The translations under genes were made by a program, and so were the position numbers. 64,000 bases of DNA from a virus, in the IMG/VR virus record IMGVR_UViG_3300049005_000030, positions 37,154 through 101,153 of that record. One strand, 5' to 3'. Within the stretch, counting starts at the first letter, position 1. The number at the start of each line of letters is the position of its first letter. The notes under the pieces were generated by a model. That model did not search any database. It saw only the letters and a program-made list of their open reading frames with translations, and had not been told where the DNA came from. Positions 1-64,000 of the stretch are shown piece by piece.

Positions 1-660
1 GACGCCAAGCGCGCGGGGCTGTTCGCACCGTGGGTGCGTGTGCCTGACGCGTTCGGTGGCACCAAGACCATCAGCCCTGAAGGCTATGTGGCGGCCAGCC
101 GAGCCCGGGCGCACAACACCGTCGGCCCGTGGCAGTCGGCTGCCGGCGAGATCTCCAAGGCTCGCTACGTGCTCATGCCGGACATCATGTACTCCGCCGC
201 CGACGGCAACGAGCTGGACGGCGCGAAGGTCAACGCCATCCGCACCGTGGCCGGCGCGGTCCGCGTCTACGGCTGGCGGTCGCTGTCGTCCGACACCGAC
301 AACTGGGCGTTCCTCAAGGACGCCGACGTCGTGAACCGGGTGGTCACCGAGTCCTACGCCCGGCTGGAGCCGTACCTGTTCGCGGTGATCGACGCCAAGG
401 GACAGCTCCGGTCGCAGATCGCCGGCACGCTGGAAGGCATCGTGCTGCCGATGGCAACGGCCAGCGGCCTTTTCCCGAGGATCGCCGCCGACGGGACTCA
501 GCTCGACCCTGGGTACAAGGTCAACGTCGGCGACGACATCAATCCGGTGGCCTCGCTGGCACAGAACCAGATCCTTGCCACGCTCGGCATTCGGATCTCG
601 CCCACCGCCGCGATGGTCTTCCTGACGGTCACCAAGGCCGCCGTGACGGCCGCGCTGTGA
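1..660 (+). CDS. Tail sheath protein, C-terminal part (cut by window edge)
   Basis: The frame is open from the first base, so the gene begins upstream and only the last 219 residues are seen. The visible part has the character of the C-terminal domain of contractile-tail sheath proteins: a VYGWRSLSSD strand, a helix around RVVTESYARLEPYLF, then TLEGIVLPMATASGLFP. Sheath subunits surround the tail tube and contract to drive it through the cell envelope. The tube gene follows 13 bp downstream, the standard myovirus order, which supports the call more than any single motif. Confidence 0.82.
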   Translation, partial: DAKRAGLFAPWVRVPDAFGGTKTISPEGYVAASRARAHNTVGPWQSAAGEISKARYVLMPDIMYSAADGNELDGAKVNAIRTVAGAVRVYGWRSLSSDTDNWAFLKDADVVNRVVTESYARLEPYLFAVIDAKGQLRSQIAGTLEGIVLPMATASGLFPRIAADGTQLDPGYKVNVGDDINPVASLAQNQILATLGIRISPTAAMVFLTVTKAAVTAAL

Positions 661-673
661 AAGGAGCGAGGAC

Positions 674-1090
674 ATGAAGGCAGCGAAGCGGCAATTTCTG
701 GTCGCGGTGGACGGGATCAACGGCAACCGCCCGTACTTCGCCCAGAAGTCCGGCGGCGAGGTCACATCGTCGGCGACGAAGGTCTGGGACGGCGGATCGC
801 TGACGCCGGACGTGATCGCCGCGCCGGCCGATATCGGCGACCTCACGCTGACCCGGCCGTACGACCCGGAGAACGACCAGGACCTGCTCAACCGCCTGGT
901 GTCGCTGGTCGGCCAGTGGCGCACCACCGTGTCGATCCAGCCCACGGCCGGCGACCTGTCGGCCAGCAAGGTCAAGCCTCGGGTGTATCCGGACGCGCTG
1001 CTGACTGGCGTGCGTGAGCCGGAGACCGACGCCAGCAGCGGCGACGCCGCCGACTACCAGCTGACGTTCTCCGTGGGTGCGATCGGCTAG
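674..1090 (+). CDS. Tail tube protein
   Basis: A 138-residue, beta-rich, weakly charged protein directly after the sheath, with an AAGGAG ribosome site a few bases before the ATG. Its size and position match myovirus tail tube subunits, which form the inner tube under the sheath. The C-terminal stretch YQLTFSVGAIG resembles the closing strand of tube-fold proteins. A strong stem-loop follows (1132-1207), as might be expected between an abundant structural gene and the low-abundance chaperones. The call rests mainly on gene order and size. Confidence 0.75.
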   Translation: MKAAKRQFLVAVDGINGNRPYFAQKSGGEVTSSATKVWDGGSLTPDVIAAPADIGDLTLTRPYDPENDQDLLNRLVSLVGQWRTTVSIQPTAGDLSASKVKPRVYPDALLTGVREPETDASSGDAADYQLTFSVGAIG

Positions 1091-1131
1091 CAAGGCCCCG
1101 GCCTCGCGGTGAGCACCTGCGAGGTCGGTCC

Positions 1132-1207
1132 GTCGCGGCGGCGCGGGCCCGGCACGGGGGTTTCCAACCCTCCCGGTTGTCTCCCGTGCCCGGCCCCGCC
1201 GCCGCGA
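1132..1207 (+). terminator. Long stem-loop between tail tube and chaperone genes
   Basis: The arm from 1132 (GTCGCGGCGGCG...) pairs with the arm ending at 1207 (...CGCCGCCGCGAC), giving about 25 base pairs with one bulged C and one mismatch around a T/C-rich loop. There is no U-tract, so it may attenuate transcription or protect an mRNA end rather than be a full intrinsic terminator. It sits in the 144-bp gap before the chaperone ribosome site. Confidence 0.6.
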
Positions 1208-1234
1208 CTTCCACACAACCGGGAGGAAGAGATC

Positions 1235-1819
1235 ATGAACGTGTTCGACGGCTCCACCGGCGGTGGCCACGCGCTGCTGACCGGAGAGGACGACTCGCAC
1301 GGCTTCGCCGAGTCCGGCACGTCCAGCCTGGACATGCTGCGCGACGCGCTGGCCCAGCAGCAGGACATCGAAGACATCACGGTCGAGGTGCCCGGCGTGC
1401 CGATCCGGCTCGTGTGCCACCCCGACATCCCGTCCAAGCAGATGAGCAACTGGCAGCGCAAGGCGTTGCCGGCACAGCTGCGCAACAGCCCGTCCGTCTC
1501 GCCACTGGCCATGGACCAGGGTCTGTTCCTGACCACCGTGCTGATCAAAACCACTGTGCGGGTCGAGGTCGAGGACCGCAGCCGGCCCGGCCAGTGGACG
1601 CCCATCACCGACCAGAACGGCGACGTGCTGACCTTCAGCGACGGTGCGCTACTGGCCACACTGGGCGCGCTGGACGCCAGCACCGCCATCAAGCGGCTGT
1701 TCCCCCGCGACGCCGACACCGCACGAGCCGCGCGCACCGTACTGGCCGCCGCCGGCTGGGACGAGGAGAACGAGGCGCGGCTGCTCGGCGGTGAGGACGA
1801 CGAGGACCCTACGATCTGA
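1235..1819 (+). CDS. Tail assembly chaperone, short form (gpG-like)
   Basis: A 194-residue acidic protein whose ATG at 1235 follows a GGGAGGAAGAG ribosome site. It lies between tail tube and tape measure, where tailed phages encode two chaperone forms joined by programmed frameshift. Such proteins coat the tape measure during tail assembly and are absent from the virion. The gene ends in an acidic run (GGEDDEDPTI) and a second frame opens before its stop (see 1795-2058), which is the expected arrangement. I chose ATG 1235 over earlier starts because of the ribosome site. Confidence 0.8.
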   Translation: MNVFDGSTGGGHALLTGEDDSHGFAESGTSSLDMLRDALAQQQDIEDITVEVPGVPIRLVCHPDIPSKQMSNWQRKALPAQLRNSPSVSPLAMDQGLFLTTVLIKTTVRVEVEDRSRPGQWTPITDQNGDVLTFSDGALLATLGALDASTAIKRLFPRDADTARAARTVLAAAGWDEENEARLLGGEDDEDPTI

Positions 1820-2058
1820 GCGGCGGCAACTCGATTCGGGCCGAACGCACCGATGACGCCCTGGACTTCCTGAGCCACCACCCCACGGTGATCCAGATAG
1901 CCCGCGTCGCGCACACGTTCAGCCAGGATCCGGTCGCGCTGCTCCGCGACGACGGAGACGAGTTCGTGACCCTGCTGCGCATCGCTGCGGCCCAGGTGAT
2001 CGAGCGGGACGAGAAGGCCCAGCGGGCCGAGATGGAAGCGAACAGCCCGCGCCGGTAG
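1795..2058 (+). CDS. Tail assembly chaperone, frameshift extension (gpT-like)
   Basis: This frame lies -1 relative to the gene at 1235. It opens after a TGA at 1792, overlaps the end of the first gene and runs to the TAG at 2056-2058. It encodes a helical C-terminal region (TDDALDFLSHHPTVIQIARV, then a charged tail ERDEKAQRAEMEAN) and has no convincing start with a ribosome site. It is therefore best read as the extension of a G-T fusion. The slip must occur within 1795-1819. The only run there is GGACCCT, a poor match to the XXXYYYZ heptamer, so the exact slip codon is uncertain. Confidence 0.65.
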   Translation, partial: GRRGPYDLSGGNSIRAERTDDALDFLSHHPTVIQIARVAHTFSQDPVALLRDDGDEFVTLLRIAAAQVIERDEKAQRAEMEANSPRR

Positions 2059-2100
2059 CGTGATCGCCGCCGCAGGTCCGAGGGGAAGCGGACGGCGCAT

Positions 2101-2135
2101 GCAGCCGCCGAGGCTGGACGGACCTCGGCGGCTGC
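2101..2135 (+). terminator. Perfect 13-bp hairpin before the tape measure gene
   Basis: GCAGCCGCCGAGG at 2101-2113 pairs perfectly with CCTCGGCGGCTGC at 2123-2135 around a 9-nt loop. It lies in the 158-bp gap between the chaperones and the tape measure. There is no U-tract, so attenuation or mRNA processing is as likely as termination. Confidence 0.55.
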
Positions 2136-2216
2136 TGTCGTTCCCGGTGAGCCTGCCCGACCCGCCCCTGCCCCCATGCGACGATCACCCCGGCACAGCA
2201 TGAGTGGAGGTGGGGC

Positions 2217-5200
2217 GTGGCCGGAGAGGACGAAATCCGGGTATCCGCCACGCTGACCGGCGACATCAACGCGGCGCTGACCAAGATGGAAGAGCGCATC
2301 AACGCCGTGGAGAACGCGCTCCAGTCCATGGGGCGATCGGGCCAGACCGGCGGCCGCACCGGCGCCGAGGGGCTCGACAAGCTGGGCAAGTCGAGCAGGA
2401 AGACCGGCGACGAGTCCGAGACCGCCAAACGCAAGGTCAAGGGCCTGGGCGACGAGGCCGAGAAGACCGGAGTCAAGGCGGGGGCCGGCTCGAAGGGTCT
2501 GGACGAGTTCGCCAAGAAGGCCAAGAAGATGGGCGACAGCTCGGGTGGGCTGTCCAAGCTGCTGACCTTCTACAAGTTCGCCGGCATCGCCACCGGGATC
2601 TTCGCCGCTGCCGGTGGCCTCTCGGCGCTGGGCGCCGGCTCAGTCATCGCGCTGGCACACCTCGCGCCGCTGCTGCTCAACCTAGCCAACCTCGGCCCGA
2701 TCGGGCTGGCGTTCGCGGCGAGTATGGCCGTGATCAAACTGTCGGCGCAGGAGTTGCAGGGGCCCATCGGTCGCATCAAGCAGCAGTTCACCGACCTGGG
2801 GTCCAGTGTCGCCAACGCCGGCCTGGTGCAGGGGATGAACCAGCTGGCCACCGCGATCGCGCCGGCCGTGAAGGTGATCGGCGTCGGGCTACAGGGGATC
2901 TCGGCTGAGCTGGGCGGCGGCGCGTCCGCGTTGGGCAAGTGGTCGGCGCAGGCCACCACGCTGGCTTATCTGTCGGCCATCTTCGCCGGGCTGCGGCCGA
3001 TCGTGAATTCGGTGCTGGGCGCGCTGCTGTCGTTGTTGACGCCCGCCCTGGCGCTGATCAAGGCCATCATTCCCACGTCGCAGATGATGGCCGCGAATCT
3101 CGCGCTGACCGCTGGCAAGCTGGGCGCATGGGTGCAGGCGGCCAGCGACTCCGGCAAGATCACCCAGTGGTTGACCCAGGCGTGGTATCAGCTGCAAAAC
3201 GGCGGGCACGCGCTCTGGAACATCCTGGTGGGCCTGTTCAACATTTTCCACGTCGCCTACGGCACAGTGCAGGACTTCGGCAAGGGTATCTTCTTCCTGA
3301 CCGTCAAGTTCCGCGAGTGGACCGCCTCGGCGCAGGGGCAGGCGCGGATCACCAAGTACTTCCAGGACGCGCTGCCCGCGCTGCATGAGATGGGTTTGAT
3401 TCTCCAGGAAGTGTTGAGTTATCTGGGTCATCTGGGCGGCAGTATGAATATCGCGCCGCTGCTTCAGCAGATCCGCGTGGAACTGCTGCCGGCCGTGTTC
3501 ACGCTGTTGAACAGCCTCACCCAGAAAGACGGTCTCGGTCCGGTGCTGATCGACCTGGCCAGCGACCTCGCGCTGCTGTTCGCCGGAACCGACTTCGGCG
3601 GATTCATGACGCTGGCCAAGCTGGCAGACGACGCGGCCGGCGCGCTGCTGTGGTTCCAGAACACGGTACCCGGAGCCAACATCCTCATCTCCGCGCTGCT
3701 GTTCTCGATGCTGGGGTTCAAGCTGCTGGCCCCGGTGTGGACGATCGTGGGCAAGGGCGCTGAGGCGTTCAACTGGATCAAGGTGGCGACCAGCGACACC
3801 AAGGACCTGACGCTGGCCCAGAAGCTGTTCTCGGGGGGGCTCAATCTCCTGCCCAAGATCGGCGCGGCCGCCGCCTCGGCCTTCTCCGCCATGGGCTCCG
3901 CCCTGATCGAGATGGGCGCGGCCGCCCTGGCCAACCCCATCGTGCTGATCGTCGTGGCGATCATCGCCGTGATCGCCGGCCTGGTGCTGCTCTACATGAA
4001 GTGTGAGTGGTTCCGCAACGCGGTGAATGCTATTTTCAAGGCCATCGCCGATTTCGCCGTTATGATCTGGGGCTTTATCGTCGCCGCTTTCTGGGCGTCC
4101 ATAAACTTTATCGTCGGAATAGCGCAAGGTGTTGCTTCATTCTTTGTCGGCATCTGGTCCGTTATTTCCGGCGCGGCGGTTGCTGCCTGGAACTTTGTGG
4201 CCGATATCGTGAAATCGGTGGTTGACTTCATCGTTGGCGTTGTTATGGCGATTTGGACCTACGGCGTTCAGCCGGTAGTCAATTTCATCGTGGCTGCCTT
4301 TCAGGTCGAATTCGCCATCATCGCGTTCATCGTCCAGACCGCCGTGTACATCATCGTCGCCATTATCGTCGGGCTGGCCTTGCTGTTCAAGGCGATCTGG
4401 GACGGAATCGTTTTCGTCGCCCAATGGGCCTGGCAGCAAATTGTCGACGGTGCGCTATGGCTGTGGAACAACGGCATTAAGCCTGTCATCGACGGGATCG
4501 TTAATGAATGGAACGGTCTTGTTCAAATTGTCACCGACGCCTGGAATTGGCTGACGAAAACCCTGGGTGACGCCTGGAATGCTTTCTATTCCACGTACAT
4601 TCAGCCGGTAATCGACACTATCTCATATTACTGGAACGTCTCCGTTCTTACCTGGCAGATTATGTTCCAGGGATTCGTTGACGGCATTTCCGCTGCCTGG
4701 AACTGGATCTACTCGAATGTGATTCAGCCGGTGATCGACGGAATTAGCACTGCCTGGAACGGCTTGACTTCCGGACTGTCCACGGCGTGGCAAGCGGTAG
4801 TCGATTTCATCAGCCCGATTTGGCAGGGCTTCTCCGACTTCGTCGGCGACGTCATTAAGGGAATCGGCGGGGAATGGGATCAGTTCACCAAGTTCTTGAG
4901 TGACGCGTTTACTCCGGTCGGCCACGTCATCGGCGATATCTGGGACGGGATCAAAAAGGGCGCGGACGCCGTCGTCGACGGCATCAAGGGTGCCTGGAAT
5001 GGTCTCATGTCCATTGTCAAGGGCGTGTGGAATTTCATCGCGAATGGCTGGAATTCGATTCCTTCCATCGTGGTTCCCGACTGGATTCCGGTGATCGGCG
5101 GCGAGACCTTCAGCCTGCCCAAGCTGCCCACCCTGTGGCACGGCGGCCGCGCCGACGGCACCGCCATCGTCGGCGAGATGGGCCCGGAGCCGCTCGTGGT

Positions 5201-5582
5201 CAACGGCAGCGTGCGCATGGTCGGTGCCAACGGCCCCGAAGTCGCCCAGATCCCGCGCGGCGGCTACGTCGTGCCCAACCTGAACACGCTGAACGCCCTG
5301 CCTGGCCTGACCAAGGCCATTCCCGCCAGTGTGGCCTCCGCCGTCGCCCGCTCCATCCCCAGCTACGCCGGAGCCCTGGGCGGGTCGTCCGCGCGCGGCG
5401 GCGACCCGATGCTGGCCCGCTCGGTCGGCCAGCTCGCCCGCGCCGTGGCCACCCAGACGCCCTCGGTCACCGTGCACGGCGACGGTGACGACGTCGGCCG
5501 CAGGGTGCTCTCGGCCATCAAGACCCTGCGCCGCGAGGATGAGGCGCGCGGCCGGTACAACTACACCGCAGGGAATGGGTGA
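2217..5582 (+). CDS. Tape measure protein
   Basis: At 1121 residues this is the longest gene in the window. It starts at GTG 2217 after GGAGGTGGGG. The N-terminal 110 residues are charged and coiled-coil-like. Several long hydrophobic segments follow (about 120-175 and 270-620, for example IVLIVVAIIAVIAGLVLLYM). The region from about 620 to 950 repeats Trp-Asn units of the type AWN...QPVIDGI, typical of tape measures. The protein sets tail length and is ejected with the DNA. The bases at about 4000-5090 are clearly more AT-rich than the flanks, suggesting a domain acquired separately. The stop overlaps the next start. Confidence 0.93.
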   Translation: MAGEDEIRVSATLTGDINAALTKMEERINAVENALQSMGRSGQTGGRTGAEGLDKLGKSSRKTGDESETAKRKVKGLGDEAEKTGVKAGAGSKGLDEFAKKAKKMGDSSGGLSKLLTFYKFAGIATGIFAAAGGLSALGAGSVIALAHLAPLLLNLANLGPIGLAFAASMAVIKLSAQELQGPIGRIKQQFTDLGSSVANAGLVQGMNQLATAIAPAVKVIGVGLQGISAELGGGASALGKWSAQATTLAYLSAIFAGLRPIVNSVLGALLSLLTPALALIKAIIPTSQMMAANLALTAGKLGAWVQAASDSGKITQWLTQAWYQLQNGGHALWNILVGLFNIFHVAYGTVQDFGKGIFFLTVKFREWTASAQGQARITKYFQDALPALHEMGLILQEVLSYLGHLGGSMNIAPLLQQIRVELLPAVFTLLNSLTQKDGLGPVLIDLASDLALLFAGTDFGGFMTLAKLADDAAGALLWFQNTVPGANILISALLFSMLGFKLLAPVWTIVGKGAEAFNWIKVATSDTKDLTLAQKLFSGGLNLLPKIGAAAASAFSAMGSALIEMGAAALANPIVLIVVAIIAVIAGLVLLYMKCEWFRNAVNAIFKAIADFAVMIWGFIVAAFWASINFIVGIAQGVASFFVGIWSVISGAAVAAWNFVADIVKSVVDFIVGVVMAIWTYGVQPVVNFIVAAFQVEFAIIAFIVQTAVYIIVAIIVGLALLFKAIWDGIVFVAQWAWQQIVDGALWLWNNGIKPVIDGIVNEWNGLVQIVTDAWNWLTKTLGDAWNAFYSTYIQPVIDTISYYWNVSVLTWQIMFQGFVDGISAAWNWIYSNVIQPVIDGISTAWNGLTSGLSTAWQAVVDFISPIWQGFSDFVGDVIKGIGGEWDQFTKFLSDAFTPVGHVIGDIWDGIKKGADAVVDGIKGAWNGLMSIVKGVWNFIANGWNSIPSIVVPDWIPVIGGETFSLPKLPTLWHGGRADGTAIVGEMGPEPLVVNGSVRMVGANGPEVAQIPRGGYVVPNLNTLNALPGLTKAIPASVASAVARSIPSYAGALGGSSARGGDPMLARSVGQLARAVATQTPSVTVHGDGDDVGRRVLSAIKTLRREDEARGRYNYTAGNG

Positions 5583-6277
5583 GCACGGTGGCCGTCGTGG
5601 TGATTCGAGACCCCATCAGTGGAAAGACGTTCAACGGCATTGACGGCTTCCGGATGTTCCTTTTCAGCGAGAACGGATCGTTTTCGCTATCATTTCCGCT
5701 AGCCCCACGCGCCATCAGCTACACCAATTTCGGTAACGACTGGGTGGAGACGGACCGGTCCGGGAACACGCCGTTGCTGCTGCGCAAGGGCGCGAAGCTG
5801 AAGCAAATCCAGTTCTCCGCCCTGATCACCGACAAGACCCTGATGTTTTCCTCGCAAGCCGGTCAGATGAACGCGATCGAGGCGCTGGCGGTCACGACCG
5901 AGCGCGTGCTGGTCAAGTACAGCCAGCAGGAAGCCGGCCTGTGGCGGGTCGTCGACTGCTCGTTCGACTCCGAGCTGCGCCACCCAGACACCAACGAGGT
6001 GGTGCGCGGCACGCTGTCGGTGACGCTGAAGCGCGCCAACGATGCCGCGCCGGCCGTCGGCCCGGTCACCGGCGGGCCCGCGCCGGCCCCGACCGGGCCG
6101 GCGCCGGCACCACCGCCGCGCACCTACACCGTGGTGTCCGGCGACTGCCTGTGGAGCATCGCGCAGCGTTTCTACGGCAACGGCGCGGCCTGGCCGAAGA
6201 TCTACGACGCCAACCGCGCCAAGATCACCAAGTCTCCAAACCTGATCTTCCCCGGCCAGGTCTTCGTCATCCCGTGA
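5579..6277 (+). CDS. LysM-domain tail/baseplate protein
   Basis: A 232-residue protein starting at GTG 5579, overlapping the tape measure stop by four bases. Residues 1-155 form a beta-rich domain. A Pro/Ala/Gly linker follows, and residues 180-232 are a LysM motif (YTVVSGDCLWSIAQRFYG through LIFPGQVFVIP). In Gram-positive myoviruses and PBSX-like tails the equivalent gene (XkdP type) sits between the tape measure and the hub. The LysM part binds peptidoglycan and probably helps the baseplate hub engage the cell wall. Confidence 0.85.
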   Translation: MSTVAVVVIRDPISGKTFNGIDGFRMFLFSENGSFSLSFPLAPRAISYTNFGNDWVETDRSGNTPLLLRKGAKLKQIQFSALITDKTLMFSSQAGQMNAIEALAVTTERVLVKYSQQEAGLWRVVDCSFDSELRHPDTNEVVRGTLSVTLKRANDAAPAVGPVTGGPAPAPTGPAPAPPPRTYTVVSGDCLWSIAQRFYGNGAAWPKIYDANRAKITKSPNLIFPGQVFVIP

Positions 6278-6290
6278 GGGGAGGTCACCG

Positions 6291-8138
6291 ATGACAACGT
6301 TGTCCGCCGCCCAGGTGGCCGCCCTGGTCAAGCAAGCCGGTTTCCCCACGAACGACCAGGCCACCATGGTCGCCATCTGCCGCGCCGAGTCGGGCTACCG
6401 CGTCGACGCCATCGGCGGTCCGAACTCCAACGGCACCTACGACTACGGCCTGTTCCAGATCAACTCGGTGCACGGCTACGACACCCGCAAGCTGACCAGC
6501 GACGCCGCGTACAACACCCAGGCCGCCAAGAAGATCTACGACGGTCAGGGGCTGCGCGCCTGGGCGGTCTACAACTCGGGTAAGTATCAGCAGTACATGA
6601 ACGAGGCGCGCCAAGGCGTCGCACAGGCGGCCAACGTCAACGGCAACCCGAGCCTGCCCGGTTCGAGCGGCGGCGGCACCAACACCACCAGCCAGCCCTC
6701 GGTCACCTACGGTCCCAACGGACCCGAGATCACCAGCGCCGGCATCGGCTCCCCCTTGCAGGCGGCCGGTGAGACCAACTCGCCGCTGCACGGGCTGCGG
6801 ATCTTCGGCACCGAGATCGGCGGCGACTTCGCCGACGTCATCATCGGCAACCCCACCTACCAGGCTGGCATCGAGACCGTGCCCAACCTGGTGTTCACCA
6901 TCGCCGACCCCGGCGGCGACCTGCTGTGGCGCCTGCGCAACATCTGGGTGCAGGGCGCGCTGGTCCAGTACCTGGACATCGTGCTGCGTATCGACACCAT
7001 CAAGTTCGAGCCCGGCACGCACACCACCGGCCAGCTGACCTTGTCCTGCGTCGACGACATCGTCTACCGGCTGATGCAGCTGACCGGCTCGCGCACGGCC
7101 GAGGGGATCTCCGCCACCCAGTGGATCTACCAGGAGCTTCAGCTGGCCGGGCTGAACCCCGATATCAGCTTCCTGGGCGAGTCCGTGCCCACCCAATCAG
7201 TGATCAGCCGCGACTCAAACGACCAGTCCGGACAGGCCGGTCAGGGCCAAAAACCTTCGTCCTGGACCACCATCACCCGACTGGGCAAGGAACTGGGCAA
7301 GCGCGTGTTCGTCACCGGCGGCCGACTCGTGTTCGGGTCCAGCCAGTTCGCCATGCGCTGGACCGCACCCGGGCCGCTGCGGCTGGCCTGGCAGGCACTG
7401 GAGCCGCCAGAGAAGTGGTTGACCCTGCCGACGGCCAGCGGCGCCTCGATCGGCGACCGCGCCAACGTGCTCCAGGTCGACGGCAAGGTGCCGCTCAACC
7501 GGGCCGCGTTCTTCCGCCCCGGCGTGCCGGTCGCCGTGTTCGACACCCCCGCCGTAGTCGGCGACGAGGGAAAGCTGCTCATGGTCGAAAAGGTCAGCTA
7601 CGACCTCGGCACCGACACCGACGGCGCGGACATCACCCTGCTTGAACCAGTCGACCCGCCGGCACAGCCGCCCACCCAGAACTCGGCCGGCACCAACGGC
7701 GGCAGCACCTCATCGGGCACGTCGACCTCTGGCGGCGGGGTCGACGGCCAGGTGGCGCGCATTGTGGCGCTGGCGTTGCAGCAGGCCGGCAAGCGCTACG
7801 TCTACGGCGCCCAGGCCCCAGCCTCGGATCCGAACCCCAGCGCGTTCGACTGCTCGATGCTCGTGCAGTGGTGTTGCGAGCGCAACGGCATCAATGACTG
7901 CCCGCGCACGAGCGAGGCGCAACAGGACTGGTGCTCGCGCAACGGCACGCTGATCAGTCCGAACGACGCCATCCACGTCAAGGGCGCGCTGCTGTTCCAG
8001 CCTGGGCACGTCGCCATCAGCTTGGGCAACGGGTCCACGATCGAGGCGATGAACGAGTCGCAGGGCGTCCGGCAGGGCAACGCCGCCGGCCGGGGCTGGA
8101 CGGCGGCCGGCCGCATCCCTCACGCACAGGGGTACTGA
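6291..8138 (+). CDS. Baseplate hub with lysozyme-like and NlpC/P60 domains
   Basis: A 615-residue protein with three parts. Residues 1-105 are a lytic-transglycosylase (lysozyme-like) domain with catalytic Glu in CRAESGY and the YDYGLFQINS signature. Residues 150-450 resemble hub proteins of the gpD/XkdQ type. After a Gly/Ser/Thr linker, residues 485-615 form an NlpC/P60 peptidase with the Cys in FDCSMLVQW and the His in PGHVAISLG. One enzyme would cut glycan and the other the stem peptide, letting the tail tube pass the wall. The next gene starts two bases after its stop. Confidence 0.88.
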   Translation: MTTLSAAQVAALVKQAGFPTNDQATMVAICRAESGYRVDAIGGPNSNGTYDYGLFQINSVHGYDTRKLTSDAAYNTQAAKKIYDGQGLRAWAVYNSGKYQQYMNEARQGVAQAANVNGNPSLPGSSGGGTNTTSQPSVTYGPNGPEITSAGIGSPLQAAGETNSPLHGLRIFGTEIGGDFADVIIGNPTYQAGIETVPNLVFTIADPGGDLLWRLRNIWVQGALVQYLDIVLRIDTIKFEPGTHTTGQLTLSCVDDIVYRLMQLTGSRTAEGISATQWIYQELQLAGLNPDISFLGESVPTQSVISRDSNDQSGQAGQGQKPSSWTTITRLGKELGKRVFVTGGRLVFGSSQFAMRWTAPGPLRLAWQALEPPEKWLTLPTASGASIGDRANVLQVDGKVPLNRAAFFRPGVPVAVFDTPAVVGDEGKLLMVEKVSYDLGTDTDGADITLLEPVDPPAQPPTQNSAGTNGGSTSSGTSTSGGGVDGQVARIVALALQQAGKRYVYGAQAPASDPNPSAFDCSMLVQWCCERNGINDCPRTSEAQQDWCSRNGTLISPNDAIHVKGALLFQPGHVAISLGNGSTIEAMNESQGVRQGNAAGRGWTAAGRIPHAQGY

Positions 8139-8139
8139 C

Positions 8140-9213
8140 ATGCCCAGCTACGGCTACGCCTACACCGGCCGCGTGCTCAACTACGACTCCGCCCGCCAGG
8201 GCTACTACCTGGAGTCGGTGGCGTTGGCGCCGGACTCGCGCTGGGGCCCGGTTCCCAGTTGCGTGCCGGGGCTGATCAAGGGCGATCGGGTGGTGATGGT
8301 GTCGACCGGCACCAGCCGCGACGATCTGATCATCGTGGCGAAGGTCGGCGCGGACTTCCCCGACATCGGCTCGATTCCGGGGTTGCAGGCCGCGCTGGAC
8401 GCCAAACTGGACGACTTCCAGCTGGACCAGGCCAGTGGTGTCGCCGCACTGGACGCCGGCCGCAAGGTGGCCTACGCGCGGCTGCCGATCGGCACTGTGG
8501 TCAGCACCGTCGCGGCCGGCGACGACGCCCGTATGACCAACGCGCGCACCCCGACCGCGCACGCCTCCACCCACGCCACTGGCGGCACCGACCCGATCAC
8601 CCCGGCGTCCATCGGCGCGGGCGACGCTGCCACCACCGCCACCAATAACGCCAACATCGCCGCCATCGCCGGCCGCGAGGAGTTCGACGGCCAGAAGTAC
8701 TTCCGCCTGTTCGGCGACGCGGTCACCAGCATGCCGCGCTTCCAGGGCACCACCGCCTCGGCCCTGATGTCCACTGGCAACGCCTACGCCTTCACGCTGG
8801 CCAGCTCGAAGCCCATCACCATGCTGAACGCTCACCTGTCGGTGCTGTCCGGCGGCGGCACCACGACAGCGGTGGCCTCGGTCTACCAGGGCGCGACCGC
8901 CGGCAGTCCCCTGTCGCTGGTGTCCACCGGACCTACGCAGACCCCGCTCAACGGCAACTGGCCGTTCCAGTGCGCGCCAACCGCCTCCCCGTTCGTGGTC
9001 AACGCCGGCTACGTCTTGGTGGTGATCCAAATCGTGTCGGGCTCGATCATCGTCGGTGGCTCGGCCTCGCTGGACAGCACGATGCTGCTCGGCGCCGGCT
9101 CCATGCGGGTGGCTGCGGTCAAGGCGCTGACCGGCACGCCGCCGAGCACCATCAACACCGCCGATGGCACCTGGTCGTACTTCAGCTCGATGCCCTGGGT
9201 GGCGCTGGACTGA
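8140..9213 (+). CDS. Baseplate spike/fibre-like protein
   Basis: A 357-residue protein following the hub by one base. The first 80 residues (YAYTGRVLNYDSARQGYYLE, then GLIKGDRVVMVSTG) look like the small beta-barrel that starts spike or hub-cap proteins. Residues 130-165 hold a fibre-like HASTHATGGTDPITPASIG motif found in tail fibre junctions, and the C-terminal part is beta-rich. It probably caps the hub or joins it to a fibre. The family is inferred from position and motif only. Confidence 0.6.
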   Translation: MPSYGYAYTGRVLNYDSARQGYYLESVALAPDSRWGPVPSCVPGLIKGDRVVMVSTGTSRDDLIIVAKVGADFPDIGSIPGLQAALDAKLDDFQLDQASGVAALDAGRKVAYARLPIGTVVSTVAAGDDARMTNARTPTAHASTHATGGTDPITPASIGAGDAATTATNNANIAAIAGREEFDGQKYFRLFGDAVTSMPRFQGTTASALMSTGNAYAFTLASSKPITMLNAHLSVLSGGGTTTAVASVYQGATAGSPLSLVSTGPTQTPLNGNWPFQCAPTASPFVVNAGYVLVVIQIVSGSIIVGGSASLDSTMLLGAGSMRVAAVKALTGTPPSTINTADGTWSYFSSMPWVALD

Positions 9214-9265
9214 CCCTCTCGCGTGCCTGCCCGGATCGGCGCGGCCGACATGGGACGATGCGCGC

Positions 9266-9589
9266 GTGCGAGTGATCTCTTTTCCCTTCCGACTCGACGG
9301 CACCGGCGCGGTGGCCACGGTCGAGCAGGACAGCGACGCCGAGGTGGAAGAGCAGATCGCACTGGCCGCCCTGACCCGCACCGGGGAGCGAATCCAGGTC
9401 CCCACCTTCGGTATCGCCGACCCCGCGTTCAGCGGATTTCAGGCCGGCGCGCTTCAGCGGCACCTGCTCGACTTCGGGCCGAACGTCGCCATCCAGTCGG
9501 TCACGGTCACCCCCACCGTCGACGGGCGAGAGGAAGTCGTCATCGACTGGGCCCGCATCGACCAAACCAGGAAGGTGCCTCCGTCGTGA
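9266..9589 (+). CDS. Baseplate wedge protein, gp25/W-like
   Basis: About 107 residues, read from GTG 9266 (VRVISFPFRLDG); GTG 9272 is an alternative and no clear ribosome site favours either. Features match the gp25-like family: an FPFR start, an acidic EQDSDAEVEEQI segment, RTGERIQVPTFGI, and a closing strand ending in a charged helix. These small proteins join the wedge to the sheath. It sits directly before the J-like gene and overlaps it by a GTGA junction, the usual W-J order. Confidence 0.8.
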   Translation: MRVISFPFRLDGTGAVATVEQDSDAEVEEQIALAALTRTGERIQVPTFGIADPAFSGFQAGALQRHLLDFGPNVAIQSVTVTPTVDGREEVVIDWARIDQTRKVPPS

Positions 9590-10725
9590 CCACACCCGAC
9601 ATCTCGGCGTACGTGGACCTGCGGATCTACGACATCACCGACCAGGAAATCGTCGACACGGCGATTGCGGCGGCCAAGCTGAACCTGCCGGGCTGGGTGC
9701 CGCGCGAGGGCAACAGCGAAGTTGTGATCATGGAGTCGCTGGCCCTGGAAATCGCCGAGGCCATCGTGGCCATCAACCGGCTGCCCGGGGCGGTCGTCCA
9801 GGCCCTGCTGCTGCTCGCCGGGGTCGACCGCGATTTCGGTATCGCCCCCATCGCCACCGTCACCTTCACCCTGGGCGACCTGCTGGGCCACTCCATCCCC
9901 GGCGGAACCAGGCTCTACCTCACTCTGGACGACGGCAGCACCGTCACCTTCCTGGTCGAACCGCCCGGTGTCGACATCCCGCCCGGCTCCAACACCGGCA
10001 CCTGCTCGGTCATCGGCGACGTGTTCACCGACCGGGCCAACGGCATCACCGCCGGCACCCGGCTGACCCTCGCCGACCCGGTGCCGTTCATCGAATCCGT
10101 GGTGCTGGCCACCAACGTCGCCGACGGCGCGTCCCCGGAGACGGACAACCAGTGGCGCGATCGGGGCGTCGCCCGGCTGTCGCGGCTGTCCGACGCCCTG
10201 GTGCTGCCCCGTCACTTCGAGGCCGCCGCGCTGGAAGACCCCGACGTGGCCCGTGCGGTCACCGTCGACCTGTACGACCCCGACAGCGGCCACAGCCCCG
10301 GCGGCGACCCCGGGCACATCACGGTGGCCGTGCTCGGCCCCGGCGGCGCCGCGCTGTCCACTGACGCGAAGGAAGCACTGCGCGTCAGCCTGGAAAGCCG
10401 CGCCGTGGCCATCCTTGTCGTGCACGTGGTCGACGCGACCATCGTCAACGTCAACATCACCGGGCAGGTCGTGCCGCTGGCCGGCTTCACCTGGACCGTC
10501 GTGCAGGCCAACGTGATCGCGGCCGTGCGTGCCTACCTCGACCCGCTGGTCTGGACCTACGGAGCCACCGTCTACATCAACGAGATGATCTCGCTGGTGG
10601 ACCGCGTTACCGGCGTGGACCGGGTCGTGTCCATCCAGATCAACGGCGTCAGCGCCGACTACACCCTTACCGGAGCCACGGCGCTGCCCAAGGCCAACAC
10701 CGTCTCGTTCACCCAGGGGCCGTGA
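9586..10725 (+). CDS. Baseplate J-like protein
   Basis: A 379-residue protein starting at GTG 9586, overlapping the stop of the gp25-like gene. It shows family hallmarks: an early ALEIAEAIVAINRLPGAVVQ helix, IPGGTRL, ADPVPFIESV, and the central signature DRGVARLSRLSDALVLPRHFEAAAL. A domain with HITVAVLGPGG follows. J-like proteins form the wedge ring of contractile-tail baseplates. Its stop overlaps the start of the tail protein I-like gene. Confidence 0.9.
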   Translation: MTTPDISAYVDLRIYDITDQEIVDTAIAAAKLNLPGWVPREGNSEVVIMESLALEIAEAIVAINRLPGAVVQALLLLAGVDRDFGIAPIATVTFTLGDLLGHSIPGGTRLYLTLDDGSTVTFLVEPPGVDIPPGSNTGTCSVIGDVFTDRANGITAGTRLTLADPVPFIESVVLATNVADGASPETDNQWRDRGVARLSRLSDALVLPRHFEAAALEDPDVARAVTVDLYDPDSGHSPGGDPGHITVAVLGPGGAALSTDAKEALRVSLESRAVAILVVHVVDATIVNVNITGQVVPLAGFTWTVVQANVIAAVRAYLDPLVWTYGATVYINEMISLVDRVTGVDRVVSIQINGVSADYTLTGATALPKANTVSFTQGP

Positions 10726-11948
10726 TGACCACATCACTCGGCCACGAGCCGATGCCCGGCGACGGCACCGTGCCCTATATGTCGACCCTGGTGGACCGGC
10801 TTTACCGGCGGCTACCCGAGGTCTACCGGACCATGGACGCGGCGAACTCGGACTGGCCGCTCAAGCGCTACCTGGCCGGGTTGCTCACCACGGCCGGCGC
10901 CATCGGCGACACGTTCGACGCGATCCGGGGTGACTTCCCCGTCGGCCCAAGCACTCCGCAGCCCTGGGCGCTCTCGCCCGACGAACTGGCCGTGTGGACA
11001 GCCAACCGGATCAACCGCCCTTCGGCGCTGGGCGACCCGAACCAGGCCGATCCCGCATGGCTGCCGTGGCTGGCCCAGCTGGTCGGCGCGCCGCTGCCGC
11101 CCGGGGCCAGCGTGCAGGAACAGCGCGACACCATAGCCTTCGCGACATCCGGATGGCGCGGTGGCACCCGTCAGGCCATCGCCGACGCGGCCCGCACCGC
11201 GCTGACTGGCTCGATGTATGCCCAGGTCGCACCGCACACGATCCCCACCGACAGCGGTGGCACACAGGCCGGTGGCGTCTGGGACATCACGATCATCACC
11301 CGAGACAGCGAGACGCCCGATCCTGCCGCCGTGCTGAACGCGGTGCTGAGCAAGGGCGTAAAACCGGCCGGCGCCGTGCTGCATCACGCCACCTACGGCG
11401 CGAGTTGGGCACAGGTCGAGGCTGTGTTCCCGACCTGGTCGGACTGGAACGCGGCCACCTGGTCGCAGATCGAGCAGGCCGGCTTGGCCTACGTCGCCAA
11501 TCCCGCCAACCTGCTCACGTCCAACCCGTCGTTCGAGACCGACACCAGCGGCTGGACCAGCCTGGCCAACTCCACCACCTCGCGCCTGCTCGGTGGCGTC
11601 GACGGCCTGGGCGTGGGCCGCGTCACCGCCACCGCGTCCGGCACCATCGGCACCACCTCACCGGAAGCGCCCATCACCTCCGGCAACGCCCGGGTGTCGC
11701 TGTCGATCCGGCCCGCCGTCACCCGTGACGCGGAGATGGTGACCGAGTTCCGCGACGCCAGCCATGCGGCGCTGTCCAGCGTCACCGACTCGTTCCCCGC
11801 CACCCCGGGCGGCCAGTGGACGCGGCTGGCCGGGCTGCACGCCGTGCCCGCCAGCACTGCCTACGTGCGGATCACCATCCGGCTGCTGTCGATGGCCAGC
11901 GGTGAGCACTTCGACATCGACGCGGTGGACATCCGGAGGACCACGTGA
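10722..11948 (+). CDS. Tail protein I-like, with C-terminal carbohydrate-binding-like domain
   Basis: A 408-residue protein starting at GTG 10722. Residues 20-220 fit tail protein I: LVDRLYRRLPEVYRTMDAAN, a WLPWLAQLVGAPLPPGASV block and SGWRGGTRQAIADAAR. From about residue 265 a separate beta-sandwich follows (SNPSFETDTSGWTSL ... EHFDIDAVDIR), the pattern of jelly-roll carbohydrate-binding modules. The fusion suggests the wedge protein also touches cell-surface sugars. The stop overlaps the next start. Confidence 0.8.
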   Translation: MMTTSLGHEPMPGDGTVPYMSTLVDRLYRRLPEVYRTMDAANSDWPLKRYLAGLLTTAGAIGDTFDAIRGDFPVGPSTPQPWALSPDELAVWTANRINRPSALGDPNQADPAWLPWLAQLVGAPLPPGASVQEQRDTIAFATSGWRGGTRQAIADAARTALTGSMYAQVAPHTIPTDSGGTQAGGVWDITIITRDSETPDPAAVLNAVLSKGVKPAGAVLHHATYGASWAQVEAVFPTWSDWNAATWSQIEQAGLAYVANPANLLTSNPSFETDTSGWTSLANSTTSRLLGGVDGLGVGRVTATASGTIGTTSPEAPITSGNARVSLSIRPAVTRDAEMVTEFRDASHAALSSVTDSFPATPGGQWTRLAGLHAVPASTAYVRITIRLLSMASGEHFDIDAVDIRRTT

Positions 11949-13699
11949 CCGAGACCCGCACACCACGCTTCGGCTACCCGCAGTGGAACGCCGACACCGA
12001 CTCGCCCAGCCGCCTGGACTTCGACGAGTGGTCGAACGTCGCCGAGGCCAAGAACGCCTACGACGACGGCGCCACCTTCGCCACGCTGCCGACCACGGCC
12101 CTTGTGCAGGGCCGCTACGCCCTGGTCAACGCCACCGGCAACTACCGGACGCTGTACCGGCGCGACGACGCCGGCAGCTGGCGGTTCGTCGGCGGCGACA
12201 CCATCCCGGACACGCTGCGACTGCGGGCGCTGGCCGGGCAGGCCACCACGGCGCAGGCCCTGGCGCTGAGCCACCCCACCCTGACCAGTGCGTCGCTGAC
12301 CCTGGCCTATGACGGCTCGATCATGGCCGGCGGCAGCTTCCGCAGCTTCGACGCGAACGACGCGGCCAAGGGCGGCATCGTTGTCGGCTCGAACGCGGCC
12401 GTCGACCCCGTCAACAACGGCCGGCTCTACGTCACCACCCGCCAGACCGGCGACCGGGGCCTGGTCATCCAGCCCTACCTGCCGACCGGCGTCGACCCCG
12501 GATCCGGGGACCTGTTCACGGTGCGCGACACCAGCGGCACCGGACTGTTGGTCGTCAACGCCTCCGGGCAGTTGCGCGAGCAAGCACCCTCGGCCTTCGG
12601 CGGCGCGTCCATCCAGTCCACTGCCATGCTGGCCGTGTCGCCGTCCAGCTCGAACAGCGACACCGTCACCACCGGCCTGCTGCTCTACGGCCAGACCGGC
12701 ACCGGCGGCGCCAATCCGGCCAGCGCGAAATACCTGCTTCAGCTCTCGCGCGACTCCGGCGACCTCACTCCGGCGAACGCTATTGGCCTGGTCGCCCGCA
12801 ACGGCATCACCTGGGGACGGCTGCCCTGGGGCACCCCCAACACCGACGGCACCATCACGCTGGCCGCCAACACCCACTACCTGCGGTCCAGCTCGAACGC
12901 CTCCGCGTTCGTACAGTGGCGCTTCAGCGACCCCGCTCACGAGAACGACCCATCCAAGGACACCCCGTACTTCACCGCCTCGGCCACCGCGATGGCCTGG
13001 CGTATCCCGGCCCAGATCTCCAACGAGTACAGCAACGCCCGTCCCGCGCTGGACCTCTACCGGTTCGTTGACTACTCGAACCCGTTCCTGCGCGTCATCC
13101 GCGCGGTGCGGGTCGACCCGAACACCATCACCAGCACGCTGGTCGGCCAGTGGGAGGCCGACGGCCGGCAGCAGACCGGCGCGCCCTGGCGTGCCATGGG
13201 CACCATCCGCGACGGCCGGCAGCAGATCGCCCACGTCTGCCACAAGACGTTCGCCGCGCCGGGTGAGCCCGCAGACCACGGGCAACTCGTCAACCCGCTG
13301 GGCACCTTCGCCTACACCTGGCCGGTGATGACGCTGCATTCGGCCAGCGCGGCGGACATCGAACTGGACCTGATCACCGAATTCATGCTTGGGGCAGGGG
13401 CCAGTGGCCAGGACGACGCCCAGGCGGTCGGCCAGCAGTTCGCCATCTCGATCAACTCCGGCACGTTCTCCAACGTCGACACGGTGCGCGAGGTCGCCAG
13501 CGCCGTGCCCCGGGCGACCAACCGGCGCGCGGGCGCGACCTACCCCGCGCGGGTCCGCCTGCTGAACGTCGCGGCCGGCGCGCAGATCCAGGTCCGCACC
13601 ACATTGAGCGTGGGCGACGCGGCTCCAGTCATCTATATCCGCTCCCTGGATCTCCGGGTGTCGGAATTGGTGATCGAGTCGTATTCGCCGATCGCGTGA
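11945..13699 (+). CDS. Putative tail fibre / receptor-binding protein
   Basis: A 584-residue protein after the I-like gene, the usual place for a fibre. The N-terminus (RFGYPQWNADTDSPSRLDFDEW) and a YRTLYRRDDAGSWRFVGGDT segment resemble the attachment part of fibre proteins in related phages. The rest is rich in Ser, Thr, Gly and Asn with alternating strands. No enzymatic motif was recognised. It probably determines host range, and starts at GTG 11945 overlapping the previous stop. Confidence 0.7.
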   Translation: MTETRTPRFGYPQWNADTDSPSRLDFDEWSNVAEAKNAYDDGATFATLPTTALVQGRYALVNATGNYRTLYRRDDAGSWRFVGGDTIPDTLRLRALAGQATTAQALALSHPTLTSASLTLAYDGSIMAGGSFRSFDANDAAKGGIVVGSNAAVDPVNNGRLYVTTRQTGDRGLVIQPYLPTGVDPGSGDLFTVRDTSGTGLLVVNASGQLREQAPSAFGGASIQSTAMLAVSPSSSNSDTVTTGLLLYGQTGTGGANPASAKYLLQLSRDSGDLTPANAIGLVARNGITWGRLPWGTPNTDGTITLAANTHYLRSSSNASAFVQWRFSDPAHENDPSKDTPYFTASATAMAWRIPAQISNEYSNARPALDLYRFVDYSNPFLRVIRAVRVDPNTITSTLVGQWEADGRQQTGAPWRAMGTIRDGRQQIAHVCHKTFAAPGEPADHGQLVNPLGTFAYTWPVMTLHSASAADIELDLITEFMLGAGASGQDDAQAVGQQFAISINSGTFSNVDTVREVASAVPRATNRRAGATYPARVRLLNVAAGAQIQVRTTLSVGDAAPVIYIRSLDLRVSELVIESYSPIA

Positions 13700-13728
13700 G
13701 TGAACGCAACAACCGGGAGGGTACCACC

Positions 13729-13992
13729 GTGTATGAATTTATCGACAAGAATTCGGCAAGCCAGTTGCGAGCCGAGAGGATCCACCACCTCGAAGCCCAG
13801 CACTTCCGCCTGGGGCTGGAATTGGAGGAAGTTCCCGGAAACGAAGGAATCAAGGGTCAGATGGCCGAGATTGAACGGCGGATCGACATGCACCGCCGCA
13901 TCCTCGGAGCTGCCCCATTGAACACGTTGGAACAGGAGAACGGGCAAGAAGTCGTCACCGACTCCTCGGCCGAAGCGGCCGGGGGGGTGTAG
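13729..13992 (+). CDS. Small coiled-coil protein
   Basis: An 87-residue protein read from GTG 13729, which follows a GGGAGGG ribosome site; GTG 13696, overlapping the fibre gene stop, is in frame but has no such site. It is helical and charged (RAERIHHLEAQHFRLGLELE, then MAEIERRIDMHRRIL), consistent with a short coiled coil. It lies between the fibre and the membrane proteins. Function unknown. Confidence 0.7.
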   Translation: MYEFIDKNSASQLRAERIHHLEAQHFRLGLELEEVPGNEGIKGQMAEIERRIDMHRRILGAAPLNTLEQENGQEVVTDSSAEAAGGV

Positions 13993-14006
13993 CCGAGGGG
14001 GAACGC

Positions 14007-14420
14007 TTGGACGGCAAGGGATCGCGATGGACCAACGTCCACACGATGGTCAGCTGGCTGCGCCGATGGGGCCTGGCGGTGCTGAGTTACCTGCTGCTGT
14101 CCATGACCGGCGTGTTCGTGTTCACCGGCGATCCGTCGCCCACCCTGCTCAACCAGGGCGGCCCTGGCGTGGTCGTTGCATGGGGCCTGTTCTGCCTGGT
14201 CGGCGGCCTGCTCGCCGGGGCTGGATTCGTCATTCCCTACCCGCCGATGGAGTTGGTCGGTCTCGGTTTGGGGGCGACGGCGAGTCTGACCTGGTGCGCA
14301 GCGCTGGTGTTGCAGGCTGTGCAGAACCAAACCACCACGTCGCTGACGGCGGCGTGTATGGCGGCCGTGCTGGCCTTGGCCCAGGTGCAGCGCTGGATCG
14401 GGTTGCGGTCCCAGAGATAG
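14007..14420 (+). CDS. Four-span membrane protein, possible holin
   Basis: A 137-residue protein with about four hydrophobic segments (LAVLSYLLLSMTGVFVF, VVAWGLFCLVGGLLAGAGFV, LVGLGLGATASLTWCAALVL, LTAACMAAVLALAQ) and a basic C-terminus. TTG 14007 follows GAGGGGG; ATG 14046 is the alternative but lacks a ribosome site. Small multi-span proteins beside holins in actinophage genomes often belong to the lysis set, but nothing here proves pore formation. Confidence 0.65.
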   Translation: MDGKGSRWTNVHTMVSWLRRWGLAVLSYLLLSMTGVFVFTGDPSPTLLNQGGPGVVVAWGLFCLVGGLLAGAGFVIPYPPMELVGLGLGATASLTWCAALVLQAVQNQTTTSLTAACMAAVLALAQVQRWIGLRSQR

Positions 14421-14434
14421 GAAGGGGTGGGCGA

Positions 14435-14800
14435 GTGGTGATGACCGTGGCGGCAGCCAGTGACGTGTTTAGTTCGTCGGGAATCCTGAGCATTCTTCTC
14501 GGTGGCGGCCTGCTCACTGCGGTCATCGGTGCCTACCGATTCGTTGTGAACCTGCGCACGACGGAACGCGGGCTGGCCCGGAACCGGCTTCGCGACGCCA
14601 ACAGCGAGGCGCGGCGCGCGGAATACGAGTCGTCGCTATGGCAGAGCCGATGCGGTGACCTTGAGTACCTGCTCCGACAGAACGGTGTCACCGTTCCGCA
14701 CTACTCCAAGGAATTGCAGCGGCTGGTTGACTCGCCCGACAGCACCGAACTTGATCTGAGCAAGTTCGATGGGGGACCGAAGGGAGGCGCGAAGAAATGA
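14435..14800 (+). CDS. Single-span membrane protein with coiled coil
   Basis: A 121-residue protein read from the GTG-GTG-ATG triplet at 14435 after AGGAAGGGG. One hydrophobic segment (GILSILLGGGLLTAVIGAYRF) is followed by a charged helix (RTTERGLARNRLRDANSEAR) and a basic tail ending GGPKGGAKK. The topology resembles small actinophage proteins found next to holins. It overlaps the collagen-like gene by an ATGA junction, so the two are probably co-translated. Function unknown. Confidence 0.65.
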   Translation: MVMTVAAASDVFSSSGILSILLGGGLLTAVIGAYRFVVNLRTTERGLARNRLRDANSEARRAEYESSLWQSRCGDLEYLLRQNGVTVPHYSKELQRLVDSPDSTELDLSKFDGGPKGGAKK

Positions 14801-15648
14801 GCACCGACAGCGACGCTGAGGCACGGCACGCCGAGCCGATCGACGTGGGCCGCTCGCGACGCGCCACGCGTGTCGCCCTCGCACTGCTGACCGGCGGTCT
14901 GGCCCTCGCGCTGGTGATGGCCATCCTGCTGATCGTCGGCAATCACCAGCAGAACCAGAAGATCGATTCCCAGGCGCAGGAGATCCGAACCAACGCCACC
15001 ACCCTCGGCCAGCTCGGCGCGGTCGTCAGCCAGCAAAATGACCTGTTTCGCCAGGTCTGCGAGGTGGCCGGCGGTCAGGTCGACAAGAATCCCGCCGCCC
15101 AGCAGGTGTGCCAGCGCGTACAGCGCGGCGAGCCCGCCGTGCCCACCCCAGCCGCCGTGCCCAAGGATGGCGTCGGCATCGACTACACCCGCCAGCTGGA
15201 CCGCTGTTACATCGAAGTCGGGCTGACCAACCACCAGGTCAACAGGTTCGGGCCGTTCTGCGGCGCCGACGGCGCGCCCGGCCCGACCGGGGCGACAGGC
15301 CCCGCCGGCCCCACGGGCCCGACCGGGGACAGCGGGCAGGACGGCCCGACCGGGGCGGCGGGACCCACCGGCGCGCAAGGGCAGCCCGGCGTCGGTATCG
15401 CCACCGTCGTCACCAGCTCTGACCACTGTTTCGTCGACGTCACCCTGACCGACAACACAGTGCACGTGGTCGGTCCGTTCTGCGGGCCCCCGGTCGGGGA
15501 GTACACGATGACCCTGGCTGACGGCACCCAGCAGCACTGCACACGCTCCGGCGGGGCCGACACCGCCCCCAACTACACCTGCACGCTGGTCGTCCCGACC
15601 ACCAGCACGGTGAACCCCGCTCGGCGCGGCACTACCACCCATCGCTGA
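14797..15648 (+). CDS. Membrane-anchored collagen-like protein
   Basis: A 283-residue protein. A basic N-terminus and one membrane segment (VALALLTGGLALALVMAILL) come first, then a coiled-coil segment with several Gln residues. Residues 160-200 are Gly-X-Y repeats (GPTGATGPAGPTGPTG) that should form a short collagen triple helix. On each side is a similar beta module: DRCYIEVGLTNHQVNRFGPFC before and DHCFVDVTLTDNTVHVVGPFC after, an internal duplication. It is likely displayed outside the membrane as a trimer. Its role is unknown; phage collagen repeats are usually in fibres. Confidence 0.75.
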   Translation: MSTDSDAEARHAEPIDVGRSRRATRVALALLTGGLALALVMAILLIVGNHQQNQKIDSQAQEIRTNATTLGQLGAVVSQQNDLFRQVCEVAGGQVDKNPAAQQVCQRVQRGEPAVPTPAAVPKDGVGIDYTRQLDRCYIEVGLTNHQVNRFGPFCGADGAPGPTGATGPAGPTGPTGDSGQDGPTGAAGPTGAQGQPGVGIATVVTSSDHCFVDVTLTDNTVHVVGPFCGPPVGEYTMTLADGTQQHCTRSGGADTAPNYTCTLVVPTTSTVNPARRGTTTHR

Positions 15649-15716
15649 CCGGGCGTCACGATGAGGTCGAGAGGAACCCGCGCCGGAGGCTCCGGGCGGC
15701 CAGTGAGGAGAACACG

Positions 15717-16082
15717 ATGACCAACGGGTGGCTGTTGAAGACGGTGGCCGCGCTGATCGCGACCGCCCTGGTGGCGTTACAGACGGGCCTGGCCGATGGC
15801 GGTCTGTCCGTGCAGGACTGGATCATCACCGGGTCCACGGTGCTCGGCGCCCTGGGTGTGGCCATCGTGCCGAACACCCCGGAGCTGGGTGTGGCCAAGC
15901 TGGTGGTCGCAGCGATGACGGCCGGGTTCGTCGCGGCCCAGACGGCCATCTCCGACGGGACGATCAGCGGGTCGGAATGGATCACCGTCCTGATCGCCGC
16001 GCTGGGCGCGCTGGGCGTGTGGGCGGCGCCGGGCGCGGCTTCGCTGTTCGCGAACCGTCGCAGCGGTACCGTACGGCCATGA
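15717..16082 (+). CDS. Holin
   Basis: A 121-residue protein with a GAGGAG ribosome site and three hydrophobic segments (KTVAALIATALVALQTG, ITGSTVLGALGVAIVPN, ITVLIAALGALGVWAAPGA) and a basic C-terminus. The paired motif GALGVAIVPN and GALGVWAAPG is typical of an actinophage holin family. Holins permeabilise the membrane at the end of infection. The lysin it would release (49165-50076) lies far away on this map. Confidence 0.75.
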   Translation: MTNGWLLKTVAALIATALVALQTGLADGGLSVQDWIITGSTVLGALGVAIVPNTPELGVAKLVVAAMTAGFVAAQTAISDGTISGSEWITVLIAALGALGVWAAPGAASLFANRRSGTVRP

Positions 16083-16348
16083 GCGACGACACCCAGCAGG
16101 ACCCGCATAGCGTCCGCCCCGAGGGGTTCGAGATCAAGTCGACCCCGGGCATCGTACCGGCCATGGTGCCGGCCATGGAGGGCGTGCACCACGGCGTGAT
16201 GCACCCGGGCGCGAGCAACGCCCCGGGCAGCGACGACCAGCCGCGTTCGGTCGCGCGCACCGAGGACAATGCGCGCACCGAGGACGACGAGAAAAAGTCG
16301 GCCGGCACGGCGCGCAAGGCTCCGGCCAAGGCCGCCGACGCGAAGTGA
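16079..16348 (+). CDS. Small hydrophilic protein, unknown
   Basis: An 89-residue protein whose ATG overlaps the holin stop (ATGA). It is low in hydrophobic residues, with a His/Met-rich centre (VPAMVPAMEGVHHGVMH) and a disordered Lys/Ala tail (KAPAKAADAK). It is the last gene of the late operon, 7 bp before the hairpin at 16356. Confidence 0.65.
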   Translation: MSDDTQQDPHSVRPEGFEIKSTPGIVPAMVPAMEGVHHGVMHPGASNAPGSDDQPRSVARTEDNARTEDDEKKSAGTARKAPAKAADAK

Positions 16349-16355
16349 TCCGCGA

Positions 16356-16402
16356 GGGCTGAACTTCCAACTAAAACAGCGTTCTTATTGGAAGTTCAGC
16401 CC
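16356..16402. terminator. Bidirectional terminator between convergent operons
   Basis: GGGCTGAACTTCCAA (16356-16370) pairs perfectly with TTGGAAGTTCAGCCC (16388-16402) around a 17-nt loop. It separates the plus-strand late operon from the minus-strand early genes. The minus-strand stop codon (16371-16373) lies in the loop, so the right arm also codes for the last residues of that gene. Confidence 0.8.
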
Positions 16403-16664
16403 CCAGTGGCAAGCCAGCTTGGATCCGGTCCAGGTCGTGCACGGCGTCCAGCAGCGCCAGCGTCAGCCGGCCGGCCTCCGTGGCCGGGTCGAGCGCTTCG
16501 ACGCCACCCGGCAGCAGCAGACAGGCGGCCAGCATCTGCGCCGCGTCCACCACGCCGGACACCAGCCGCGCTACCGGGGGAGGTGGCGCGGCTGGTGATT
16601 GATCCATTGGATTGGCCAGACCGCCCTGCACCAGTCGAAGCTGCGGGCGGCCCGGCCCGTTCAT
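16371..16664 (-). CDS. Hypothetical protein, last gene of the leftward block
   Basis: A 97-residue protein with a Pro-rich segment (SPAAPPPPVARLV) and an Ala/Leu-rich helical middle (VVDAAQMLAACLLLPGG, then RLTLALLDAVHDLDRIQAG). Its ATG overlaps the stop of the VRR-NUC gene. No family recognised. Confidence 0.6.
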   Translation of the reverse strand: MNGPGRPQLRLVQGGLANPMDQSPAAPPPPVARLVSGVVDAAQMLAACLLLPGGVEALDPATEAGRLTLALLDAVHDLDRIQAGLPLGAELPIRTLF

Positions 16665-17101
16665 CTCCCGCTCCCGTGCACTGCCGGGTCACCCGGTTCG
16701 GTCAGGGGATTGATCCACGGCACCGAGTCGTTCAGGTGGGCCAGGATCTCCCGGGCGTGCTCCACCGTCTCCGCCCAGCCGACCAGCGCGCCGGCCTTCT
16801 GCCAGTCGATCAGCCGCTGGAACTGTCGCCCGTCGGGACGCTTGCCCGGTCGCTTCATCTCGATGGCCACCATGCGGCCCCGGCAGCAGGCCATGACGTC
16901 CGGGTGGCCGCCCTCGGCGCGGTGGTCGCCGCTGGTCTTGAAAGCGTACGTGCACGGCAGGCTGTTCAACATCGCGATGACCTCGCGCGTGCGCGGCGTC
17001 TCCGACCGCCGGTCCCGCTCGGCCACCTTCTGCGCCCGCAGCGTCGGCGCCGGCCGCTCGTAGTCGTCGTCGTCGACCACCGTCATGAAGCCATCGGACA
17101 T
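16661..17101 (-). CDS. VRR-NUC domain nuclease
   Basis: A 146-residue protein whose core fits the VRR-NUC fold, a small PD-(D/E)XK nuclease: GDHRAEGGHPDVMACCRGRMVAIEMKRPG contains the catalytic Asp and the ExK pair, followed by Q...L..W...GALVGWAE. It overlaps the end of the UvrD-like helicase gene, so the two are probably made together. Phage VRR-NUC proteins act as stand-alone nucleases, for example on branched DNA; the substrate here is not evident. Confidence 0.82.
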   Translation of the reverse strand: MSDGFMTVVDDDDYERPAPTLRAQKVAERDRRSETPRTREVIAMLNSLPCTYAFKTSGDHRAEGGHPDVMACCRGRMVAIEMKRPGKRPDGRQFQRLIDWQKAGALVGWAETVEHAREILAHLNDSVPWINPLTEPGDPAVHGSGR

Positions 17102-18888
17102 GTCGGCAGCACCTCCAAGTCCGGGGGCAGCAGGTCGACGCGCTTGATGAAGTTGCGCGGGTTGTCCGGCGCGAGCACCCGCAGCTCCTCGCGGGCCCGG
17201 GTGACCGCCACATAGAACAGCCGGCGCATCTGGTCGCGGCCATTGATCGAGTCCAGCTGACCCACTCCGGCCGCCGACAGATCCGGGCTGACGTAGACCA
17301 CGTCCGACACGCCACCCTTGACCGAGTGGATGGTGCCGATCAGCACACGCGGGTTGTCGGCCAACGCGCGCACCCCGCGCTTGCGGACCACCTGCAACGG
17401 GAACGCGCACAGCTTGACCTTGCTGGCCATCAGCGCGCCCGCGAACCACTCCGGATCCGCCGACAGCACCCGGTCCAGATCGAACTCGTCCAGCCCGGGG
17501 AACAGCGCGGTGACGTCCTGCTCGCTGATCTCCCCCTTGGGCAGCGCGTCCAGGCTGGACTTGAGACCCCGACGCAGACCGGCCTTCTTGGTGTCCAGCA
17601 GCGGCACGAACGCCCGCAGGTCCTCGCCGGTCCACAGCCGGCCACGCTCCCCCATGCCCTCATGCGGCAGCAGGTAGCGGCTGACCCGCTCGGCGGTGGA
17701 CATGCCGTTGGCCGCGTTGAACGGGTTCCACCGGCTCTCGGACGGGCGCAGCGGGTTCCAGTACGGGATGCCGGCCTCCCGCAGGCCCCGGATCATCTGC
17801 TCCAGCATGTAGGTGCAGCTGGCTATGACCATGATCGTGCGGTCGGTGGCGAGCAGCTCGGCGTCAATCTCGCTGATCAGCTCGGCCGAGCCTAGCGACT
17901 GCGGCACCAGGTAGGCGGCGCCCTCGACCTTCACGCCGGTGTCGCGCATCGCCGGCCGGCCATCCTCGTCGACCACCGGTTTGCCGTTGTGTAGCAGCGG
18001 CTCCAACACGGTGCGCGGGTTGTAGACCTTCTCCTGCCGGGCGCTGATCCGGTGCACCCAGCGGTCGGCGATACGGTGCACCGCCCAGGGCACGCGGTGC
18101 GACTTGTCCAGCACCAGCCGGTCGACCTCGAACCCCTGGGATTCCAGGTCCAGCAGCAGCGTGGGATTCGCACCGCGCCATTCCATGATCGCCTGATCAT
18201 CGTCCAGCGCGATCACCACCGACTTCGCCAGCCGACCCCAGGCCAACACCAGCTGCACTTCCAGCGCGGTCAGGTCCTGGCCTTCGTCGACCACCAGCAC
18301 CATCGGGTTGCCGGGCGCCGGCTCTCCTGCACGGGCCAGCTCCAAGGCCAGCTCGATCATGTCGGTATAGTCGACCGCCTGCACCTCGTCCTTCCACTTG
18401 TGCCAGGCGGTGGCGAATGAGGCCAGGTCGGGCGGGTAGTCGGCGGGGTCCTCGCCCATCGCGCGAGCCTTGTCCAGCGACGAGATCAGGTCGTCGCCGC
18501 TGGCGGGCATGACGGTGTTGCCCCCGCCGCCCTCGGTCGCGGCGGCCGCGCTGGCGCGCCGGTTGTCCGGCGTGATGCGCCACTCCGAGCCAACGTCCTG
18601 GTTCCAGCCGGCGAGCACCTTCGGGTCCAGGGCGACGTCCAGACTGTGCCCGATGGCCCGGTAGGCCAGGCTGTGCAGAGTGCCCACGGCGCGGTCGGGA
18701 AGGCCGAGGCCGCGTCCGCTGATCTCACGGGCGGCGGTGACGGAGAAGCTGACGACGACCAGCGATTCGGGGCCGTGCTGCTCGACCACGCGGCGCACCT
18801 GATTGGTCAGGTAGTGGGTCTTGCCGGTGCCGGGCGGGCCGAACACAAGGTGAACTCGCCCCCTTGTGGATGCCTCGCTTTCGCTCAC
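17083..18888 (-). CDS. UvrD/PcrA-like superfamily 1 helicase
   Basis: A 601-residue protein starting at GTG 18888 after GGAGGA. Motifs appear in order: Walker A GPPGTGKTH (17-25), VGTLHSLAYRA (about 68), the Walker B box DEGQD (201-205), ALDDDQAIMEWRGA (motif III), IGTIHSVKGGVSDVV (motif V) and LFYVAVTRAREEL (motif VI). It should translocate 3' to 5' on single-stranded DNA. Nuclease genes lie on both sides, suggesting a helicase-nuclease set for DNA processing. Confidence 0.92.
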   Translation of the reverse strand: MSESEASTRGRVHLVFGPPGTGKTHYLTNQVRRVVEQHGPESLVVVSFSVTAAREISGRGLGLPDRAVGTLHSLAYRAIGHSLDVALDPKVLAGWNQDVGSEWRITPDNRRASAAAATEGGGGNTVMPASGDDLISSLDKARAMGEDPADYPPDLASFATAWHKWKDEVQAVDYTDMIELALELARAGEPAPGNPMVLVVDEGQDLTALEVQLVLAWGRLAKSVVIALDDDQAIMEWRGANPTLLLDLESQGFEVDRLVLDKSHRVPWAVHRIADRWVHRISARQEKVYNPRTVLEPLLHNGKPVVDEDGRPAMRDTGVKVEGAAYLVPQSLGSAELISEIDAELLATDRTIMVIASCTYMLEQMIRGLREAGIPYWNPLRPSESRWNPFNAANGMSTAERVSRYLLPHEGMGERGRLWTGEDLRAFVPLLDTKKAGLRRGLKSSLDALPKGEISEQDVTALFPGLDEFDLDRVLSADPEWFAGALMASKVKLCAFPLQVVRKRGVRALADNPRVLIGTIHSVKGGVSDVVYVSPDLSAAGVGQLDSINGRDQMRRLFYVAVTRAREELRVLAPDNPRNFIKRVDLLPPDLEVLPTCPMAS

Positions 18889-18916
18889 GGTGTGTGTCCT
18901 CCAAGTGAATGCGGAA

Positions 18917-18937
18917 CCGTCGTCACGACGGAAGATA
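18917..18937 (-). promoter_or_regulatory. Possible promoter with palindromic operator for the helicase gene
   Basis: On the minus strand a TATCTT -10-like hexamer (18932-18937) is followed at once by the perfect palindrome CCGTCGTCACGACGG (18917-18931), placed over the expected start point. The 123-bp gap upstream of the helicase holds no gene. The -35 is weak and the AGCCGG dyad of the other promoters is absent, so this would be a separately controlled unit. Confidence 0.4.
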
Positions 18938-19011
18938 ACCCCGGATCGGGTGGACGTGCCAGGGCTTCCGGCGTGTCTTGCTTGCCTTGTGATGTCCTGT
19001 GTAGACGGCCT

Positions 19012-19785
19012 CTACGGGGCCTTGTTGGTCCACACGGGACAGAGGGAGACGAAGCGGCACGAGCCGCACACCGAGGGTGACGGGGTCGGTGTCCAGACGC
19101 GGTCCGACTCTGCCCGCTCGGCCGTTGACTCCACCCGAGCTAGCGCCTCGATCGCCGCCGACTCGGGAAACTCCACCAACACCTCGCGCGCCGAGATGAT
19201 CGAGTAGAGCCCGGCCGTGACGGTGTGGACCCACGGCCAGCGCTGCGCCACCAACGCCCGGTAGACGCCCAGCTGGTCGTCGTCCAACAGGTCCTCGGCC
19301 GCCGGCAGAGACGACACGTTGCGGTACTTCCAGTCCCGCACATGCACGCTGTCCCGGCCGGTCCGCAGCACCAGGTCGGCCGACACCGCCAGCGGCGTAC
19401 CCCACGGGGCCGGGGCCTTCATGTCCAGTTCGACGCCCAGAATTGCCTTGGGGTGAGGAACGGGCAGTGCGTCCAGCGTGGACGCGACTCTGTCGAGCAC
19501 CGCCGGCAGCGCGGCCTCGTCGGCTGTCTGGATGCCCAGCGCCTCCCACTTCGCGGTGACCGCGTCCAGCGCCTCGCCCTGGTAGCGCGACATCAAACCG
19601 GGCAGGTAGCCGGGAAAGGTCGCCGCCGACCGGTACGCCTGCTCCAACCCGGCGTGCGCGGCCGTGCCGACCAGCAGGTGCGAGGCCATGCGGCTGGTCG
19701 GTGTCGCGCCGTTGACGTGCCGGAACCACCACTGGCGCGGACAGTCCCGATACATCCGCGCCTGCGACGGCGACCACGAACGCAT
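19012..19785 (-). CDS. Cas4/RecB-type PD-(D/E)XK nuclease with Cys cluster
   Basis: A 257-residue protein. The N-terminus has SWSPSQARMYRDCPRQWWF, the opening typical of RecB-family nucleases. GTAAHAGLE supplies the conserved His, and VSADLVL with VRDWKYRN gives the catalytic Asp and DxK. Three Cys in CGSCRFVSLCPVW at the C-terminus together with Cys15 match the four ligands of the iron-sulphur cluster in Cas4 and AddB nucleases. It probably resects DNA ends in replication or recombination. Confidence 0.85.
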   Translation of the reverse strand: MRSWSPSQARMYRDCPRQWWFRHVNGATPTSRMASHLLVGTAAHAGLEQAYRSAATFPGYLPGLMSRYQGEALDAVTAKWEALGIQTADEAALPAVLDRVASTLDALPVPHPKAILGVELDMKAPAPWGTPLAVSADLVLRTGRDSVHVRDWKYRNVSSLPAAEDLLDDDQLGVYRALVAQRWPWVHTVTAGLYSIISAREVLVEFPESAAIEALARVESTAERAESDRVWTPTPSPSVCGSCRFVSLCPVWTNKAP

Positions 19786-20024
19786 CAGCGGAACTCGGAG
19801 GTGTCGGGGGTGATGTCGGCCTGGGCTTCGTTCTGCTCGAACGGCGACTCGTAGGACAGGTTGTCGCCGTCCACGCTGATCTCTCGGATTCTGCCGATGC
19901 CCTTCAGTCGCACGGTGATGATGCTGCGGCCGGACAGCTGCGCCGCACGAGCCTGCGCCACCACCTTCTCCAACTCGTCCAGGTTCATCTGTCCCACGAT
20001 CTTGGGGCTAATGACGATCTTCAC
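19785..20024 (-). CDS. Hypothetical small protein
   Basis: A 79-residue protein read from GTG 20024, which follows GGGAGGA and overlaps the previous stop (GTGA). A helix (LDELEKVVAQARAAQLS) is followed by strands (SIITVRLKGIGRIREISVDG) and an acidic tail. Function unknown. Confidence 0.65.
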   Translation of the reverse strand: MKIVISPKIVGQMNLDELEKVVAQARAAQLSGRSIITVRLKGIGRIREISVDGDNLSYESPFEQNEAQADITPDTSEFR

Positions 20025-20248
20025 GGGTCCTCCCACAGTGTCGTTTGGTTTGGGTCGGGCGGCGCCGGCTTCTTCGGTGGCCGGGGAATGCCGCCGCGCG
20101 CGTCCAGCTCGGCCGCCAACTCGGACTGTGCTTTGAGCAGCCGGGACATATCGTCCGCGCTGTAGTAGACAAACTCCTCAGTGGACAGCGAACGGCAGGC
20201 AGCGGCGGCCCACCTCGCGATGAGTCGCCGTGCCTGCCGTTGATCCAT
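20021..20248 (-). CDS. Hypothetical small protein
   Basis: A 75-residue protein, basic and helical in its first half (RQARRLIARWAAAACRSL) with a Pro-rich tail (PRPPKKPAPPDPN). It lies in the operon leading to the Cas4-like nuclease. Function unknown. Confidence 0.6.
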   Translation of the reverse strand: MDQRQARRLIARWAAAACRSLSTEEFVYYSADDMSRLLKAQSELAAELDARGGIPRPPKKPAPPDPNQTTLWEDP

Positions 20249-20249
20249 T

Positions 20250-20510
20250 TCAGCTCACCCGGAGCATCTGGTAAGACCAGGTGTCGCCCGGCTCGTTCGG
20301 AAACCGGTTCTCTACCTCGCACTCGTCACGGTCGGCCTGGGTGATGTGGCCGCGTCCGCAGGTCACACACAGGCAGTCGCCGCAGCACAGCTTGCCGTCG
20401 CCGTCGTCGCACACGACGCCATCCAGAATGGGGACGGCCTCGGCCAGCGCCTCGAAGTTCTGGCCGCAGAACGAGCAGTTGGCGGTGGCGCGAACGATGG
20501 TGCGCTGCAT
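20250..20510 (-). CDS. Zinc-ribbon-like Cys-rich protein
   Basis: An 86-residue protein with CSFCG near the N-terminus and a dense cluster LCCGDCLCVTCGRGH in the middle, likely binding one or two zinc ions. It starts with ATG about 5 nt after a GGAGG site. It is the first gene read from the promoter at 20544. Function unknown; DNA or RNA binding is possible. Confidence 0.65.
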   Translation of the reverse strand: MQRTIVRATANCSFCGQNFEALAEAVPILDGVVCDDGDGKLCCGDCLCVTCGRGHITQADRDECEVENRFPNEPGDTWSYQMLRVS

Positions 20511-20543
20511 TGGTACCTCCGGGGCTTGAGCGGAACAAGGTGA

Positions 20544-20573
20544 AGCTTAGCCGGCAACAGGGCGGCTAGTCAA
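20544..20573 (-). promoter_or_regulatory. Dyad-type promoter
   Basis: On the minus strand TTGACT (20568-20573), 18 bp, TAAGCT (20544-20549); the spacer has the AGCCG...CCGGC inverted repeat. It overlaps the last codons and TAA of the gene at 20547 and serves the operon starting with the Cys-rich gene. Confidence 0.75.
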
Positions 20574-20843
20574 CTCCCCGTTTCTGGCCAGCCTCGCCAG
20601 CACCGGCCACCGTCCCGCCAGCCGCGCATCCCGGTACCGGGCCAGAAACAACGCCGTGGCCGGATCCGCTTCCTGCTCCGCGCGCGCCCGCTCCATCAGC
20701 TCCCGGAACGAGACCACCTCGCGATACGCCACCACGGCCGCCGCCTGGTCGAGCCCCTCACGGCGTCGGCGCACAGCGCCAACGGTCACCGCGCCACCCG
20801 TCAGCAGCCAGCCGAGAACGGCCGTGGTCAACTCGGCGCTCAC
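20547..20843 (-). CDS. Membrane-anchored small protein
   Basis: A 98-residue protein starting at GTG 20843 and overlapping the exonuclease stop. One hydrophobic N-terminal segment (TTAVLGWLLTGGAVTVGAV) is followed by a basic, helical cytoplasmic part (FRELMERARAEQEADPATAL). Its TAA stop lies in the -10 of the next promoter. Function unknown. Confidence 0.65.
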   Translation of the reverse strand: MSAELTTAVLGWLLTGGAVTVGAVRRRREGLDQAAAVVAYREVVSFRELMERARAEQEADPATALFLARYRDARLAGRWPVLARLARNGELTSRPVAG

Positions 20844-21595
20844 GCGTGCGGCCATGGCGTGTGCTCGGCCCGCAACAGCCGCGCCGTCACCAGGGCCTCC
20901 ACCACATCGTCGGCGGCGCGGTGTGCGACCAGGGTTGCCAGGTTGAACTCGCCGGGGCCGAGCGCGTCCTTGAGCAGGTGCGTGCACACGTCGTCGATCA
21001 CACCGGCCTGGCAGGCCACCACCTCGAACGGCTGGCCGTTAAGGCCGTACTGCAACACCGGCGTCTGGATGCCCAGCACACGGGCGGCCACCGAGACGTC
21101 GTGCTGAAAGTAGGCCACCTTAAACATCGGGTTCGGATCGTCGACCATGTCAAAACCCATCACACGGTGAGCCGCCAGCACACGGTTGTCGAAGTGGCTC
21201 ACGCCCCGGCCGCACAGCACGATGCGGCACTTGTCGGTGGTGCTAGAGATCTGGTCGGCCGCCTCTTCGAAATCGTCGGCGATCAGCCGGTGCAGTTCGG
21301 CGGCGTGCCCCAGGCGACTGGTGTGGGGAGCACTCAGCCACTGATCCCGGAGTCCGGACGCGTGATGCATGTCGCGGACGACGGGCTTCAGATTGATCCA
21401 GTCCACGAGCCTGCCCTGAAAAGCGGGCAGCGCCTCGGCGCCGCGCCTGGGCAGCAGATTGGTGTAGCGGCTGCGCAGCGGCGTCACCATGGACAGCTCG
21501 CTGGTGGTGAAACACCAGGCGCATTCCAGCACGGTGTCCGCGTCGGGGTCCAGGCCGGTCGTCTCGAAGTCGAGCCACAGGAAAAGGTCAGGCAC
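20840..21595 (-). CDS. DEDDh 3'-5' exonuclease (DnaQ-like)
   Basis: A 251-residue protein with the three exonuclease motifs: LDFETTGLD (9-17), the central GRGVSHFDNRVL with its Asp, and HRAADDVVEALVTARLL at the C-terminus. These place it in the DEDDh superfamily near oligoribonuclease and DNA polymerase III epsilon. It could trim DNA or short RNAs. A second enzyme of this superfamily is at 29556-30299. It is co-transcribed with two small membrane proteins. Confidence 0.87.
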   Translation of the reverse strand: MPDLFLWLDFETTGLDPDADTVLECAWCFTTSELSMVTPLRSRYTNLLPRRGAEALPAFQGRLVDWINLKPVVRDMHHASGLRDQWLSAPHTSRLGHAAELHRLIADDFEEAADQISSTTDKCRIVLCGRGVSHFDNRVLAAHRVMGFDMVDDPNPMFKVAYFQHDVSVAARVLGIQTPVLQYGLNGQPFEVVACQAGVIDDVCTHLLKDALGPGEFNLATLVAHRAADDVVEALVTARLLRAEHTPWPHA

Positions 21596-21902
21596 GCGAT
21601 CGGGTCCTTTCGGGGTCGGACGGCACGATCTCGTGGTGGCGCTGTTCGATGTCGAACAGCCACGGCCGCACCATCGTGGTCAGGCGGACCACACCCCTTG
21701 TGGCGATCATGAAGGCCGACCACAGCGACAGCACGATGGTGCCCAGCATCATCAGCGGGTTGACGCCGGTGATCGGCGCGACCAGCGCGTAGATGGCAAG
21801 GCCCAGGCCGACGGCCAGAGCGGAGGCCAGGACTCCGGCGACGATGTCCAGTCGGTCGTTGCCGGGGTGGCGGCCGCCGCGTGAAGCGGTCATGCGCGTC
21901 AT
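21588..21902 (-). CDS. Two-span membrane protein
   Basis: A 104-residue protein starting at ATG 21902. Two hydrophobic segments are visible (VAGVLASALAVGLGLAIYALV and PLMMLGTIVLSLWSAFMIA), followed by a cytoplasmic tail with HHEIVPSDPERTR. It is the first gene downstream of the promoter at 21937. Function unknown. Confidence 0.65.
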   Translation of the reverse strand: MTRMTASRGGRHPGNDRLDIVAGVLASALAVGLGLAIYALVAPITGVNPLMMLGTIVLSLWSAFMIATRGVVRLTTMVRPWLFDIEQRHHEIVPSDPERTRSRA

Positions 21903-21936
21903 GGAGTTGTCTCCCTCGGGTTGCGGAACCAGGGGT

Positions 21937-21966
21937 AAATTAGCCGACTCCACGGCGGCTTGTCAA
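21937..21966 (-). promoter_or_regulatory. Dyad-type promoter
   Basis: Minus strand TTGACA (21961-21966), 18 bp, TAATTT (21937-21942), a strong match at both boxes. The TGA stop of the gene at 21963 lies inside the -35 hexamer. It drives the membrane protein and exonuclease operon. Confidence 0.8.
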
Positions 21967-22802
21967 CGTCGACGCATCCCCTTGGGGAGTGAACGGCGGC
22001 GCGGAGTCTTGGTGAAATGCTCCGGTACCGCCAGGTCGCCCGGGTAGGGCGGATCGTCCGGCCACCGGCGCGGATCCGCCGTCTCGCCCGCCTTCACGCA
22101 CTCCTGGCACCGACCGGCCACCGTCACGCACCCCGGCCAGGACAGCCGGTCGCAGCCGGCGCACTTCCCCCACTCCGACCGCCGCGACGACCATGCCCAG
22201 CGCGGGCTGCCCGGCGTCGGCGCGTCGCCCCAGGCGTCGCTGCACGCGCCGTCCGGGCCGACCACCACCGCGCCGACCGCGAACGTGCCGCCGATGGCCA
22301 CCGGGTAGCCGCGCCCGGCGATCAGCTCCCACGAGCGGCACACCTTCCGGGCGTGCGCCTCGTTCGTTCCCGCCGGCACCGCGAGATGCCCCAGGTTCGT
22401 CTCGGCCAGCGCCACCCACGGCGCGCCCTCCGGCATCCCGGCAACGAAGTACGGCGACCCCGCGCCGGCCGGATACCGCGCGTCCGGGGACAGCGGGGCG
22501 ACCTGGGTGGCCTCCACCGCCGCGCGGCGGCGGCCGTAGGCGCCTCGGCCGGCCGCCTTCAGCGTCACCGGCTCGTGCTCGGGTTCCTCCCCCGCCAGCA
22601 CCGCGCGCCAGTGATCGAACAGCCGGCCCACGCACGCCTCGTGCAGCGGGTACAGCTGGCCGTCGGCGGCGTGCCAGTGCCATGCGGTGCGGTGGCAGGC
22701 GCAGCACGGTGCGGCCAGCCCGTGCCGCAGTCCCTTCACCACGTCCAGCGCCAGCACCGCCAGCGTGCCGGCATCGTCTTGGGGGACAGTCGGCCACGCC
22801 AT
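21963..22802 (-). CDS. Zinc-binding protein of unknown function
   Basis: A 279-residue protein whose ATG overlaps the primase stop. Two Cys/His groups are visible: CCACHRTAWHWH near residue 33 and CAGCDRLSWPGC followed by CQEC near residue 240, likely zinc sites. The C-terminus is basic (RRRSLPKGMRRR). Coupling to the primase-polymerase suggests a replication accessory role, but no family was recognised. Confidence 0.65.
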   Translation of the reverse strand: MAWPTVPQDDAGTLAVLALDVVKGLRHGLAAPCCACHRTAWHWHAADGQLYPLHEACVGRLFDHWRAVLAGEEPEHEPVTLKAAGRGAYGRRRAAVEATQVAPLSPDARYPAGAGSPYFVAGMPEGAPWVALAETNLGHLAVPAGTNEAHARKVCRSWELIAGRGYPVAIGGTFAVGAVVVGPDGACSDAWGDAPTPGSPRWAWSSRRSEWGKCAGCDRLSWPGCVTVAGRCQECVKAGETADPRRWPDDPPYPGDLAVPEHFTKTPRRRSLPKGMRRR

Positions 22803-25087
22803 CAGCCCACCGTCCGATCCGCGCCCAGCGACACGCCACCCTTGGCCGGGTCGTCGACCGCGTGCAGGCCGCGCTTCCCTATCGTGCGCTCGTAGGACGG
22901 GCGTATCATCTCGATAATCGCAGCCCATTCGGCTTTTGAGAACTGCCCAGCATCCACCTTGTACCAGGTACGTCGGCTGGACATTCCGGGCGTAGAGATA
23001 CGTATGCGCTCCGGATTCAGCCGCAAAAGGTCGATAATGTCCACACTGTTACGTCCGATTACGGCACCGGCCTGCGATCTACAATAGGCGAGAAACACCT
23101 TTTTGTTGATATAGATATCCGGCGGCGTAGCGGGAAGCCAGTTGTTGGTCTCGCGGATCCACGGCTTGCCGAGCGAGCCGACCTCGTTGGGCTCACCGGT
23201 GCCGTGGATGTCCATCAGGTAGCTGAACAGCCACTCATGCGCGAAGTGGGCCAGGTCGCCCTCGGAGGAGTCGCGACGGATGACGGTCCCCAGGGTGCGA
23301 ATGCACTGCTTCCAGTCCTCTTTGGGCCCATCCTCGCGAGCGATGATCATAATGTCGCGCTGGATGGCCTTGATAAACCCCCCAGGGCTGTCGAACATGT
23401 CACGACGCCACCACTCGGTCGGCAACAACCGACCGGGCCGGTAACGGCTGGGCCGGTCAGTCGGCCACTCCATGTCTATCGGCATCCGCAGCAGCAATCG
23501 AACAAGCTGGTTCGAACCGTAGTCCCGTCCTTCGAAGCGCCAGACTCGCACACCGCGCTGAATATATGCCTTGTCGATCAGAAGGTCAGTCAAAATGTCG
23601 AGGTTCGCGGCTTCCAGGCTGGTGCGCTCCGGGAACGCCTCGAACGGATTGCCGGGATCGGCGTCCGGGGCGACCGGGGTGGGCGGCGGCGCCACTCCGA
23701 TCGCGTCGGCGACCACGACCTGTTCGGCGGCGATCGCGGCCTTGACCTCGGCGGGCTGGACGTCCTCGATCAGCTCGGCGGTGAACGCGGCGAACACGGC
23801 CTCAGCCTCGGCCGGGTCGCCGTGTCCGTTGGCGATCGCCATCACCGGCTCCGGCCGCACCTGCGCCGGCACCGCCAAGGTCAGCCCGGCCGCCCCGGTG
23901 ATGCGCTGGTCAGCCTGGTCTCGGACGGCGGCCGCGTGCGCGGCGGTGGCCTGAAACTTGGCCACCGTCCGCGTGATGTAGTCCAGCCGTCGGCGCGGGT
24001 CCACCTTGTCGGTGTTGGCCCCGGCGGTGCGCAGCCGGCGGCACATGACGGCCTCGATCAGGGCTTCGGTGTCCACCCCGTCGAACTCGCCCAGCAGCCT
24101 GGTCAGCGCCGCGTCGTAGCGGTTCTGGTCGTCCTTGAGGTCGGGGCGCTGCCCCTGCCAGGTGGCGATCAGCTTCTTGCCGACGTCATCGGCCTCGGCG
24201 GCCAACGCCAGGATCTCGGCCAGCCACGGCGGCGTGTAGTCGGCCGCCTTGTAGGTGGGTGAGGTGACCCGCGCCCACACGGCCGCGAAGTTGACGGCCT
24301 TGACCATCTCGCGCTCAACCTCGGACAGCGTCGCCGAGGTCTGGCCGAGCACGGGCGTGGAGTAGGCGGCCAGCACCGAGGCGTCGGGCAGGTACTCGTC
24401 GAAGTCGTCCGGGTCGTAGCGGGCATCCTCGTCCAGCCGCAGGATCTCCACCCGGCGCGGGTTGTCGGAGATCTTGCGGTTGGTGGTGCCGGCCGGGCGC
24501 ATCAGCCGCGCCAGGTCGAACACCGAGTCGACTTTCCAGCGGCCCAAGGTCTCGGCGTGGAACCTCGCGGTCGCGTTCCACTCGGCCACCAGGGCGGCCA
24601 TGCGCGCGCGCTCGGCGTCCGGGTCGGCGGCGTCGCGGGTCAGCCACGGCTCCCGCAGCAGCCACCACACCTGCAACCCGCCACCGGAGTGCACCACCAT
24701 CGTCGGCGGCAACCGCATCGCGTCCACGATGCGCAGCGCCGACTCGACCGTGGCCGGATAGTGCTCACCCGCGTGGCCGGGCCCCAGGATGTCGATGTCC
24801 AGCCACAGGCCGGTAATGCCGGCGATCTCGTCGGCACGCGGCCTGGTCTTGTCCTCGCCCACGCGGTCGGACAGTCCCGTTCCCACGTAGACGGCGGTGG
24901 TTCCCTCGCGCTCGTCCAGTTCGGCGATGAGAGACGCAACGGCGCCGGGCTGATCCGCCCGGCGCCACTGCGTCCGCTTGCTCGATAGTTCCCAAACCGT
25001 CGCATACAGACCCGACAGCCGGTCATCGCCATCGTGCCCGCCGAACAGTGCCGAGCAGAACCGGGTGGCCTGCTCGGCGCGGCTCAT
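22802..25087 (-). CDS. Archaeo-eukaryotic-type primase-polymerase
   Basis: A 761-residue protein. Residues 85-240 carry the AEP signatures: LWLDIDIL with the metal-binding DxD (97-99), VVHSGGGLQVWW with the conserved His (133), and FDLARLMRPAGTTNRK. The C-terminal half looks like a DNA-binding or winged-helix extension; no P-loop was found, so it is not a primase-helicase fusion. Prim-pols start and extend DNA chains. No separate DNA polymerase is in the window, so this may prime for a host polymerase. Bases at about 22900-23150 are less GC-rich than the rest. Confidence 0.85.
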   Translation of the reverse strand: MSRAEQATRFCSALFGGHDGDDRLSGLYATVWELSSKRTQWRRADQPGAVASLIAELDEREGTTAVYVGTGLSDRVGEDKTRPRADEIAGITGLWLDIDILGPGHAGEHYPATVESALRIVDAMRLPPTMVVHSGGGLQVWWLLREPWLTRDAADPDAERARMAALVAEWNATARFHAETLGRWKVDSVFDLARLMRPAGTTNRKISDNPRRVEILRLDEDARYDPDDFDEYLPDASVLAAYSTPVLGQTSATLSEVEREMVKAVNFAAVWARVTSPTYKAADYTPPWLAEILALAAEADDVGKKLIATWQGQRPDLKDDQNRYDAALTRLLGEFDGVDTEALIEAVMCRRLRTAGANTDKVDPRRRLDYITRTVAKFQATAAHAAAVRDQADQRITGAAGLTLAVPAQVRPEPVMAIANGHGDPAEAEAVFAAFTAELIEDVQPAEVKAAIAAEQVVVADAIGVAPPPTPVAPDADPGNPFEAFPERTSLEAANLDILTDLLIDKAYIQRGVRVWRFEGRDYGSNQLVRLLLRMPIDMEWPTDRPSRYRPGRLLPTEWWRRDMFDSPGGFIKAIQRDIMIIAREDGPKEDWKQCIRTLGTVIRRDSSEGDLAHFAHEWLFSYLMDIHGTGEPNEVGSLGKPWIRETNNWLPATPPDIYINKKVFLAYCRSQAGAVIGRNSVDIIDLLRLNPERIRISTPGMSSRRTWYKVDAGQFSKAEWAAIIEMIRPSYERTIGKRGLHAVDDPAKGGVSLGADRTVG

Positions 25088-25995
25088 GCGGTCGTGACCA
25101 CCTCGTCGTCATCCAGCGAGATGCCGGCCTCGGCCGCCACCGTGCCGGACCCGTTGACACCGCCGGTCTCGGCGGCGACCTCTTCGGCGGCGGCCTGGGT
25201 GGCCACGCTGTTGAGGATGGGCAGCATCAGGTTGCCGACCTCGATGGCGACCTGCTTGGCGGCCTTGCCCAGGTCCTCGCCCTGGGTGAACACGATGGTG
25301 TAGAAGGCGGGGACGCCCTCCTTCTTGACCTTCACCAGCGTCAGCTCGGTGACGACCTGGGCAACGCCCTTGAGCCGCTTGAACAGCGTGGCCCGGTAGT
25401 TCTTCAGAGCCTTCAGCGAAGTGCGCGGCACCTGGACGAACCAGGGGAACGCCTCGCCCTCGACCATGAGCAGCACGGCGGTCTGGTCCTTGCAGGCCGG
25501 CGGGATCCGCTCGCCGTTGGGGCCGTCGTTCCACTGGCCCATCGGACAGTCGACGCACAGACCGGAGGGGTTGCCCTCGCTGTCCTTGGCGTACAGGCCG
25601 ATACCGGTCACCCCGTCACGGCTGAAGCAGTCGGGGGCCGCGCCGGTGACCTCGGCGGACTCCCAGTAGTTCTTCCGCTCCTGCCAGGCGACGATGACGC
25701 CCTTGAGCAGCTTCTCCGCCGTGGTGTCGTCGCCGTCGACGACGGAGAACATGGCCGCGCCGTCGCCGCTGGGGACCTTGACCCGGGTCAGGTTGCTGAC
25801 CGACAGGTTCTCGCCCTCGCGGAAGTTCTCCGCCAGCAGCTCGGTCATCTCGCCGGCCATCTCCGGGTCGAGCGCCGGAAAGCGTTCGATGATGTCGGCC
25901 GGCACGGTGCCCGGGTCGCGGCGGGCCACGGCGGTGGTGGTGGGCGTGCCGCCGGTGGGCGGCGCGGCCACGGTGTCGATCGGGAACTCAGTCAT
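25084..25995 (-). CDS. Putative ssDNA-binding / replication protein with zinc site
   Basis: A 303-residue protein read from ATG 25995 (MTEFPIDTV). A Thr/Pro-rich start leads to a beta-rich core. DCFSRDG, LCVDCPMGQW and PPACKDQ supply four Cys arranged like an inserted zinc knuckle, after which come FPWFVQVPRTSLKALKNY and VVTELTLVKVKKEG, and an acidic C-terminal tail (ISLDDDEVV). An OB-like core with an acidic tail, immediately upstream of the primase-polymerase, suggests single-strand DNA binding. I infer this; the acidic tail is the best clue. Confidence 0.6.
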   Translation of the reverse strand: MTEFPIDTVAAPPTGGTPTTTAVARRDPGTVPADIIERFPALDPEMAGEMTELLAENFREGENLSVSNLTRVKVPSGDGAAMFSVVDGDDTTAEKLLKGVIVAWQERKNYWESAEVTGAAPDCFSRDGVTGIGLYAKDSEGNPSGLCVDCPMGQWNDGPNGERIPPACKDQTAVLLMVEGEAFPWFVQVPRTSLKALKNYRATLFKRLKGVAQVVTELTLVKVKKEGVPAFYTIVFTQGEDLGKAAKQVAIEVGNLMLPILNSVATQAAAEEVAAETGGVNGSGTVAAEAGISLDDDEVVTTA

Positions 25996-26175
25996 GATGG
26001 GGATGCCTCTCCTGTTCTGGTTGTGCATGGACCGTCTGGGTGATCATCGCGTCGTCTGCGATGTCGATCACCAGGCGCTAGGGTCCGGGCGCCGGTCGAG
26101 CCTAGCCCCGGAAACCGGTGGCCCCGGCCCGCGCCACGCGAGGCGGGCGCGTCACGGACTGGAAACCCCGGGGTC

Positions 26176-26895
26176 CTACTTGCGCCGCCTCACCTTCGGC
26201 GCGCCGACACGAACGGTGGGCTTCTCGCCGAGCTCCACAATGCCCGCGAGCACCGCCGGCAGATCCTCGTCACGATCCCGGTACTCGCGCAGGATCGCGC
26301 CCAGAGTCTGGTAGTTGACCGTCTCCGGCTGGATCTGGTGCGCCCGGCCGATGGCGCGCAACGCAGCCACCGCGTCAGCGGCGGTGTACTTCTCGCCGGG
26401 GGCCTTCTCCAGGTAATTGGCGTAGGTCGCGGCGTGGATGTAGACGCTGCGGCCATCGACCTCGGTGGTGCGCGAGCCGGACCGCTGGAACTGCGGCAGC
26501 AGCAGGTCGGAAAGCTGCTTCTCGCGGGCCTTGAGGTCGGCCACCTCGCCCTCGCGGGCCTTGATGGCGTCCTGCACCCGGGCCAGCTCACGGGCCAGGT
26601 CGGGATCGATGCCGACCACGTCCGGCGTGGGGGCCGGGACGATCAGCTGAAACGTGTCCTCAGGCTGGAAGGTCGACGCGGTGTTGAAGGTGCGGCCCGG
26701 CTCGCGAATCGTGACGTGCACCGTGTTGGTGACGGGCAGCTGCATCCAGCCGATGACCACGCCGGTGGCTCCGTGGGGCGTGACGATGGTCGCCCCGACC
26801 ATGCTGTCCGGGTCGACCTCGCCGATGACCCGAGAGTTCGGATCGACGATCGGGGTGTCGGGGTCGAATGCGGCCAGCGCGTCGGGTGTGGTCAC
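26176..26895 (-). CDS. Hypothetical protein with central coiled coil
   Basis: A 239-residue protein starting at GTG 26895 after GGAGGA. An N-terminal beta domain (VGATIVTPHGATGVVIGWMQ) is followed by a coiled coil (LARELARVQDAIKAREGEVA, then LKAREKQLSDLLLPQ), a middle region with YIHAATYANYLEK and a basic C-terminus. It is the first gene read from the promoter at 26929, ahead of the ssDNA-binding candidate and primase. Function unknown. Confidence 0.65.
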   Translation of the reverse strand: MTTPDALAAFDPDTPIVDPNSRVIGEVDPDSMVGATIVTPHGATGVVIGWMQLPVTNTVHVTIREPGRTFNTASTFQPEDTFQLIVPAPTPDVVGIDPDLARELARVQDAIKAREGEVADLKAREKQLSDLLLPQFQRSGSRTTEVDGRSVYIHAATYANYLEKAPGEKYTAADAVAALRAIGRAHQIQPETVNYQTLGAILREYRDRDEDLPAVLAGIVELGEKPTVRVGAPKVRRRK

Positions 26896-26928
26896 GATTT
26901 CCTCCGAGGATCGGGAACGACTATGGGA

Positions 26929-26958
26929 ACCTTAGCCGGTCTATCATCGGCTAGTCAA
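26929..26958 (-). promoter_or_regulatory. Dyad-type promoter
   Basis: Minus strand TTGACT (26953-26958), 18 bp, TAAGGT (26929-26934); spacer AGCCG...CCGGC. The TAG of the gene at 26951 is inside the element. It drives the replication operon (26895 down to 21963). Confidence 0.8.
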
Positions 26959-27253
26959 CCCGAGTTGTCCCCTCCCACTCGGCCAATGTGGACAGTCCCA
27001 GCGGCGTCAGGTCGACCGGCCCCGGACGCTCCTCGACCTGCCGGGGCGCGATCAACTTCGCCGAGCGCAGCTCGGCCATCGTGCGCCGCGCGGGCCCCGT
27101 CAGCTGCACAACGCCCTGTTCCAGGTCGTTCAGGTGGTAGGCGCCCGCCAGGTCGTCATAGGTCACGCGAGCGTCCCGCACCTGGTGCAGGGCCTGCACA
27201 CGGGCCAGCGTCTTGACGGGAACCTCCGGTGCGTCCTGGTCGGTGTCTGCCAC
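26951..27253 (-). CDS. Winged-helix-like small protein
   Basis: A 100-residue protein read from GTG 27253 after GAGGAG. The order LARVQALHQVRDARVTYDDL, a loop, then GPARRTMAELRSAKLIAP and LTPLGLSTLAEWE suggests a winged helix of the kind seen in small DNA-binding regulators. It is a one-gene operon under the promoter at 27290. A regulatory role is inferred, not shown. Confidence 0.6.
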   Translation of the reverse strand: MADTDQDAPEVPVKTLARVQALHQVRDARVTYDDLAGAYHLNDLEQGVVQLTGPARRTMAELRSAKLIAPRQVEERPGPVDLTPLGLSTLAEWEGTTRVD

Positions 27254-27289
27254 GGCCAACTCCTCAAATTGGGGGAAAAGGGTACTGGA

Positions 27290-27319
27290 ATCTTAACCGG
27301 CAACATGGCGGCTACGAAA
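27290..27319 (-). promoter_or_regulatory. Dyad-type promoter with weak -35
   Basis: Minus strand TTTCGT (27314-27319), 18 bp, TAAGAT (27290-27295); the spacer keeps AGCCGCC...GCCGG. The dyad is preserved although the -35 has drifted. Confidence 0.65.
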
Positions 27320-27322
27320 CAG

Positions 27323-27523
27323 TCATGATCGGCGATTCGCCCGCTGCCGGCGGTTCTCCCGAGCCTGCCGCGTGGTCACGATGAACCGGTGGCAGCGCGG
27401 ACAGCCCTCCGACGCCCAGCCCTTGTCCCGGGCGCCGCCCGTGCCCGCCTTCACCCGCTTGTCGAACGCGGCCGCATCGGCATCGGCGCGACTGTCGTAG
27501 GTCGCGACGTGGCGACAACTCAC
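27323..27523 (-). CDS. Small basic Cys-containing protein
   Basis: A 66-residue basic protein starting at GTG 27523, overlapping the phosphoesterase stop. CPRCH near the middle and an early Cys suggest a small metal site; the C-terminus is Arg-rich. Function unknown. Confidence 0.6.
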   Translation of the reverse strand: MSCRHVATYDSRADADAAAFDKRVKAGTGGARDKGWASEGCPRCHRFIVTTRQARENRRQRANRRS

Positions 27524-28161
27524 GACAACCCCCTGACCAGCTCGCGCACCTCGTCGATGTGCGCCGGAACGCAGTCCCAGGCGTCCATGCCGACGTGCAC
27601 CATGCGGTCGCCAACCTGCTCACCCGAGTGCGTGTGGCCGTGGACCAGCACCGGCGCCGGCTTGCCGCGCGGCCGCCTGGGCCGGAACTCGTGGAACCGA
27701 TCGGAGCCCTGGGTGTCGCCCTCGTACGGGAAGTGCGACAGCAGCACCGGCTCCAGACCGAACCCCAGGGGAATCTGCACGTGCACGGACTTGCGCGGGT
27801 GCAGCTGGAAGTTGCGCGAGGTGTGCACGGCGACGAAGCCGGCCGCCCGGTACCGCGCCACCCAGCCGTCGACCGCCTTCGGGTCGTGGTGGCCGTAGCC
27901 GGCGAACGTACGATCGTGGTTGCCGCTGATCAGGTGCTTGCGCCCGTGCAGCCGGGAGACCAGTCCCAGCGAGTAGTCCATTTCCCCCATGGCCATGTCG
28001 CCCAGGCACCACACCATGTCGTTCGGTCTGATCATCTGGTTCCAGGCGTCGACGATCGCGGCGTCCATCTCATCGCTGTCGACGAACGGCCGGCCGGCCA
28101 GCTCGGGGATGCGCTTGTGCCCCAGGTGCGCGTCTGCGGTGAACCAGATCTCGGGTATCAC
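27520..28161 (-). CDS. Calcineurin-like metallophosphoesterase
   Basis: A 213-residue protein with the full set of metal-binding motifs: TADAHLGH (DxH), CLGDMAMG (GD), ISGNHDRTF (GNHD), LLSHFPY and HGHTHSG (GHxH). Such enzymes hydrolyse phosphoesters of nucleotides or nucleic acids; similar small phage proteins are common and their substrates are mostly unknown. It starts at GTG 28161, overlapping the stop of the 49-residue gene. Confidence 0.88.
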   Translation of the reverse strand: MIPEIWFTADAHLGHKRIPELAGRPFVDSDEMDAAIVDAWNQMIRPNDMVWCLGDMAMGEMDYSLGLVSRLHGRKHLISGNHDRTFAGYGHHDPKAVDGWVARYRAAGFVAVHTSRNFQLHPRKSVHVQIPLGFGLEPVLLSHFPYEGDTQGSDRFHEFRPRRPRGKPAPVLVHGHTHSGEQVGDRMVHVGMDAWDCVPAHIDEVRELVRGLS

Positions 28162-28307
28162 TCGTCCTCCACGACGTGGCCCTTGGCTCTGAGTGCGGCC
28201 GAGTCAGCGGGGGCGGACGGGAACGCGTAGTCGTCCCATTCGCTGGTCTCGTTCTTCACCGGCTGCACCTCCTTGGTCTTGCCGGTGGCGCGGTTGACGA
28301 TCCTCAC
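28158..28307 (-). CDS. Small hydrophilic protein (49 residues)
   Basis: A short gene from GTG 28307 after AAGGAAG to TGA at 28158-28160, reading VRIVNRATGKTKEVQPV at the start and ending GHVVEDE. It is first in the operon of the promoter at 28343, with a tight four-base overlap to the phosphoesterase. Function unknown. Confidence 0.6.
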   Translation of the reverse strand: MRIVNRATGKTKEVQPVKNETSEWDDYAFPSAPADSAALRAKGHVVEDE

Positions 28308-28342
28308 CTGGTCTTCCTTCCTCGTTGGCTGCCCACCCTTTT

Positions 28343-28372
28343 AAGCTAGCCGCCGCTACACCGGCTTGTCAA
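28343..28372 (-). promoter_or_regulatory. Dyad-type promoter
   Basis: Minus strand TTGACA (28367-28372), 18 bp, TAGCTT (28343-28348); spacer AGCCGGTG...GGCGGC. It starts immediately after the terminator at 28374. Confidence 0.8.
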
Positions 28373-28373
28373 T

Positions 28374-28414
28374 AAAAAGCACCGAGGGTGTGTCCACTTG
28401 GAACACACCCTCGG
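28374..28414 (-). terminator. Rho-independent terminator
   Basis: CCGAGGGTGTGT (28382-28393) pairs with ACACACCCTCGG (28403-28414). On the minus strand the stem is followed by TGCTTTTTATT, so the U-tract (28374-28378) is in place. It ends the operon of the genes at 28429 and 29076. Confidence 0.85.
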
Positions 28415-28428
28415 CAGGGACTTTTAGG

Positions 28429-29079
28429 CTACTTGCCAGTAGCCTTTCGAGCCGCCCGCTCCTTCTCGCGCATCTCGCGGCCGAACTTCTCGTCGTCCTT
28501 GCGGATCTTCTTGCGCAGCGCCCGGTAGAACTTCGTGCCCCTCAGCCACTCGCGCGGGTCCTCCGCGTACGCCTGGTCCTGCACGTCGTCCGGCGCGTTC
28601 GAGAAGACCCCCAGGTAGCCGCTATGGAGGTCGTAGGCGTTGCGCTCCAGCATCCGCAACAGATTGCGCGCGTGCTCCGGGTGCATGTCCTTGAGCAGCA
28701 ACGTCTTGCCGTCGCGGGAGCGCCACCACACCCTCTGCTCCATCAGCCGGTGCAACGGCACCTCGGCCGGCGGCGGCGGCCCGTCCACCTCGCCCCGCCA
28801 CAGGTAGGCGTCCGTGCGCCGCTTGCGGTAGTCGGACTCCGCCTCGGTCAGCGGGCGCGCCTTGGTGGAGATCACGTAACGCACGTGCGTGTTGGGCTCG
28901 GCGTCGTGCAGGTGGTTCAGGTCGACGTCCTTCTGCTTGACCGTCCAGCCAGTGGTCAGCTCCGTCAGGGCGAACCGAAGCTCACTCTCGTTGAACGTGG
29001 CGCACATGCTGTCCAGCTTCTGGACCAGTGCGGCGGTGAACTCGTCCAGGAACTTGTCCCGGTCGGACTGGTAGGTCAT
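28429..29079 (-). CDS. Hypothetical protein, basic C-terminus
   Basis: A 216-residue protein starting at ATG 29079 and overlapping the previous stop (ATGA). It has a mixed N-terminal domain (FLDEFTAALVQKLDSM), a central WWRSRDGKTLLLKDMHPEH and a very basic, helical C-terminus (RALRKKIRKDDEKFGREMRE). Nucleic-acid binding is possible. No family recognised. Confidence 0.65.
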   Translation of the reverse strand: MTYQSDRDKFLDEFTAALVQKLDSMCATFNESELRFALTELTTGWTVKQKDVDLNHLHDAEPNTHVRYVISTKARPLTEAESDYRKRRTDAYLWRGEVDGPPPPAEVPLHRLMEQRVWWRSRDGKTLLLKDMHPEHARNLLRMLERNAYDLHSGYLGVFSNAPDDVQDQAYAEDPREWLRGTKFYRALRKKIRKDDEKFGREMREKERAARKATGK

Positions 29080-29348
29080 CGGCTCGAACCTCCATTGACG
29101 GTGGTGACCATGAGCACGGCGCCGCCATCGAAGGCGGGCTGGTCGGCCTCGGTGTCGGTGACGATCAGGTGGCCCCGGTTCACCTCGCGGGTGAACAGGC
29201 GGGCGGTGCGTGAGGGAAGCGGGACGGCGCGGCGACCGGCCAGCAGGTAGGGCTGACGGTGGGTCGCGACGTCGGCGGCCAGCTGGCCGCAGGCGGCGGA
29301 TTCGAGCAGCGCCGAGGTGACCAGGCGCCGCAACTCGGGAAGCCTCAT
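29076..29348 (-). CDS. Small protein from a leaderless mRNA
   Basis: A 90-residue protein. Its ATG starts exactly 7 bases after the -10 of the promoter at 29355, with no ribosome site, so translation should be leaderless. The N-terminal helix (LPELRRLVTSALLESAACG) is followed by a basic middle and a beta C-terminus. Function unknown. Confidence 0.65.
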   Translation of the reverse strand: MRLPELRRLVTSALLESAACGQLAADVATHRQPYLLAGRRAVPLPSRTARLFTREVNRGHLIVTDTEADQPAFDGGAVLMVTTVNGGSSR

Positions 29349-29354
29349 ACGTCA

Positions 29355-29384
29355 ACCATAGCCGGTCAAACACCGGCTAGTCAA
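29355..29384 (-). promoter_or_regulatory. Dyad-type promoter, leaderless
   Basis: Minus strand TTGACT (29379-29384), 18 bp, TATGGT (29355-29360). The spacer dyad AGCCGGTG...ACCGGC is nearly complete. The gene at 29348 begins at the expected transcription start. Confidence 0.82.
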
Positions 29385-29511
29385 TAGACTACTGTTGCGC
29401 TATACCCCCTGATCAGTCACCCTTTCCTGGTGGTGGGTGCGCGGCCGCTCACGGGATGCCTCTCAGCCAGCGGAACCTAGTCGTCAGGTGCGTGCCCACC
29501 CCGCATACGAG

Positions 29512-29542
29512 ACAGCCCCCCGGGCACGCACCGGGGGGCTGT
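29512..29542 (-). terminator. Hairpin terminator after the exonuclease gene
   Basis: ACAGCCCCCCGG (29512-29523) pairs perfectly with CCGGGGGGCTGT (29531-29542) around a 7-nt loop, just beyond the stop at 29556 on the minus strand. Only a weak TCTCGT tract follows. The remaining 29385-29511 holds no gene. Confidence 0.75.
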
Positions 29543-29555
29543 TCCGCGTCAGCGA

Positions 29556-30299
29556 TCAGAACGGAATCGGGTCCTGCGTCTCGATCGGCTTCGGGCGCGG
29601 CTTGACCGGCCACCCCTCGGCCTCCGACTCGATCCGCGCCGCCTCCGTCGGGTCGCTCCGCCGCTTCCAAGCCGCGAAATCCAGGGTCTGCGCCCGATAC
29701 TTGTCCGCCGTCCACCCCTGCAACTCCGCCAACGTCATCGACGAGACCGGGTGCATGCCACCGAACTTCCATGCCAGCCGCGCCGAGGCCAACGCGTCGC
29801 CCTTCGCGCTGTGCGCCTCGTCCTCGGTCAGGACGACACCGTGCGTACGGCAGACGTTCATCAGCTGGCGGGCGCCCTTGCCCCGACGAAACTTGAACAG
29901 GGCCTTGTCGATCACCAGCGGGTCGACGAAGTGCGGCGTGCGCAAGCTGGCCGTGCCGAGATACCGGTCAGCCTCGGCCAGCAGCAGCGTCCAGTCGAAC
30001 GGGACGTTGTAGACCACCAGCGGCTCACCCTGCGGTATCGCCTCGATCGCGGCCAGGATGTCCTCTACCACCTCGACCGCCGGCCGGCCGTGCGCCTGGG
30101 CATACTCGGTCGAGATGCCGTGCACCTTCGCCGCGCCCTCGGAGATCTCGATGCCGGGGTCGGCCAGCCACTCCATCACCACCGGCTCCGTGCCGCGCTC
30201 CAGCCGCAGCAGTGCGGCCGTCACGATCCGGTCGGTGTGCACGTCCACGCCGGTCGTCTCGGTGTCGAACGACCACATGGCCCCGTCGCGCCAGGTCAC
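29556..30299 (-). CDS. DEDDh 3'-5' exonuclease (polymerase III epsilon-like)
   Basis: A 247-residue protein read from GTG 30299, overlapping the previous stop. Motifs: WSFDTETTGVDV (first acidic pair), HGISTEYA, VVYNVPFDWTLLLAE (second), and HSAKGDALASARLAW (His and Asp). This is the classic proofreading-type exonuclease layout, closer to DNA polymerase III epsilon than the enzyme at 20840. It could proofread or process ends during phage replication. Confidence 0.9.
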   Translation of the reverse strand: MTWRDGAMWSFDTETTGVDVHTDRIVTAALLRLERGTEPVVMEWLADPGIEISEGAAKVHGISTEYAQAHGRPAVEVVEDILAAIEAIPQGEPLVVYNVPFDWTLLLAEADRYLGTASLRTPHFVDPLVIDKALFKFRRGKGARQLMNVCRTHGVVLTEDEAHSAKGDALASARLAWKFGGMHPVSSMTLAELQGWTADKYRAQTLDFAAWKRRSDPTEAARIESEAEGWPVKPRPKPIETQDPIPF

Positions 30300-30544
30300 G
30301 CCACGCTCTCCGCGTTCTCGTCCTCGATCTCCAGACCGACGGCCTTGGCCCACGACCGCGCCATCGCGTCGTCCTCGCCGTCCAACTCCATGGACGCCAT
30401 CACTGCGAACGCGGCGGCCTGGGAGCCCTCGAAGCAGGCGGCGGCCAGTGCGGCGCCGGTGGCCGCGTCCCAGGGGGTCTCTATCCCGTCCTGGATGTCC
30501 TTGATGATGCTCGATCCCAGCTCGAACAGTTCCGGTCCGGTCAT
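30296..30544 (-). CDS. Small acidic protein
   Basis: An 82-residue acidic helical protein (MTGPELFELGSSIIKDIQDG at the start, GLEIEDENAESVA at the end). It overlaps the exonuclease start by four bases. Function unknown. Confidence 0.6.
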   Translation of the reverse strand: MTGPELFELGSSIIKDIQDGIETPWDAATGAALAAACFEGSQAAAFAVMASMELDGEDDAMARSWAKAVGLEIEDENAESVA

Positions 30545-30550
30545 GTCTCG

Positions 30551-30907
30551 TTACTCCCTCTCGTCATCCCCCGGCGCTTGCCGGGGAGTCTCGGTGACGG
30601 CGGCCCACATGCGGGCCACCGCGTCATGGATGTCCGCCGTGGCGGCGTAGGGGAAGGTGCCGACGTAGCCGGCGTGCAGCCCGGCCACGCCCAACCGGTC
30701 GAGGGTGCCGCGCTGCGGGTCCAGGTGCGCGGCCTCCACGGTGTCGCCCCGGAACGCCGAGGTGCCGGTGACCTGGTTGACCTCGTAGGTGCCCACCACC
30801 AGCCATGCCACCACGGGCGTGAGCCGATAGGACTGATCCCCGGCCAGCCAGACGTGCACCAGCCCCGGGCCGGCCGGGATCACCTGGTCGATCTGGTCGT
30901 GCGTCAC
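30551..30907 (-). CDS. Hypothetical protein
   Basis: A 118-residue protein from GTG 30907, overlapping the SNF2-like helicase stop (GTGA). It appears alpha-beta (VHVWLAGDQSYRLTPVVAWL, GTYEVNQVTG) with an acidic C-terminus. No family recognised. Confidence 0.6.
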   Translation of the reverse strand: MTHDQIDQVIPAGPGLVHVWLAGDQSYRLTPVVAWLVVGTYEVNQVTGTSAFRGDTVEAAHLDPQRGTLDRLGVAGLHAGYVGTFPYAATADIHDAVARMWAAVTETPRQAPGDDERE

Positions 30908-33267
30908 GCGCCCACCTTCCATGACCCCACCGGCTGGCCGAGCCGGACGGCCTCGGCCTCGATCAGACGCTGGAACGGCAACTCGACCGCACCCTGGCCG
31001 CCCTTGATGCGACGCAAGTCCTCTTCGGTCGGCGCGTCGTCGACCAAGCCCAGCTTGGCCGGGTCGATGCCGTGGGTGGCGATCACCGAGGCGATCACCG
31101 AGCGGCGACTGTCCAGCGCGCCGTACACGTCGAAGTCGGCGGTGCCGGTGGCGAGCAGGTGCACCATCACCACCGGCCGGGTCTGGCCGGGCCGGTCCAG
31201 CCGCTTGCGCGCCTGGTCGTAGTCGGACAGCGAGTAGCCCAGCGAGTACCAGACGGCCACCCGGGCTCGGGTCAGGTCGACGCCGGTGCCGCCCGACTGG
31301 ATCTGCACACCGACGATGTCCGCGTCGGGATTCATCTCGGACTCATAGGTCAGCCCGTCATGGCGGCGCCCGGACACCTCGGCGTAGCGCAGGCCGGCGG
31401 CCTCGGCGGTCTCGCGCACCACGTCCAGGTCGGAGCGGAAGCGGCAGAACACCACCGTGGGCTCCGGCTCGTGGTCATCGGTGCGCGAGCATCCGACCTC
31501 GTCCAGCACCTCGGCGAGCAGCTCGGCCTTGCCCTTGGACACCCGGATGCGGTTGCCCTCGTCGTCGATGACGGTGCCGCCGGTCAGCTGTTGCAGGCGC
31601 AACAACTTGACCATGATGTTGGCCGGGGTGACGGTCGAGCCCTCTTCGCGGATGCGCTCGTGCATCCCGCCGATCACACCACCGCCGAAGATGGGATCGG
31701 TCGGGGTGATGCTCTCGAACTCTTCGCGGGCCAGCGCGTCCAGTTCCTCGTCCAGTTGGCGCAGCACGGCCGCGTTGGCCACCCCGCCGCCGAAACCGGA
31801 CAGGTCGGCCCACAGCTCCTGATCCAGTGAGTCGTAGACCTTCTGGGCGTCGGCTTCCAGCTCGAACTCGCGGGTGATGTCGGTGACCGCCGGCAGGTCC
31901 AGGTCGATCACCGGAAGGTAGGTGATCGAAAAGAACTTCCGCGCCATGTCCACCACGTTGCGGTAGCCCACCACCATCTCCTCCACGTGCGGATTGGTGA
32001 TGGCGTAGGTGGAACGGAACAGCGACCAGGACAGGCCGAAGATGCCCGGGTCCAACGCCCGGAAGATGCCGAAGATGTCCAGTGGCGTCTGTGGCATCGG
32101 CGTGCCGGTCAGCCCGATCCGCTTGGCGGTGAAACCCACCCACTGGGCAAGCGCCCCGGATTGCGTGTAGCCGCCGTTGCTGGTCTTCACCTTGTGCGAC
32201 TTGATGCGGTGGACCTCGTCGTAGACGGCCACGTCGATGCGCTGCGGCGGCCGCCAGGTCTGCCACGGCTCGCGGGCGAACGCCTCGTAGTTGACGACCA
32301 CGGCGTGCACCAGCGCGCCACACGTGCAGTCGAACAGGCACTCTTCGGCCTCGTGCAGCCGCTGGGCCAGCTTGAGCGACACCCGACCGTGCCGGGCCCG
32401 CTTGGACAGCTTCGAGCCGTCGACGATGTGCCAGTCCAGGGCGGAGAACTTGCGCACCTCGCGCGGCCAGACACCGCGCACCTTGTTCGGGCACACGATG
32501 ACCACCCGCTGCGGGCCGTCCTCGCGCGCCTTGAGGTTGATCGCGGTGATGGTCGACAGCGTCTTGCCGCCGCCCATGCCGATCGCGTGCAGGCTGGCGA
32601 CGGAGTCCAGGGCGAACCGCGCCGAGCGGCGCTGGTGGTCCCACAGCGAGAACTGCGGCCGAATCAGGCCGGTGGTGTCGAAGTCGGGCAGCGGCTCCGA
32701 CTCGTCCAGCGCCACCTGTCGCTGCCCGCGTCCGTTGTGGTCGGCGGCCAGCTCGACCACCCGCTTGCCGACCGAGAGGCGTTGGCCGGCGAACAGGTCG
32801 AGCAGCGCGGCAGCGTTGGCCGGGGACACCGGGTAGTGCCACTCGAACTTGCCGTTGGTCGGGTCCTTGTACGGCTTCGCGCCGTAGATCATCTTGAGCT
32901 GGGTACTGAACCGGTGTGGCGCGGACACCCCGATGCGCGGGCCGGAGTTGACCCCGCGCGAGTCGGTATAGGCGCACACCCGCACCAGCACGTCGGAGGT
33001 CGGGCCGGCCGGCGGCCTCGGCCCCGGGCTGGAGGTCTGCGGCTCCGGCGACGGCGGCGCGGCCGGCAGCGGGATGCCGGCCGCGTGCAGCTCGGTCGCG
33101 TACCGGGTCAGAAGGCGGTGCGCGGCGCGGCGCTGGCGCTCGGTCAACGTGGCGCCGCGCCGGGCCACCGAGGCGATCGAGGCGGCGTGGCTCAGTTCGG
33201 AGTAGCCGATGATGTTGCCGTGGTCCAGGGCAGCCATCAGCGCCATGGCGATGGGGTCTGCGGTCAC
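30904..33267 (-). CDS. SNF2-like superfamily 2 helicase
   Basis: A 787-residue protein from GTG 33267, overlapping the previous stop. The first 200 residues are a separate domain. Then come Walker A GMGGGKT (230-236), YDEVH (350), LTGTPMPQTP (387) and, in the second RecA-like lobe, IQSGGTGVDLTRARV and DQARKRLDRPGQTRPV. CLFDCTCG near 311 is a small Cys cluster inserted in lobe one. SNF2-type proteins of phages move on duplex DNA and assist replication, recombination or displacement of bound proteins. Confidence 0.9.
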   Translation of the reverse strand: MTADPIAMALMAALDHGNIIGYSELSHAASIASVARRGATLTERQRRAAHRLLTRYATELHAAGIPLPAAPPSPEPQTSSPGPRPPAGPTSDVLVRVCAYTDSRGVNSGPRIGVSAPHRFSTQLKMIYGAKPYKDPTNGKFEWHYPVSPANAAALLDLFAGQRLSVGKRVVELAADHNGRGQRQVALDESEPLPDFDTTGLIRPQFSLWDHQRRSARFALDSVASLHAIGMGGGKTLSTITAINLKAREDGPQRVVIVCPNKVRGVWPREVRKFSALDWHIVDGSKLSKRARHGRVSLKLAQRLHEAEECLFDCTCGALVHAVVVNYEAFAREPWQTWRPPQRIDVAVYDEVHRIKSHKVKTSNGGYTQSGALAQWVGFTAKRIGLTGTPMPQTPLDIFGIFRALDPGIFGLSWSLFRSTYAITNPHVEEMVVGYRNVVDMARKFFSITYLPVIDLDLPAVTDITREFELEADAQKVYDSLDQELWADLSGFGGGVANAAVLRQLDEELDALAREEFESITPTDPIFGGGVIGGMHERIREEGSTVTPANIMVKLLRLQQLTGGTVIDDEGNRIRVSKGKAELLAEVLDEVGCSRTDDHEPEPTVVFCRFRSDLDVVRETAEAAGLRYAEVSGRRHDGLTYESEMNPDADIVGVQIQSGGTGVDLTRARVAVWYSLGYSLSDYDQARKRLDRPGQTRPVVMVHLLATGTADFDVYGALDSRRSVIASVIATHGIDPAKLGLVDDAPTEEDLRRIKGGQGAVELPFQRLIEAEAVRLGQPVGSWKVGA

Positions 33268-33476
33268 CGGCCCACCGCCGTGATGTAGCTGACGCCCGTA
33301 CGCGGCCACCAGACGTCTTCGCCATCGCAGTCCAGCAGCAGACCCTCGTCCGTGATGACCGCGATACTGCCGATGCGGCCGCCGTTACTGGGGTCGACCC
33401 ACACGGTGACCGTGTCGCCGGTGGTGAACGGGCCCGTCCAGCCCCAGGACCGTGTCGCGTTGCGACTCATCTTCAT
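33264..33476 (-). CDS. Small SH3-like beta protein
   Basis: A 70-residue protein from ATG 33476 with GGAG upstream. The strand pattern (GDTVTVWVDPSNGGRIGSIA, then GLLLDCDGEDVWWP) suggests a five-strand barrel of SH3 or KOW type. It is translationally coupled to the helicase. A nucleic-acid or protein-binding partner role is a guess. Confidence 0.6.
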   Translation of the reverse strand: MKMSRNATRSWGWTGPFTTGDTVTVWVDPSNGGRIGSIAVITDEGLLLDCDGEDVWWPRTGVSYITAVGR

Positions 33477-34162
33477 CTCCACTCCGTCCAGGTCGAGGTG
33501 CAACCGTCCACACGGCAGGCGCGGCCCACGCGGTCGCGGGTCGGGGCCTGGGTGACCAGGTGCTCACCGACGTGGCCCTGCTGGCAGTCGGTAAGCAGTC
33601 GGAACGGCCGCTTGAGCGCCGGCAGTGCGGCGCAGGCGGCCAACGTGGTGCCGAACGTGTGTTCGCCGATGGCCAGCAGCACCTCGTCGCGAGCCTGCTC
33701 GGCCGGCGCCACGACCGTCTCCCAGTAGTCGGGGTCGATCGTGCGGCGCGCCTTGAGCATGTCGAGCTGGAACCGGGCTTCGAACAGCCGGCCAGCCAGG
33801 GCCGGCGGCAGGGCTTCCTTGTTCCCGGCGGTGATGCTCCCGCGCTCGATCAGGTGCGCCCGGAGTCGACCCAGCTCGGCCTCGGCGTCCTCCCAGGCGG
33901 TGTCCCGCGTGGGCGACTCGGCTGCGGCCTCAATCTCCGGGGCCGGTGGCGGCGCGGGCAGGTGATGCTGTTCGGCGCGGATGTGGCTGAGCAGGACTTG
34001 GGTCCGAACCAGGGCGGTGACGCCCAGGGACGCGCCGATCCACAGGGGCAGGGCGAGAATCGCGGGGAACCCGAGGGCAACGACACCGACCACGGGAACG
34101 ATCATCAGCAGCCAGATCAGTATGACCAGACCGAACGGCAGGCGGTATCGGCGGCGCCCCAC
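33473..34162 (-). CDS. Membrane protein with cytoplasmic domain
   Basis: A 229-residue protein from GTG 34162, chosen because GGGGAGG lies 5 bases upstream; ATG 34195 would leave almost no leader. Two membrane segments (FGLVILIWLLMIVPVVGVVAL, AILALPLWIGASLGVTALV) precede a Pro-rich linker and a helical domain, then a C-terminus with three Cys (LLTDCQQGH ... CRVDGC). Function unknown. Confidence 0.65.
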   Translation of the reverse strand: MGRRRYRLPFGLVILIWLLMIVPVVGVVALGFPAILALPLWIGASLGVTALVRTQVLLSHIRAEQHHLPAPPPAPEIEAAAESPTRDTAWEDAEAELGRLRAHLIERGSITAGNKEALPPALAGRLFEARFQLDMLKARRTIDPDYWETVVAPAEQARDEVLLAIGEHTFGTTLAACAALPALKRPFRLLTDCQQGHVGEHLVTQAPTRDRVGRACRVDGCTSTWTEWR

Positions 34163-34207
34163 GGGTACCTCCCCTCGAATACGCAACATGGGCATGGACG
34201 GTATCGT

Positions 34208-34237
34208 AGCCTAGCCGGTGATCTACCGGCTATATGT
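34208..34237 (-). promoter_or_regulatory. Dyad-type promoter with weak -35
   Basis: Minus strand ACATAT (34232-34237), 18 bp, TAGGCT (34208-34213); the spacer AGCCGGTAGATCACCGGC keeps the dyad. The TAG-type stop of the gene at 34230 lies at the -35 edge. It drives the SNF2 operon. Confidence 0.65.
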
Positions 34238-34664
34238 TCAGGTCCGTGGCGGCCGGTGGCATCGCGTAGGCCCGCAGCAGGAACACCACTTCATACGGGA
34301 GCGTTGACGGGAACGTCATGCGATCGGTCACCACCGGCAGCATGTGCAGCGGCCCTTCCGAATCCGGCTCCGACAGCGCCAGGCGCACCCTGCCCATGGC
34401 CACGATCATCAGGCGCTGCTGAGCGGCCGACATCCACAGCATGTCCACCAACTGATTGATCACCTCGGAGCGGTTTTCTCGCGTCGCCTTGCCCCAGTAC
34501 ACGGCCGAGACCCGGATACTGTTGGTCAGCACCCGCAGATGATCCGGCGTCCAGCCGTTCACCAACGCCATGGCGATCTGCCCGAACAGCGTCGACTCGT
34601 CGATCTTCATTCGCAGTCGACCGTCATCGCCGACGTACAGATCCGGTTGGCGCGGGCCGCTCAC
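34230..34664 (-). CDS. Hypothetical protein
   Basis: A 144-residue protein from GTG 34664, overlapping the previous stop. It looks helical (FGQIAMALVNGWTPDHLRVL; EVINQLVDMLWMSAAQQRLM) with a beta C-terminal part. No family recognised. Confidence 0.62.
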   Translation of the reverse strand: MSGPRQPDLYVGDDGRLRMKIDESTLFGQIAMALVNGWTPDHLRVLTNSIRVSAVYWGKATRENRSEVINQLVDMLWMSAAQQRLMIVAMGRVRLALSEPDSEGPLHMLPVVTDRMTFPSTLPYEVVFLLRAYAMPPAATDLNI

Positions 34665-35077
34665 CGGCCGGACCCTAGGGCGGGCTTCACCACGTGCGCT
34701 TCGGTCGAAGCGTCGTTCATCAGCCGGTTGAACCACTGCTCGACACCCAGGGAATCCAGATGCCGGGCCTCCCGGATGTAGCGCTCGGCCAGCGGAAGCA
34801 GGCGGTTCGGGTCGTCGGTCGGAATGAATTCGGTGACGATACTGCGCGCCCGCATCTTCATGTCCACGACCATCCACCGCCCCAGGTCCAGAACCAGCTC
34901 GGTGGTCGGGGACTCGGCTCGGTAACCGATCACCGGCATTGCCACGATGCCGTCGATCAATTCGAAGCACGGCCGGGGGATGTCGTAGGCCCGACCGTCA
35001 CGAACGATGTCGACGCTGGTGTAGGCGTACTGGATACCGCCCGGAATGTGCACGGTCACGTAGCCGGTCAGCTTCAC
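34661..35077 (-). CDS. Hypothetical protein
   Basis: A 138-residue protein read from GTG 35077 after AGAGGA. An in-frame GTG at 35110 would lie upstream of the expected transcription start and is less likely. The N-terminal half is beta-rich (VTVHIPGGIQYAYTSVDIV), the C-terminal half helical (LLPLAERYIREARHLDSLG). Function unknown. Confidence 0.62.
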   Translation of the reverse strand: MKLTGYVTVHIPGGIQYAYTSVDIVRDGRAYDIPRPCFELIDGIVAMPVIGYRAESPTTELVLDLGRWMVVDMKMRARSIVTEFIPTDDPNRLLPLAERYIREARHLDSLGVEQWFNRLMNDASTEAHVVKPALGSGR

Positions 35078-35114
35078 TGCGTTCTGTCCTCTCGGTAGCG
35101 GAACGGTCACACAA

Positions 35115-35144
35115 ACCGTAGCCGACTACCGGGCGGCTAGTCAA
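35115..35144 (-). promoter_or_regulatory. Dyad-type promoter
   Basis: Minus strand TTGACT (35139-35144), 18 bp, TACGGT (35115-35120). The last codons of the 49-residue gene at 35137 read ATT GAC TAG, so the -35 and the stop overlap. Confidence 0.78.
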
Positions 35145-35286
35145 TCGGGTACGTCCGATCCAACCACTCCTCGAACTGGTCCGGCGGCATCGCCACCAAC
35201 TCCACCGGCACCTCGAACGCGTCAGCGATCTCCTGCACCAGCTCGCGTGCCGAATCGCGCAGTGCCTCGTTGTCCACGTCCCTCAC
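35137..35286 (-). CDS. Small acidic protein (49 residues)
   Basis: From GTG 35286 to TAG at 35137-35139; its start overlaps the previous stop (GTGA). It reads as a short helix-rich acidic protein (LRDSARELVQEIADAFEVPV ... FEEWLDRTYPID). It is the last gene of a long operon. Function unknown. Confidence 0.6.
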   Translation of the reverse strand: MRDVDNEALRDSARELVQEIADAFEVPVELVAMPPDQFEEWLDRTYPID

Positions 35287-35738
35287 CTCTCCGTCAGCAC
35301 CGCCGTAACCAGCGCGGCCACGAACAACCAGAACTCATGCCAGCATTGGTCCAGCATCTTTCCGCCAGTGAACGGCGTTCCTGGCATCCCCAGCTGGTGG
35401 AACTCGCTCCTGCCCATCGCTTTGTGCATGGCCTCGGCGGTGTACTCGCGGTCCATGAAGTAGTGGGTGATCGCGCTGACCAGCTGACCGGCGGCCACCG
35501 CCCGCGCCGACAAGCCGAGTCCCAACAGTCGGTTGACGGCCAGCAGCACCACGACCTGGGTGACGGTGTAGCTGGCGACGTGGCCGGCGCATGCCAGTTG
35601 ACCCTCGCGCGTGCGCTGGCCCTTGCGGGTGGCCTGATGGCTGGTTTGCACGTAGTAGTCGCCCACGGCGTGGGCCGTCCGGCCCGCCGCGTAGACGGCA
35701 CAGAACCGGACGGCCCGAATCAGAAGTCGCTTATTCAC
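35283..35738 (-). CDS. Integral membrane protein, DUF3307-like
   Basis: A 151-residue protein from GTG 35738. HAVGDYYVQTSHQA, a later His in CAGHVASYTVTQ, and ITHYFMDREYT resemble the spaced His/Asp residues of DUF3307-type membrane proteins, which carry similar motifs between membrane segments. Hydrophobic segments include VTQVVVLLAVNRLLGLGL and FWLFVAALVTAVL. The biochemical role of that family is unclear. The family link is tentative. Confidence 0.55.
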   Translation of the reverse strand: MNKRLLIRAVRFCAVYAAGRTAHAVGDYYVQTSHQATRKGQRTREGQLACAGHVASYTVTQVVVLLAVNRLLGLGLSARAVAAGQLVSAITHYFMDREYTAEAMHKAMGRSEFHQLGMPGTPFTGGKMLDQCWHEFWLFVAALVTAVLTER

Positions 35739-35745
35739 CGGGTAA

Positions 35746-35886
35746 TCATCTAACCCGGCGCGGCCGCAGTCTGCGCCATGTGACACACAACGCGTAGCTG
35801 ACAAAACCCGCGAGCAGGGCGACCAGCCCAGCCGCCACGTAGCCGGCGACGGCCATCCACAGCAGCAGCCAGCCCAGGTCACTCAC
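35746..35886 (-). CDS. Small single-span membrane protein (46 residues)
   Basis: GTG 35886 to TGA at 35746-35748, overlapping the previous gene by eight bases. One strongly hydrophobic segment (GWLLLWMAVAGYVAAGLVAL) is followed by a basic tail (WRRLRPRRVR). It sits directly before the DUF3307-like membrane gene. Confidence 0.55.
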   Translation of the reverse strand: MSDLGWLLLWMAVAGYVAAGLVALLAGFVSYALCVTWRRLRPRRVR

Positions 35887-36148
35887 CGGGCAGGCCCAGC
35901 GGCAGCTGCGGGTCCGGCGCCACGGTCAGGGTCGGCTTGGCCACCCCCGGCTTCGGGTTGGCCTCGTACCAGGCTTCGGCCTCCATGACCGCGTCCAGGT
36001 ACGAGCCGTCGCCCTGGTAGTACGCCGAATTGATCTTGTCTCGGGTCGCCTTCGGCAACCGATACCAGTCGGTACGGCAGGCGAACAGGCTGGTGGGAAT
36101 CGTCCGGCCACACCCCGGCGCTGGGCACTCGTGCTGGTTGGGCTTCAT
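35879..36148 (-). CDS. Small Cys-containing protein
   Basis: An 89-residue protein from ATG 36148, overlapping the previous stop. Its N-terminus has HECPAPGCGRTIPTSLFACR, a CxxxxC...C arrangement suggesting a zinc finger; the middle is helical (RLPKATRDKINSAYYQG). Function unknown. Confidence 0.62.
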   Translation of the reverse strand: MKPNQHECPAPGCGRTIPTSLFACRTDWYRLPKATRDKINSAYYQGDGSYLDAVMEAEAWYEANPKPGVAKPTLTVAPDPQLPLGLPGE

Positions 36149-37491
36149 CGGTCCTCGCTCGGCGACTTCGCGTACACCGTCCACACGCCAAGATGACCGG
36201 TCACCTTCTGCACCCAATCCGCCGCCGCGTCGATGCACTCGATACGGCCGCAGCAGTTCACCGAGGCGCTCGACACCTCCGGGTCGTAGATCGTCGGCCA
36301 GCCCACCGTGCCCTTGACCTCGGCGTGCGGGTCCTCCCACTGCACGTTCGCTTCCAACGTGGCAGCACGAGCCAGAAGTCTCGCCGCGACCTGACGTAAC
36401 TGGGCGGCGTCCAGGGCGACGCTGGGACCGTCGCTGTCGACGTACACCGACAGTAGGGCCGTCACCTCGCCGTCCTTGGTCGGCTCCAGCACCAGGTGAT
36501 AGTCACTGCCGTTCGCGTCGTGCCACGTCTGCCCACCCAGCGCCGCCTCACCCGTGGGCGGGACCCGCTCAACCAGCCTTTCCAGGTAGTCCATGCGATT
36601 GAACATGGTGCGCTCGACAGTGGCCGGAAACGCCCGATGGAAGTCCAGAATCTCGTCGATGCGCTCGATCATCGCCCGCGCGTTGGTCGCCCAGTGCGTC
36701 GCGTCGGTGAGGCTGACGTCCCCAGGCAGCCCAGCCCACTTGGCCACCTGCGCCAGGCTCACCGACCCGGGCCGGCGGGCGGCCAGGTCGGCCAGCTCGG
36801 TCAGCATGCGCCGCGCGTCGTCGACGACGCGGCCGCCACGCAGCTCGTAGCCGTTGACCGCAGCGACGGCGCCGACCACGCGCAACACCCCGTCGGCCAC
36901 GGCCGCCCGGTCGATCAGCGTGGAATTCGCGGTCTCCGTCGGCAGACTCATCGCCCCGGCGATCAGACGGGCCAGCGCGCCCTCGGTGTTGTGCTGCACA
37001 ACGGTGCGGTGGCCGTCGACGACGGCGACGTGCAGGGTGTCGCCCGGCTCCAGCGAGAGCGGCTCCGGCAGGACGAACTGGAACGAAACTCCCGGGTTGG
37101 CCTCCACCTTGATCTCGTTGACGAAGTGGCTCGCGGTGATCTCGCAGGTGGGCGCACGCATCACGAACACGAACGGCTGGGTGTCGACGCTGCGCCGCTT
37201 CTCGAACTTGGCGAAGTCGACCGCGCTGCGGATCACGCCACCCATAGTTTCGCCCACGGTCTGACCGAGGTATTGGGCGTCCAGCCAGCGCTGCCACGCC
37301 ACCGGTGGGGACGCGAACATCTCGTCGGGGACCGAGGGGCGCGGCGCCACCGACATGATCATGGCGGCGGAGTGCTGGCGCAGCGTCCGGGCCAGGTCGG
37401 CCGGACGAACACCGGTAGCGACCAGCTCGCGCTCGACCGGTTCGCTGGCGTCCTGCTCGACGACGCTCACGGAAACACGAAAACTACTCAT
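36145..37491 (-). CDS. Large protein of unknown function
   Basis: A 448-residue protein. The first 170 residues are mixed (SSFRVSVSVVEQDASEPVER; FVFVMRAPTCEITASHFVNE), the middle is helical, and the end has SVNCCGRIECIDAAADWVQK. No catalytic or binding motif was recognised. It is one of the largest genes in the 35-45 kb block of unknown genes. Confidence 0.65.
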   Translation of the reverse strand: MSSFRVSVSVVEQDASEPVERELVATGVRPADLARTLRQHSAAMIMSVAPRPSVPDEMFASPPVAWQRWLDAQYLGQTVGETMGGVIRSAVDFAKFEKRRSVDTQPFVFVMRAPTCEITASHFVNEIKVEANPGVSFQFVLPEPLSLEPGDTLHVAVVDGHRTVVQHNTEGALARLIAGAMSLPTETANSTLIDRAAVADGVLRVVGAVAAVNGYELRGGRVVDDARRMLTELADLAARRPGSVSLAQVAKWAGLPGDVSLTDATHWATNARAMIERIDEILDFHRAFPATVERTMFNRMDYLERLVERVPPTGEAALGGQTWHDANGSDYHLVLEPTKDGEVTALLSVYVDSDGPSVALDAAQLRQVAARLLARAATLEANVQWEDPHAEVKGTVGWPTIYDPEVSSASVNCCGRIECIDAAADWVQKVTGHLGVWTVYAKSPSEDR

Positions 37492-37666
37492 CTATATGCC
37501 TCTCGCGGGTGAACAGCGACCGAGACGACCCGATCGCGTGATAAAGGAAGTACGGAACCAACAGCGACGACAGCAGGTACTGCCCCTGGACGAAGCCGGC
37601 CGCGATGGCGATACCCATCACCCACGCCATCGGCGCCCACGGCCGGCGGCGCCCCAGCCGCATCAC
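37484..37666 (-). CDS. Small membrane protein
   Basis: A 60-residue protein from GTG 37666 (followed at once by ATG), with a basic start, a hydrophobic middle (APMAWVMGIAIAAGFVQGQY and LLSSLLVPYFLYHAI) and a charged C-terminus. Probably two short spans. Function unknown. Confidence 0.58.
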   Translation of the reverse strand: MMRLGRRRPWAPMAWVMGIAIAAGFVQGQYLLSSLLVPYFLYHAIGSSRSLFTRERHIDE

Positions 37667-37920
37667 AACGCACCACCCGACGGCAGGGCCGGCGGCGAAC
37701 CGGGCAGCGCGAGGCGGATCGAGTCCAGCTCGGCGACGGCGACGCTGGCGTGCCCGGAGATCTCCAACACGATGCCGCGCTGCTGGTCGAGCTGAAAACC
37801 GGTGACGGTGCCTGCCACCGGCGGATTCGTACCCGCGATCAGCACCTGCCTGCCCAGCAGCGTGGCCAGCTTGGACATGATCGCGGCGACACCGGCGACC
37901 GCGTCATCGTGCTCGATCAC
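37663..37920 (-). CDS. Small beta-rich protein
   Basis: An 85-residue protein from GTG 37920 overlapping the previous stop. After a short helix, strands follow (RQVLIAGTNPPVAGTVTGFQ; GIVLEISGHASVAVAELDSI), as in small beta-barrels. Function unknown. Confidence 0.6.
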   Translation of the reverse strand: MIEHDDAVAGVAAIMSKLATLLGRQVLIAGTNPPVAGTVTGFQLDQQRGIVLEISGHASVAVAELDSIRLALPGSPPALPSGGAL

Positions 37921-38753
37921 GGCAGCTTCTCCAGTGGCACGCCGGTGACGATCGAGACCAGCTTGCGGTGCTCGCTCACCCGGATCTCCGCGACCTTGGC
38001 GGCCGGCACCCCGACCGCCAGCACCCCGGCCGCGCCGAACATGCGCAGCGCCTTCTCCCGGAACGCGGTCATGCTGTGCACATCGCACCCGTCGTAGCAC
38101 TCGTCTCGGTGCAACATCGTGGCCGCGTCGTCCAGCTGATCGGCGTCCACCGTGGTCACCGGGCCCGGCTCGACCTGTATCCGGTGCTGGGAGGCGATCA
38201 GCTTGGGCAGCAGCGAGATGGCCACGTGCGCGCAGGCGTGCGCCACCCAAGCCGACACCGGCTCGTAGTCCTTGCCCTCGCCGTACTCCGAAGGCCACGA
38301 CCGGCGGGCCGCGTACGCGCCCGGATCGGAGGCGGCCAGCGAGAAGCCCTGTTCGACCATGGACAGGTCGGTCACCCGGATCCGCGCCGCCGGGCCCGCC
38401 TGCCGCTTGATCGCGTTGACCGCGTCCTCGATCTCCGCGCCGATGTCGGCCGGGTCGACCCCAAGGCGTTCGCCCATCAGCCGGGTGGCCTCGGCCAGCG
38501 AGATGGGCGGGCGCTGGTCGGCCGGCCGGTCGTCGGTCGAGGAGATGTCGCGCAGCGCGTGGGTGTTGATCTGCTTCCAGGTTTGCCCGGCATCCGGCGT
38601 GCCCTCGCGTACCCAGCAGTAGTCCAGCCGCTCGACCGTGGCCGGCAGGATCCGCAAGTAGCTGATGCCCTCCACCGCGCTGGTCGCTCGGTACACCTTC
38701 GACACAACGGTGGATGGTTGCGGCGACCCGGGCGGGAAAACCTTTTCTGTCAC
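37917..38753 (-). CDS. Hypothetical protein
   Basis: A 278-residue protein from GTG 38753. It contains a helix-rich middle (LAEATRLMGERLGVDPADIG) and HRDECYDGCDVHS, a His/Cys group that could hold a metal. It is coupled to both neighbours by four-base overlaps. No family recognised. Confidence 0.63.
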   Translation of the reverse strand: MTEKVFPPGSPQPSTVVSKVYRATSAVEGISYLRILPATVERLDYCWVREGTPDAGQTWKQINTHALRDISSTDDRPADQRPPISLAEATRLMGERLGVDPADIGAEIEDAVNAIKRQAGPAARIRVTDLSMVEQGFSLAASDPGAYAARRSWPSEYGEGKDYEPVSAWVAHACAHVAISLLPKLIASQHRIQVEPGPVTTVDADQLDDAATMLHRDECYDGCDVHSMTAFREKALRMFGAAGVLAVGVPAAKVAEIRVSEHRKLVSIVTGVPLEKLP

Positions 38754-39070
38754 GTCGGAAGCTCCAATCGGCTCATGCGGTCGACGGCGAGGCCGAGCAG
38801 GGAACGGGCCACCACGATGTCGCGGTCGGTCATCGTGTCGAACACCGGCATGGTGTCGCTGGTCAGCGGATAGGTGGCGTTGCGCGAGGTGACCAGCAGG
38901 ATCTCGTCGCGCCCGGTGTAGGGCATGATCGGCGTGATGTCCTCGGCCAGGCGGCGCCGCACCTCGGCGGCCAGAGTTCGGGCGGCGCGCACGTAGTTGG
39001 CCGGCACCGAGCTGTCGACATCCTCGGCCGTGATCAGTCGCAGCGCGGACTCCAGGGTCACCTCGTTCAC
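38750..39070 (-). CDS. Hypothetical protein
   Basis: A 106-residue helical protein (ESALRLITAEDVDSSVPANY; ARTLAAEVRRRLAEDI) coupled to its neighbours by overlaps. Function unknown. Confidence 0.6.
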   Translation of the reverse strand: MNEVTLESALRLITAEDVDSSVPANYVRAARTLAAEVRRRLAEDITPIMPYTGRDEILLVTSRNATYPLTSDTMPVFDTMTDRDIVVARSLLGLAVDRMSRLELPT

Positions 39071-39333
39071 CGGACCCGCCGCCTCTCGGTGATCAGCGAG
39101 TCGGCCAGGTCGCCGATGGCCGCGTCCCAGGCCGCGTTCGCCAGCGCGATGGCGGCGGCCGCGACCACCCGCAGCTCCCCGGCAGTGATGTGGTTAGCCC
39201 GGAACGCGCGCACAGCGCCGGACGAGTCGAGCGTGACGCCCTCGCCGGGCTTCAAGCCCAGCAGTTTCGTGTCGGCCTCGGCCAGCAGCTCGGCCAGCTG
39301 GTCAAGGGCGAAATCGTTGGCGCGTCCGGTCAC
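39067..39333 (-). CDS. Hypothetical protein
   Basis: An 88-residue helical protein (LDQLAELLAEADTKLLGLKP; LRVVAAAAIALANAAWDAAI), ending in a basic RRRVR. Function unknown. Confidence 0.6.
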   Translation of the reverse strand: MTGRANDFALDQLAELLAEADTKLLGLKPGEGVTLDSSGAVRAFRANHITAGELRVVAAAAIALANAAWDAAIGDLADSLITERRRVR

Positions 39334-39560
39334 CGTCGGGCCGCCTGGTCCTGCTCGATCAGGACATAGCCGGCCAGCAGCGCACGGACCAGGTCCATGG
39401 CGGCGCCGCCGCTGACGTGGCCGTAGCCGGCGACATGCATGGTGCTGTCACCGGGCTTGAACGTGACGTCGCGGCCAACGCGGATGTAGTCGCGCTCGCA
39501 AGCGGGCGCCGGCAGGTCGGTGACGGTGTACTGGTCGACCTTGACCAGGGGGATGGACAT
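39330..39560 (-). CDS. Hypothetical protein, first gene of an operon
   Basis: A 76-residue protein read from ATG 39560 (MSIPLVKVDQ) after an AAAGG site. Beta-rich start, helical end (GAAMDLVRALLAGYVLIEQD). It is the first gene downstream of the promoter at 39596. Function unknown. Confidence 0.6.
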   Translation of the reverse strand: MSIPLVKVDQYTVTDLPAPACERDYIRVGRDVTFKPGDSTMHVAGYGHVSGGAAMDLVRALLAGYVLIEQDQAARR

Positions 39561-39595
39561 GGTGCGGCCTTTCGGGTTGGGAAGCGGGACAGCCA

Positions 39596-39625
39596 AGGCT
39601 AGCCGATGAATCACCGGCTAGTCAA
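39596..39625 (-). promoter_or_regulatory. Dyad-type promoter
   Basis: Minus strand TTGACT (39620-39625), 18 bp, TAGCCT (39596-39601); spacer AGCCGGTG...TCGGC. The TAG of the gene at 39618 follows the -35. It leads an operon of about 4.4 kb ending at 35137. Confidence 0.8.
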
Positions 39626-39836
39626 TCGGCGGAAGGTGGAACACGTCCTCGACCTTGACGTTCAGCACCATCAGCACCACCTCCGTCGTCGCGCAAGGAA
39701 ACGGCCGCAGATCCCCGTGGGCATTCAGGCATTCCGCGCACGCCCAGTACCCGCCGTAGCGCTCCGGGCCATGCGCTTCCAGCACCGCGTCGGCCACCCT
39801 GCTCGCGGTGACCGCGAGTCGAACATCAGCATCCAT
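39618..39836 (-). CDS. Small Cys-containing protein from a leaderless mRNA
   Basis: A 72-residue protein from ATG 39836, which begins 7 bases after the -10 of the promoter at 39843. YWACAECLNAHGDLRPFPC could form a small zinc site. It is the only gene between two promoters. Function unknown. Confidence 0.62.
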   Translation of the reverse strand: MDADVRLAVTASRVADAVLEAHGPERYGGYWACAECLNAHGDLRPFPCATTEVVLMVLNVKVEDVFHLPPID

Positions 39837-39842
39837 ACCAAA

Positions 39843-39872
39843 AGAGTAGCCGGCATCACATCGGCTACATAG
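39843..39872 (-). promoter_or_regulatory. Dyad-type promoter with weak -35, leaderless
   Basis: Minus strand CTATGT (39867-39872), 18 bp, TACTCT (39843-39848). The spacer dyad AGCCGATG...GCCGGC is kept while the -35 has drifted. Confidence 0.68.
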
Positions 39873-39876
39873 AGAA

Positions 39877-39906
39877 GTGGCCGCCACCCCGAAGGATGAC
39901 GGCCAC
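39877..39906 (-). terminator. Possible hairpin terminator
   Basis: GTGGCCG (39877-39883) pairs with CGGCCAC (39900-39906) downstream of the stop at 39921 on the minus strand; a TTCTCTAT tract follows. A weaker stem than the other terminators. Confidence 0.5.
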
Positions 39907-39920
39907 CCGGCCACGCCCGG

Positions 39921-40673
39921 TCAGCTCGGCGGATTCACCGACACCGTCAGCTCCCACCCGCTGTCACGGTTGTCCTCGGCCAACTGCCGCATGTACTGCT
40001 CCACGGCCAGCGGCGTCCACGCCCCCCGCAGCACGATCGTCACCCGCTTGTCGGCGAGGTCGTCGGACCGGAGCATCTCCGAGGTCATCTCGCCGCCCTC
40101 GGCAATGTCCGGGATCAACGCCAGCAGCGCCTCCCGGCCCTCCCGCGCGGACAGCAGCGCCAACAACACGTCCATGTTGTGGGTGATGTCCAGGCAGGCC
40201 CGGCGCGCGATCGGGAACTCCTCGTCGTCCATCACATCCGGGAACTGCTCGTTGACCCCGCCCACCGCCGTACGCAGATCCTTCAGCGCCAACAGCGCCC
40301 GGCGCCACTCGTTCTGCTGCGGCGTCAACGCATCCAGGTCCAGCCGATCGAAGCTGAACGGCGAGTTGAGAAACGCCAGCGCCGACCGCAGTCGGATCTG
40401 ACTCTCCTGCTGCCGGCACCACCTCACGAACTCCAACTGGATCCTGGCCTGTGCGATCAGCTCGGCGTCGCCGTCGGAGTGCGGCGCGTTCAACGCCGAA
40501 CCCAACGCGGTGCGGAACGCGTCGGCCGCGTCCTGCTCCATCCGCCAGCGGCCAATCAGCACCTTCACCCGTACCGGCAGGAAACCCGTGGGAATCTCGG
40601 CGTCATCCAGGTACTTCGCGATCTCGTCCAGCATCGCGTTGGCGGTCTCAGCGCTCCGCGTCTGCTCATCCAT
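39921..40673 (-). CDS. Hypothetical helical protein
   Basis: A 250-residue protein from ATG 40673. It is largely helical (RSAETANAMLDEIAKYLDDA; AELIAQARIQLEFVRWCRQQ; LVARGREALLALIP-like segments) with a C-terminal beta part (VTIVLRGAWTPLAVEQYMRQ). It is the last gene of the operon from the promoter at 45280. No family recognised. Confidence 0.63.
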   Translation of the reverse strand: MDEQTRSAETANAMLDEIAKYLDDAEIPTGFLPVRVKVLIGRWRMEQDAADAFRTALGSALNAPHSDGDAELIAQARIQLEFVRWCRQQESQIRLRSALAFLNSPFSFDRLDLDALTPQQNEWRRALLALKDLRTAVGGVNEQFPDVMDDEEFPIARRACLDITHNMDVLLALLSAREGREALLALIPDIAEGGEMTSEMLRSDDLADKRVTIVLRGAWTPLAVEQYMRQLAEDNRDSGWELTVSVNPPS

Positions 40674-40746
40674 CCTGTGCGCCCTCTTCCTTCGGCCAGA
40701 TCATGTACTGGGCGGCCAACTCGTCGAACACCGGCGTGTCGCTCAC
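40666..40746 (-). CDS. Very small protein (26 residues)
   Basis: A GTG at 40746 overlaps the stop of the 58-residue gene (GTGA) and the reading continues for 26 residues (SDTPVFDELAAQYMIWPKEE...) to a TGA that overlaps the next start. The gap-free chaining on both sides is the main support. Function unknown. Confidence 0.45.
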   Translation of the reverse strand: MSDTPVFDELAAQYMIWPKEEGAQDG

Positions 40747-40919
40747 CGGCGCCACGTCCTGCGATCCAGCTCGGTGTAGCCCCGTTCCCGCTGCGCCATC
40801 AGCTCCAGCCGGCGGTCCAACAACTCGTTGGCCTCCATCAGCGCCAGCGGGTGAGCCAGCATCCCCACCAGCCGGCGCAGCTGCCGGTCCAGCTTCGCGA
40901 TCTTCGTCATGGTGCTCAT
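40743..40919 (-). CDS. Small coiled-coil protein (58 residues)
   Basis: ATG 40919 to TGA at 40743-40745. A charged helix runs through the whole protein (KIAKLDRQLRRLVGMLAHPL, then MEANELLDRRLELMAQRERG), consistent with a short coiled coil. Function unknown. Confidence 0.58.
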   Translation of the reverse strand: MSTMTKIAKLDRQLRRLVGMLAHPLALMEANELLDRRLELMAQRERGYTELDRRTWRR

Positions 40920-40928
40920 CCGGCGCGC

Positions 40929-41090
40929 TCACAACGAGCCCTGGCCAGCGAACGCCCACAGCGCGAGCATCCACACCCCGCCGATCATCAACGCGATGGA
41001 CAGGCCACGCTGCGTCTTGCCGACCAGCCAGGCCAGCACGAACAGCGCCGCACCCACGAGCACCAGGCCAATCTGCCCAACCACGGGCAT
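40929..41090 (-). CDS. Small two-span membrane protein (53 residues)
   Basis: ATG 41090 to TGA at 40929-40931. Two hydrophobic segments (GQIGLVLVGAALFVLAWLVG and LSIALMIGGVWMLALWAF) are joined by a basic loop (KTQRG). It lies next to two other envelope proteins (41092 and 41590), forming a small membrane cluster. Confidence 0.58.
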   Translation of the reverse strand: MPVVGQIGLVLVGAALFVLAWLVGKTQRGLSIALMIGGVWMLALWAFAGQGSL

Positions 41091-41091
41091 C

Positions 41092-41568
41092 TCAGCCGCC
41101 CGTCGACGGCGCGGCGCACTCGGTCGCGCTGAGCTCGGCCGGCAGGTCGACGGCCTTGAAGTCCTGCGACAGGTACTGACGCGACCGGGCGTTGTAGTCG
41201 GCCACCAGGGCGTTGCACTGGTTGGTCAGGCCCGACAGGTCCGAGTGCAACAACTGGTCGTGCTCGGCCGCCTGGTCCCAACCGCCGCTCGGCGCCCCGG
41301 CCGGGTGCGCCTTCTCCCACGCGGTGACCTCGCCGGCCTTCGCGGCGATGTTGGCCTTGAACTGGCCCAACTGGGCATAGTCGGCCTCGAACTGGGCCTG
41401 GGCGGAGATGAAGTTGTCCGCGCTGTTCTTGCGCGAGTACGAGTCGCCGGCGCCCTTGACCGGCGAAAGGATCACGCCGAGGCCCCACAGCACCCCGACC
41501 ACGATCAGCCCCGCCACCAGCGCGATGGCGCAGACCAGCAGCACCGTGCGCATGGGGCGCTGCTCCAT
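41092..41568 (-). CDS. Membrane-anchored extracellular protein
   Basis: A 158-residue protein from ATG 41568 after GGTGGGAG; ATG 41589 is also in frame with its own possible site. One N-terminal membrane segment (VLLVCAIALVAGLIVVGVLW) leads to an outer helical domain (DNFISAQAQFEADYAQLGQF) and a C-terminal pair of Cys (LTNQCNALV ... SATECAAPS) likely to form a disulphide outside the cell. Function unknown. Confidence 0.65.
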   Translation of the reverse strand: MEQRPMRTVLLVCAIALVAGLIVVGVLWGLGVILSPVKGAGDSYSRKNSADNFISAQAQFEADYAQLGQFKANIAAKAGEVTAWEKAHPAGAPSGGWDQAAEHDQLLHSDLSGLTNQCNALVADYNARSRQYLSQDFKAVDLPAELSATECAAPSTGG

Positions 41569-41589
41569 GCCCGTCTCCCACCTGTTCAT

Positions 41590-42171
41590 CTACTGACCCA
41601 CCTTCTGGCTACCCACCGACGGCTTGGCGTTGGCGTCCATGGTGAGCAGCGGCTTGGTCGGCAGGTCGATCGGGGCATCCGTCTCGATCCACGGCACCAT
41701 CTTGGACAGCTGGATCTCCACCCCGGAGGTCGTATAGAACGCCACGTTGCCCGGCTCCGGGCCGTAGGTGCCGTTGTCGCCGGGCGCGTCGGTGACCGGG
41801 TCGCCCGTGTAGTCGCCGTTGATCAGCTGCGAGGTGGTCATCTGCGAGTCCGGCGAGAACGCCATGCCCTGGATGGCGAACTGGGTGATCGGCTGGCCCT
41901 GCTGGTTCAGCACGATGATCCAGCGCGAGGCGGCCTTGTTGTTCTGCCGGAGCAGGTGCTCCCGCAGCATCTGCCGCTCCAACCACTTGCCGGCCACCAT
42001 CTCGTCGAACGGGTAGGCGACCGACTTGCTGGACGCGTCACCGACCTTGTTGGTGATGTCCTGGCTGGCCTGGTGCGCGGTCGGCCCGCACGACTCCGCC
42101 GTGGTGCCGATGAACACGGCGATAGCCGCGAACGCCACGCCGAGGATTCTTCCCCGCTTCGTGAACTTCAT
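41590..42171 (-). CDS. Secreted or lipid-anchored protein
   Basis: A 193-residue protein from ATG 42171 after GAAGGA. A signal peptide is clear (KFTKRGRILGVAFAAIAVFI), followed by GTTAESCGPT; a Cys just after the hydrophobic stretch suggests lipid modification, though the lipobox is imperfect. The mature part is mixed alpha-beta (SRWIIVLNQQGQPITQFAIQ). A surface role such as exclusion of other phages is possible but unproven. Confidence 0.65.
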   Translation of the reverse strand: MKFTKRGRILGVAFAAIAVFIGTTAESCGPTAHQASQDITNKVGDASSKSVAYPFDEMVAGKWLERQMLREHLLRQNNKAASRWIIVLNQQGQPITQFAIQGMAFSPDSQMTTSQLINGDYTGDPVTDAPGDNGTYGPEPGNVAFYTTSGVEIQLSKMVPWIETDAPIDLPTKPLLTMDANAKPSVGSQKVGQ

Positions 42172-49164: not shown

Positions 49165-50076
49165 GTGCTGGGACTTGACTACTCCGGCGGCCGGCCACCG
49201 GCGCAGGCCATCCGCTCGGCCGGATACGGCTTCGCTATGCGCTACCTCGACAACGGCCTGGGTGGCAGTCGAGCCAACCTGACCGGGCCGGAGTGCTCGA
49301 CTCTGCGCGCGGCCGGCATCGACGTGGCCTTGGTGTGGGAGCGCAAGCTGCTGGTCGGCCCGGACCGGGCGACTCAGGGCGCGCCCGCTGGCACTGCCGA
49401 CGCGCGGGCGGCGCAGGCGCAGGCCGTCGATGTCGGCTTGCCGGACAACCCGATCTATTTCTGTGTGGACTTCGACATCCCCGACTATGCGCCCGGCAAC
49501 GCCGATCCCCGGGCCAAGCTGGGGCCGGTCGGGGATTATCTCGCCGCCGCCCGGGACGTTGTCGGTCAGGCTCGCATGGGCGTTTACGGCGGTTACTGGG
49601 CGGTGTCGCGGGCCCTGGACGCAGGACTGGCCGAGTGGGCATGGCAGACGTTGGCCTGGTCGGGCGGCAAGGTCGACTCGCGGATCAACCTGCTCCAGCG
49701 GTTGGGCATCGTCACCGTGGGCGGCATTGATTGCGACGTCAACGAGGCTCGAACGGCCGAGTTCGGGCAGCACCCCGTGGAGGGAATCATGACCAAGGAC
49801 GAGATCGAGGCCATTCTCAAGTACCCGATCCCGCGCGAGAACGTCCCGGAACTGCCGGGGGCGACGTCGCTGTGGGCGGTGGCGGCTTGGTTCGACTCCG
49901 CCGTGAGCAGTGTCCGGGGCACCACCACGTCGGCGGTGGATGCGTTGCGCGCGGAGATGGAGGCGAAGCTGGCCGCGCTGGCGGTGCCGGAGATCGACTA
50001 CGACCGGCTGGGCGCGTCGATCGCGAAGAATCTTCACGCCACGATCGAGGTCGAGGGCGCGCAGCCGGCGCAGTAG
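49165..50076 (+). CDS. Endolysin with DUF1906 glycoside-hydrolase-like domain
   Basis: A 303-residue protein read from GTG 49165, 7 bases after CATACT, so probably leaderless. Residues 1-205 match the DUF1906 (Rv2525c-like) barrel: LGLDYSGGRPPAQAIRSAGY, FAMRYLDNG, IYFCVDFDI, GVYGGYWAVSRALDAGLAEW, AWQTLAWSGG and GGIDCDVNEA. This fold is related to GH25 muramidases and is used as the wall-cutting part of actinophage lysins. The C-terminal 90 residues are helical and may bind the wall. Confidence 0.85.
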   Translation: MLGLDYSGGRPPAQAIRSAGYGFAMRYLDNGLGGSRANLTGPECSTLRAAGIDVALVWERKLLVGPDRATQGAPAGTADARAAQAQAVDVGLPDNPIYFCVDFDIPDYAPGNADPRAKLGPVGDYLAAARDVVGQARMGVYGGYWAVSRALDAGLAEWAWQTLAWSGGKVDSRINLLQRLGIVTVGGIDCDVNEARTAEFGQHPVEGIMTKDEIEAILKYPIPRENVPELPGATSLWAVAAWFDSAVSSVRGTTTSAVDALRAEMEAKLAALAVPEIDYDRLGASIAKNLHATIEVEGAQPAQ

Positions 50077-50086
50077 GGTGACCGGC

Positions 50087-50281
50087 ATGGCTGATGATCC
50101 ACTGGTGGCCGCCGCCGCGACGGCGACGGCGCTGGGCCTGGGCAAGCTGGCCGACCTGTTCGACCAGATCAGGAACGCGCCGTTTTTCACGCCGGTGATG
50201 TCGCTGGTGGATCCGGCCATCCAGGCCGGGGAGCAGATGGCCACGGCGGTGCGGGACGGGACCATCATCCATCCGGAGTGA
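50087..50281 (+). CDS. Small helical protein after the lysin
   Basis: A 64-residue protein from ATG 50087, with TAGGGT a few bases upstream that may act as a -10. It is amphipathic and helical (VAAAATATALGLGKLADLFD; PVMSLVDPAIQAGEQMATAV). Its place after the lysin suggests a lysis role, but no motif proves it. Confidence 0.55.
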   Translation: MADDPLVAAAATATALGLGKLADLFDQIRNAPFFTPVMSLVDPAIQAGEQMATAVRDGTIIHPE

Positions 50282-50311
50282 TTGCGTAGCCGTCGTGACA
50301 CCGGCTATGAT
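50282..50311 (+). promoter_or_regulatory. Dyad-type promoter, leaderless
   Basis: TTGCGT (50282-50287), 18 bp spacer AGCCGTCGTGACACCGGC, TATGAT (50306-50311); the ATG at 50318 is exactly 7 bases on. It begins immediately after the stop of the gene at 50087. Confidence 0.82.
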
Positions 50312-50317
50312 CAGGGC

Positions 50318-50524
50318 ATGACCAAGACCCTGATCATTGCCGCCGGACTCGGCCTGTTCCTCATGCGCGGCCCCGACTCCTGCACCGGCGACGCCCAGAT
50401 GCCGGCGCCCGCCCCCGCGCCCACCACAACCAGCAAGCCCAACTGCCTGCACGTCATCGGCCCCGACACTGGCGGCTTCGGCCAGCGCGTCGCCGATGCC
50501 GTCAACGCCCAGAACGGGTGCTGA
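50318..50524 (+). CDS. Small secreted protein
   Basis: A 68-residue protein from a leaderless ATG. A signal-like segment (KTLIIAAGLGLFLM) is followed by GPDSC, a Pro/Ala/Thr linker (MPAPAPAPTTTSKP) and a short Cys-containing C-terminus ending NGC. Probably exported. Function unknown. Confidence 0.6.
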   Translation: MTKTLIIAAGLGLFLMRGPDSCTGDAQMPAPAPAPTTTSKPNCLHVIGPDTGGFGQRVADAVNAQNGC

Positions 50525-50853
50525 CTGTGGCCTACGCGTACACCCTGGCCCTGGTGACCGTCGAAGAGCTGAACGACGCCACCCGACTCGGCCTCTGCGA
50601 CATCGTCACCGATGTGATCGAGGGTGAAGGGGTCGAGGTCGCCAACGCCATCACCATCCGTCTGGCGGGCAGGGCGGAGCCGGTGCGCCACGTGATCGTG
50701 GTCGAGACCAACGACCCGAGCCTGGATGCCGGGCAGATGGCCGACGCCGTCCTGGACGCGCTGCACACCGTCGGCAACCACGATGTGACCCACGTCAGCG
50801 CCGCCGGTCAGGTGGGCGCTCGCGCGGTGCTCAGCGAGGTGATAGACGGGTGA
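50518..50853 (+). CDS. Hypothetical protein
   Basis: A 111-residue protein from GTG 50518, overlapping the previous stop; GTG 50527 is an alternative. Alpha-beta pattern (AYAYTLALVTVEELNDATRL; RHVIVVETNDPSLDAGQMAD). Function unknown. Confidence 0.6.
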   Translation: MLTVAYAYTLALVTVEELNDATRLGLCDIVTDVIEGEGVEVANAITIRLAGRAEPVRHVIVVETNDPSLDAGQMADAVLDALHTVGNHDVTHVSAAGQVGARAVLSEVIDG

Positions 50854-50993
50854 AACGCGTTCGCGCCCGCCGCAGCGGCACTCAGTTCGACCACGTGATG
50901 CACTCTCAGTTCCCCACGGCCCGGGTTGTCATCGATCGCGTCGTGGCCGCCCTGCGCGCCCGGGACATTCCACTGCCCGTCAGCTTCACCTGA
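50850..50993 (+). CDS. Small basic protein (47 residues)
   Basis: GTG 50850 overlaps the previous stop and the frame ends at TGA 50991-50993. The start is Arg-rich (KRVRARRSGTQFDHVMHSQF) and the rest is a short helix. The tight overlap supports it. Confidence 0.5.
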   Translation: MKRVRARRSGTQFDHVMHSQFPTARVVIDRVVAALRARDIPLPVSFT

Positions 50994-51003
50994 AAGGACC
51001 GTT

Positions 51004-51255
51004 ATGACCTGGAATCCCGGCACCTGCTCGAACTGCCGCCGACTTGGGCGCGCCTGCGCCGCACACGCCAGCGTCTCCGAACGCGCCACCAACACCACGT
51101 ACGACGCCGACGGCTCGGACATCGGGCTGTTCATCGACTCGTCCGGCAACCCCGCCGTGGGCAGCTCGACCGGCATCGGCGTCGACGTCGTCAACGGTGC
51201 ACCGGGTGCGGGGTGCACGGACTACGTGGAAGCTATTGACGCGCCGGTGATTTGA
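51004..51255 (+). CDS. Small Cys-containing protein
   Basis: An 83-residue protein from ATG 51004 after AAAGGA. TCSNCRRLGRACAAH near the N-terminus suggests a zinc site; the rest is Gly/Asp-rich with a last Cys. Its 3' end contains the next promoter. Function unknown. Confidence 0.58.
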   Translation: MTWNPGTCSNCRRLGRACAAHASVSERATNTTYDADGSDIGLFIDSSGNPAVGSSTGIGVDVVNGAPGAGCTDYVEAIDAPVI

Positions 51256-51265
51256 CGGCTAGTCT
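51236..51265 (+). promoter_or_regulatory. Dyad-type promoter, leaderless
   Basis: TTGACG (51236-51241), 18 bp, TAGTCT (51260-51265); ATG at 51272, exactly 7 bases on. The stop of the preceding gene lies within the spacer. Confidence 0.82.
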
Positions 51266-51271
51266 ATTGCC

Positions 51272-51526
51272 ATGACGCCGATCCTGAACGCCGAGGTCGA
51301 GACCCGCAACGCCTTCTCCTCCCTGTCCGACGCTCAGTACGCCCGCGAGGCGCTGGCCGCTCTGGACCTGGACGGCGCCCAGCCGTTCACCGAGGGCCAC
51401 GTGCAGCGTGCCGCGTTGGAATTGCGCGACCAGTACGCGGGCCGGTCCTGGGCGATCAACTACGTCTGGACGGACTGGATGGACACGGTGTACGAGGTGG
51501 CCGCCTTCTATCTGTCCGCCCTCTGA
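51272..51526 (+). CDS. Small protein, paralogue of the next gene
   Basis: An 84-residue protein from a leaderless ATG. Its C-terminal 60 residues resemble the end of the gene at 51572: DLDGAQPFTEGHVQRAALEL and VWTDWMDTVYEV compare with GLDGAQPFVWKTFRDAAKMF and TWQDWQDETYAM. Function unknown. Confidence 0.65.
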   Translation: MTPILNAEVETRNAFSSLSDAQYAREALAALDLDGAQPFTEGHVQRAALELRDQYAGRSWAINYVWTDWMDTVYEVAAFYLSAL

Positions 51527-51535
51527 AACTGGGTA

Positions 51536-51565
51536 TTGACTAGCCGGTGAGACTCCGGCTAGTCT
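51536..51565 (+). promoter_or_regulatory. Dyad-type promoter, leaderless
   Basis: TTGACT (51536-51541), 18 bp spacer AGCCGGTGAGACTCCGGC, TAGTCT (51560-51565); ATG at 51572 is 7 bases on. One of the best copies of the element. Confidence 0.87.
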
Positions 51566-51571
51566 ACCTAC

Positions 51572-52048
51572 ATGACCACGACCCAGCGCCCCCGCTTCCG
51601 CTACATCGGCGTCACCGACGAGTGCATCGAGTGCGAGAAGTGCGGCAAGGCCGACCTCAAGTCCACTGTGGTGCTGGCCTTCCTGGACGCTGACGGCAAC
51701 ACCGAGGACGTCACCTACTACGGCAGCACCTGCGCCGCCCGCGCCCTGGCCGAGATCGACGGCAAGCGCCGCACCGGCAAGGCCGTCCTCCAGTCCGCCC
51801 GGTGGGCCGCCGAGGAGCTCGGCCGCGAGGCCGTCGACTGCCGCGAGGTGCTCGCCCGCTACGGCCTGGACGGCGCCCAGCCGTTCGTGTGGAAGACCTT
51901 CCGCGACGCAGCCAAGATGTTCCGCCGCAACAACTGCGGCGGCCGCTTCGCCGAGACCGCCACGTGGCAGGACTGGCAGGACGAGACCTACGCGATGGTG
52001 GACCGCCGCACCGCCATCATCCGCGAGGCCGAGCGCTTTGGCCTGTAG
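51572..52048 (+). CDS. Zinc-ribbon protein sharing a domain with its neighbour
   Basis: A 158-residue protein from a leaderless ATG. The N-terminal half has ECIECEKCGKADLKSTVVLA and a later YYGSTCAARAL, suggesting a zinc ribbon. The C-terminal half repeats the domain of the preceding gene (LDGAQPF ... WQDWQDETY). A strong terminator follows. Function unknown; nucleic-acid binding is plausible. Confidence 0.65.
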   Translation: MTTTQRPRFRYIGVTDECIECEKCGKADLKSTVVLAFLDADGNTEDVTYYGSTCAARALAEIDGKRRTGKAVLQSARWAAEELGREAVDCREVLARYGLDGAQPFVWKTFRDAAKMFRRNNCGGRFAETATWQDWQDETYAMVDRRTAIIREAERFGL

Positions 52049-52060
52049 ACCACCGCCACG

Positions 52061-52089
52061 AACGCCCCGGACAGCGCGCCGGGGCGTTT
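52061..52089 (+). terminator. Rho-independent terminator
   Basis: AACGCCCCGG (52061-52070) pairs with CCGGGGCGTT (52079-52088) around an 8-nt loop, followed by TT. It closes the operon before the terminase genes. Confidence 0.78.
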
Positions 52090-52118
52090 CCGCGCGCCGG
52101 CTGTCCTACCCTGGCGAT

Positions 52119-52778
52119 ATGGCGGACCGGGAGGAGTTCGATGCGTGGCCGCGAGGGCTCGGCGAGGTCGCCGGCCACGCGGACCCCGCAGACCCGATGC
52201 TGCCCATGGCGCCGCCGCGCGACGACACCGAAGCGCGCATCGCTTCCACGCTGGCGCGCCAGCTGCCCTACTACGGCAGTCCCGACCTCAAGCCCATCCA
52301 ATTCGCCGAGGCGTACGCCCGGCTGTGCGCCGTGGCCGTGGCCCGCGCCGAGTTCTACGGCCAGCTGCTCGCGCGCCACTATGAGGACAGCGACCTGCGG
52401 GACTTCCACGGTGAACCGACGGCCGACACCGGCGCCACCGGCCTGATCGGCTTCAAGTACGACCTGGCCAAGGACGGCACCCCCGTCCCGATCGGCGAGG
52501 AGATCCGCGCCCTGGTCAGGCTGGAAGCCGAGGAACGCGACCGCGCCGCCAAGCTGATCCGCGACGGTGTGCGGCTCGGGATCGAGGCCAAGCAGGTCGA
52601 CGTGATGCGCTCCTACGGCCACACCGTCGTCGCCGCGCTGAAGGCCCTGTGCGTGCAGCTGGGCATCCCGTGGGAGGACGAGGCGCGGCTGGCCGCGCAG
52701 CGCGCCATCCTCGCCGCCCGCACCGGCCTGGGCTACGCCATCACCGCGCCACGGACTGATGATGCCGGCGCCGTCTGA
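52119..52778 (+). CDS. Terminase small subunit (probable)
   Basis: A 219-residue protein from ATG 52119, which lies 7 bases after TACCCT and so may also be leaderless. It is mostly helical and charged (LKPIQFAEAYARLCAVAVAR; IRALVRLEAEERDRAAKLIR) with a possible DNA-binding helix pair. It overlaps the large terminase start, the classic small-large arrangement. The small subunit recognises the packaging site and recruits the motor. Confidence 0.72.
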   Translation: MADREEFDAWPRGLGEVAGHADPADPMLPMAPPRDDTEARIASTLARQLPYYGSPDLKPIQFAEAYARLCAVAVARAEFYGQLLARHYEDSDLRDFHGEPTADTGATGLIGFKYDLAKDGTPVPIGEEIRALVRLEAEERDRAAKLIRDGVRLGIEAKQVDVMRSYGHTVVAALKALCVQLGIPWEDEARLAAQRAILAARTGLGYAITAPRTDDAGAV

Positions 52779-54258
52779 CGACGACCTGGCCGAGCTGTGG
52801 GCCAGCGCCACAATGCTCGCCGAGCAGCGGGTGGCCGAGCTGCCCGACTGGGCCGACCTGTCGCAACTGGACAGCGATGACGAGATCTGGGCTGGTATCC
52901 AGCGCACCGCGATCCGCGAGCTGGAACCGCCGCTGCCGCGCCCGTGGCGGGCCACCGCCCGCGCCAAGCAGCTGCCGCCGGCCGGCCGCTGGCGGCACTG
53001 GATCCTGAGCTGCGGCCGAGGGTTCGGCAAGACGCACGTGGGCTCGAACGTGCTGGCCGAGCTGGCCGTGTCCGAGCCGGGCGACTACGCGGTGGTGGCG
53101 CCGACACTGGGCGACGCCAAGAAGATCTGCGTGGAAGGCCCGTCCGGCCTGCTCAAGGCCCTGGGCGACGATCTGAAGGATTACAACAAGTCCGACTACA
53201 TCCTGTACCTGCACAACGGCAGCCGGATCGTACTGGGCTCGGCCGACGCGCCCGACCGGATCCGTGGCTGGAACCTGCGGGCGGTGTGGTGCGACGAAGT
53301 GGGTTCGTGGCGGGACCCGAAGGTGTGGAACGAGGGCATCAAGTTCGCCACCCGTATCGGCGACCCGCGCATCATCATCACCACCACCCCGACCCGGGGC
53401 AACAAGATCCTGGTCAAGCTGTTCGACGACTACCTGGGCAAGGGCGGCGACATCCTCGGCGGGTTCGCCGGCAACACCGTGCTCACCCGGGGCGGCACCT
53501 ACGAGAACCGCGCCAACCTGTCCGAGGACTGGCTGCGCGAGATCGAAGAGGAATTCGCCGGCACCGCGCTGGGCCGCCAGGAGTTGGAGGGCGAACTGCT
53601 GCGCATCGTGCCCGGCGCCCTGGTGTCGATGGACACGATCAGCCTGACCCGCGTCACGGTCGAGCAGTGCCCCGACTTCTGGAACGTCGTCACCGCCCTG
53701 GACCCGTCGGTCACCAACACCGAGGACTCCGACGAGTGCGGCATCATCTCCGCCGGGGTCGGGCCGGCGCCGCTGGACTGGATACCCCCGAAGGGTGTTC
53801 CGCCGTCGCTGGCCAGCGCGCCGCACATCTACATCGTGGAGGACTCTTCGCTGCGCGCCGGGCCGGAGTCGTGGGCGCGGCAGGGCCTCAACACGGCGGC
53901 CGAGTGGATGGCCGACTGCATGGTGGCCGAGGTCAACAACGGCGGCGACCTGGTGTTCACCAACGTGTTGCAGGTCGCCCGCAGCGAAGGCCACACGGTG
54001 CCGAACCTGCGCCCGGTGCACGCCTCGGTCGGCAAGCGCACCCGGGCCCAGCCGATGGGCGGCATGTGGAACCAGCACCGCGTGCACCTGGTCGGGGCCG
54101 GATTCAAGACCCTGGCGGACCAGTGGTGCACGTTCGTCGACGGCACCGGGCAGAAGTCGCCCGACCGCTTCGACGCCTCGGTGTGGGCCGGCACCGGCCT
54201 GGTGCCCAGCTTGGGCGTCAAGTCCGGCACCGAGGTCCGGGTGCTCGGCGCGGCCTAG
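52759..54258 (+). CDS. Terminase large subunit
   Basis: A 499-residue protein with the packaging ATPase motifs: Walker A-like SCGRGFGKTH, DYAVVAPTLGDAK, AVWCDEVGSW (Walker B with catalytic Glu) and IITTTPTRG (coupling motif). The C-terminal nuclease domain shows VTALDPSV with the first Asp and VAEVNNGGD further on. It is the motor that cuts and packages phage DNA. Downstream genes are convergent, so the capsid genes are not in this transcription unit within the window. Confidence 0.93.
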   Translation: MMPAPSDDDLAELWASATMLAEQRVAELPDWADLSQLDSDDEIWAGIQRTAIRELEPPLPRPWRATARAKQLPPAGRWRHWILSCGRGFGKTHVGSNVLAELAVSEPGDYAVVAPTLGDAKKICVEGPSGLLKALGDDLKDYNKSDYILYLHNGSRIVLGSADAPDRIRGWNLRAVWCDEVGSWRDPKVWNEGIKFATRIGDPRIIITTTPTRGNKILVKLFDDYLGKGGDILGGFAGNTVLTRGGTYENRANLSEDWLREIEEEFAGTALGRQELEGELLRIVPGALVSMDTISLTRVTVEQCPDFWNVVTALDPSVTNTEDSDECGIISAGVGPAPLDWIPPKGVPPSLASAPHIYIVEDSSLRAGPESWARQGLNTAAEWMADCMVAEVNNGGDLVFTNVLQVARSEGHTVPNLRPVHASVGKRTRAQPMGGMWNQHRVHLVGAGFKTLADQWCTFVDGTGQKSPDRFDASVWAGTGLVPSLGVKSGTEVRVLGAA

Positions 54259-54452
54259 GCCAGCGCGGCGACGCCGAGCCATACGCCCGTAGTGACGCAG
54301 AACAGCACGCCCATGCCGGAGATGACGAGGCCGGTAACGCGTTGCGCCGTGCTGCTGTAGCCGCCGCCGTTGCGCAGTGTGTCGGCGAAGTCGAGGGCGG
54401 CGCCCACGCCGGCAAGCGCGCACATGACTGCCGCGATGATGGTGGTGATCAT
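54255..54452 (-). CDS. Small two-span membrane protein
   Basis: A 65-residue protein whose end overlaps the terminase stop on the other strand. Two hydrophobic segments (IIAAVMCALAGVGAALDFAD and VISGMGVLFCVTTGVWLGVA). Function unknown. Confidence 0.58.
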   Translation of the reverse strand: MITTIIAAVMCALAGVGAALDFADTLRNGGGYSSTAQRVTGLVISGMGVLFCVTTGVWLGVAALA

Positions 54453-54721
54453 TTCTTGGACTCCGATGCGAGTGCTTGGGCGGGCGCGGCGTCTGTGGGC
54501 AGTGTTGGCAGCCCGCAGGCTTCCACGCGGGTGATGTGGGGGAAGTACTCACCGACTGCGTTGGCGGCGGCCTCGGGGTTGGCTGCGCCGACGGCCAGCG
54601 TGTGGTGCTGGCCGGTGACATCGGTGCAGGACAAGCCGGACACGGGACAGGTGCCGGCGACCTTCTTGGCCGGGTTGTGCGCCGGGTCTCGGGGCAGCTT
54701 GACGGTCACCAGATAGATCAT
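54449..54721 (-). CDS. Hypothetical protein with Cys pairs
   Basis: A 90-residue protein from ATG 54721. TCPVSGLSCTDVTG and a later EACG give three Cys; the C-terminus is Ala-rich. It overlaps both neighbours by four bases. Function unknown. Confidence 0.58.
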   Translation of the reverse strand: MIYLVTVKLPRDPAHNPAKKVAGTCPVSGLSCTDVTGQHHTLAVGAANPEAAANAVGEYFPHITRVEACGLPTLPTDAAPAQALASESKK

Positions 54722-55095
54722 TTCTTCGGCTCCGGTTGGCGGTGTTTGCGCGGGGTGACCTTGATGGTGGTGACGTTGGGGTCGCGGCCGATGGTCAGGC
54801 CGGGGATCGTCGGTAGCTCGGAGGTGCGCATGGTGTCGGTCGGGGTGGTCTCGGCGACCAGCTCGGCGGCGCGTTTGGCCAGTACGGCGGGGGTGCGCCG
54901 GTAGACCACGTGGGCGACGACGGCTAGCGCGGACAGCGTCAGGCAGAACACGCCCAGGTTGGTGATGGCGCCTTCGGTGGCGTTCCAGCCGCCGATGATG
55001 ACCAGGGTGAGGCCGGACAGTTGGAAGGCCACCGCGACCGCGCCGGTGACGCGGATCACGGTGGCTAGGGTGGGCTTGCGGTGTCGGGCGCTCAC
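54718..55095 (-). CDS. Two-span membrane protein
   Basis: A 125-residue protein from GTG 55095. Hydrophobic segments VTGAVAVAFQLSGLTLVIIG and LGVFCLTLSALAVVAHVVY are followed by a cytoplasmic tail ending in a basic stretch. It is the second of three membrane genes in this operon. Function unknown. Confidence 0.62.
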   Translation of the reverse strand: MSARHRKPTLATVIRVTGAVAVAFQLSGLTLVIIGGWNATEGAITNLGVFCLTLSALAVVAHVVYRRTPAVLAKRAAELVAETTPTDTMRTSELPTIPGLTIGRDPNVTTIKVTPRKHRQPEPKK

Positions 55096-55313
55096 CCGAG
55101 ACCGACCAGCGAGCCCAGCCAGGCGACGCTGCCGGCGAAGCTGCCCAGGATGGCCGCGTTCGCCTCGAACAGATGGCTGTAGAGGTAGGTGGCCATGCCG
55201 ATGACGAATTCGGGGGCGATCAGCAGGGCGAGGCCGGCGAGCACGGCGGCGAAGATCAGGCCGGGTAGCACGGTGTTCTCGGCGGTGCGGGTGGCGGTGG
55301 TGTTGTTGTCCAT
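55092..55313 (-). CDS. Two-span membrane protein from a leaderless mRNA
   Basis: A 73-residue protein from ATG 55313, exactly 7 bases after the -10 at 55320. Segments LPGLIFAAVLAGLALLIAPE and AAILGSFAGSVAWLGSLVGL are hydrophobic. First gene of a small membrane-protein operon. Function unknown. Confidence 0.63.
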   Translation of the reverse strand: MDNNTTATRTAENTVLPGLIFAAVLAGLALLIAPEFVIGMATYLYSHLFEANAAILGSFAGSVAWLGSLVGLG

Positions 55314-55319
55314 GGGGAT

Positions 55320-55349
55320 AGTGTAGCCGCTGCAACGCCGGTTGCACAA
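55320..55349 (-). promoter_or_regulatory. Dyad-type promoter, leaderless
   Basis: Minus strand TTGTGC (55344-55349), 18 bp spacer AACCGGCGTTGCAGCGGC, TACACT (55320-55325), start codon 7 bases on. It lies just past the WhiB gene stop. Confidence 0.75.
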
Positions 55350-55355
55350 CCCCCG

Positions 55356-55766
55356 TCACGCGGCGACCCGCCCGGCCGTCCGCTCACGATCGCGGTACAG
55401 CTTCTGTCGCTCCCGACTGCACACCCGGCAGTCCAGCCGGCCACGCCCGTCGATCCGCGTGTTCTCCGCGCTGATCTCGTGACCGGCGCCGCAGGTCCGC
55501 ACCTGCGGCGCCGGCTCCGCCACCAGCTCGGCCGACGCGCGACCGGCCACGCGTACGGCGCGCCGGTCCTGCTCGGACAGGCCACCCCACACGCCGGACG
55601 GCTCCCCCCGCTCGACCGCCCACGCCTGGCACTGGACGATCACCGGGCAGCCGGCGCACACCAGCTTCGCGCGCACCGCCTGCACGAGCGCGGGGCCCAT
55701 GATGCCGACCGGCTGGAACAGCTCCGGATCCACGTCCCGGCACGCGCTCCTATGACGCCAGTCCAT
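55356..55766 (-). CDS. WhiB-family transcription regulator with C-terminal zinc-like extension
   Basis: A 136-residue protein read from ATG 55766 (AGGAG upstream). DWRHRSACRDVDPELFQP, then CAGCPVIVQC, give the four Cys (9, 37, 40, 46) that hold the 4Fe-4S cluster of WhiB proteins, and GVWGGLSE is the family turn. After residue 85 an extra segment with CGAGHE and LDCRVCSRER looks like a zinc finger of HNH-like type and is not part of the usual WhiB core. WhiB proteins act with the housekeeping sigma factor; phage versions can alter host promoter use. Confidence 0.88.
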   Translation of the reverse strand: MDWRHRSACRDVDPELFQPVGIMGPALVQAVRAKLVCAGCPVIVQCQAWAVERGEPSGVWGGLSEQDRRAVRVAGRASAELVAEPAPQVRTCGAGHEISAENTRIDGRGRLDCRVCSRERQKLYRDRERTAGRVAA

Positions 55767-55792
55767 CGTGATCAACTCCTCTCCAGAGACAG

Positions 55793-55825
55793 CGCGGCCC
55801 CGGGTTCCTCGCACCCGGGGCCGCG
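55793..55825 (-). terminator. Hairpin terminator
   Basis: CGCGGCCCCGGGT (55793-55805) pairs with ACCCGGGGCCGCG (55813-55825), 13 bp with a 7-nt loop, between the gene at 55840 and WhiB. There is no long U-tract. Confidence 0.68.
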
Positions 55826-55839
55826 ACAGTGGGTTCGGG

Positions 55840-56013
55840 TCAGCCCTTGCTGGGGTCGGTCGGGCTGTACGGCGTGCGGTCGCTGGCCTCCTTGTGCTCC
55901 TGGAACACCAGCTTGACCTTGGTGTCGGCCTTGCTTCCGGGGCCCGGGTCGGTCACCTTGATCTTGGTGTGCTGGCCGGTGTCCTTGTTCTGCCTGTCGC
56001 CCTTGGCGGTCAT
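55840..56013 (-). CDS. Small hydrophilic protein (57 residues)
   Basis: ATG 56013 with AGAGGA upstream. A charged, low-complexity start (MTAKGDRQNKDTGQHTKIKV) and a polar C-terminus; probably disordered. Function unknown. Confidence 0.55.
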   Translation of the reverse strand: MTAKGDRQNKDTGQHTKIKVTDPGPGSKADTKVKLVFQEHKEASDRTPYSPTDPSKG

Positions 56014-56045
56014 CGCGTGGTCCTCTCGTCGTGCGGAACTTCTCA

Positions 56046-56075
56046 AGCATAGCCGGTCACTCGCCGGTTAGTCAA
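56046..56075 (-). promoter_or_regulatory. Dyad-type promoter
   Basis: Minus strand TTGACT (56070-56075), 18 bp spacer AACCGGCGAGTGACCGGC, TATGCT (56046-56051). It drives the 57-residue gene. Confidence 0.8.
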
Positions 56076-56108
56076 TGGGTTTGGTATGCTGATCCGGCAT
56101 CGTGGGCC

Positions 56109-56159
56109 CGAACACGACAAAGCCCCCCGAGCGGCGGCCGGGGGGCTTTGTCGTGTTCG
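56109..56159. terminator. Perfect 21-bp hairpin terminator
   Basis: Bases 56109-56129 and 56139-56159 are perfect inverse complements (core AAAGCCCCCCG/CGGGGGGCTTT) around a 9-nt loop. It closes the gene at 56163 on the minus strand; the A/T ends flank a GC core, so it may work in both directions. Confidence 0.85.
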
Positions 56160-56162
56160 TGA

Positions 56163-56408
56163 TCAGCCGATCTTGGCCAGCATCTCGGCCAGGGTGACGT
56201 CGACAATGGGAACCACCTCGGTCTCCCACAGCTCGGCGATGGTGCAGCCGATCGCGTCGTAGGTGTGGCAAAAGCCTTCCGCGCCTTCGTCGCACTCGGC
56301 GGGCTCGCCGACCGTGTGACCGTGGCCGGCGATGGTGGTGATGTGGTCGCAGTCGAGCTTGACCATGGTGACCGGCGTGGTGGCGATCTGGGTGCCATCG
56401 ATGATCAT
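56163..56408 (-). CDS. Small His/Cys-containing protein
   Basis: An 81-residue protein from ATG 56408 after AGGAGAG. LDCDHITTIAGHGH, ECDEG and FCHTY give several potential metal ligands. It stands as a single-gene operon between a promoter and a strong terminator. Function unknown. Confidence 0.6.
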   Translation of the reverse strand: MIIDGTQIATTPVTMVKLDCDHITTIAGHGHTVGEPAECDEGAEGFCHTYDAIGCTIAELWETEVVPIVDVTLAEMLAKIG

Positions 56409-56447
56409 CGGGTCTCTCCTCTATGGACTTGTCGAGCAACTGAGGAA

Positions 56448-56477
56448 AGAATAGCCGGTCACTCGACGGTTCGTCAA
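56448..56477 (-). promoter_or_regulatory. Dyad-type promoter
   Basis: Minus strand TTGACG (56472-56477), 18 bp spacer AACCGTCGAGTGACCGGC, TATTCT (56448-56453). The TGA stop of the gene at 56474 is part of the -35. Confidence 0.8.
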
Positions 56478-56833
56478 CCCTCTTGTTGGCTGGTCGAGCA
56501 ACGCGGATCCACCACCCGATCATGGAACGGCTCGCCCTCGGACGGCAGCATGAAGTTCAGCGTGAGCCCCGCCGACTTGCCGGCTGGACACAGGAACACC
56601 GCGCTACGCCACAGCAGCGTCCCGCCGTGCCACAACGCGATGAACCGCAGTCCATCCGCTTCAGCCACCGGGAACGACACCGACGCGCCCGCCCGCGTCG
56701 CCAGCTGGTCGCCCACCTGGTTCTGTTCGGTGGGGAACGGGTCCGGCACGCCGTGCTCCCAGGAATGCAGCGTGGCCCACAGCTTCCGCTCGGCGGCCGG
56801 CGGCTGTTCGATGTCGTGCACGTTCTCGCCCAT
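56474..56833 (-). CDS. Hypothetical protein from a leaderless mRNA
   Basis: A 119-residue protein from ATG 56833, 7 bases after TACAGT. Mixed fold with a beta core (FIALWHGGTLLWRSAVFLC; SAGLTLNFMLPSEG). Function unknown. Confidence 0.62.
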   Translation of the reverse strand: MGENVHDIEQPPAAERKLWATLHSWEHGVPDPFPTEQNQVGDQLATRAGASVSFPVAEADGLRFIALWHGGTLLWRSAVFLCPAGKSAGLTLNFMLPSEGEPFHDRVVDPRCSTSQQEG

Positions 56834-56839
56834 GTCGCC

Positions 56840-56869
56840 ACTGTAGCCGCCGCCCGACCGGCTCACCAT
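56840..56869 (-). promoter_or_regulatory. Dyad-type promoter with weak -35, leaderless
   Basis: Minus strand ATGGTG (56864-56869), 18 bp spacer AGCCGGTCGGGCGGCGGC, TACAGT (56840-56845). The dyad is partial; the start codon distance is the usual 7. Confidence 0.6.
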
Positions 56870-56951
56870 CACGTCTCGGCGCGTTGACCTCCCTCGACCA
56901 GGCCGAGCCTGGATACTGGCCGCGACCCACCAGCCCAGCGGAGGACCACCC

Positions 56952-57413
56952 ATGTCGTACTACGACGCCAGCGGCAACCTGCTGAACAAGACGCAGATGC
57001 TCGCGCTGGCCACCACCCAGTCGGCCGAGACCGTCTACCTGTTCAACAGCGACGTCCACCAGAAGTTCACCCCGGACGGCGCGCCGTTCGAGTCCGGCAG
57101 CAAGCTGCTGTTCCACGCGGGCCAGACCGTGAAGCAGAGCGACATCGACGCCCTGTTCCTCACGGCCACCGTGACCACCATCGCGCCCGCCAGTGGCGTG
57201 GCGGCCGGCGGCACCGCCGTGGTCATCACCGGCACCAACCTGGCCGGCGTCGCCGGAGTCACCTTCGGCGGTGTCGCGGCCACCAACGTCAAGGTGGTCA
57301 GCAGCACCCGCGTCACCTGCACCACCCCGGCGCACGCCACCGGCGCTGTCGCCGTCGTCACCAAGGACGACAGCGGCGATGTCACCACCGCTGGTGGCTT
57401 CACCTACGTGTAG
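56952..57413 (+). CDS. IPT/TIG (Ig-like) domain protein, possible capsid decoration
   Basis: A 153-residue protein from ATG 56952 after GGAGGA. The first 70 residues are mixed, and residues 75-153 form an IPT/TIG Ig-like domain (TIAPASGVAAGGTAVVITGT, VTFGGVAATNVKVVSSTRVT). Such domains on short phage proteins are often exposed on capsids or tails and help cell-surface binding. It stands on the plus strand among minus-strand genes, perhaps a late gene. Confidence 0.72.
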   Translation: MSYYDASGNLLNKTQMLALATTQSAETVYLFNSDVHQKFTPDGAPFESGSKLLFHAGQTVKQSDIDALFLTATVTTIAPASGVAAGGTAVVITGTNLAGVAGVTFGGVAATNVKVVSSTRVTCTTPAHATGAVAVVTKDDSGDVTTAGGFTYV

Positions 57414-57435
57414 TCGACAGAGGTAGCCTGCGCCC

Positions 57436-57981
57436 ATGTCCAGCGACACGAGCAGGGAACGGGAGCTGGCGCTGTCCTCCGCGCTGGAATTCGCCCGCGA
57501 CCGGGCCGACATCGGGTACGCCGACCTGGTCGCGGGCGCGGACAAGATTTATCGCTGGCTGATCGGGCCAGTGTTCATTCGATCCAGGTTCAGCGTGGTT
57601 CGGGCGCAAGGCTCTGAACCCACCGGTCAGGAAGGTCCCGAAGTGCCCCAGATCAAGGACGACCAGGAATTCGACTGGATCATCGACGAGTTCGACACCA
57701 AGGGTGTCGAGGTCGGCGACCGTCCCGATGACACGACCGACGACCCCACGTTCACCGTGGATGTCGAGGGCGCGCTGCTGCTCACGGTCGACCCCGAGAA
57801 CCCGCGCAAGGTCACCATCGGCGGCGCCAATCAGACCGGCTCGTTCGTGGTCACCTGCGACCCGCACATCTTCGGGTTCGCGCCGCTGACGAAGGCCGTC
57901 GACGTGGTCGCTGGCGACGCGGCCACCGCGACCTCCACGGAGAGCGAAGTCCGCCCGCAGACCCCGGCCAGCCAGGGCTGA
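57436..57981 (+). CDS. Beta-rich protein of unknown function
   Basis: A 181-residue protein from ATG 57436, 7 bases after TAGCCT, suggesting a leaderless mRNA although no dyad is present. A helical start (LALSSALEFARDRADIGYAD) leads to a beta domain (PTFTVDVEGALLLTVDPENP; GSFVVTCDPHIFGF). It follows the Ig-like gene and could also be structural. Confidence 0.62.
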   Translation: MSSDTSRERELALSSALEFARDRADIGYADLVAGADKIYRWLIGPVFIRSRFSVVRAQGSEPTGQEGPEVPQIKDDQEFDWIIDEFDTKGVEVGDRPDDTTDDPTFTVDVEGALLLTVDPENPRKVTIGGANQTGSFVVTCDPHIFGFAPLTKAVDVVAGDAATATSTESEVRPQTPASQG

Positions 57982-57993
57982 GCACGACACACG

Positions 57994-58032
57994 ACGGCCC
58001 CCGATCCGCAGGCGCGCGGGATCGGGGGCCGT
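57994..58032. terminator. Bidirectional hairpin terminator
   Basis: ACGGCCCCCGATCC (57994-58007) pairs with GGATCGGGGGCCGT (58019-58032), 14 bp, between convergent genes. Confidence 0.8.
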
Positions 58033-58040
58033 TGGCGATC

Positions 58041-58781
58041 CTAGGCCCGGTGCGGCACCGGCGCGACCACGTCGCCCTGCTGGCCGAGCAGGTAGGCCAT
58101 GTCGCGCACGTGCATCCGGAACCGGCCCCGGTCGCCCCACCCCTTCCCCCACGAGTTGTCCAGGGTGATGACACCGTTGTCCAAAGTCGAGCCGGGCTCG
58201 AATTCGCGGCACAGGTACTCGTGGCCGCCCTGCACGCTGCCGGCGACGGGGACGAAACCACGCGAGTCAGGCTGGTCCATACCGGACAGCCACACCGTGC
58301 CGATGATCACCGGCGCGGTCTGCAACGCGGTCAACAGCCCGGTCACGCTGAACGCGTGCTGGTAGCCGTCGATCAGGCCGCGCGCCCGCAGCACCTTGGC
58401 GATAGCCAGGCCGGACGACCCGGTGTCCATGGGCGGGTAGCTGCCGGGCACGTCGTCGCGGTGGGTCGCGTCGCTGTACAGCTTGACCGCGTACGCCTCG
58501 TCCAGGCCAAGCCCGCGCACCGGCCGGGACAGCGCGAACGGCTCGCAGGCCAGCATCCCGGTACCCGCGTTGCCGGTGCAGCTGCCGAGCTGGCCCTGGT
58601 CCAAGATGTTGCTGTGACGCCGGTGGAACACGCCTTCGTAGGCGTGTTCGGGACCCCGGTCGGCGGTGGCATAGGCCCGCGAGCGCGGGTCGTGCTCGAT
58701 GAACCGGCCCAGCAGCCGCTCGGCGCGCGGCTGACCGTGGATGAACGCGATCAGCGGGGCGTGATCGTAGACAGTCGTCAT
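58041..58781 (-). CDS. Papain-like cysteine protease (C1-like)
   Basis: A 246-residue protein with the C1 catalytic set in order: the oxyanion Gln and Cys68 in DQGQLGSCTGNAG, His187 in QGGHEYLC, and Asn209 in TLDNSWGKGWGDRGRFRM, which also has the WG..WG..G signature after the Asn. No signal peptide is seen, so it would act in the cell or in the virion, for example on a structural protein or a host target. It stands alone between terminators. Confidence 0.85.
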   Translation of the reverse strand: MTTVYDHAPLIAFIHGQPRAERLLGRFIEHDPRSRAYATADRGPEHAYEGVFHRRHSNILDQGQLGSCTGNAGTGMLACEPFALSRPVRGLGLDEAYAVKLYSDATHRDDVPGSYPPMDTGSSGLAIAKVLRARGLIDGYQHAFSVTGLLTALQTAPVIIGTVWLSGMDQPDSRGFVPVAGSVQGGHEYLCREFEPGSTLDNGVITLDNSWGKGWGDRGRFRMHVRDMAYLLGQQGDVVAPVPHRA

Positions 58782-58828
58782 GCGGGGTAGCCTGCGGGGC
58801 ACGTGGCCGCATGGGGATGCCGACACGC

Positions 58829-58860
58829 CGATGCCCCGCCTGTGGCCTGGCGGGGCATCG
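58829..58860 (-). terminator. Hairpin terminator
   Basis: CGATGCCCCGCC (58829-58840) pairs with GGCGGGGCATCG (58849-58860) just after the stop at 58881 on the minus strand. Confidence 0.75.
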
Positions 58861-58880
58861 GGCATTTCGGGACCAGTCGG

Positions 58881-59315
58881 TCAGACGATCTTGACCCGCT
58901 GGACTGGGTAGTTCAGGCCGAACACGCCGGGGGCAGTCCTGAAGCCCCGGCCGGCGATCCGGAAGGCGTCGCCGCCGACGTTGATGCGGGCCAGCGCGTG
59001 CGAGATATGCACGGTGTAGTTGATCGGGGCGCTGGTGGCCACGGTCTCCCGGGTGCCCAGGTCGTAGACCTCGACCGCATAGCGGTCGCCGTCGGGGTTC
59101 TCGGGTGCGTCGACCAGGCGGGCGCCGTACAGCGTCGGCAGGGCGCGCGAGTCCTCGTCCAGCTCGGCCAGCAGCCCGACCACCACGTGCAGGTCACGGT
59201 AAACCTTGTTCAGGGTGACGCCGGGGCTGACGTCGGCCTGCTTGCTGCGCTGGTCCATGTAGTCCGCGATCGTGCGCACGGCCTCGGTGATGCTGCTGGC
59301 GGTCGGGGTGGCCAT
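58881..59315 (-). CDS. Hypothetical protein
   Basis: A 144-residue protein from ATG 59315 after GAGGAG. A helical N-terminus (ITEAVRTIADYMDQRSKQAD; VVVGLLAELDEDSRALPTLY) is followed by strands (YAVEVYDLGTRETVATSAPI). It is a single-gene operon. No family recognised. Confidence 0.63.
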   Translation of the reverse strand: MATPTASSITEAVRTIADYMDQRSKQADVSPGVTLNKVYRDLHVVVGLLAELDEDSRALPTLYGARLVDAPENPDGDRYAVEVYDLGTRETVATSAPINYTVHISHALARINVGGDAFRIAGRGFRTAPGVFGLNYPVQRVKIV

Positions 59316-59351
59316 GGTCTTCTCCTCAGGGCGCGTGAGCGGAACAGGGAT

Positions 59352-59381
59352 AGACTAGCCGCTCACGCGTCGACTCGTCAA
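59352..59381 (-). promoter_or_regulatory. Dyad-type promoter
   Basis: Minus strand TTGACG (59376-59381), 18 bp spacer AGTCGACGCGTGAGCGGC, TAGTCT (59352-59357). The TGA stop of the mannanase gene lies in the -35. Confidence 0.78.
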
Positions 59382-60514
59382 CCCCCGCAGCCTGGCGTGG
59401 CCACCGGCGGGATATCGGCCAGCTGCACCGACCACGGGTCCGCGAACAGCTGGGCCGAGTTCTGGTTCTCCACCGGGCTCAGCATCGCGCCGTTCGTCTC
59501 GTGCCAGCCCTGCCACCCCACCACCTTCGGGAAGGCCGAGCGGATCCGATTGATGATCGTCGTGGAGTCCCAGGTGCCGCCGTTGGGCGTGGTGTCGTCC
59601 GGCCCGACCTCGCCGAACAGGATGGGCTTGCCCGTGGCCACCAGGTCCGCATAGGTGTTGGAGTACTTGTTGGGCATCGTCAGCGTGTTCGAGTACAGGT
59701 CCGCGCCCACCAGGTCCACCCAGGACGGCCGGCCGAACGAGCACGCCGAGTCCCAGTCCAGCGCGTTGCAGCTGTGCATCCACAGGATCTTCACGGTGCT
59801 CACCTGCGCGGTCACGTAGTCGCGCAAGTCCGTGGTCAGCTGCACCAGCTGGGCGGACCGGGTGGCGTTCGACACGGTCCGGTCCATACCCCACCAGAAG
59901 TAGCTGCCGTTGCTCTCGTGGAACGGCCGGAACGCGATCGTGGCCCCAACCGGCAGCCTGTTCAGGAACGCCACCAGCCTGTCCACCTCCGCCCACCAGG
60001 CGGTGCGCGCCGAGCTGGCCGGGGCCGAGGCGTACAGCGCGGGCAGGCTCGGCTTGGCCGCGTCCGCGTTGGACACCCAGGCCGAGGAGATGGTGCGCGA
60101 GCCGGCGCGCGCCGTCGGGTTCGCCGGGTGGATGTCCATCAGCACCAGGCCGCCCGCGTTGAGCTGCTGCGCCATGCGGTCGGCGAGACCGGCCTGGAAC
60201 GCGTAGCTGTCGTCCGCGCCGGTCAGCGCGACGGTGCCGAGGATGGCCTGGCCGCGCGCATAGTCGGTGGTGCCGTCGGCGGCCGACTCCCACTCGGGGA
60301 GATGCTGACCGGTCAGCACGCGCTTGTCGGACCGGGAGGTCAGGCTGTTCAGGTAGGCCAGCCACTGCGCCGGGGAGCGGTAGGCGGCCGTGGCCGCCGT
60401 GGCGGCCGGCGCGGTGGAGCGCGGCACTGCCGCCAACACCGCCGGAGACAGCGCGAGCAGGGTGGCCAGGGCGGCCACCACACTGCGAGTGCGAAGAATT
60501 CTCATACCGTCCAT
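59378..60514 (-). CDS. Secreted GH26 beta-mannanase-like glycoside hydrolase
   Basis: A 378-residue protein from ATG 60514 (or 60505). A clear signal peptide comes first (MRILRTRSVVAALATLLALSP ... AAVPRS). The barrel shows GH26 features: QWLAYLNSLTSRSDKRVLTG and Q, FRPFHESNGSYFWWG with the acid/base Glu, and KPILFGEVGPDD with the nucleophile Glu. GH26 enzymes mainly hydrolyse beta-1,4-mannan. There is no phage-like attachment domain. A terminator directly upstream and a promoter at the stop isolate it, the layout of a moron gene. Confidence 0.88.
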   Translation of the reverse strand: MDGMRILRTRSVVAALATLLALSPAVLAAVPRSTAPAATAATAAYRSPAQWLAYLNSLTSRSDKRVLTGQHLPEWESAADGTTDYARGQAILGTVALTGADDSYAFQAGLADRMAQQLNAGGLVLMDIHPANPTARAGSRTISSAWVSNADAAKPSLPALYASAPASSARTAWWAEVDRLVAFLNRLPVGATIAFRPFHESNGSYFWWGMDRTVSNATRSAQLVQLTTDLRDYVTAQVSTVKILWMHSCNALDWDSACSFGRPSWVDLVGADLYSNTLTMPNKYSNTYADLVATGKPILFGEVGPDDTTPNGGTWDSTTIINRIRSAFPKVVGWQGWHETNGAMLSPVENQNSAQLFADPWSVQLADIPPVATPGCGG

Positions 60515-60526
60515 GGTGGACAGCGC

Positions 60527-60556
60527 ACGGCCCCCGGCTCGGGAACCGGGGGCCGT
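60527..60556 (-). terminator. Hairpin terminator upstream of the mannanase gene
   Basis: ACGGCCCCCGG (60527-60537) pairs with CCGGGGGCCGT (60546-60556), after the stop at 60571 on the minus strand and only 12 bp before the mannanase start. Confidence 0.75.
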
Positions 60557-60570
60557 GTCGCGGACGAGAA

Positions 60571-60867
60571 CTACTCCTCGTCGGGCTCGAACTGGCCGAA
60601 CAACTCGTCGGCCTGCGCGCTGTCCAGCTCGATCTCGTGTCGCGTGCCATCGGCCACCAGGTTGACGGTCCACCCGTCGTGGTGGCTGCCGTCGGGCCGG
60701 GTGCGACCCAGGCTGATGCCGTCGACGACGCCGGTGTGCTCCGCGCCGTCGCGGCCGGTGATGGTCACCTCGTGGCCCAGCATCGGCGCGCCCATGCGGC
60801 CGAGGCCGGCGGCCAGCGACTGCACGGCCTGGCTGATCACGTCATCCATCTCCGGGTTGGCGTTCAC
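60571..60867 (-). CDS. Hypothetical protein
   Basis: A 98-residue protein from GTG 60867 overlapping the previous stop. After a short helix (MDDVISQAVQSLAAGLGRMG) comes a small beta domain (EVTITGRDGAEHTGVVDGIS) and an acidic tail (FEPDEE). Function unknown. Confidence 0.6.
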   Translation of the reverse strand: MNANPEMDDVISQAVQSLAAGLGRMGAPMLGHEVTITGRDGAEHTGVVDGISLGRTRPDGSHHDGWTVNLVADGTRHEIELDSAQADELFGQFEPDEE

Positions 60868-61205
60868 GCCATCCCCCGCGACAGCTCGTAGAGGACTTCC
60901 CAGTCGATGTCACAGGTGCAGCCCACGGTGTAGCCGGTGCACCCGTACTGGCCGCCGTGGCAGCCGGGGCAGGTGCACGGCTCATCCGGGCCGTGTGGGC
61001 AGGCGTCGGTCATTCTTCGGTGGTGCTCGACCACCTCGTCCGACATCGGCGGGAAGCAGGTGCATCCGGCGTGTTCGGCGCTGAACGCGACCGCGCCGGT
61101 CTGGTCGGTCAGCTTGTGCGCGCCGCAATTGCACACCACGAACCGGTCGGTGAAGCCGTGGCCGGGCTGGAAGATCACCCGGTAGGGCCGGGTGGGCGCG
61201 GTCAC
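60864..61205 (-). CDS. Cys/His-rich protein, likely multi-zinc
   Basis: A 113-residue protein with eleven Cys in groups: CNCGAH, GCTCFPP, ACPHG, PCTCPGCHGG, YGCTGY and GCTCDID. It probably folds around two or more zinc ions. It overlaps both neighbours. Function unknown; the density of ligands is striking for its size. Confidence 0.62.
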   Translation of the reverse strand: MTAPTRPYRVIFQPGHGFTDRFVVCNCGAHKLTDQTGAVAFSAEHAGCTCFPPMSDEVVEHHRRMTDACPHGPDEPCTCPGCHGGQYGCTGYTVGCTCDIDWEVLYELSRGMA

Positions 61206-61528
61206 TCGCGGCCGCCGAACAAGATGGAGATGCCGCCCTTGTAGAGGTCGTCGACGGTGAAGCCGTCGGGGAACCGGATCTCGCCGGTGTACTTGGTGTG
61301 CTGGCTCAGGTAGCGGTCTTCGTCGTCGTTGCCGAACTCGACCAGCACGTCCACCTGGTCTTCGGTCAGCTCGCGGTCGGTGTCGAGGGTGTACTGATCG
61401 TCGGTGTCTTCGATGTACGCGGCGAGGTCGTCCAGGGCGGCCCCGTTGCCGTTGAGCAGGATCCAGGAGTGGGCGGTCTCGCCCTCGTTCTCGTTGACCT
61501 CGGTGAAGCGGACGAACTTCCTGGTCAT
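61202..61528 (-). CDS. Small acidic protein
   Basis: A 108-residue acidic protein from ATG 61528 after AAAGG. Beta-alpha pattern (KFVRFTEVNENEGETAHSWI; DDLAAYIEDTDDQYTLDTDR). It is the first gene after the promoter at 61566. Function unknown. Confidence 0.62.
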   Translation of the reverse strand: MTRKFVRFTEVNENEGETAHSWILLNGNGAALDDLAAYIEDTDDQYTLDTDRELTEDQVDVLVEFGNDDEDRYLSQHTKYTGEIRFPDGFTVDDLYKGGISILFGGRE

Positions 61529-61565
61529 GGGGATGCCTTTCGCTGGTCGGTCACCGGACCACTCC

Positions 61566-61595
61566 AGTATAGCCGGTGACAGGGCGGCTAGTCTA
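61566..61595 (-). promoter_or_regulatory. Dyad-type promoter
   Basis: Minus strand TAGACT (61590-61595), 18 bp spacer AGCCGCCCTGTCACCGGC, TATACT (61566-61571), a strong -10. Confidence 0.78.
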
Positions 61596-61668
61596 TTGCC
61601 TCTTTCGGGTGACACCCATCACAACCCCGTATCCGCGCGTGACCCATCGCGACACGCCGGACATAGAA

Positions 61669-61696
61669 CAGCCCCGGAGACGCATCCCCGGGGCTG
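61669..61696 (-). terminator. Hairpin terminator
   Basis: CAGCCCCGG (61669-61677) pairs with CCGGGGCTG (61688-61696) downstream of the stop at 61715; TTCTATG follows on the minus strand. Confidence 0.7.
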
Positions 61697-61714
61697 CCAC
61701 CTACAACAACCCAA

Positions 61715-62083
61715 TCAGTCCAAGGGCAGCTCGAACGTCGCCGACACCTCGCCCGTGCGGTGCTCCACCCAGTCACGGAACCGCACCACCGGCTCGAACT
61801 CCGACCGCGCCAACCTCGCCACCCCGTCGGTGTCCAGGGCATTGATCGCGTGGTGTGTCTGGGTACCGGGGTCGTAGCGACCCACCAGATAGGCCACCAG
61901 CGGCACATGCGGCTCGACCTGCGTCACCGGCTCCCCGATGTCGTACAGCGCCCACACGGCGTAGTCGCCGTCCGGGTCGTCCCATGCGCTGTAGGCCGCG
62001 CCCACCACCTGGCCGTGCTTGGACGGCGCGGCCTGCACCAGCATTGCCAGCGTGGCCACCACCGCCTTGGTGATCTCGATCAT
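61715..62083 (-). CDS. Hypothetical protein
   Basis: A 122-residue protein from ATG 62083 after GGGAGG. A helix (IEITKAVVATLAMLVQAAPS) is followed by strands (YAVWALYDIGEPVTQVEPHV). It is the last gene of the operon of paralogues at 62080-63834. Function unknown. Confidence 0.62.
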   Translation of the reverse strand: MIEITKAVVATLAMLVQAAPSKHGQVVGAAYSAWDDPDGDYAVWALYDIGEPVTQVEPHVPLVAYLVGRYDPGTQTHHAINALDTDGVARLARSEFEPVVRFRDWVEHRTGEVSATFELPLD

Positions 62084-62604
62084 GAATTGCCCTCCCGATT
62101 CGTGAACGCCTTGCCCATCTCCGCGCGCCACACCTGGTCAGCCACACCGGCCACGATCAGCGCCGCAGACTTCACCCGATACGCCATGCCCTCCGGCATC
62201 TCCGCGAACACCGGCCGCACATAGCCGTAGGGGTCCTGCTCGGCCGGCACATCCGCGACGGCATAGGCCATATCCATCGCGTACATGGCCGGAGTCGTCG
62301 CCCGAGGCATGTTGTTGACGACGAACCGGTTCACCCACGCGGGCCCGCTGTCGCTGAACGTCACCGCGCCGGCCGCCGAGCACACCCTGCCATCGCGGTC
62401 CACCTTCATGCCGGACACCGTGGTCGAGCAGTAGAGCATCTCGCCCCGCGAACCGCCCTCGTCCACCCGCTCGTACCGCACCTCGATCCGGTCCGGCCGC
62501 ACCCAGCGGCCCGGCTGCGCCGGAATCGGGATGTTCCCCACATCCGCCACGAACGCGGTCACCACCACCGTCGTGCGCGTGTGCATGCCCATTGGGCCCT
62601 TCAC
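62080..62604 (-). CDS. Member of a tandem paralogous family (copy 4)
   Basis: A 174-residue protein from GTG 62604. It shares with the three upstream genes a strand block (VRPDRIEVRYERVDEGG), a MKVDRDGRV turn and a closing motif SGPAWVNRFVVNNMPRA, the (A/P)xW(V/I)xxFVxxNxP pattern. After that it has its own helical C-terminus (TPAMYAMDMAYAVADVPAEQ). Function unknown. Confidence 0.65.
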   Translation of the reverse strand: MKGPMGMHTRTTVVVTAFVADVGNIPIPAQPGRWVRPDRIEVRYERVDEGGSRGEMLYCSTTVSGMKVDRDGRVCSAAGAVTFSDSGPAWVNRFVVNNMPRATTPAMYAMDMAYAVADVPAEQDPYGYVRPVFAEMPEGMAYRVKSAALIVAGVADQVWRAEMGKAFTNREGNS

Positions 62605-62945
62605 CGCGCCACCTCCGGCGCCGGCCGGCGGTCCGGGTGATTCGCGGTGGCGAACTCCCGCGCCCACTGTGGCGCCTCGTCTAGGGACTGCCGCAGCCCC
62701 TGACCGTAATGCGCAGCATCGAACTGCGAACCCAGCTCGCGTTCCGTTTTCTTCAGCACGCGCGGGCCCCTGATGTTGATGCCGCAGAGGTGCCAGCCGC
62801 TGGGATCGATCGCGTAGAAAGCCGTGATGGAACGCGGTGAGAACTTCCCAGGTCGATTACCCACCGTTCCTAGCATGTCGTCCTCGGGTTCTGCGACGAG
62901 ACTGGCCTGCGCCTCGCTACTGCGCCGCGCCTTGTCGATCTTCAT
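62601..62945 (-). CDS. Member of a tandem paralogous family (copy 3)
   Basis: A 114-residue protein from ATG 62945 after GGGAGG. Family features: FSPRSITAFYAIDPSGWHLC, INIRGPRVLKKTERELG and EAPQWAREFATANHPD. The last matches FVADNNPS in copy 1 and FVKAHKPG in copy 2. Overlaps both neighbours by four bases. Function unknown. Confidence 0.65.
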   Translation of the reverse strand: MKIDKARRSSEAQASLVAEPEDDMLGTVGNRPGKFSPRSITAFYAIDPSGWHLCGINIRGPRVLKKTERELGSQFDAAHYGQGLRQSLDEAPQWAREFATANHPDRRPAPEVAR

Positions 62946-63277
62946 TTTGTCCCTCCCGGCTTGTGAGCCTTCACGAAGTTCTGGACCCACATCGGAGCGC
63001 GGGTCAGGTAGTACTCGGGATGCGACTGCGGCCGCTCGCTCCACCGCGCCTCGACTTCCGGGCCCGGCTGGCCGCCCCGACCCCAGCTCTGCGAGTTGGG
63101 GCCGTGCACGCGGACGTACTCCAGCACGTAACCGTCCGCCTCTTGCCGGTAGACCGCGTGGACGCGTACGGGCTGGAACCACGCCCGGCTACTCACGTTG
63201 CCGCGCAGCGCCGCGCGGTCCTTGTGGTCGACGACCACGTCCGCGCGGGCCTCGACACGGCCACGGGTGAGCCTCAC
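62942..63277 (-). CDS. Member of a tandem paralogous family (copy 2)
   Basis: A 111-residue protein from GTG 63277. Family features: VRVHAVYRQEADGYVLEYVR and RAPMWVQNFVKAHKPGG; the middle is richer in Gly and Arg. It overlaps both neighbours. Function unknown. Confidence 0.65.
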   Translation of the reverse strand: MRLTRGRVEARADVVVDHKDRAALRGNVSSRAWFQPVRVHAVYRQEADGYVLEYVRVHGPNSQSWGRGGQPGPEVEARWSERPQSHPEYYLTRAPMWVQNFVKAHKPGGTK

Positions 63278-63834
63278 AGCTCGGTCCCCAGTCCAGCCGC
63301 AGCGTCGTGCGCCACCGCCGCCTGCTTGTATCGCTCGGAGCCAGAGCGCGGCGACAGCGCGCGGGCCAGGTCGGGGAACAGCGCCAGCTCTTCCGGGTAG
63401 ACGTTGGCCTTTCCGGCCGGCAGGTCGCGGAGCAGGCGGCACAGCACGTCTCGTTCGCGCGGGGTCAGCTCGCGCGCCATCGGCTCCGACTCGCCGTTGT
63501 AGGCCAGCTGGTCCTCGGCCCACACGCGGGTTGTGCCGACCAGGCTGGGGTTGTTGTCGGCGACAAAGTCCTGGATCCACTGCGGGTGATGCTCCAGGTA
63601 TTGGGTGATCTGGCAGCTGGCCTGCTTCAGGCCGCGCTTGCCGTTGCGCAGGATGCGCTGGCCGCTGATGTCCGCGAACTCGAAGGCCCAGCGACCGTTG
63701 CGGATGCGGTAGACGACAACAATGCGCTCAGGGGTCAGGCGGGTCAGCTGACCACCATGGGTGATGTCCAGCGGCTCGACACCGCTTACCTCGCCGAACG
63801 CTTCTGTGACGTAGTCGGTGCGCCTGACGGTCAT
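63274..63834 (-). CDS. Member of a tandem paralogous family (copy 1)
   Basis: A 186-residue protein from ATG 63834. The N-terminal 100 residues carry the family domain (LTPERIVVVYRIRNGRWAFE, ISGQRILRNGKRGLKQ, HHPQWIQDFVADNNPS). A C-terminal extension (LTPRERDVLCRLLRDLPAGK) resembles a helical HTH-like segment and is not found in the other copies. Function unknown. Confidence 0.65.
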   Translation of the reverse strand: MTVRRTDYVTEAFGEVSGVEPLDITHGGQLTRLTPERIVVVYRIRNGRWAFEFADISGQRILRNGKRGLKQASCQITQYLEHHPQWIQDFVADNNPSLVGTTRVWAEDQLAYNGESEPMARELTPRERDVLCRLLRDLPAGKANVYPEELALFPDLARALSPRSGSERYKQAAVAHDAAAGLGTEL

Positions 63835-63859
63835 GAGGGATGCCTCTCAAAACGACGGG

Positions 63860-63883
63860 GCGCCCGGCCGGGTGGCCGGGCGC
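63860..63883 (-). terminator. Hairpin terminator
   Basis: GCGCCCGGCC (63860-63869) pairs with GGCCGGGCGC (63874-63883) around a 4-nt loop, between the partial gene at the edge and copy 1 of the paralogous family. The minus strand continues CCCCGTCGTTTT, so a short U-tract is near. Confidence 0.75.
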
Positions 63884-63891
63884 TGACTGGC

Positions 63892-64000
63892 TCAGGCCAG
63901 CACGTAGGCCAGGGCGGAGCTGAGGGCCGCCTCGACCGTGCGCGTGCTGTCGACGTCGACGAACTCGGCGTCGTCGCCGGCCCCGACGACCGTGGCCACG
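63892..64000 (-). CDS. C-terminal end of a gene cut by the window edge
   Basis: On the minus strand the frame is open from the window edge to TGA at 63892-63894, giving about 35 residues (acidic, then a helix EAALSSALAYVLA). The start is outside. Product unknown. Confidence 0.5.
   Translation of the reverse strand, partial: VATVVGAGDDAEFVDVDSTRTVEAALSSALAYVLA

Follow-up and report, generated by a model that had tools for sequence, protein, structure and literature searches.

A dyad of fixed register in the host-type promoters of an uncultured actinobacterial-type phage: a candidate family of phage operators

Nearly every recognisable host-type promoter of an uncultured phage of the actinobacterial type carries in its spacer the dyad TAGCCG-N9-CGGCTA, in a fixed register, and this arrangement recurs across phages sharing ~30-65% protein identity, which makes the regulon readable from sequence alone. 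With moderate confidence, these elements are regarded here as composite promoter-operators, to which a phage-encoded dimer would bind as a master repressor. If true, most of the phage genes could be switched simultaneously by one protein, probably of phage origin.

The source record is an IMG/VR virus of 101,153 bp with a G+C content of 69% and a 127-bp direct terminal repeat at its ends. The window, i.e. the whole stretch of 64,000 nucleotides under analysis, corresponds to bases 37154-101153 of this record; coordinates preceded by g refer to the whole record (window position = g minus 37153). The late operon is of the contractile-tail type, with what we take, from reading of the sequence, to be the sheath gene at g36347; the large terminase gene lies at 52759-54258 of the window, and the phage also encodes helicases, a primase and a WhiB protein. 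No close cultured relative was found by DNA and protein matches are distant only. Contigs bearing the motif were located by pattern search, and seven of them (G001-G007), with 2 to 25 motif matches each when both strands are counted, are related to the phage, as they have a common gene order with a protein identity of mostly ~30-69%. Contigs with a single match to the shifted pattern (TTGACAGCCG) were taken as chance.

A sequence-only reading had listed 22 such sites in the window (Table 1), for which all coordinates proved correct and all elements are present, the coordinate of a minus-strand site being in that list the lowest base of the 30-bp element. Each site is built of a -35 hexamer, the two arms of the dyad and a TAnnnT -10; the arms are always nine bases (N9) apart, and at least 10 of the 12 arm bases are found at each of the 22 sites. 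Both arms and TAnnnT are also retained at the four sites where the -35 was said to have drifted (27290, 34208, 39843 and 56840). The spacer had been described as 18 bp long, and 17 bp in one case; the range of 17-18 bp stands, but 47988 and probably 47101 read better with 17 bp. The 56840 site is intergenic if the predicted leaderless start at 56833 is taken, and looked coding only by reason of a called start further upstream. The count of 22 holds for the window but not for the whole record of 101 kb, where a position matrix finds ~36 places vs. 0.5 expected above threshold, each of them matched on both strands as the site is symmetric.

Table 1. Dyad sites of the window, conserved sites of the late region and candidate regulators (g, coordinate of the whole record; otherwise window position).
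Feature	Position	Strand	Evidence or remark
Composite promoter-operator, leadered (33 nt to ATG 20510)	20544..20573	-	TTGAC TAGCCG N9 CGGCTA AGCT; GTTCCGC leader element
Composite promoter-operator, leadered	21937..21966	-	Dyad also upstream of G002 orthologue
Composite promoter-operator, leadered	26929..26958	-	Dyad also upstream of G002 and G001 orthologues
Dyad, weak -35 (TTTCGT), upstream of 100-aa protein gene 26951-27253	27290..27319	-	Also upstream of G002 orthologue
Composite promoter-operator, leadered	28343..28372	-	Arms, matrix match
Composite promoter-operator, predicted leaderless ATG 29348	29355..29384	-	Arms, matrix match
Dyad, no recognisable -35, perfect arms, -10 TAGGCT	34208..34237	-	G002 orthologue also with dyad
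Composite promoter-operator, leadered	35115..35144	-	Arms, matrix match
Composite promoter-operator, best match of the window	39596..39625	-	Score 38.3, relatives-only matrix
Dyad, no recognisable -35, perfect arms, -10 TACTCT	39843..39872	-	Arms, record-wide matrix scan
Composite promoter-operator, leadered, upstream of 732-aa gene 43054-45252	45280..45309	-	Arms, matrix match
Composite promoter-operator, TTGCTA, 17-bp reading, predicted leaderless ATG 47137	47101..47130	+	Arms, matrix match
Composite promoter-operator, TTGACA, 17-bp spacer, ahead of ~1 kb non-coding stretch	47988..48016	+	Arms, matrix match
Composite promoter-operator, predicted leaderless ATG 50318	50282..50311	+	Arms, matrix match
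Composite promoter-operator, predicted leaderless ATG 51272	51236..51265	+	Arms, matrix match
Composite promoter-operator, predicted leaderless ATG 51572	51536..51565	+	Arms, matrix match
Composite promoter-operator (TTGTG), predicted leaderless ATG 55313	55320..55349	-	Arms, matrix match
Composite promoter-operator, leadered	56046..56075	-	Arms, matrix match
Composite promoter-operator, leadered	56448..56477	-	Arms, matrix match
Dyad, weak -35, predicted leaderless ATG 56833	56840..56869	-	Arms, matrix match
Composite promoter-operator, leadered	59352..59381	-	Arms, matrix match
Composite promoter-operator (TAGAC), leadered	61566..61595	-	Arms, matrix match
Late-region site, head-protease gene	g19862		Conserved
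Late-region dyad without promoter hexamers, before capsid gene	g27006		Conserved
Late-region promoter-like site ahead of sheath gene	g36302	antisense to late operon	Conserved
Candidate regulator, MerR/Xis-type winged helix-turn-helix N-terminus	45396..46106	-	Relative in G002; weak HTH matches
Candidate regulator, 100-aa protein, conserved dyad upstream	26951..27253	-	Also in G002; putative DNA binding from our own reading
Candidate regulator, WhiB-family	55356..55733	-	Pfam PF02467, E 1.3e-16; PHROGs
Candidate regulator	g4728-5288		PHROG DNA-binding family match; dyad upstream in this phage
Candidate regulator, 100-aa protein beside TraB-like cassette	g14627-14929		Position

With up to two mismatches, AGCCG-N9-CGGCTA gives 90 matches vs. 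31.7 in shuffled sequences, and none of 100 shuffles reaches 90. The scan was also made with an independent matrix trained on the relatives only, since a self-trained matrix would recover its own training sites. In the window, this matrix returns 26 matches above 14, all at listed sites, and nothing unlisted scores above 9.8, while the maximum over 20 shuffles was 11.1, so that none exceeded 14. A match in a coding region at window 22915 (g60068) was taken as chance, and the weak site g14951 was dropped, being part of another conserved element ahead of the TraB-like cassette. Many-copy, intergenic, above chance and phage-specific, the sites resemble a dispersed family of phage operators in the general sense of the term.

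Regarding the promoters themselves, a search blind to the dyad (TTGACn-16..19-TAnnnT) yields 24 matches in the 101-kb record, where 0.4 is expected by chance. At least 7/8 arm bases are present in 22 of these 24 and 6/8 in one more, which corresponds to a degenerate dyad at g1709-1738; the remaining match, without dyad, is located in the CTAG-rich gap at 46.6 kb of the window. In the relatives, the dyad accompanies 16/20, 12/13, 4/4, 4/5, 1/1 and 1/1 of the matches obtained in the same way. Start codons follow the -10 in two classes of distance: one is ~21-48 nt, where a ribosome-binding site is mostly present, and the other is exactly 6 nt. An ATG at this 6-nt distance occurs at 12 of the 78 dyads with TAnnnT, and any other offset occurs at most three times (three at 7 nt). 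The 6-nt class predicts leaderless mRNAs, which are common in actinobacteria, and includes at least seven predicted gene starts in the window; at 47988, the leaderless GTG opens no long ORF. Because start codons stand at a fixed distance from the -10, the reading of these elements as promoters is independently supported, and TTGAC, the 17-18 bp spacing, TAnnnT and the fixed distance to starts are together those of a SigA-type promoter.

It had further been supposed that the dyad is selected as a binding site and not only as promoter sequence, and comparison with the relatives supports selection of the dyad for itself. Its left arm is placed within the spacer and is conserved in distant phages. 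A dyad stands upstream of the orthologue in 19/26 pairs if the phage gene has one and in 2/103 if not (Fisher p 5e-15), these pairs not being fully independent as one gene is compared across several phages. In G005 and G006, many sites have TTGACA with a 17-bp spacer, and the register of the dyad to the -10 remains fixed while the -35 shifts by 1 bp (TTGACT-18 vs. TTGACA-17). The arms survive both a 1-bp move of the -35 and its decay, and three phages have them at one position outside promoters; this is the g27006 dyad, immediately 3' of the head-protease stop codon and ~130 nt before the capsid gene, which is shared by this phage, G005 and G007. Promoter sequence alone is a poor explanation because of the conservation before orthologues, the sliding -35 and the retention of the g27006 and g36302 sites. 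As for the claim that the late tail operon is free of sites, it is correct for the first 16 kb of the window, but beyond the window the late region has three conserved sites. The idea of one protein as the master switch of all early genes needs amending, as "early" is too simple a term for a set of sites some of which stand before the head-protease gene and the lysis/terminase block.

In the mechanism favoured here, the host housekeeping RNA polymerase would read TTGAC and TAnnnT, 17-18 bp apart, and a phage-encoded dimeric DNA-binding protein would read TAGCCG-N9-CGGCTA. This dyad of 21 bp takes up the spacer and reaches one base into the -35 and two bases into the -10, so that a bound dimer should exclude RNA polymerase. 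Such mutual exclusion would repress nearly all operons with host-type promoters, leadered and leaderless, and the protein bound at the promoter-less g27006 dyad would perhaps act as a roadblock; the purpose of the shut-off may be lysogeny, perhaps in plasmid form, or else the passage from early to late transcription. Protein binding, the dimer, the phage origin of the protein and repression over activation are all what we infer. Repression is favoured because near-consensus hexamers at near-ideal 17-18 bp suit strong promoters that need turning off, and they suggest promoters without need of an activator. Against the repressor view, the phage and its relatives gave no match to an integrase, resolvase or ParA family, which leaves a lysogeny repressor without obvious partner, and simple promoter repression does not account for the conserved antisense site. 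The phage encodes a TraB-like gene (NF041214, E 1.7e-26, nearly full length but far below the family's own cut-off) and a DUF2637 gene, and its persistence in a plasmid state is possible because such genes are familiar from actinobacterial plasmids. More tentatively, and with considerable doubt, all host-type promoters of the lineage might constitute one module answering to, or dependent on, a single new phage regulator, possibly the switch of an integrase-less phage-plasmid with a TraB-like cassette.

Ranked second after repression, and rather unlikely in our view, is a phage activator or co-activator working inside the spacer in a MerR-like manner, which would define a phage-specific promoter class. 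The dyad is centred on the spacer and contacts both hexamers, as in the operator geometry of the MerR family, perfect arms are retained at sites with a poor -35, and MerR/Xis-type winged helices or excisionase-like matches are seen among the candidates. MerR-type activation goes, however, with spacers of 19-20 bp, whereas those here are near optimal at 17-18 bp, and the -35 and -10 hexamers are mostly of consensus sequence, which is unusual for activator-dependent promoters.

It is improbable that the phage copies a promoter type of its host and that the arms are a signal for the RNA polymerase or a transcription factor of that host. The hexamers are indeed host-type, but the exact full motif has three isolated matches in 257 Gb of prokaryote genomes (one genome per species, 84,980 species), and no enrichment over the reversed pattern was found in the genomes with those three matches, nor any in five further actinobacterial genomes carrying capsid relatives. 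Because of so few single matches and this lack of enrichment, a host regulon is unlikely, with the reservation that the true host may be missing from the scanned genomes. Among possible lysogens, the actinobacterial genomes with relatives of the capsid module were rejected, being without the motif and having little else in common with the phage.

The dyad-binding protein is probably phage-encoded, and several candidates can be named (Table 1), although no repressor-like protein stands out among the phage proteins. The HTH protein at 45396, put forward in the sequence-only reading, is a candidate regulator, but nothing singles it out among several; its predicted model has a fair N-terminal winged helix, for which Foldseek returns BldC and the Xis of mycobacteriophage Pukovnik as weak matches (prob 0.96-1.00, E >0.2). 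The 26951-27253 protein has no match in Pfam, PHROG or NCBIfam. In the g4728-5288 protein, two segments look helix-turn-helix-like on our reading; relatives 45% identical occur in G002 and G005 and none was found in cultured phages, and its predicted structure is poor (pLDDT 46.8). In viral contigs, relatives of the latter and of the 45396 protein are confined to the same phage group and, most of them being fragments, co-occurrence does not separate the two candidates.

A very improbable explanation is that the dispersed sites have another function, such as centromere-like partition, packaging or DNA modification, with their promoter placement being incidental; one conserved dyad without promoter and one in antisense would suit it, but the coupling to promoters is tight, the distances to start codons are fixed and no ParA was found. 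It is scarcely credible, finally, that the dyad works as a hairpin in RNA transcribed from upstream, either as a terminator or as a processing site, since, even if the six-base arms could pair and the g27006 copy comes directly after a stop codon, no T-run follows the dyads, the predicted transcripts begin only downstream of the arms, and a fixed register with the -35 and -10 would be unneeded.

The dyad-promoter element predicts transcription starts almost to the base, the elements are potential promoter-operator parts for actinobacteria, and the dyad could be used as bait for a direct route to the regulator.

The likeness to phiC31 that had been proposed holds for the general kind only. As for the phiC31 CIRs, the sites are many copies of one perfect palindrome dispersed in an actinobacterial phage, mostly between genes, but repeat sequence, gap and placement differ. 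In the phiC31 sequence, the repeat found is the ungapped palindrome CCTACTCACGTGAGTAGG, present as 15 exact ACTCACGTGAGT cores, as against TAGCCG-N9-CGGCTA here; five of the 15 cores are in the structural region and no TTGAC stands at a fixed spacing. The phiC31 c repressor has no convincing homologue in the phage or the seven related contigs (tblastn, best E 0.52), and phiC31 has an integrase, whereas no Phage_integrase or resolvase match was found here. In P1, dispersed operators of one repressor, C1, are known from a non-integrated phage, with an asymmetric 17-bp site. In SPbeta, the master repressor MrpR has about ten dispersed SPBRE sites in promoter regions (PMC10516654), to which the dispersed promoter sites and presumed single regulator of the present phage would be analogous; SPbeta differs by the 15-bp SPBRE, by being an integrating prophage and by the tyrosine-recombinase fold of MrpR (PMC10516654), while no Phage_integrase-family match came from the phage and its relatives. 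In cluster A phages (L5, TipsytheTRex), a single phage repressor has more than 20 operators and stoperators scattered over promoters and short gaps between genes (PMC9283540). Those are 13-bp, asymmetric and monomer-bound (PMC9283540), whereas the present sites are symmetric and lie in the promoter spacer instead of being 13-bp asymmetric sites oriented with transcription; an intergenic dyad without promoter occurs here in one clear case, g27006. In cluster O (Corndog), actinophages without integrase or parAB have more than 30 17-bp palindromes TGTTCGG-N3-CCGAACA of function not known (PMC4351075), about one third of them inside genes and not closely tied to starts (PMC4351075), in contrast to the promoter- and start-linked dyads here. 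The SAS/ESAS repeats of cluster K (TM4 group) precede gene starts in the same gene families across phages, but SAS is thought to serve translation initiation and ESAS are 17-bp repeats with a variable spacer (PMC3203893). One phage regulator with many dispersed sites is therefore a known kind of system, from which the present one differs by the fixed placement of its sites in almost every recognisable host-type promoter.

Leadered promoters show a further short element in addition to the dyad: GTTCCGC, or alternatively GTACCGC, lies about 7-12 nt past the -10 hexamer, at the predicted 5' end of the mRNA. Its core GT[TA]CCG is encountered at 9 of the 21 leadered sites of this phage and at 6 of 8 in the related viral contig G002, against 0.4% of background windows.

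Dyads are also present in the late region. The one devoid of promoter hexamers, a candidate roadblock or RNA element, is kept in G005 and G007. The dyad promoter found further along precedes the gene for the tail sheath by some 20 bp and has a counterpart in G005. In four phages, the region preceding the portal gene (g15097 in this phage) or its orthologue has a conserved TACCCTCAC, with neither TTGAC nor dyad, which could possibly correspond to a late promoter. As for the head protease, the remainder of the polypeptide beyond the N-terminal domain is very long, and long versions are also found in G003, G005 and G007.

Features of the phage (g, whole-record coordinates; L009 and L010, parts of this record)
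Feature	Position	Remarks
GTTCCGC-type element, example sites	window 20544, 21937, 35115, 56046, 59352; g1771, g5834, g7468	leadered promoters
Dyad without promoter hexamers	g27006 (L010:8456-8476)	directly 3' of head-protease stop codon
Dyad promoter	g36298-36327 (L010:17748-17777)	oriented against late operon
2360-aa protein	g19923-27005 (L010:1373-8455)	N-terminal head-maturation protease domain (PHROG 80)
Gene-free gap	window 46107-47100	one kilobase
tRNA-like gene	window 48594-48665	identity unclear; non-coding stretch following the 47988 site
TraB-like cassette	g10792-14929 (L009:10792-14929)	minus strand; left of window

The gene-free gap concentrates 20 of the 54 CTAG tetramers of the whole window together with many GCTAG/TAGCA repeats, and contains TACCCCCGGGGGGTA, a sequence that G002 also has upstream of its orthologue of the HTH gene; the gap is possibly an origin or control region. 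Besides, eleven copies of GGTTTCGC-NN-GCGAAACC occur in a stretch of an actinobacterial genome (L075:9491-17409; G240:C14) that lies close to a relative of this phage's capsid module.

Four products are encoded by the cassette: a TraB-like translocase (matching NF041214 at E 1.7e-26, with a score below the family cut-off), a protein resembling zinc fingers, one with DUF2637, and a small HTH-like protein. The cassette is retained in G002, G003, G005, G006 and G007, and the region upstream of it has a separate conserved element, made up of ATACC-N7-GGTAT and TAGGGTATG. These genes resemble the transfer genes of actinobacterial plasmids.

Follow-up and report, generated by a model that had tools for sequence, protein, structure and literature searches.

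Viruses of mangrove soil, with hosts predicted to be actinobacteria, have been described as carrying GH26 mannanase genes (PMC6460857), and GH26 genes are also known from viruses of tundra soil (PMC10127799). A viral endomannanase of family GH5 is active in vitro (PMC6786970). Claims for viral plant-polymer hydrolases are often doubted, since such genes sit at the edges of contigs or prophages. A first-pass annotation of the DNA described here called GH26 uncommon in phages; the family is indeed rare there, but only in a relative sense given the mangrove and tundra reports. Six IMG/VR contigs carry GH26, and only seven phage records, all from uncultured phages, match other GH26 queries. On the viral-classed contigs of L088 and L090-L093 both catalytic glutamates of the GH26 domain are aligned. 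L089, with three GH26 genes on one contig, was set aside as possible host DNA, and so was L088/L052, L088 being almost identical to a bacterial MAG contig.

The window, the whole 64,000-nucleotide stretch analysed here, is the final 64 kb of a 101,153-bp virus record, the last base of which is window position 64000. The two ends of the record share an exact direct terminal repeat of 127 bp, which gives a closed genome of 101,026 bp; an overlap of this length would fit k-mer closure by the assembler. Because the record closes on itself, the GH26 gene lies within a whole phage genome and not at the edge of a miscalled prophage. The record carries genes for portal, MuF-like, capsid, tape measure, baseplate wedge and terminase proteins. 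It is thus a true phage genome, with a closed contig, structural and packaging genes, and native promoters on both sides of the GH26 gene. An actinobacterial host is indicated by predicted WhiB and DUF2637 genes and by the best phage homologues, which belong to phages of Gordonia, Streptomyces and Brevibacterium. Neither PF00589 (tyrosine integrase) nor PF07508 (large serine recombinase) has a match anywhere in the closed genome, and Pfam scans of most genes found no integrase or partition gene. The phage does not resemble a temperate one with a lysogenic conversion gene, and the suggestion that the enzyme is expressed in a lysogen is accordingly not supported. Three other regions of the genome deserve mention. 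An FtsK/SpoIIIE-like gene and its neighbours (L002:10792-14495), together with the DUF2637 gene in the same genome half, recall the transfer and spread modules of actinomycete plasmids. About 1.1 kb of non-coding DNA at 46077-47202, rich in CTAG/GCTAGT repeats, is a possible replication or regulatory region. Genes 133-136 (minus strand, 62080-63834) are diverged tandem paralogues of one another.

The gene and the parts of its product discussed below are as follows.
59378-60514, minus strand: GH26 glycoside hydrolase gene, 378 aa, assigned by PF02156, PDB mannanases and fold
60428-60514, minus strand: signal-peptide-like N-terminus, read from the translation
59915-59917, minus strand: codon of E200, putative general acid/base, in the motif RPFHESNG, after beta-4 (residues 191-196)
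59609-59611, minus strand: codon of E302, putative nucleophile, in the motif FGEVGP, on beta-7 (residues 298-304)

The open frame starts with the ATG at position 60514, and another ATG lies in frame at position 60505 (MRILRTRSVVAALATLLALSPAVLAA). PF02156 is the sole Pfam domain of the protein (E 7.4e-22; 78.5 bits against a cut-off of 20.2), and profile positions 82-307 of 311 are covered. In a phmmer search of the PDB the top matches are the beta-mannanases KMAN, BCMan and BsMan26 (E about 1e-22 to 1e-20). Two alignments, one of the window enzyme with 61 GH26 domains and one of 58 rows, give the same seven invariant residues: R196, H199, E200, N202, D267, E302 and W337. Neither catalytic glutamate is lost on alignment: E200 and E302 are invariant in 62/62 and 58/58 rows. 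H199, which precedes the acid/base, stands in every row together with both glutamates, the catalytic signature of GH26. An AlphaFold2 model built on the 58-row set (pTM 0.81) has a (beta/alpha)8 barrel of the 4/7 type, with the acid/base after beta-4 and the nucleophile on beta-7. VIA-align places it on the B. subtilis mannanase 3cbw with a Z score of 31.9 (300 residues, rmsd 2.7) and on 2qha with 31.8. The ranking runs from KMAN, BsMan26 and BCMan (Z 31-32) through other GH26 mannanases (24-27) to lichenases and xylanases (19-20). By sequence and predicted fold the window protein is therefore a GH26 enzyme with a complete catalytic set, closest in kind to mannanases, and it probably digests mannan. 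Pfam, PDB sequences, predicted fold and alignment all agree with the first-pass annotation that this is a complete glycoside hydrolase with both catalytic glutamates. Its statement that the protein has no phage structural domain also stands: GH26 is alone in the Pfam search, and the protein has no PHROG match.

The N-terminus (RILRTRSVVAALATLLALSPAVLAA) has the look of a Sec signal, in line with the signal peptide of the first-pass annotation. The n-, h- and c-regions are visible in the sequence, with a basic n-region, RILRTRS, and a hydrophobic stretch, VVAALATLLAL; cleavage may occur after AVLA (residue 29) or further along the Ala-rich stretch. In the model pLDDT is 45-53 over residues 1-40, and the confident fold begins near residue 45. 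Export of the enzyme would follow from such a signal.

The enzyme has no near kin in the collections searched. Scanning viral and genome contigs for exact peptides returned no close relative, and tblastn of the window enzyme against 50,697 phage records gave none either. Among 262 motif-bearing relatives from about 85,000 species, a scan keyed to one conserved motif and so bound to miss some GH26, the best full-length tblastn matches reach at most 31% identity, and short fragments reach 35%. Three of 396 genomes drawn across Actinomycetota have tblastn matches, the best at 35%. Many of the PF02156 matches from Actinomycetes span no more than profile positions of about 139-262, and these were left out of the GH26 relatives. 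The branch of the window enzyme is among the longest in the full tree and the longest in the reduced tree, at 2.8 changes per column. None of L088 and L090-L093 lies near it; a join with L093 may be a long-branch artefact and was rejected as probable long-branch attraction. When the long rows are removed no supported group contains the window enzyme, so no donor can be named, and a branch of this length makes the sequence too diverged to fix specificity within GH26. A foreign composition was looked for and not found, the gene being like the rest of the phage in GC (z 0.7) and codon score (z 0.8). Acquisition would then be old, or the donor a host of equal composition.

The surroundings of the gene are made up of the following elements.
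61566-61595, minus strand: promoter of the upstream unit, TAGACT-N18-TATACT, a phage-family element
60571-61528, minus strand: flanking phage unit of genes 131-130-129, from gene calls
61202-61528, 60864-61205 and 60571-60867, minus strand: genes 131, 130 and 129, gene 131 with a weak phrog_14226 match
60526-60557, no strand assigned: terminator-like hairpin of unit 131-130-129, with a 12-bp perfect G+C-rich stem and no T run
59352-59381, minus strand: promoter of gene 127, TTGACG-N18-TAGTCT, a family member with a PWM score of 39.7
59332-59369, no strand assigned: hairpin with an 11-bp stem and 16-nt loop, 9 nt after the GH26 stop, overlapping the gene 127 promoter
58881-59315, minus strand: gene 127, flanking phage gene and first in the next unit
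58041-58865, minus strand: peptidase gene 126 (phrog_16701, E 1e-57), annotated as cysteine protease in related phages
56448-56477 and 51536-51565: further promoter-family sites, examples from across the window

The phage has its own promoter family, TTGAC[T/G/A], an 18-bp spacer (consensus AGCCGGTGAGTCACCGGC) and TANNNT, with 22 exact copies where shuffled sequence gives 0.03; most of them stand 21-48 nt ahead of gene starts. Scanning with a weight matrix yields 50 strand-wise matches at a score of at least 10 against 0.2 by chance, many of them the two strands of one palindrome. This palindromic promoter/operator occurs at about 33 places, with the consensus TTGACTAGCCGGTGAGTCACCGGCTANNNT (-35, 18-bp spacer, -10). 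The 21-bp palindrome TAGCCGGTGAGTCACCGGCTA within the promoter suggests one dimeric regulator over the whole early-type set. The same kind of promoter has 18 exact copies in a relative phage, G760; the family is lineage-wide. Of the perfect hairpins of at least 9 bp, 27/45 lie in the non-coding part (10%), many right behind stop codons.

The GH26 gene occupies the gap between the terminator of unit 131-130-129 and the promoter of gene 127, with hairpins flanking it on both sides. The upstream hairpin begins 14 nt past the stop of gene 129, and its ACGGCCCCCG stem is found again at two other phage gene ends. The downstream promoter is native to the phage and drives gene 127, not GH26; its -35 box overlaps the GH26 stop codon. 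The hairpin at 59332-59369 is possibly the GH26 terminator or a 5' UTR hairpin of gene 127. The placement between a terminator hairpin and a promoter had been noted before, and both elements are real, but the promoter serves the next gene. Genes 122 and 121 also have the terminator-then-promoter order, there without an inserted gene. For the GH26 gene itself the weight matrix finds no promoter of the phage family (best score -17.8 against at least 12 for real copies), a sigma-70 consensus scan recognises none near its start, and the ribosome-binding match of its start codon is weak to middling. With no family element upstream and a place between terminator and promoter, the gene is outside the early-type promoter set, as either a guest gene or a late gene. 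The structural genes and peptidase gene 126 mostly lack the promoter element as well.

A terminase scan brought up the nearest relative, the 107-kb phage G760, whose terminase is 67% identical; scans with the portal and the peptidase turned up no related phage. The peptidase gene occurs across actinobacteriophages (54 phage records), and its homologue in G760 is 64% identical. By tblastn at E 1e-3, G760 shares 47 of 137 called genes. The same search finds neither GH26 nor genes 127 and 129-136 in the 107-kb record, which is possibly incomplete; since it recovered the 47 shared genes, the absence of GH26 is not a failure of the method. Distribution is thus sporadic as judged on this one relative. 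G760 has cargo of its own with putative export signals, as read from sequence: a sortase gene beside a secreted-looking protein (L109:14706-16027) and a GmrSD_C nuclease-type gene (L110:8233-8853). The terminator/promoter setting, the lack of a family promoter and the absence from G760 make the gene look like a guest, or moron. The moron-like placement proposed at the outset is thus borne out: the gene is missing from the relative, sits in a variable region and does not belong to the phage promoter family.

The reading preferred here, at a probability of roughly two in three (about 0.68), is that of a moron or auxiliary gene in a virulent or non-integrating actinobacterial phage, encoding a secreted mannanase that feeds the infected mycelium. 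A contractile-tailed phage of this kind would have taken up the GH26 gene where the terminator of one early-type unit meets the promoter of the following one. Inside an infected cell the gene would be transcribed from an unrecognised promoter or by read-through of the upstream terminator. The product, exported by its Sec-type signal, may then cut beta-1,4-mannosidic bonds in plant gluco- and galactomannan outside the cell. Residues and fold are those of a two-step retaining mechanism, in which E200 would act as acid/base and E302 as nucleophile. The likeliest benefit would be sugar, available while infection lasts to the infected mycelium and to its neighbours.

A late enzyme of lysis or dispersal, released at lysis or shortly before it to open a beta-mannan or glucomannan matrix round hyphae or in debris so that virions spread, is an unlikely alternative. 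GH26 shares the lack of an early-type promoter with most structural genes and peptidase gene 126, and viral GH26 genes elsewhere lie close to endolysins (GH108 in L091, peptidase M15 in L092). On a Klebsiella plasmid, too, GH26 adjoins a phage holin; there (L007:2938-5267) the gene is directly 5' of a lambda-family holin and a lysis gene, beside a colicin gene. The endolysin-adjacent viral enzymes, however, like that of L090, are without a signal peptide and extended at the C-terminus, unlike the signal-bearing, single-domain window enzyme, which lies away from tail and lysis genes; the likely endolysin of this phage (49237-50076) is 9 kb off. The known actinobacterial mannans are alpha-linked and outside GH26 specificity, which also speaks against this role. 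It is very doubtful that the target is instead a beta-1,4 surface glycan made by the host, such as a cellulose-like glucan of the hyphal tip, with superinfection block or receptor detachment as the outcome. GH26 does have members cleaving beta-1,4/1,3-glucan, the CtLic26 fold matches with a Z of about 20 and the window sequence is far from known mannanases, but mannanases come clearly first in both the fold and the sequence ranking. A GH26 branch confined to phages and with a specificity of its own, acting on a beta-linked hyphal glycan of the host and altering or opening the surface late in infection, is improbable, if slightly less so.

A virion component degrading host glycan at adsorption is highly improbable. 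In some phages GH26 is found within a tail module or close to one (L092), but the window enzyme is a single catalytic domain with a putative secretion signal and no tail domain; the tail genes are at 2-14 kb on the plus strand, and GH26 is about 46 kb off on the other strand, which is not the arrangement of a virion-associated depolymerase. Least probable of all, and close to negligible, is a host gene drawn in through faulty assembly or through a prophage end called in the wrong place. As a family GH26 is cellular, and L089 and possibly L088 look like such cases, but the closed 101-kb contig contradicts it, as do the phage promoters and terminators on both sides, a composition the same as that of the phage and the failure to find a close relative in any cell.

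The guest mannanase gene can be set beside several known systems. With the endo-beta-1,4-mannanases KMAN of Klebsiella (7eet) and BCMan/BsMan26 of B. subtilis (2qha, 2whk, 3cbw) the enzyme has in common the fold, the glutamate pair and H199, R196, N202, D267 and W337; these bacterial mannanases are single secreted catalytic domains, as the window enzyme appears to be. It differs from them in being only about 24-26% identical, on a very long branch and phage-borne. L088, a 1011-aa multidomain protein, is unlike it. Lambda-type morons of tailed phages are, like the window GH26, single genes between units, hairpin-bounded and sporadic; the window gene departs from them in having no recognised promoter of its own and no distinct composition. 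The auxiliary CAZymes of soil viruses are likewise plant-polymer hydrolases as viral cargo, and those of PMC6460857 share both family and host phylum. PMC6460857, PMC10127799 and PMC6786970 are contig-level surveys, whereas the present gene comes from a closed genome with the flanking transcription units resolved. Inside a closed genome and framed by a phage terminator and promoter, the gene offers a clean case for tests of expression and activity, and so diverged an enzyme may widen the sequence space of GH26. Viral GH26 has already been published; what is unusual here is the closed genome together with the very diverged enzyme.
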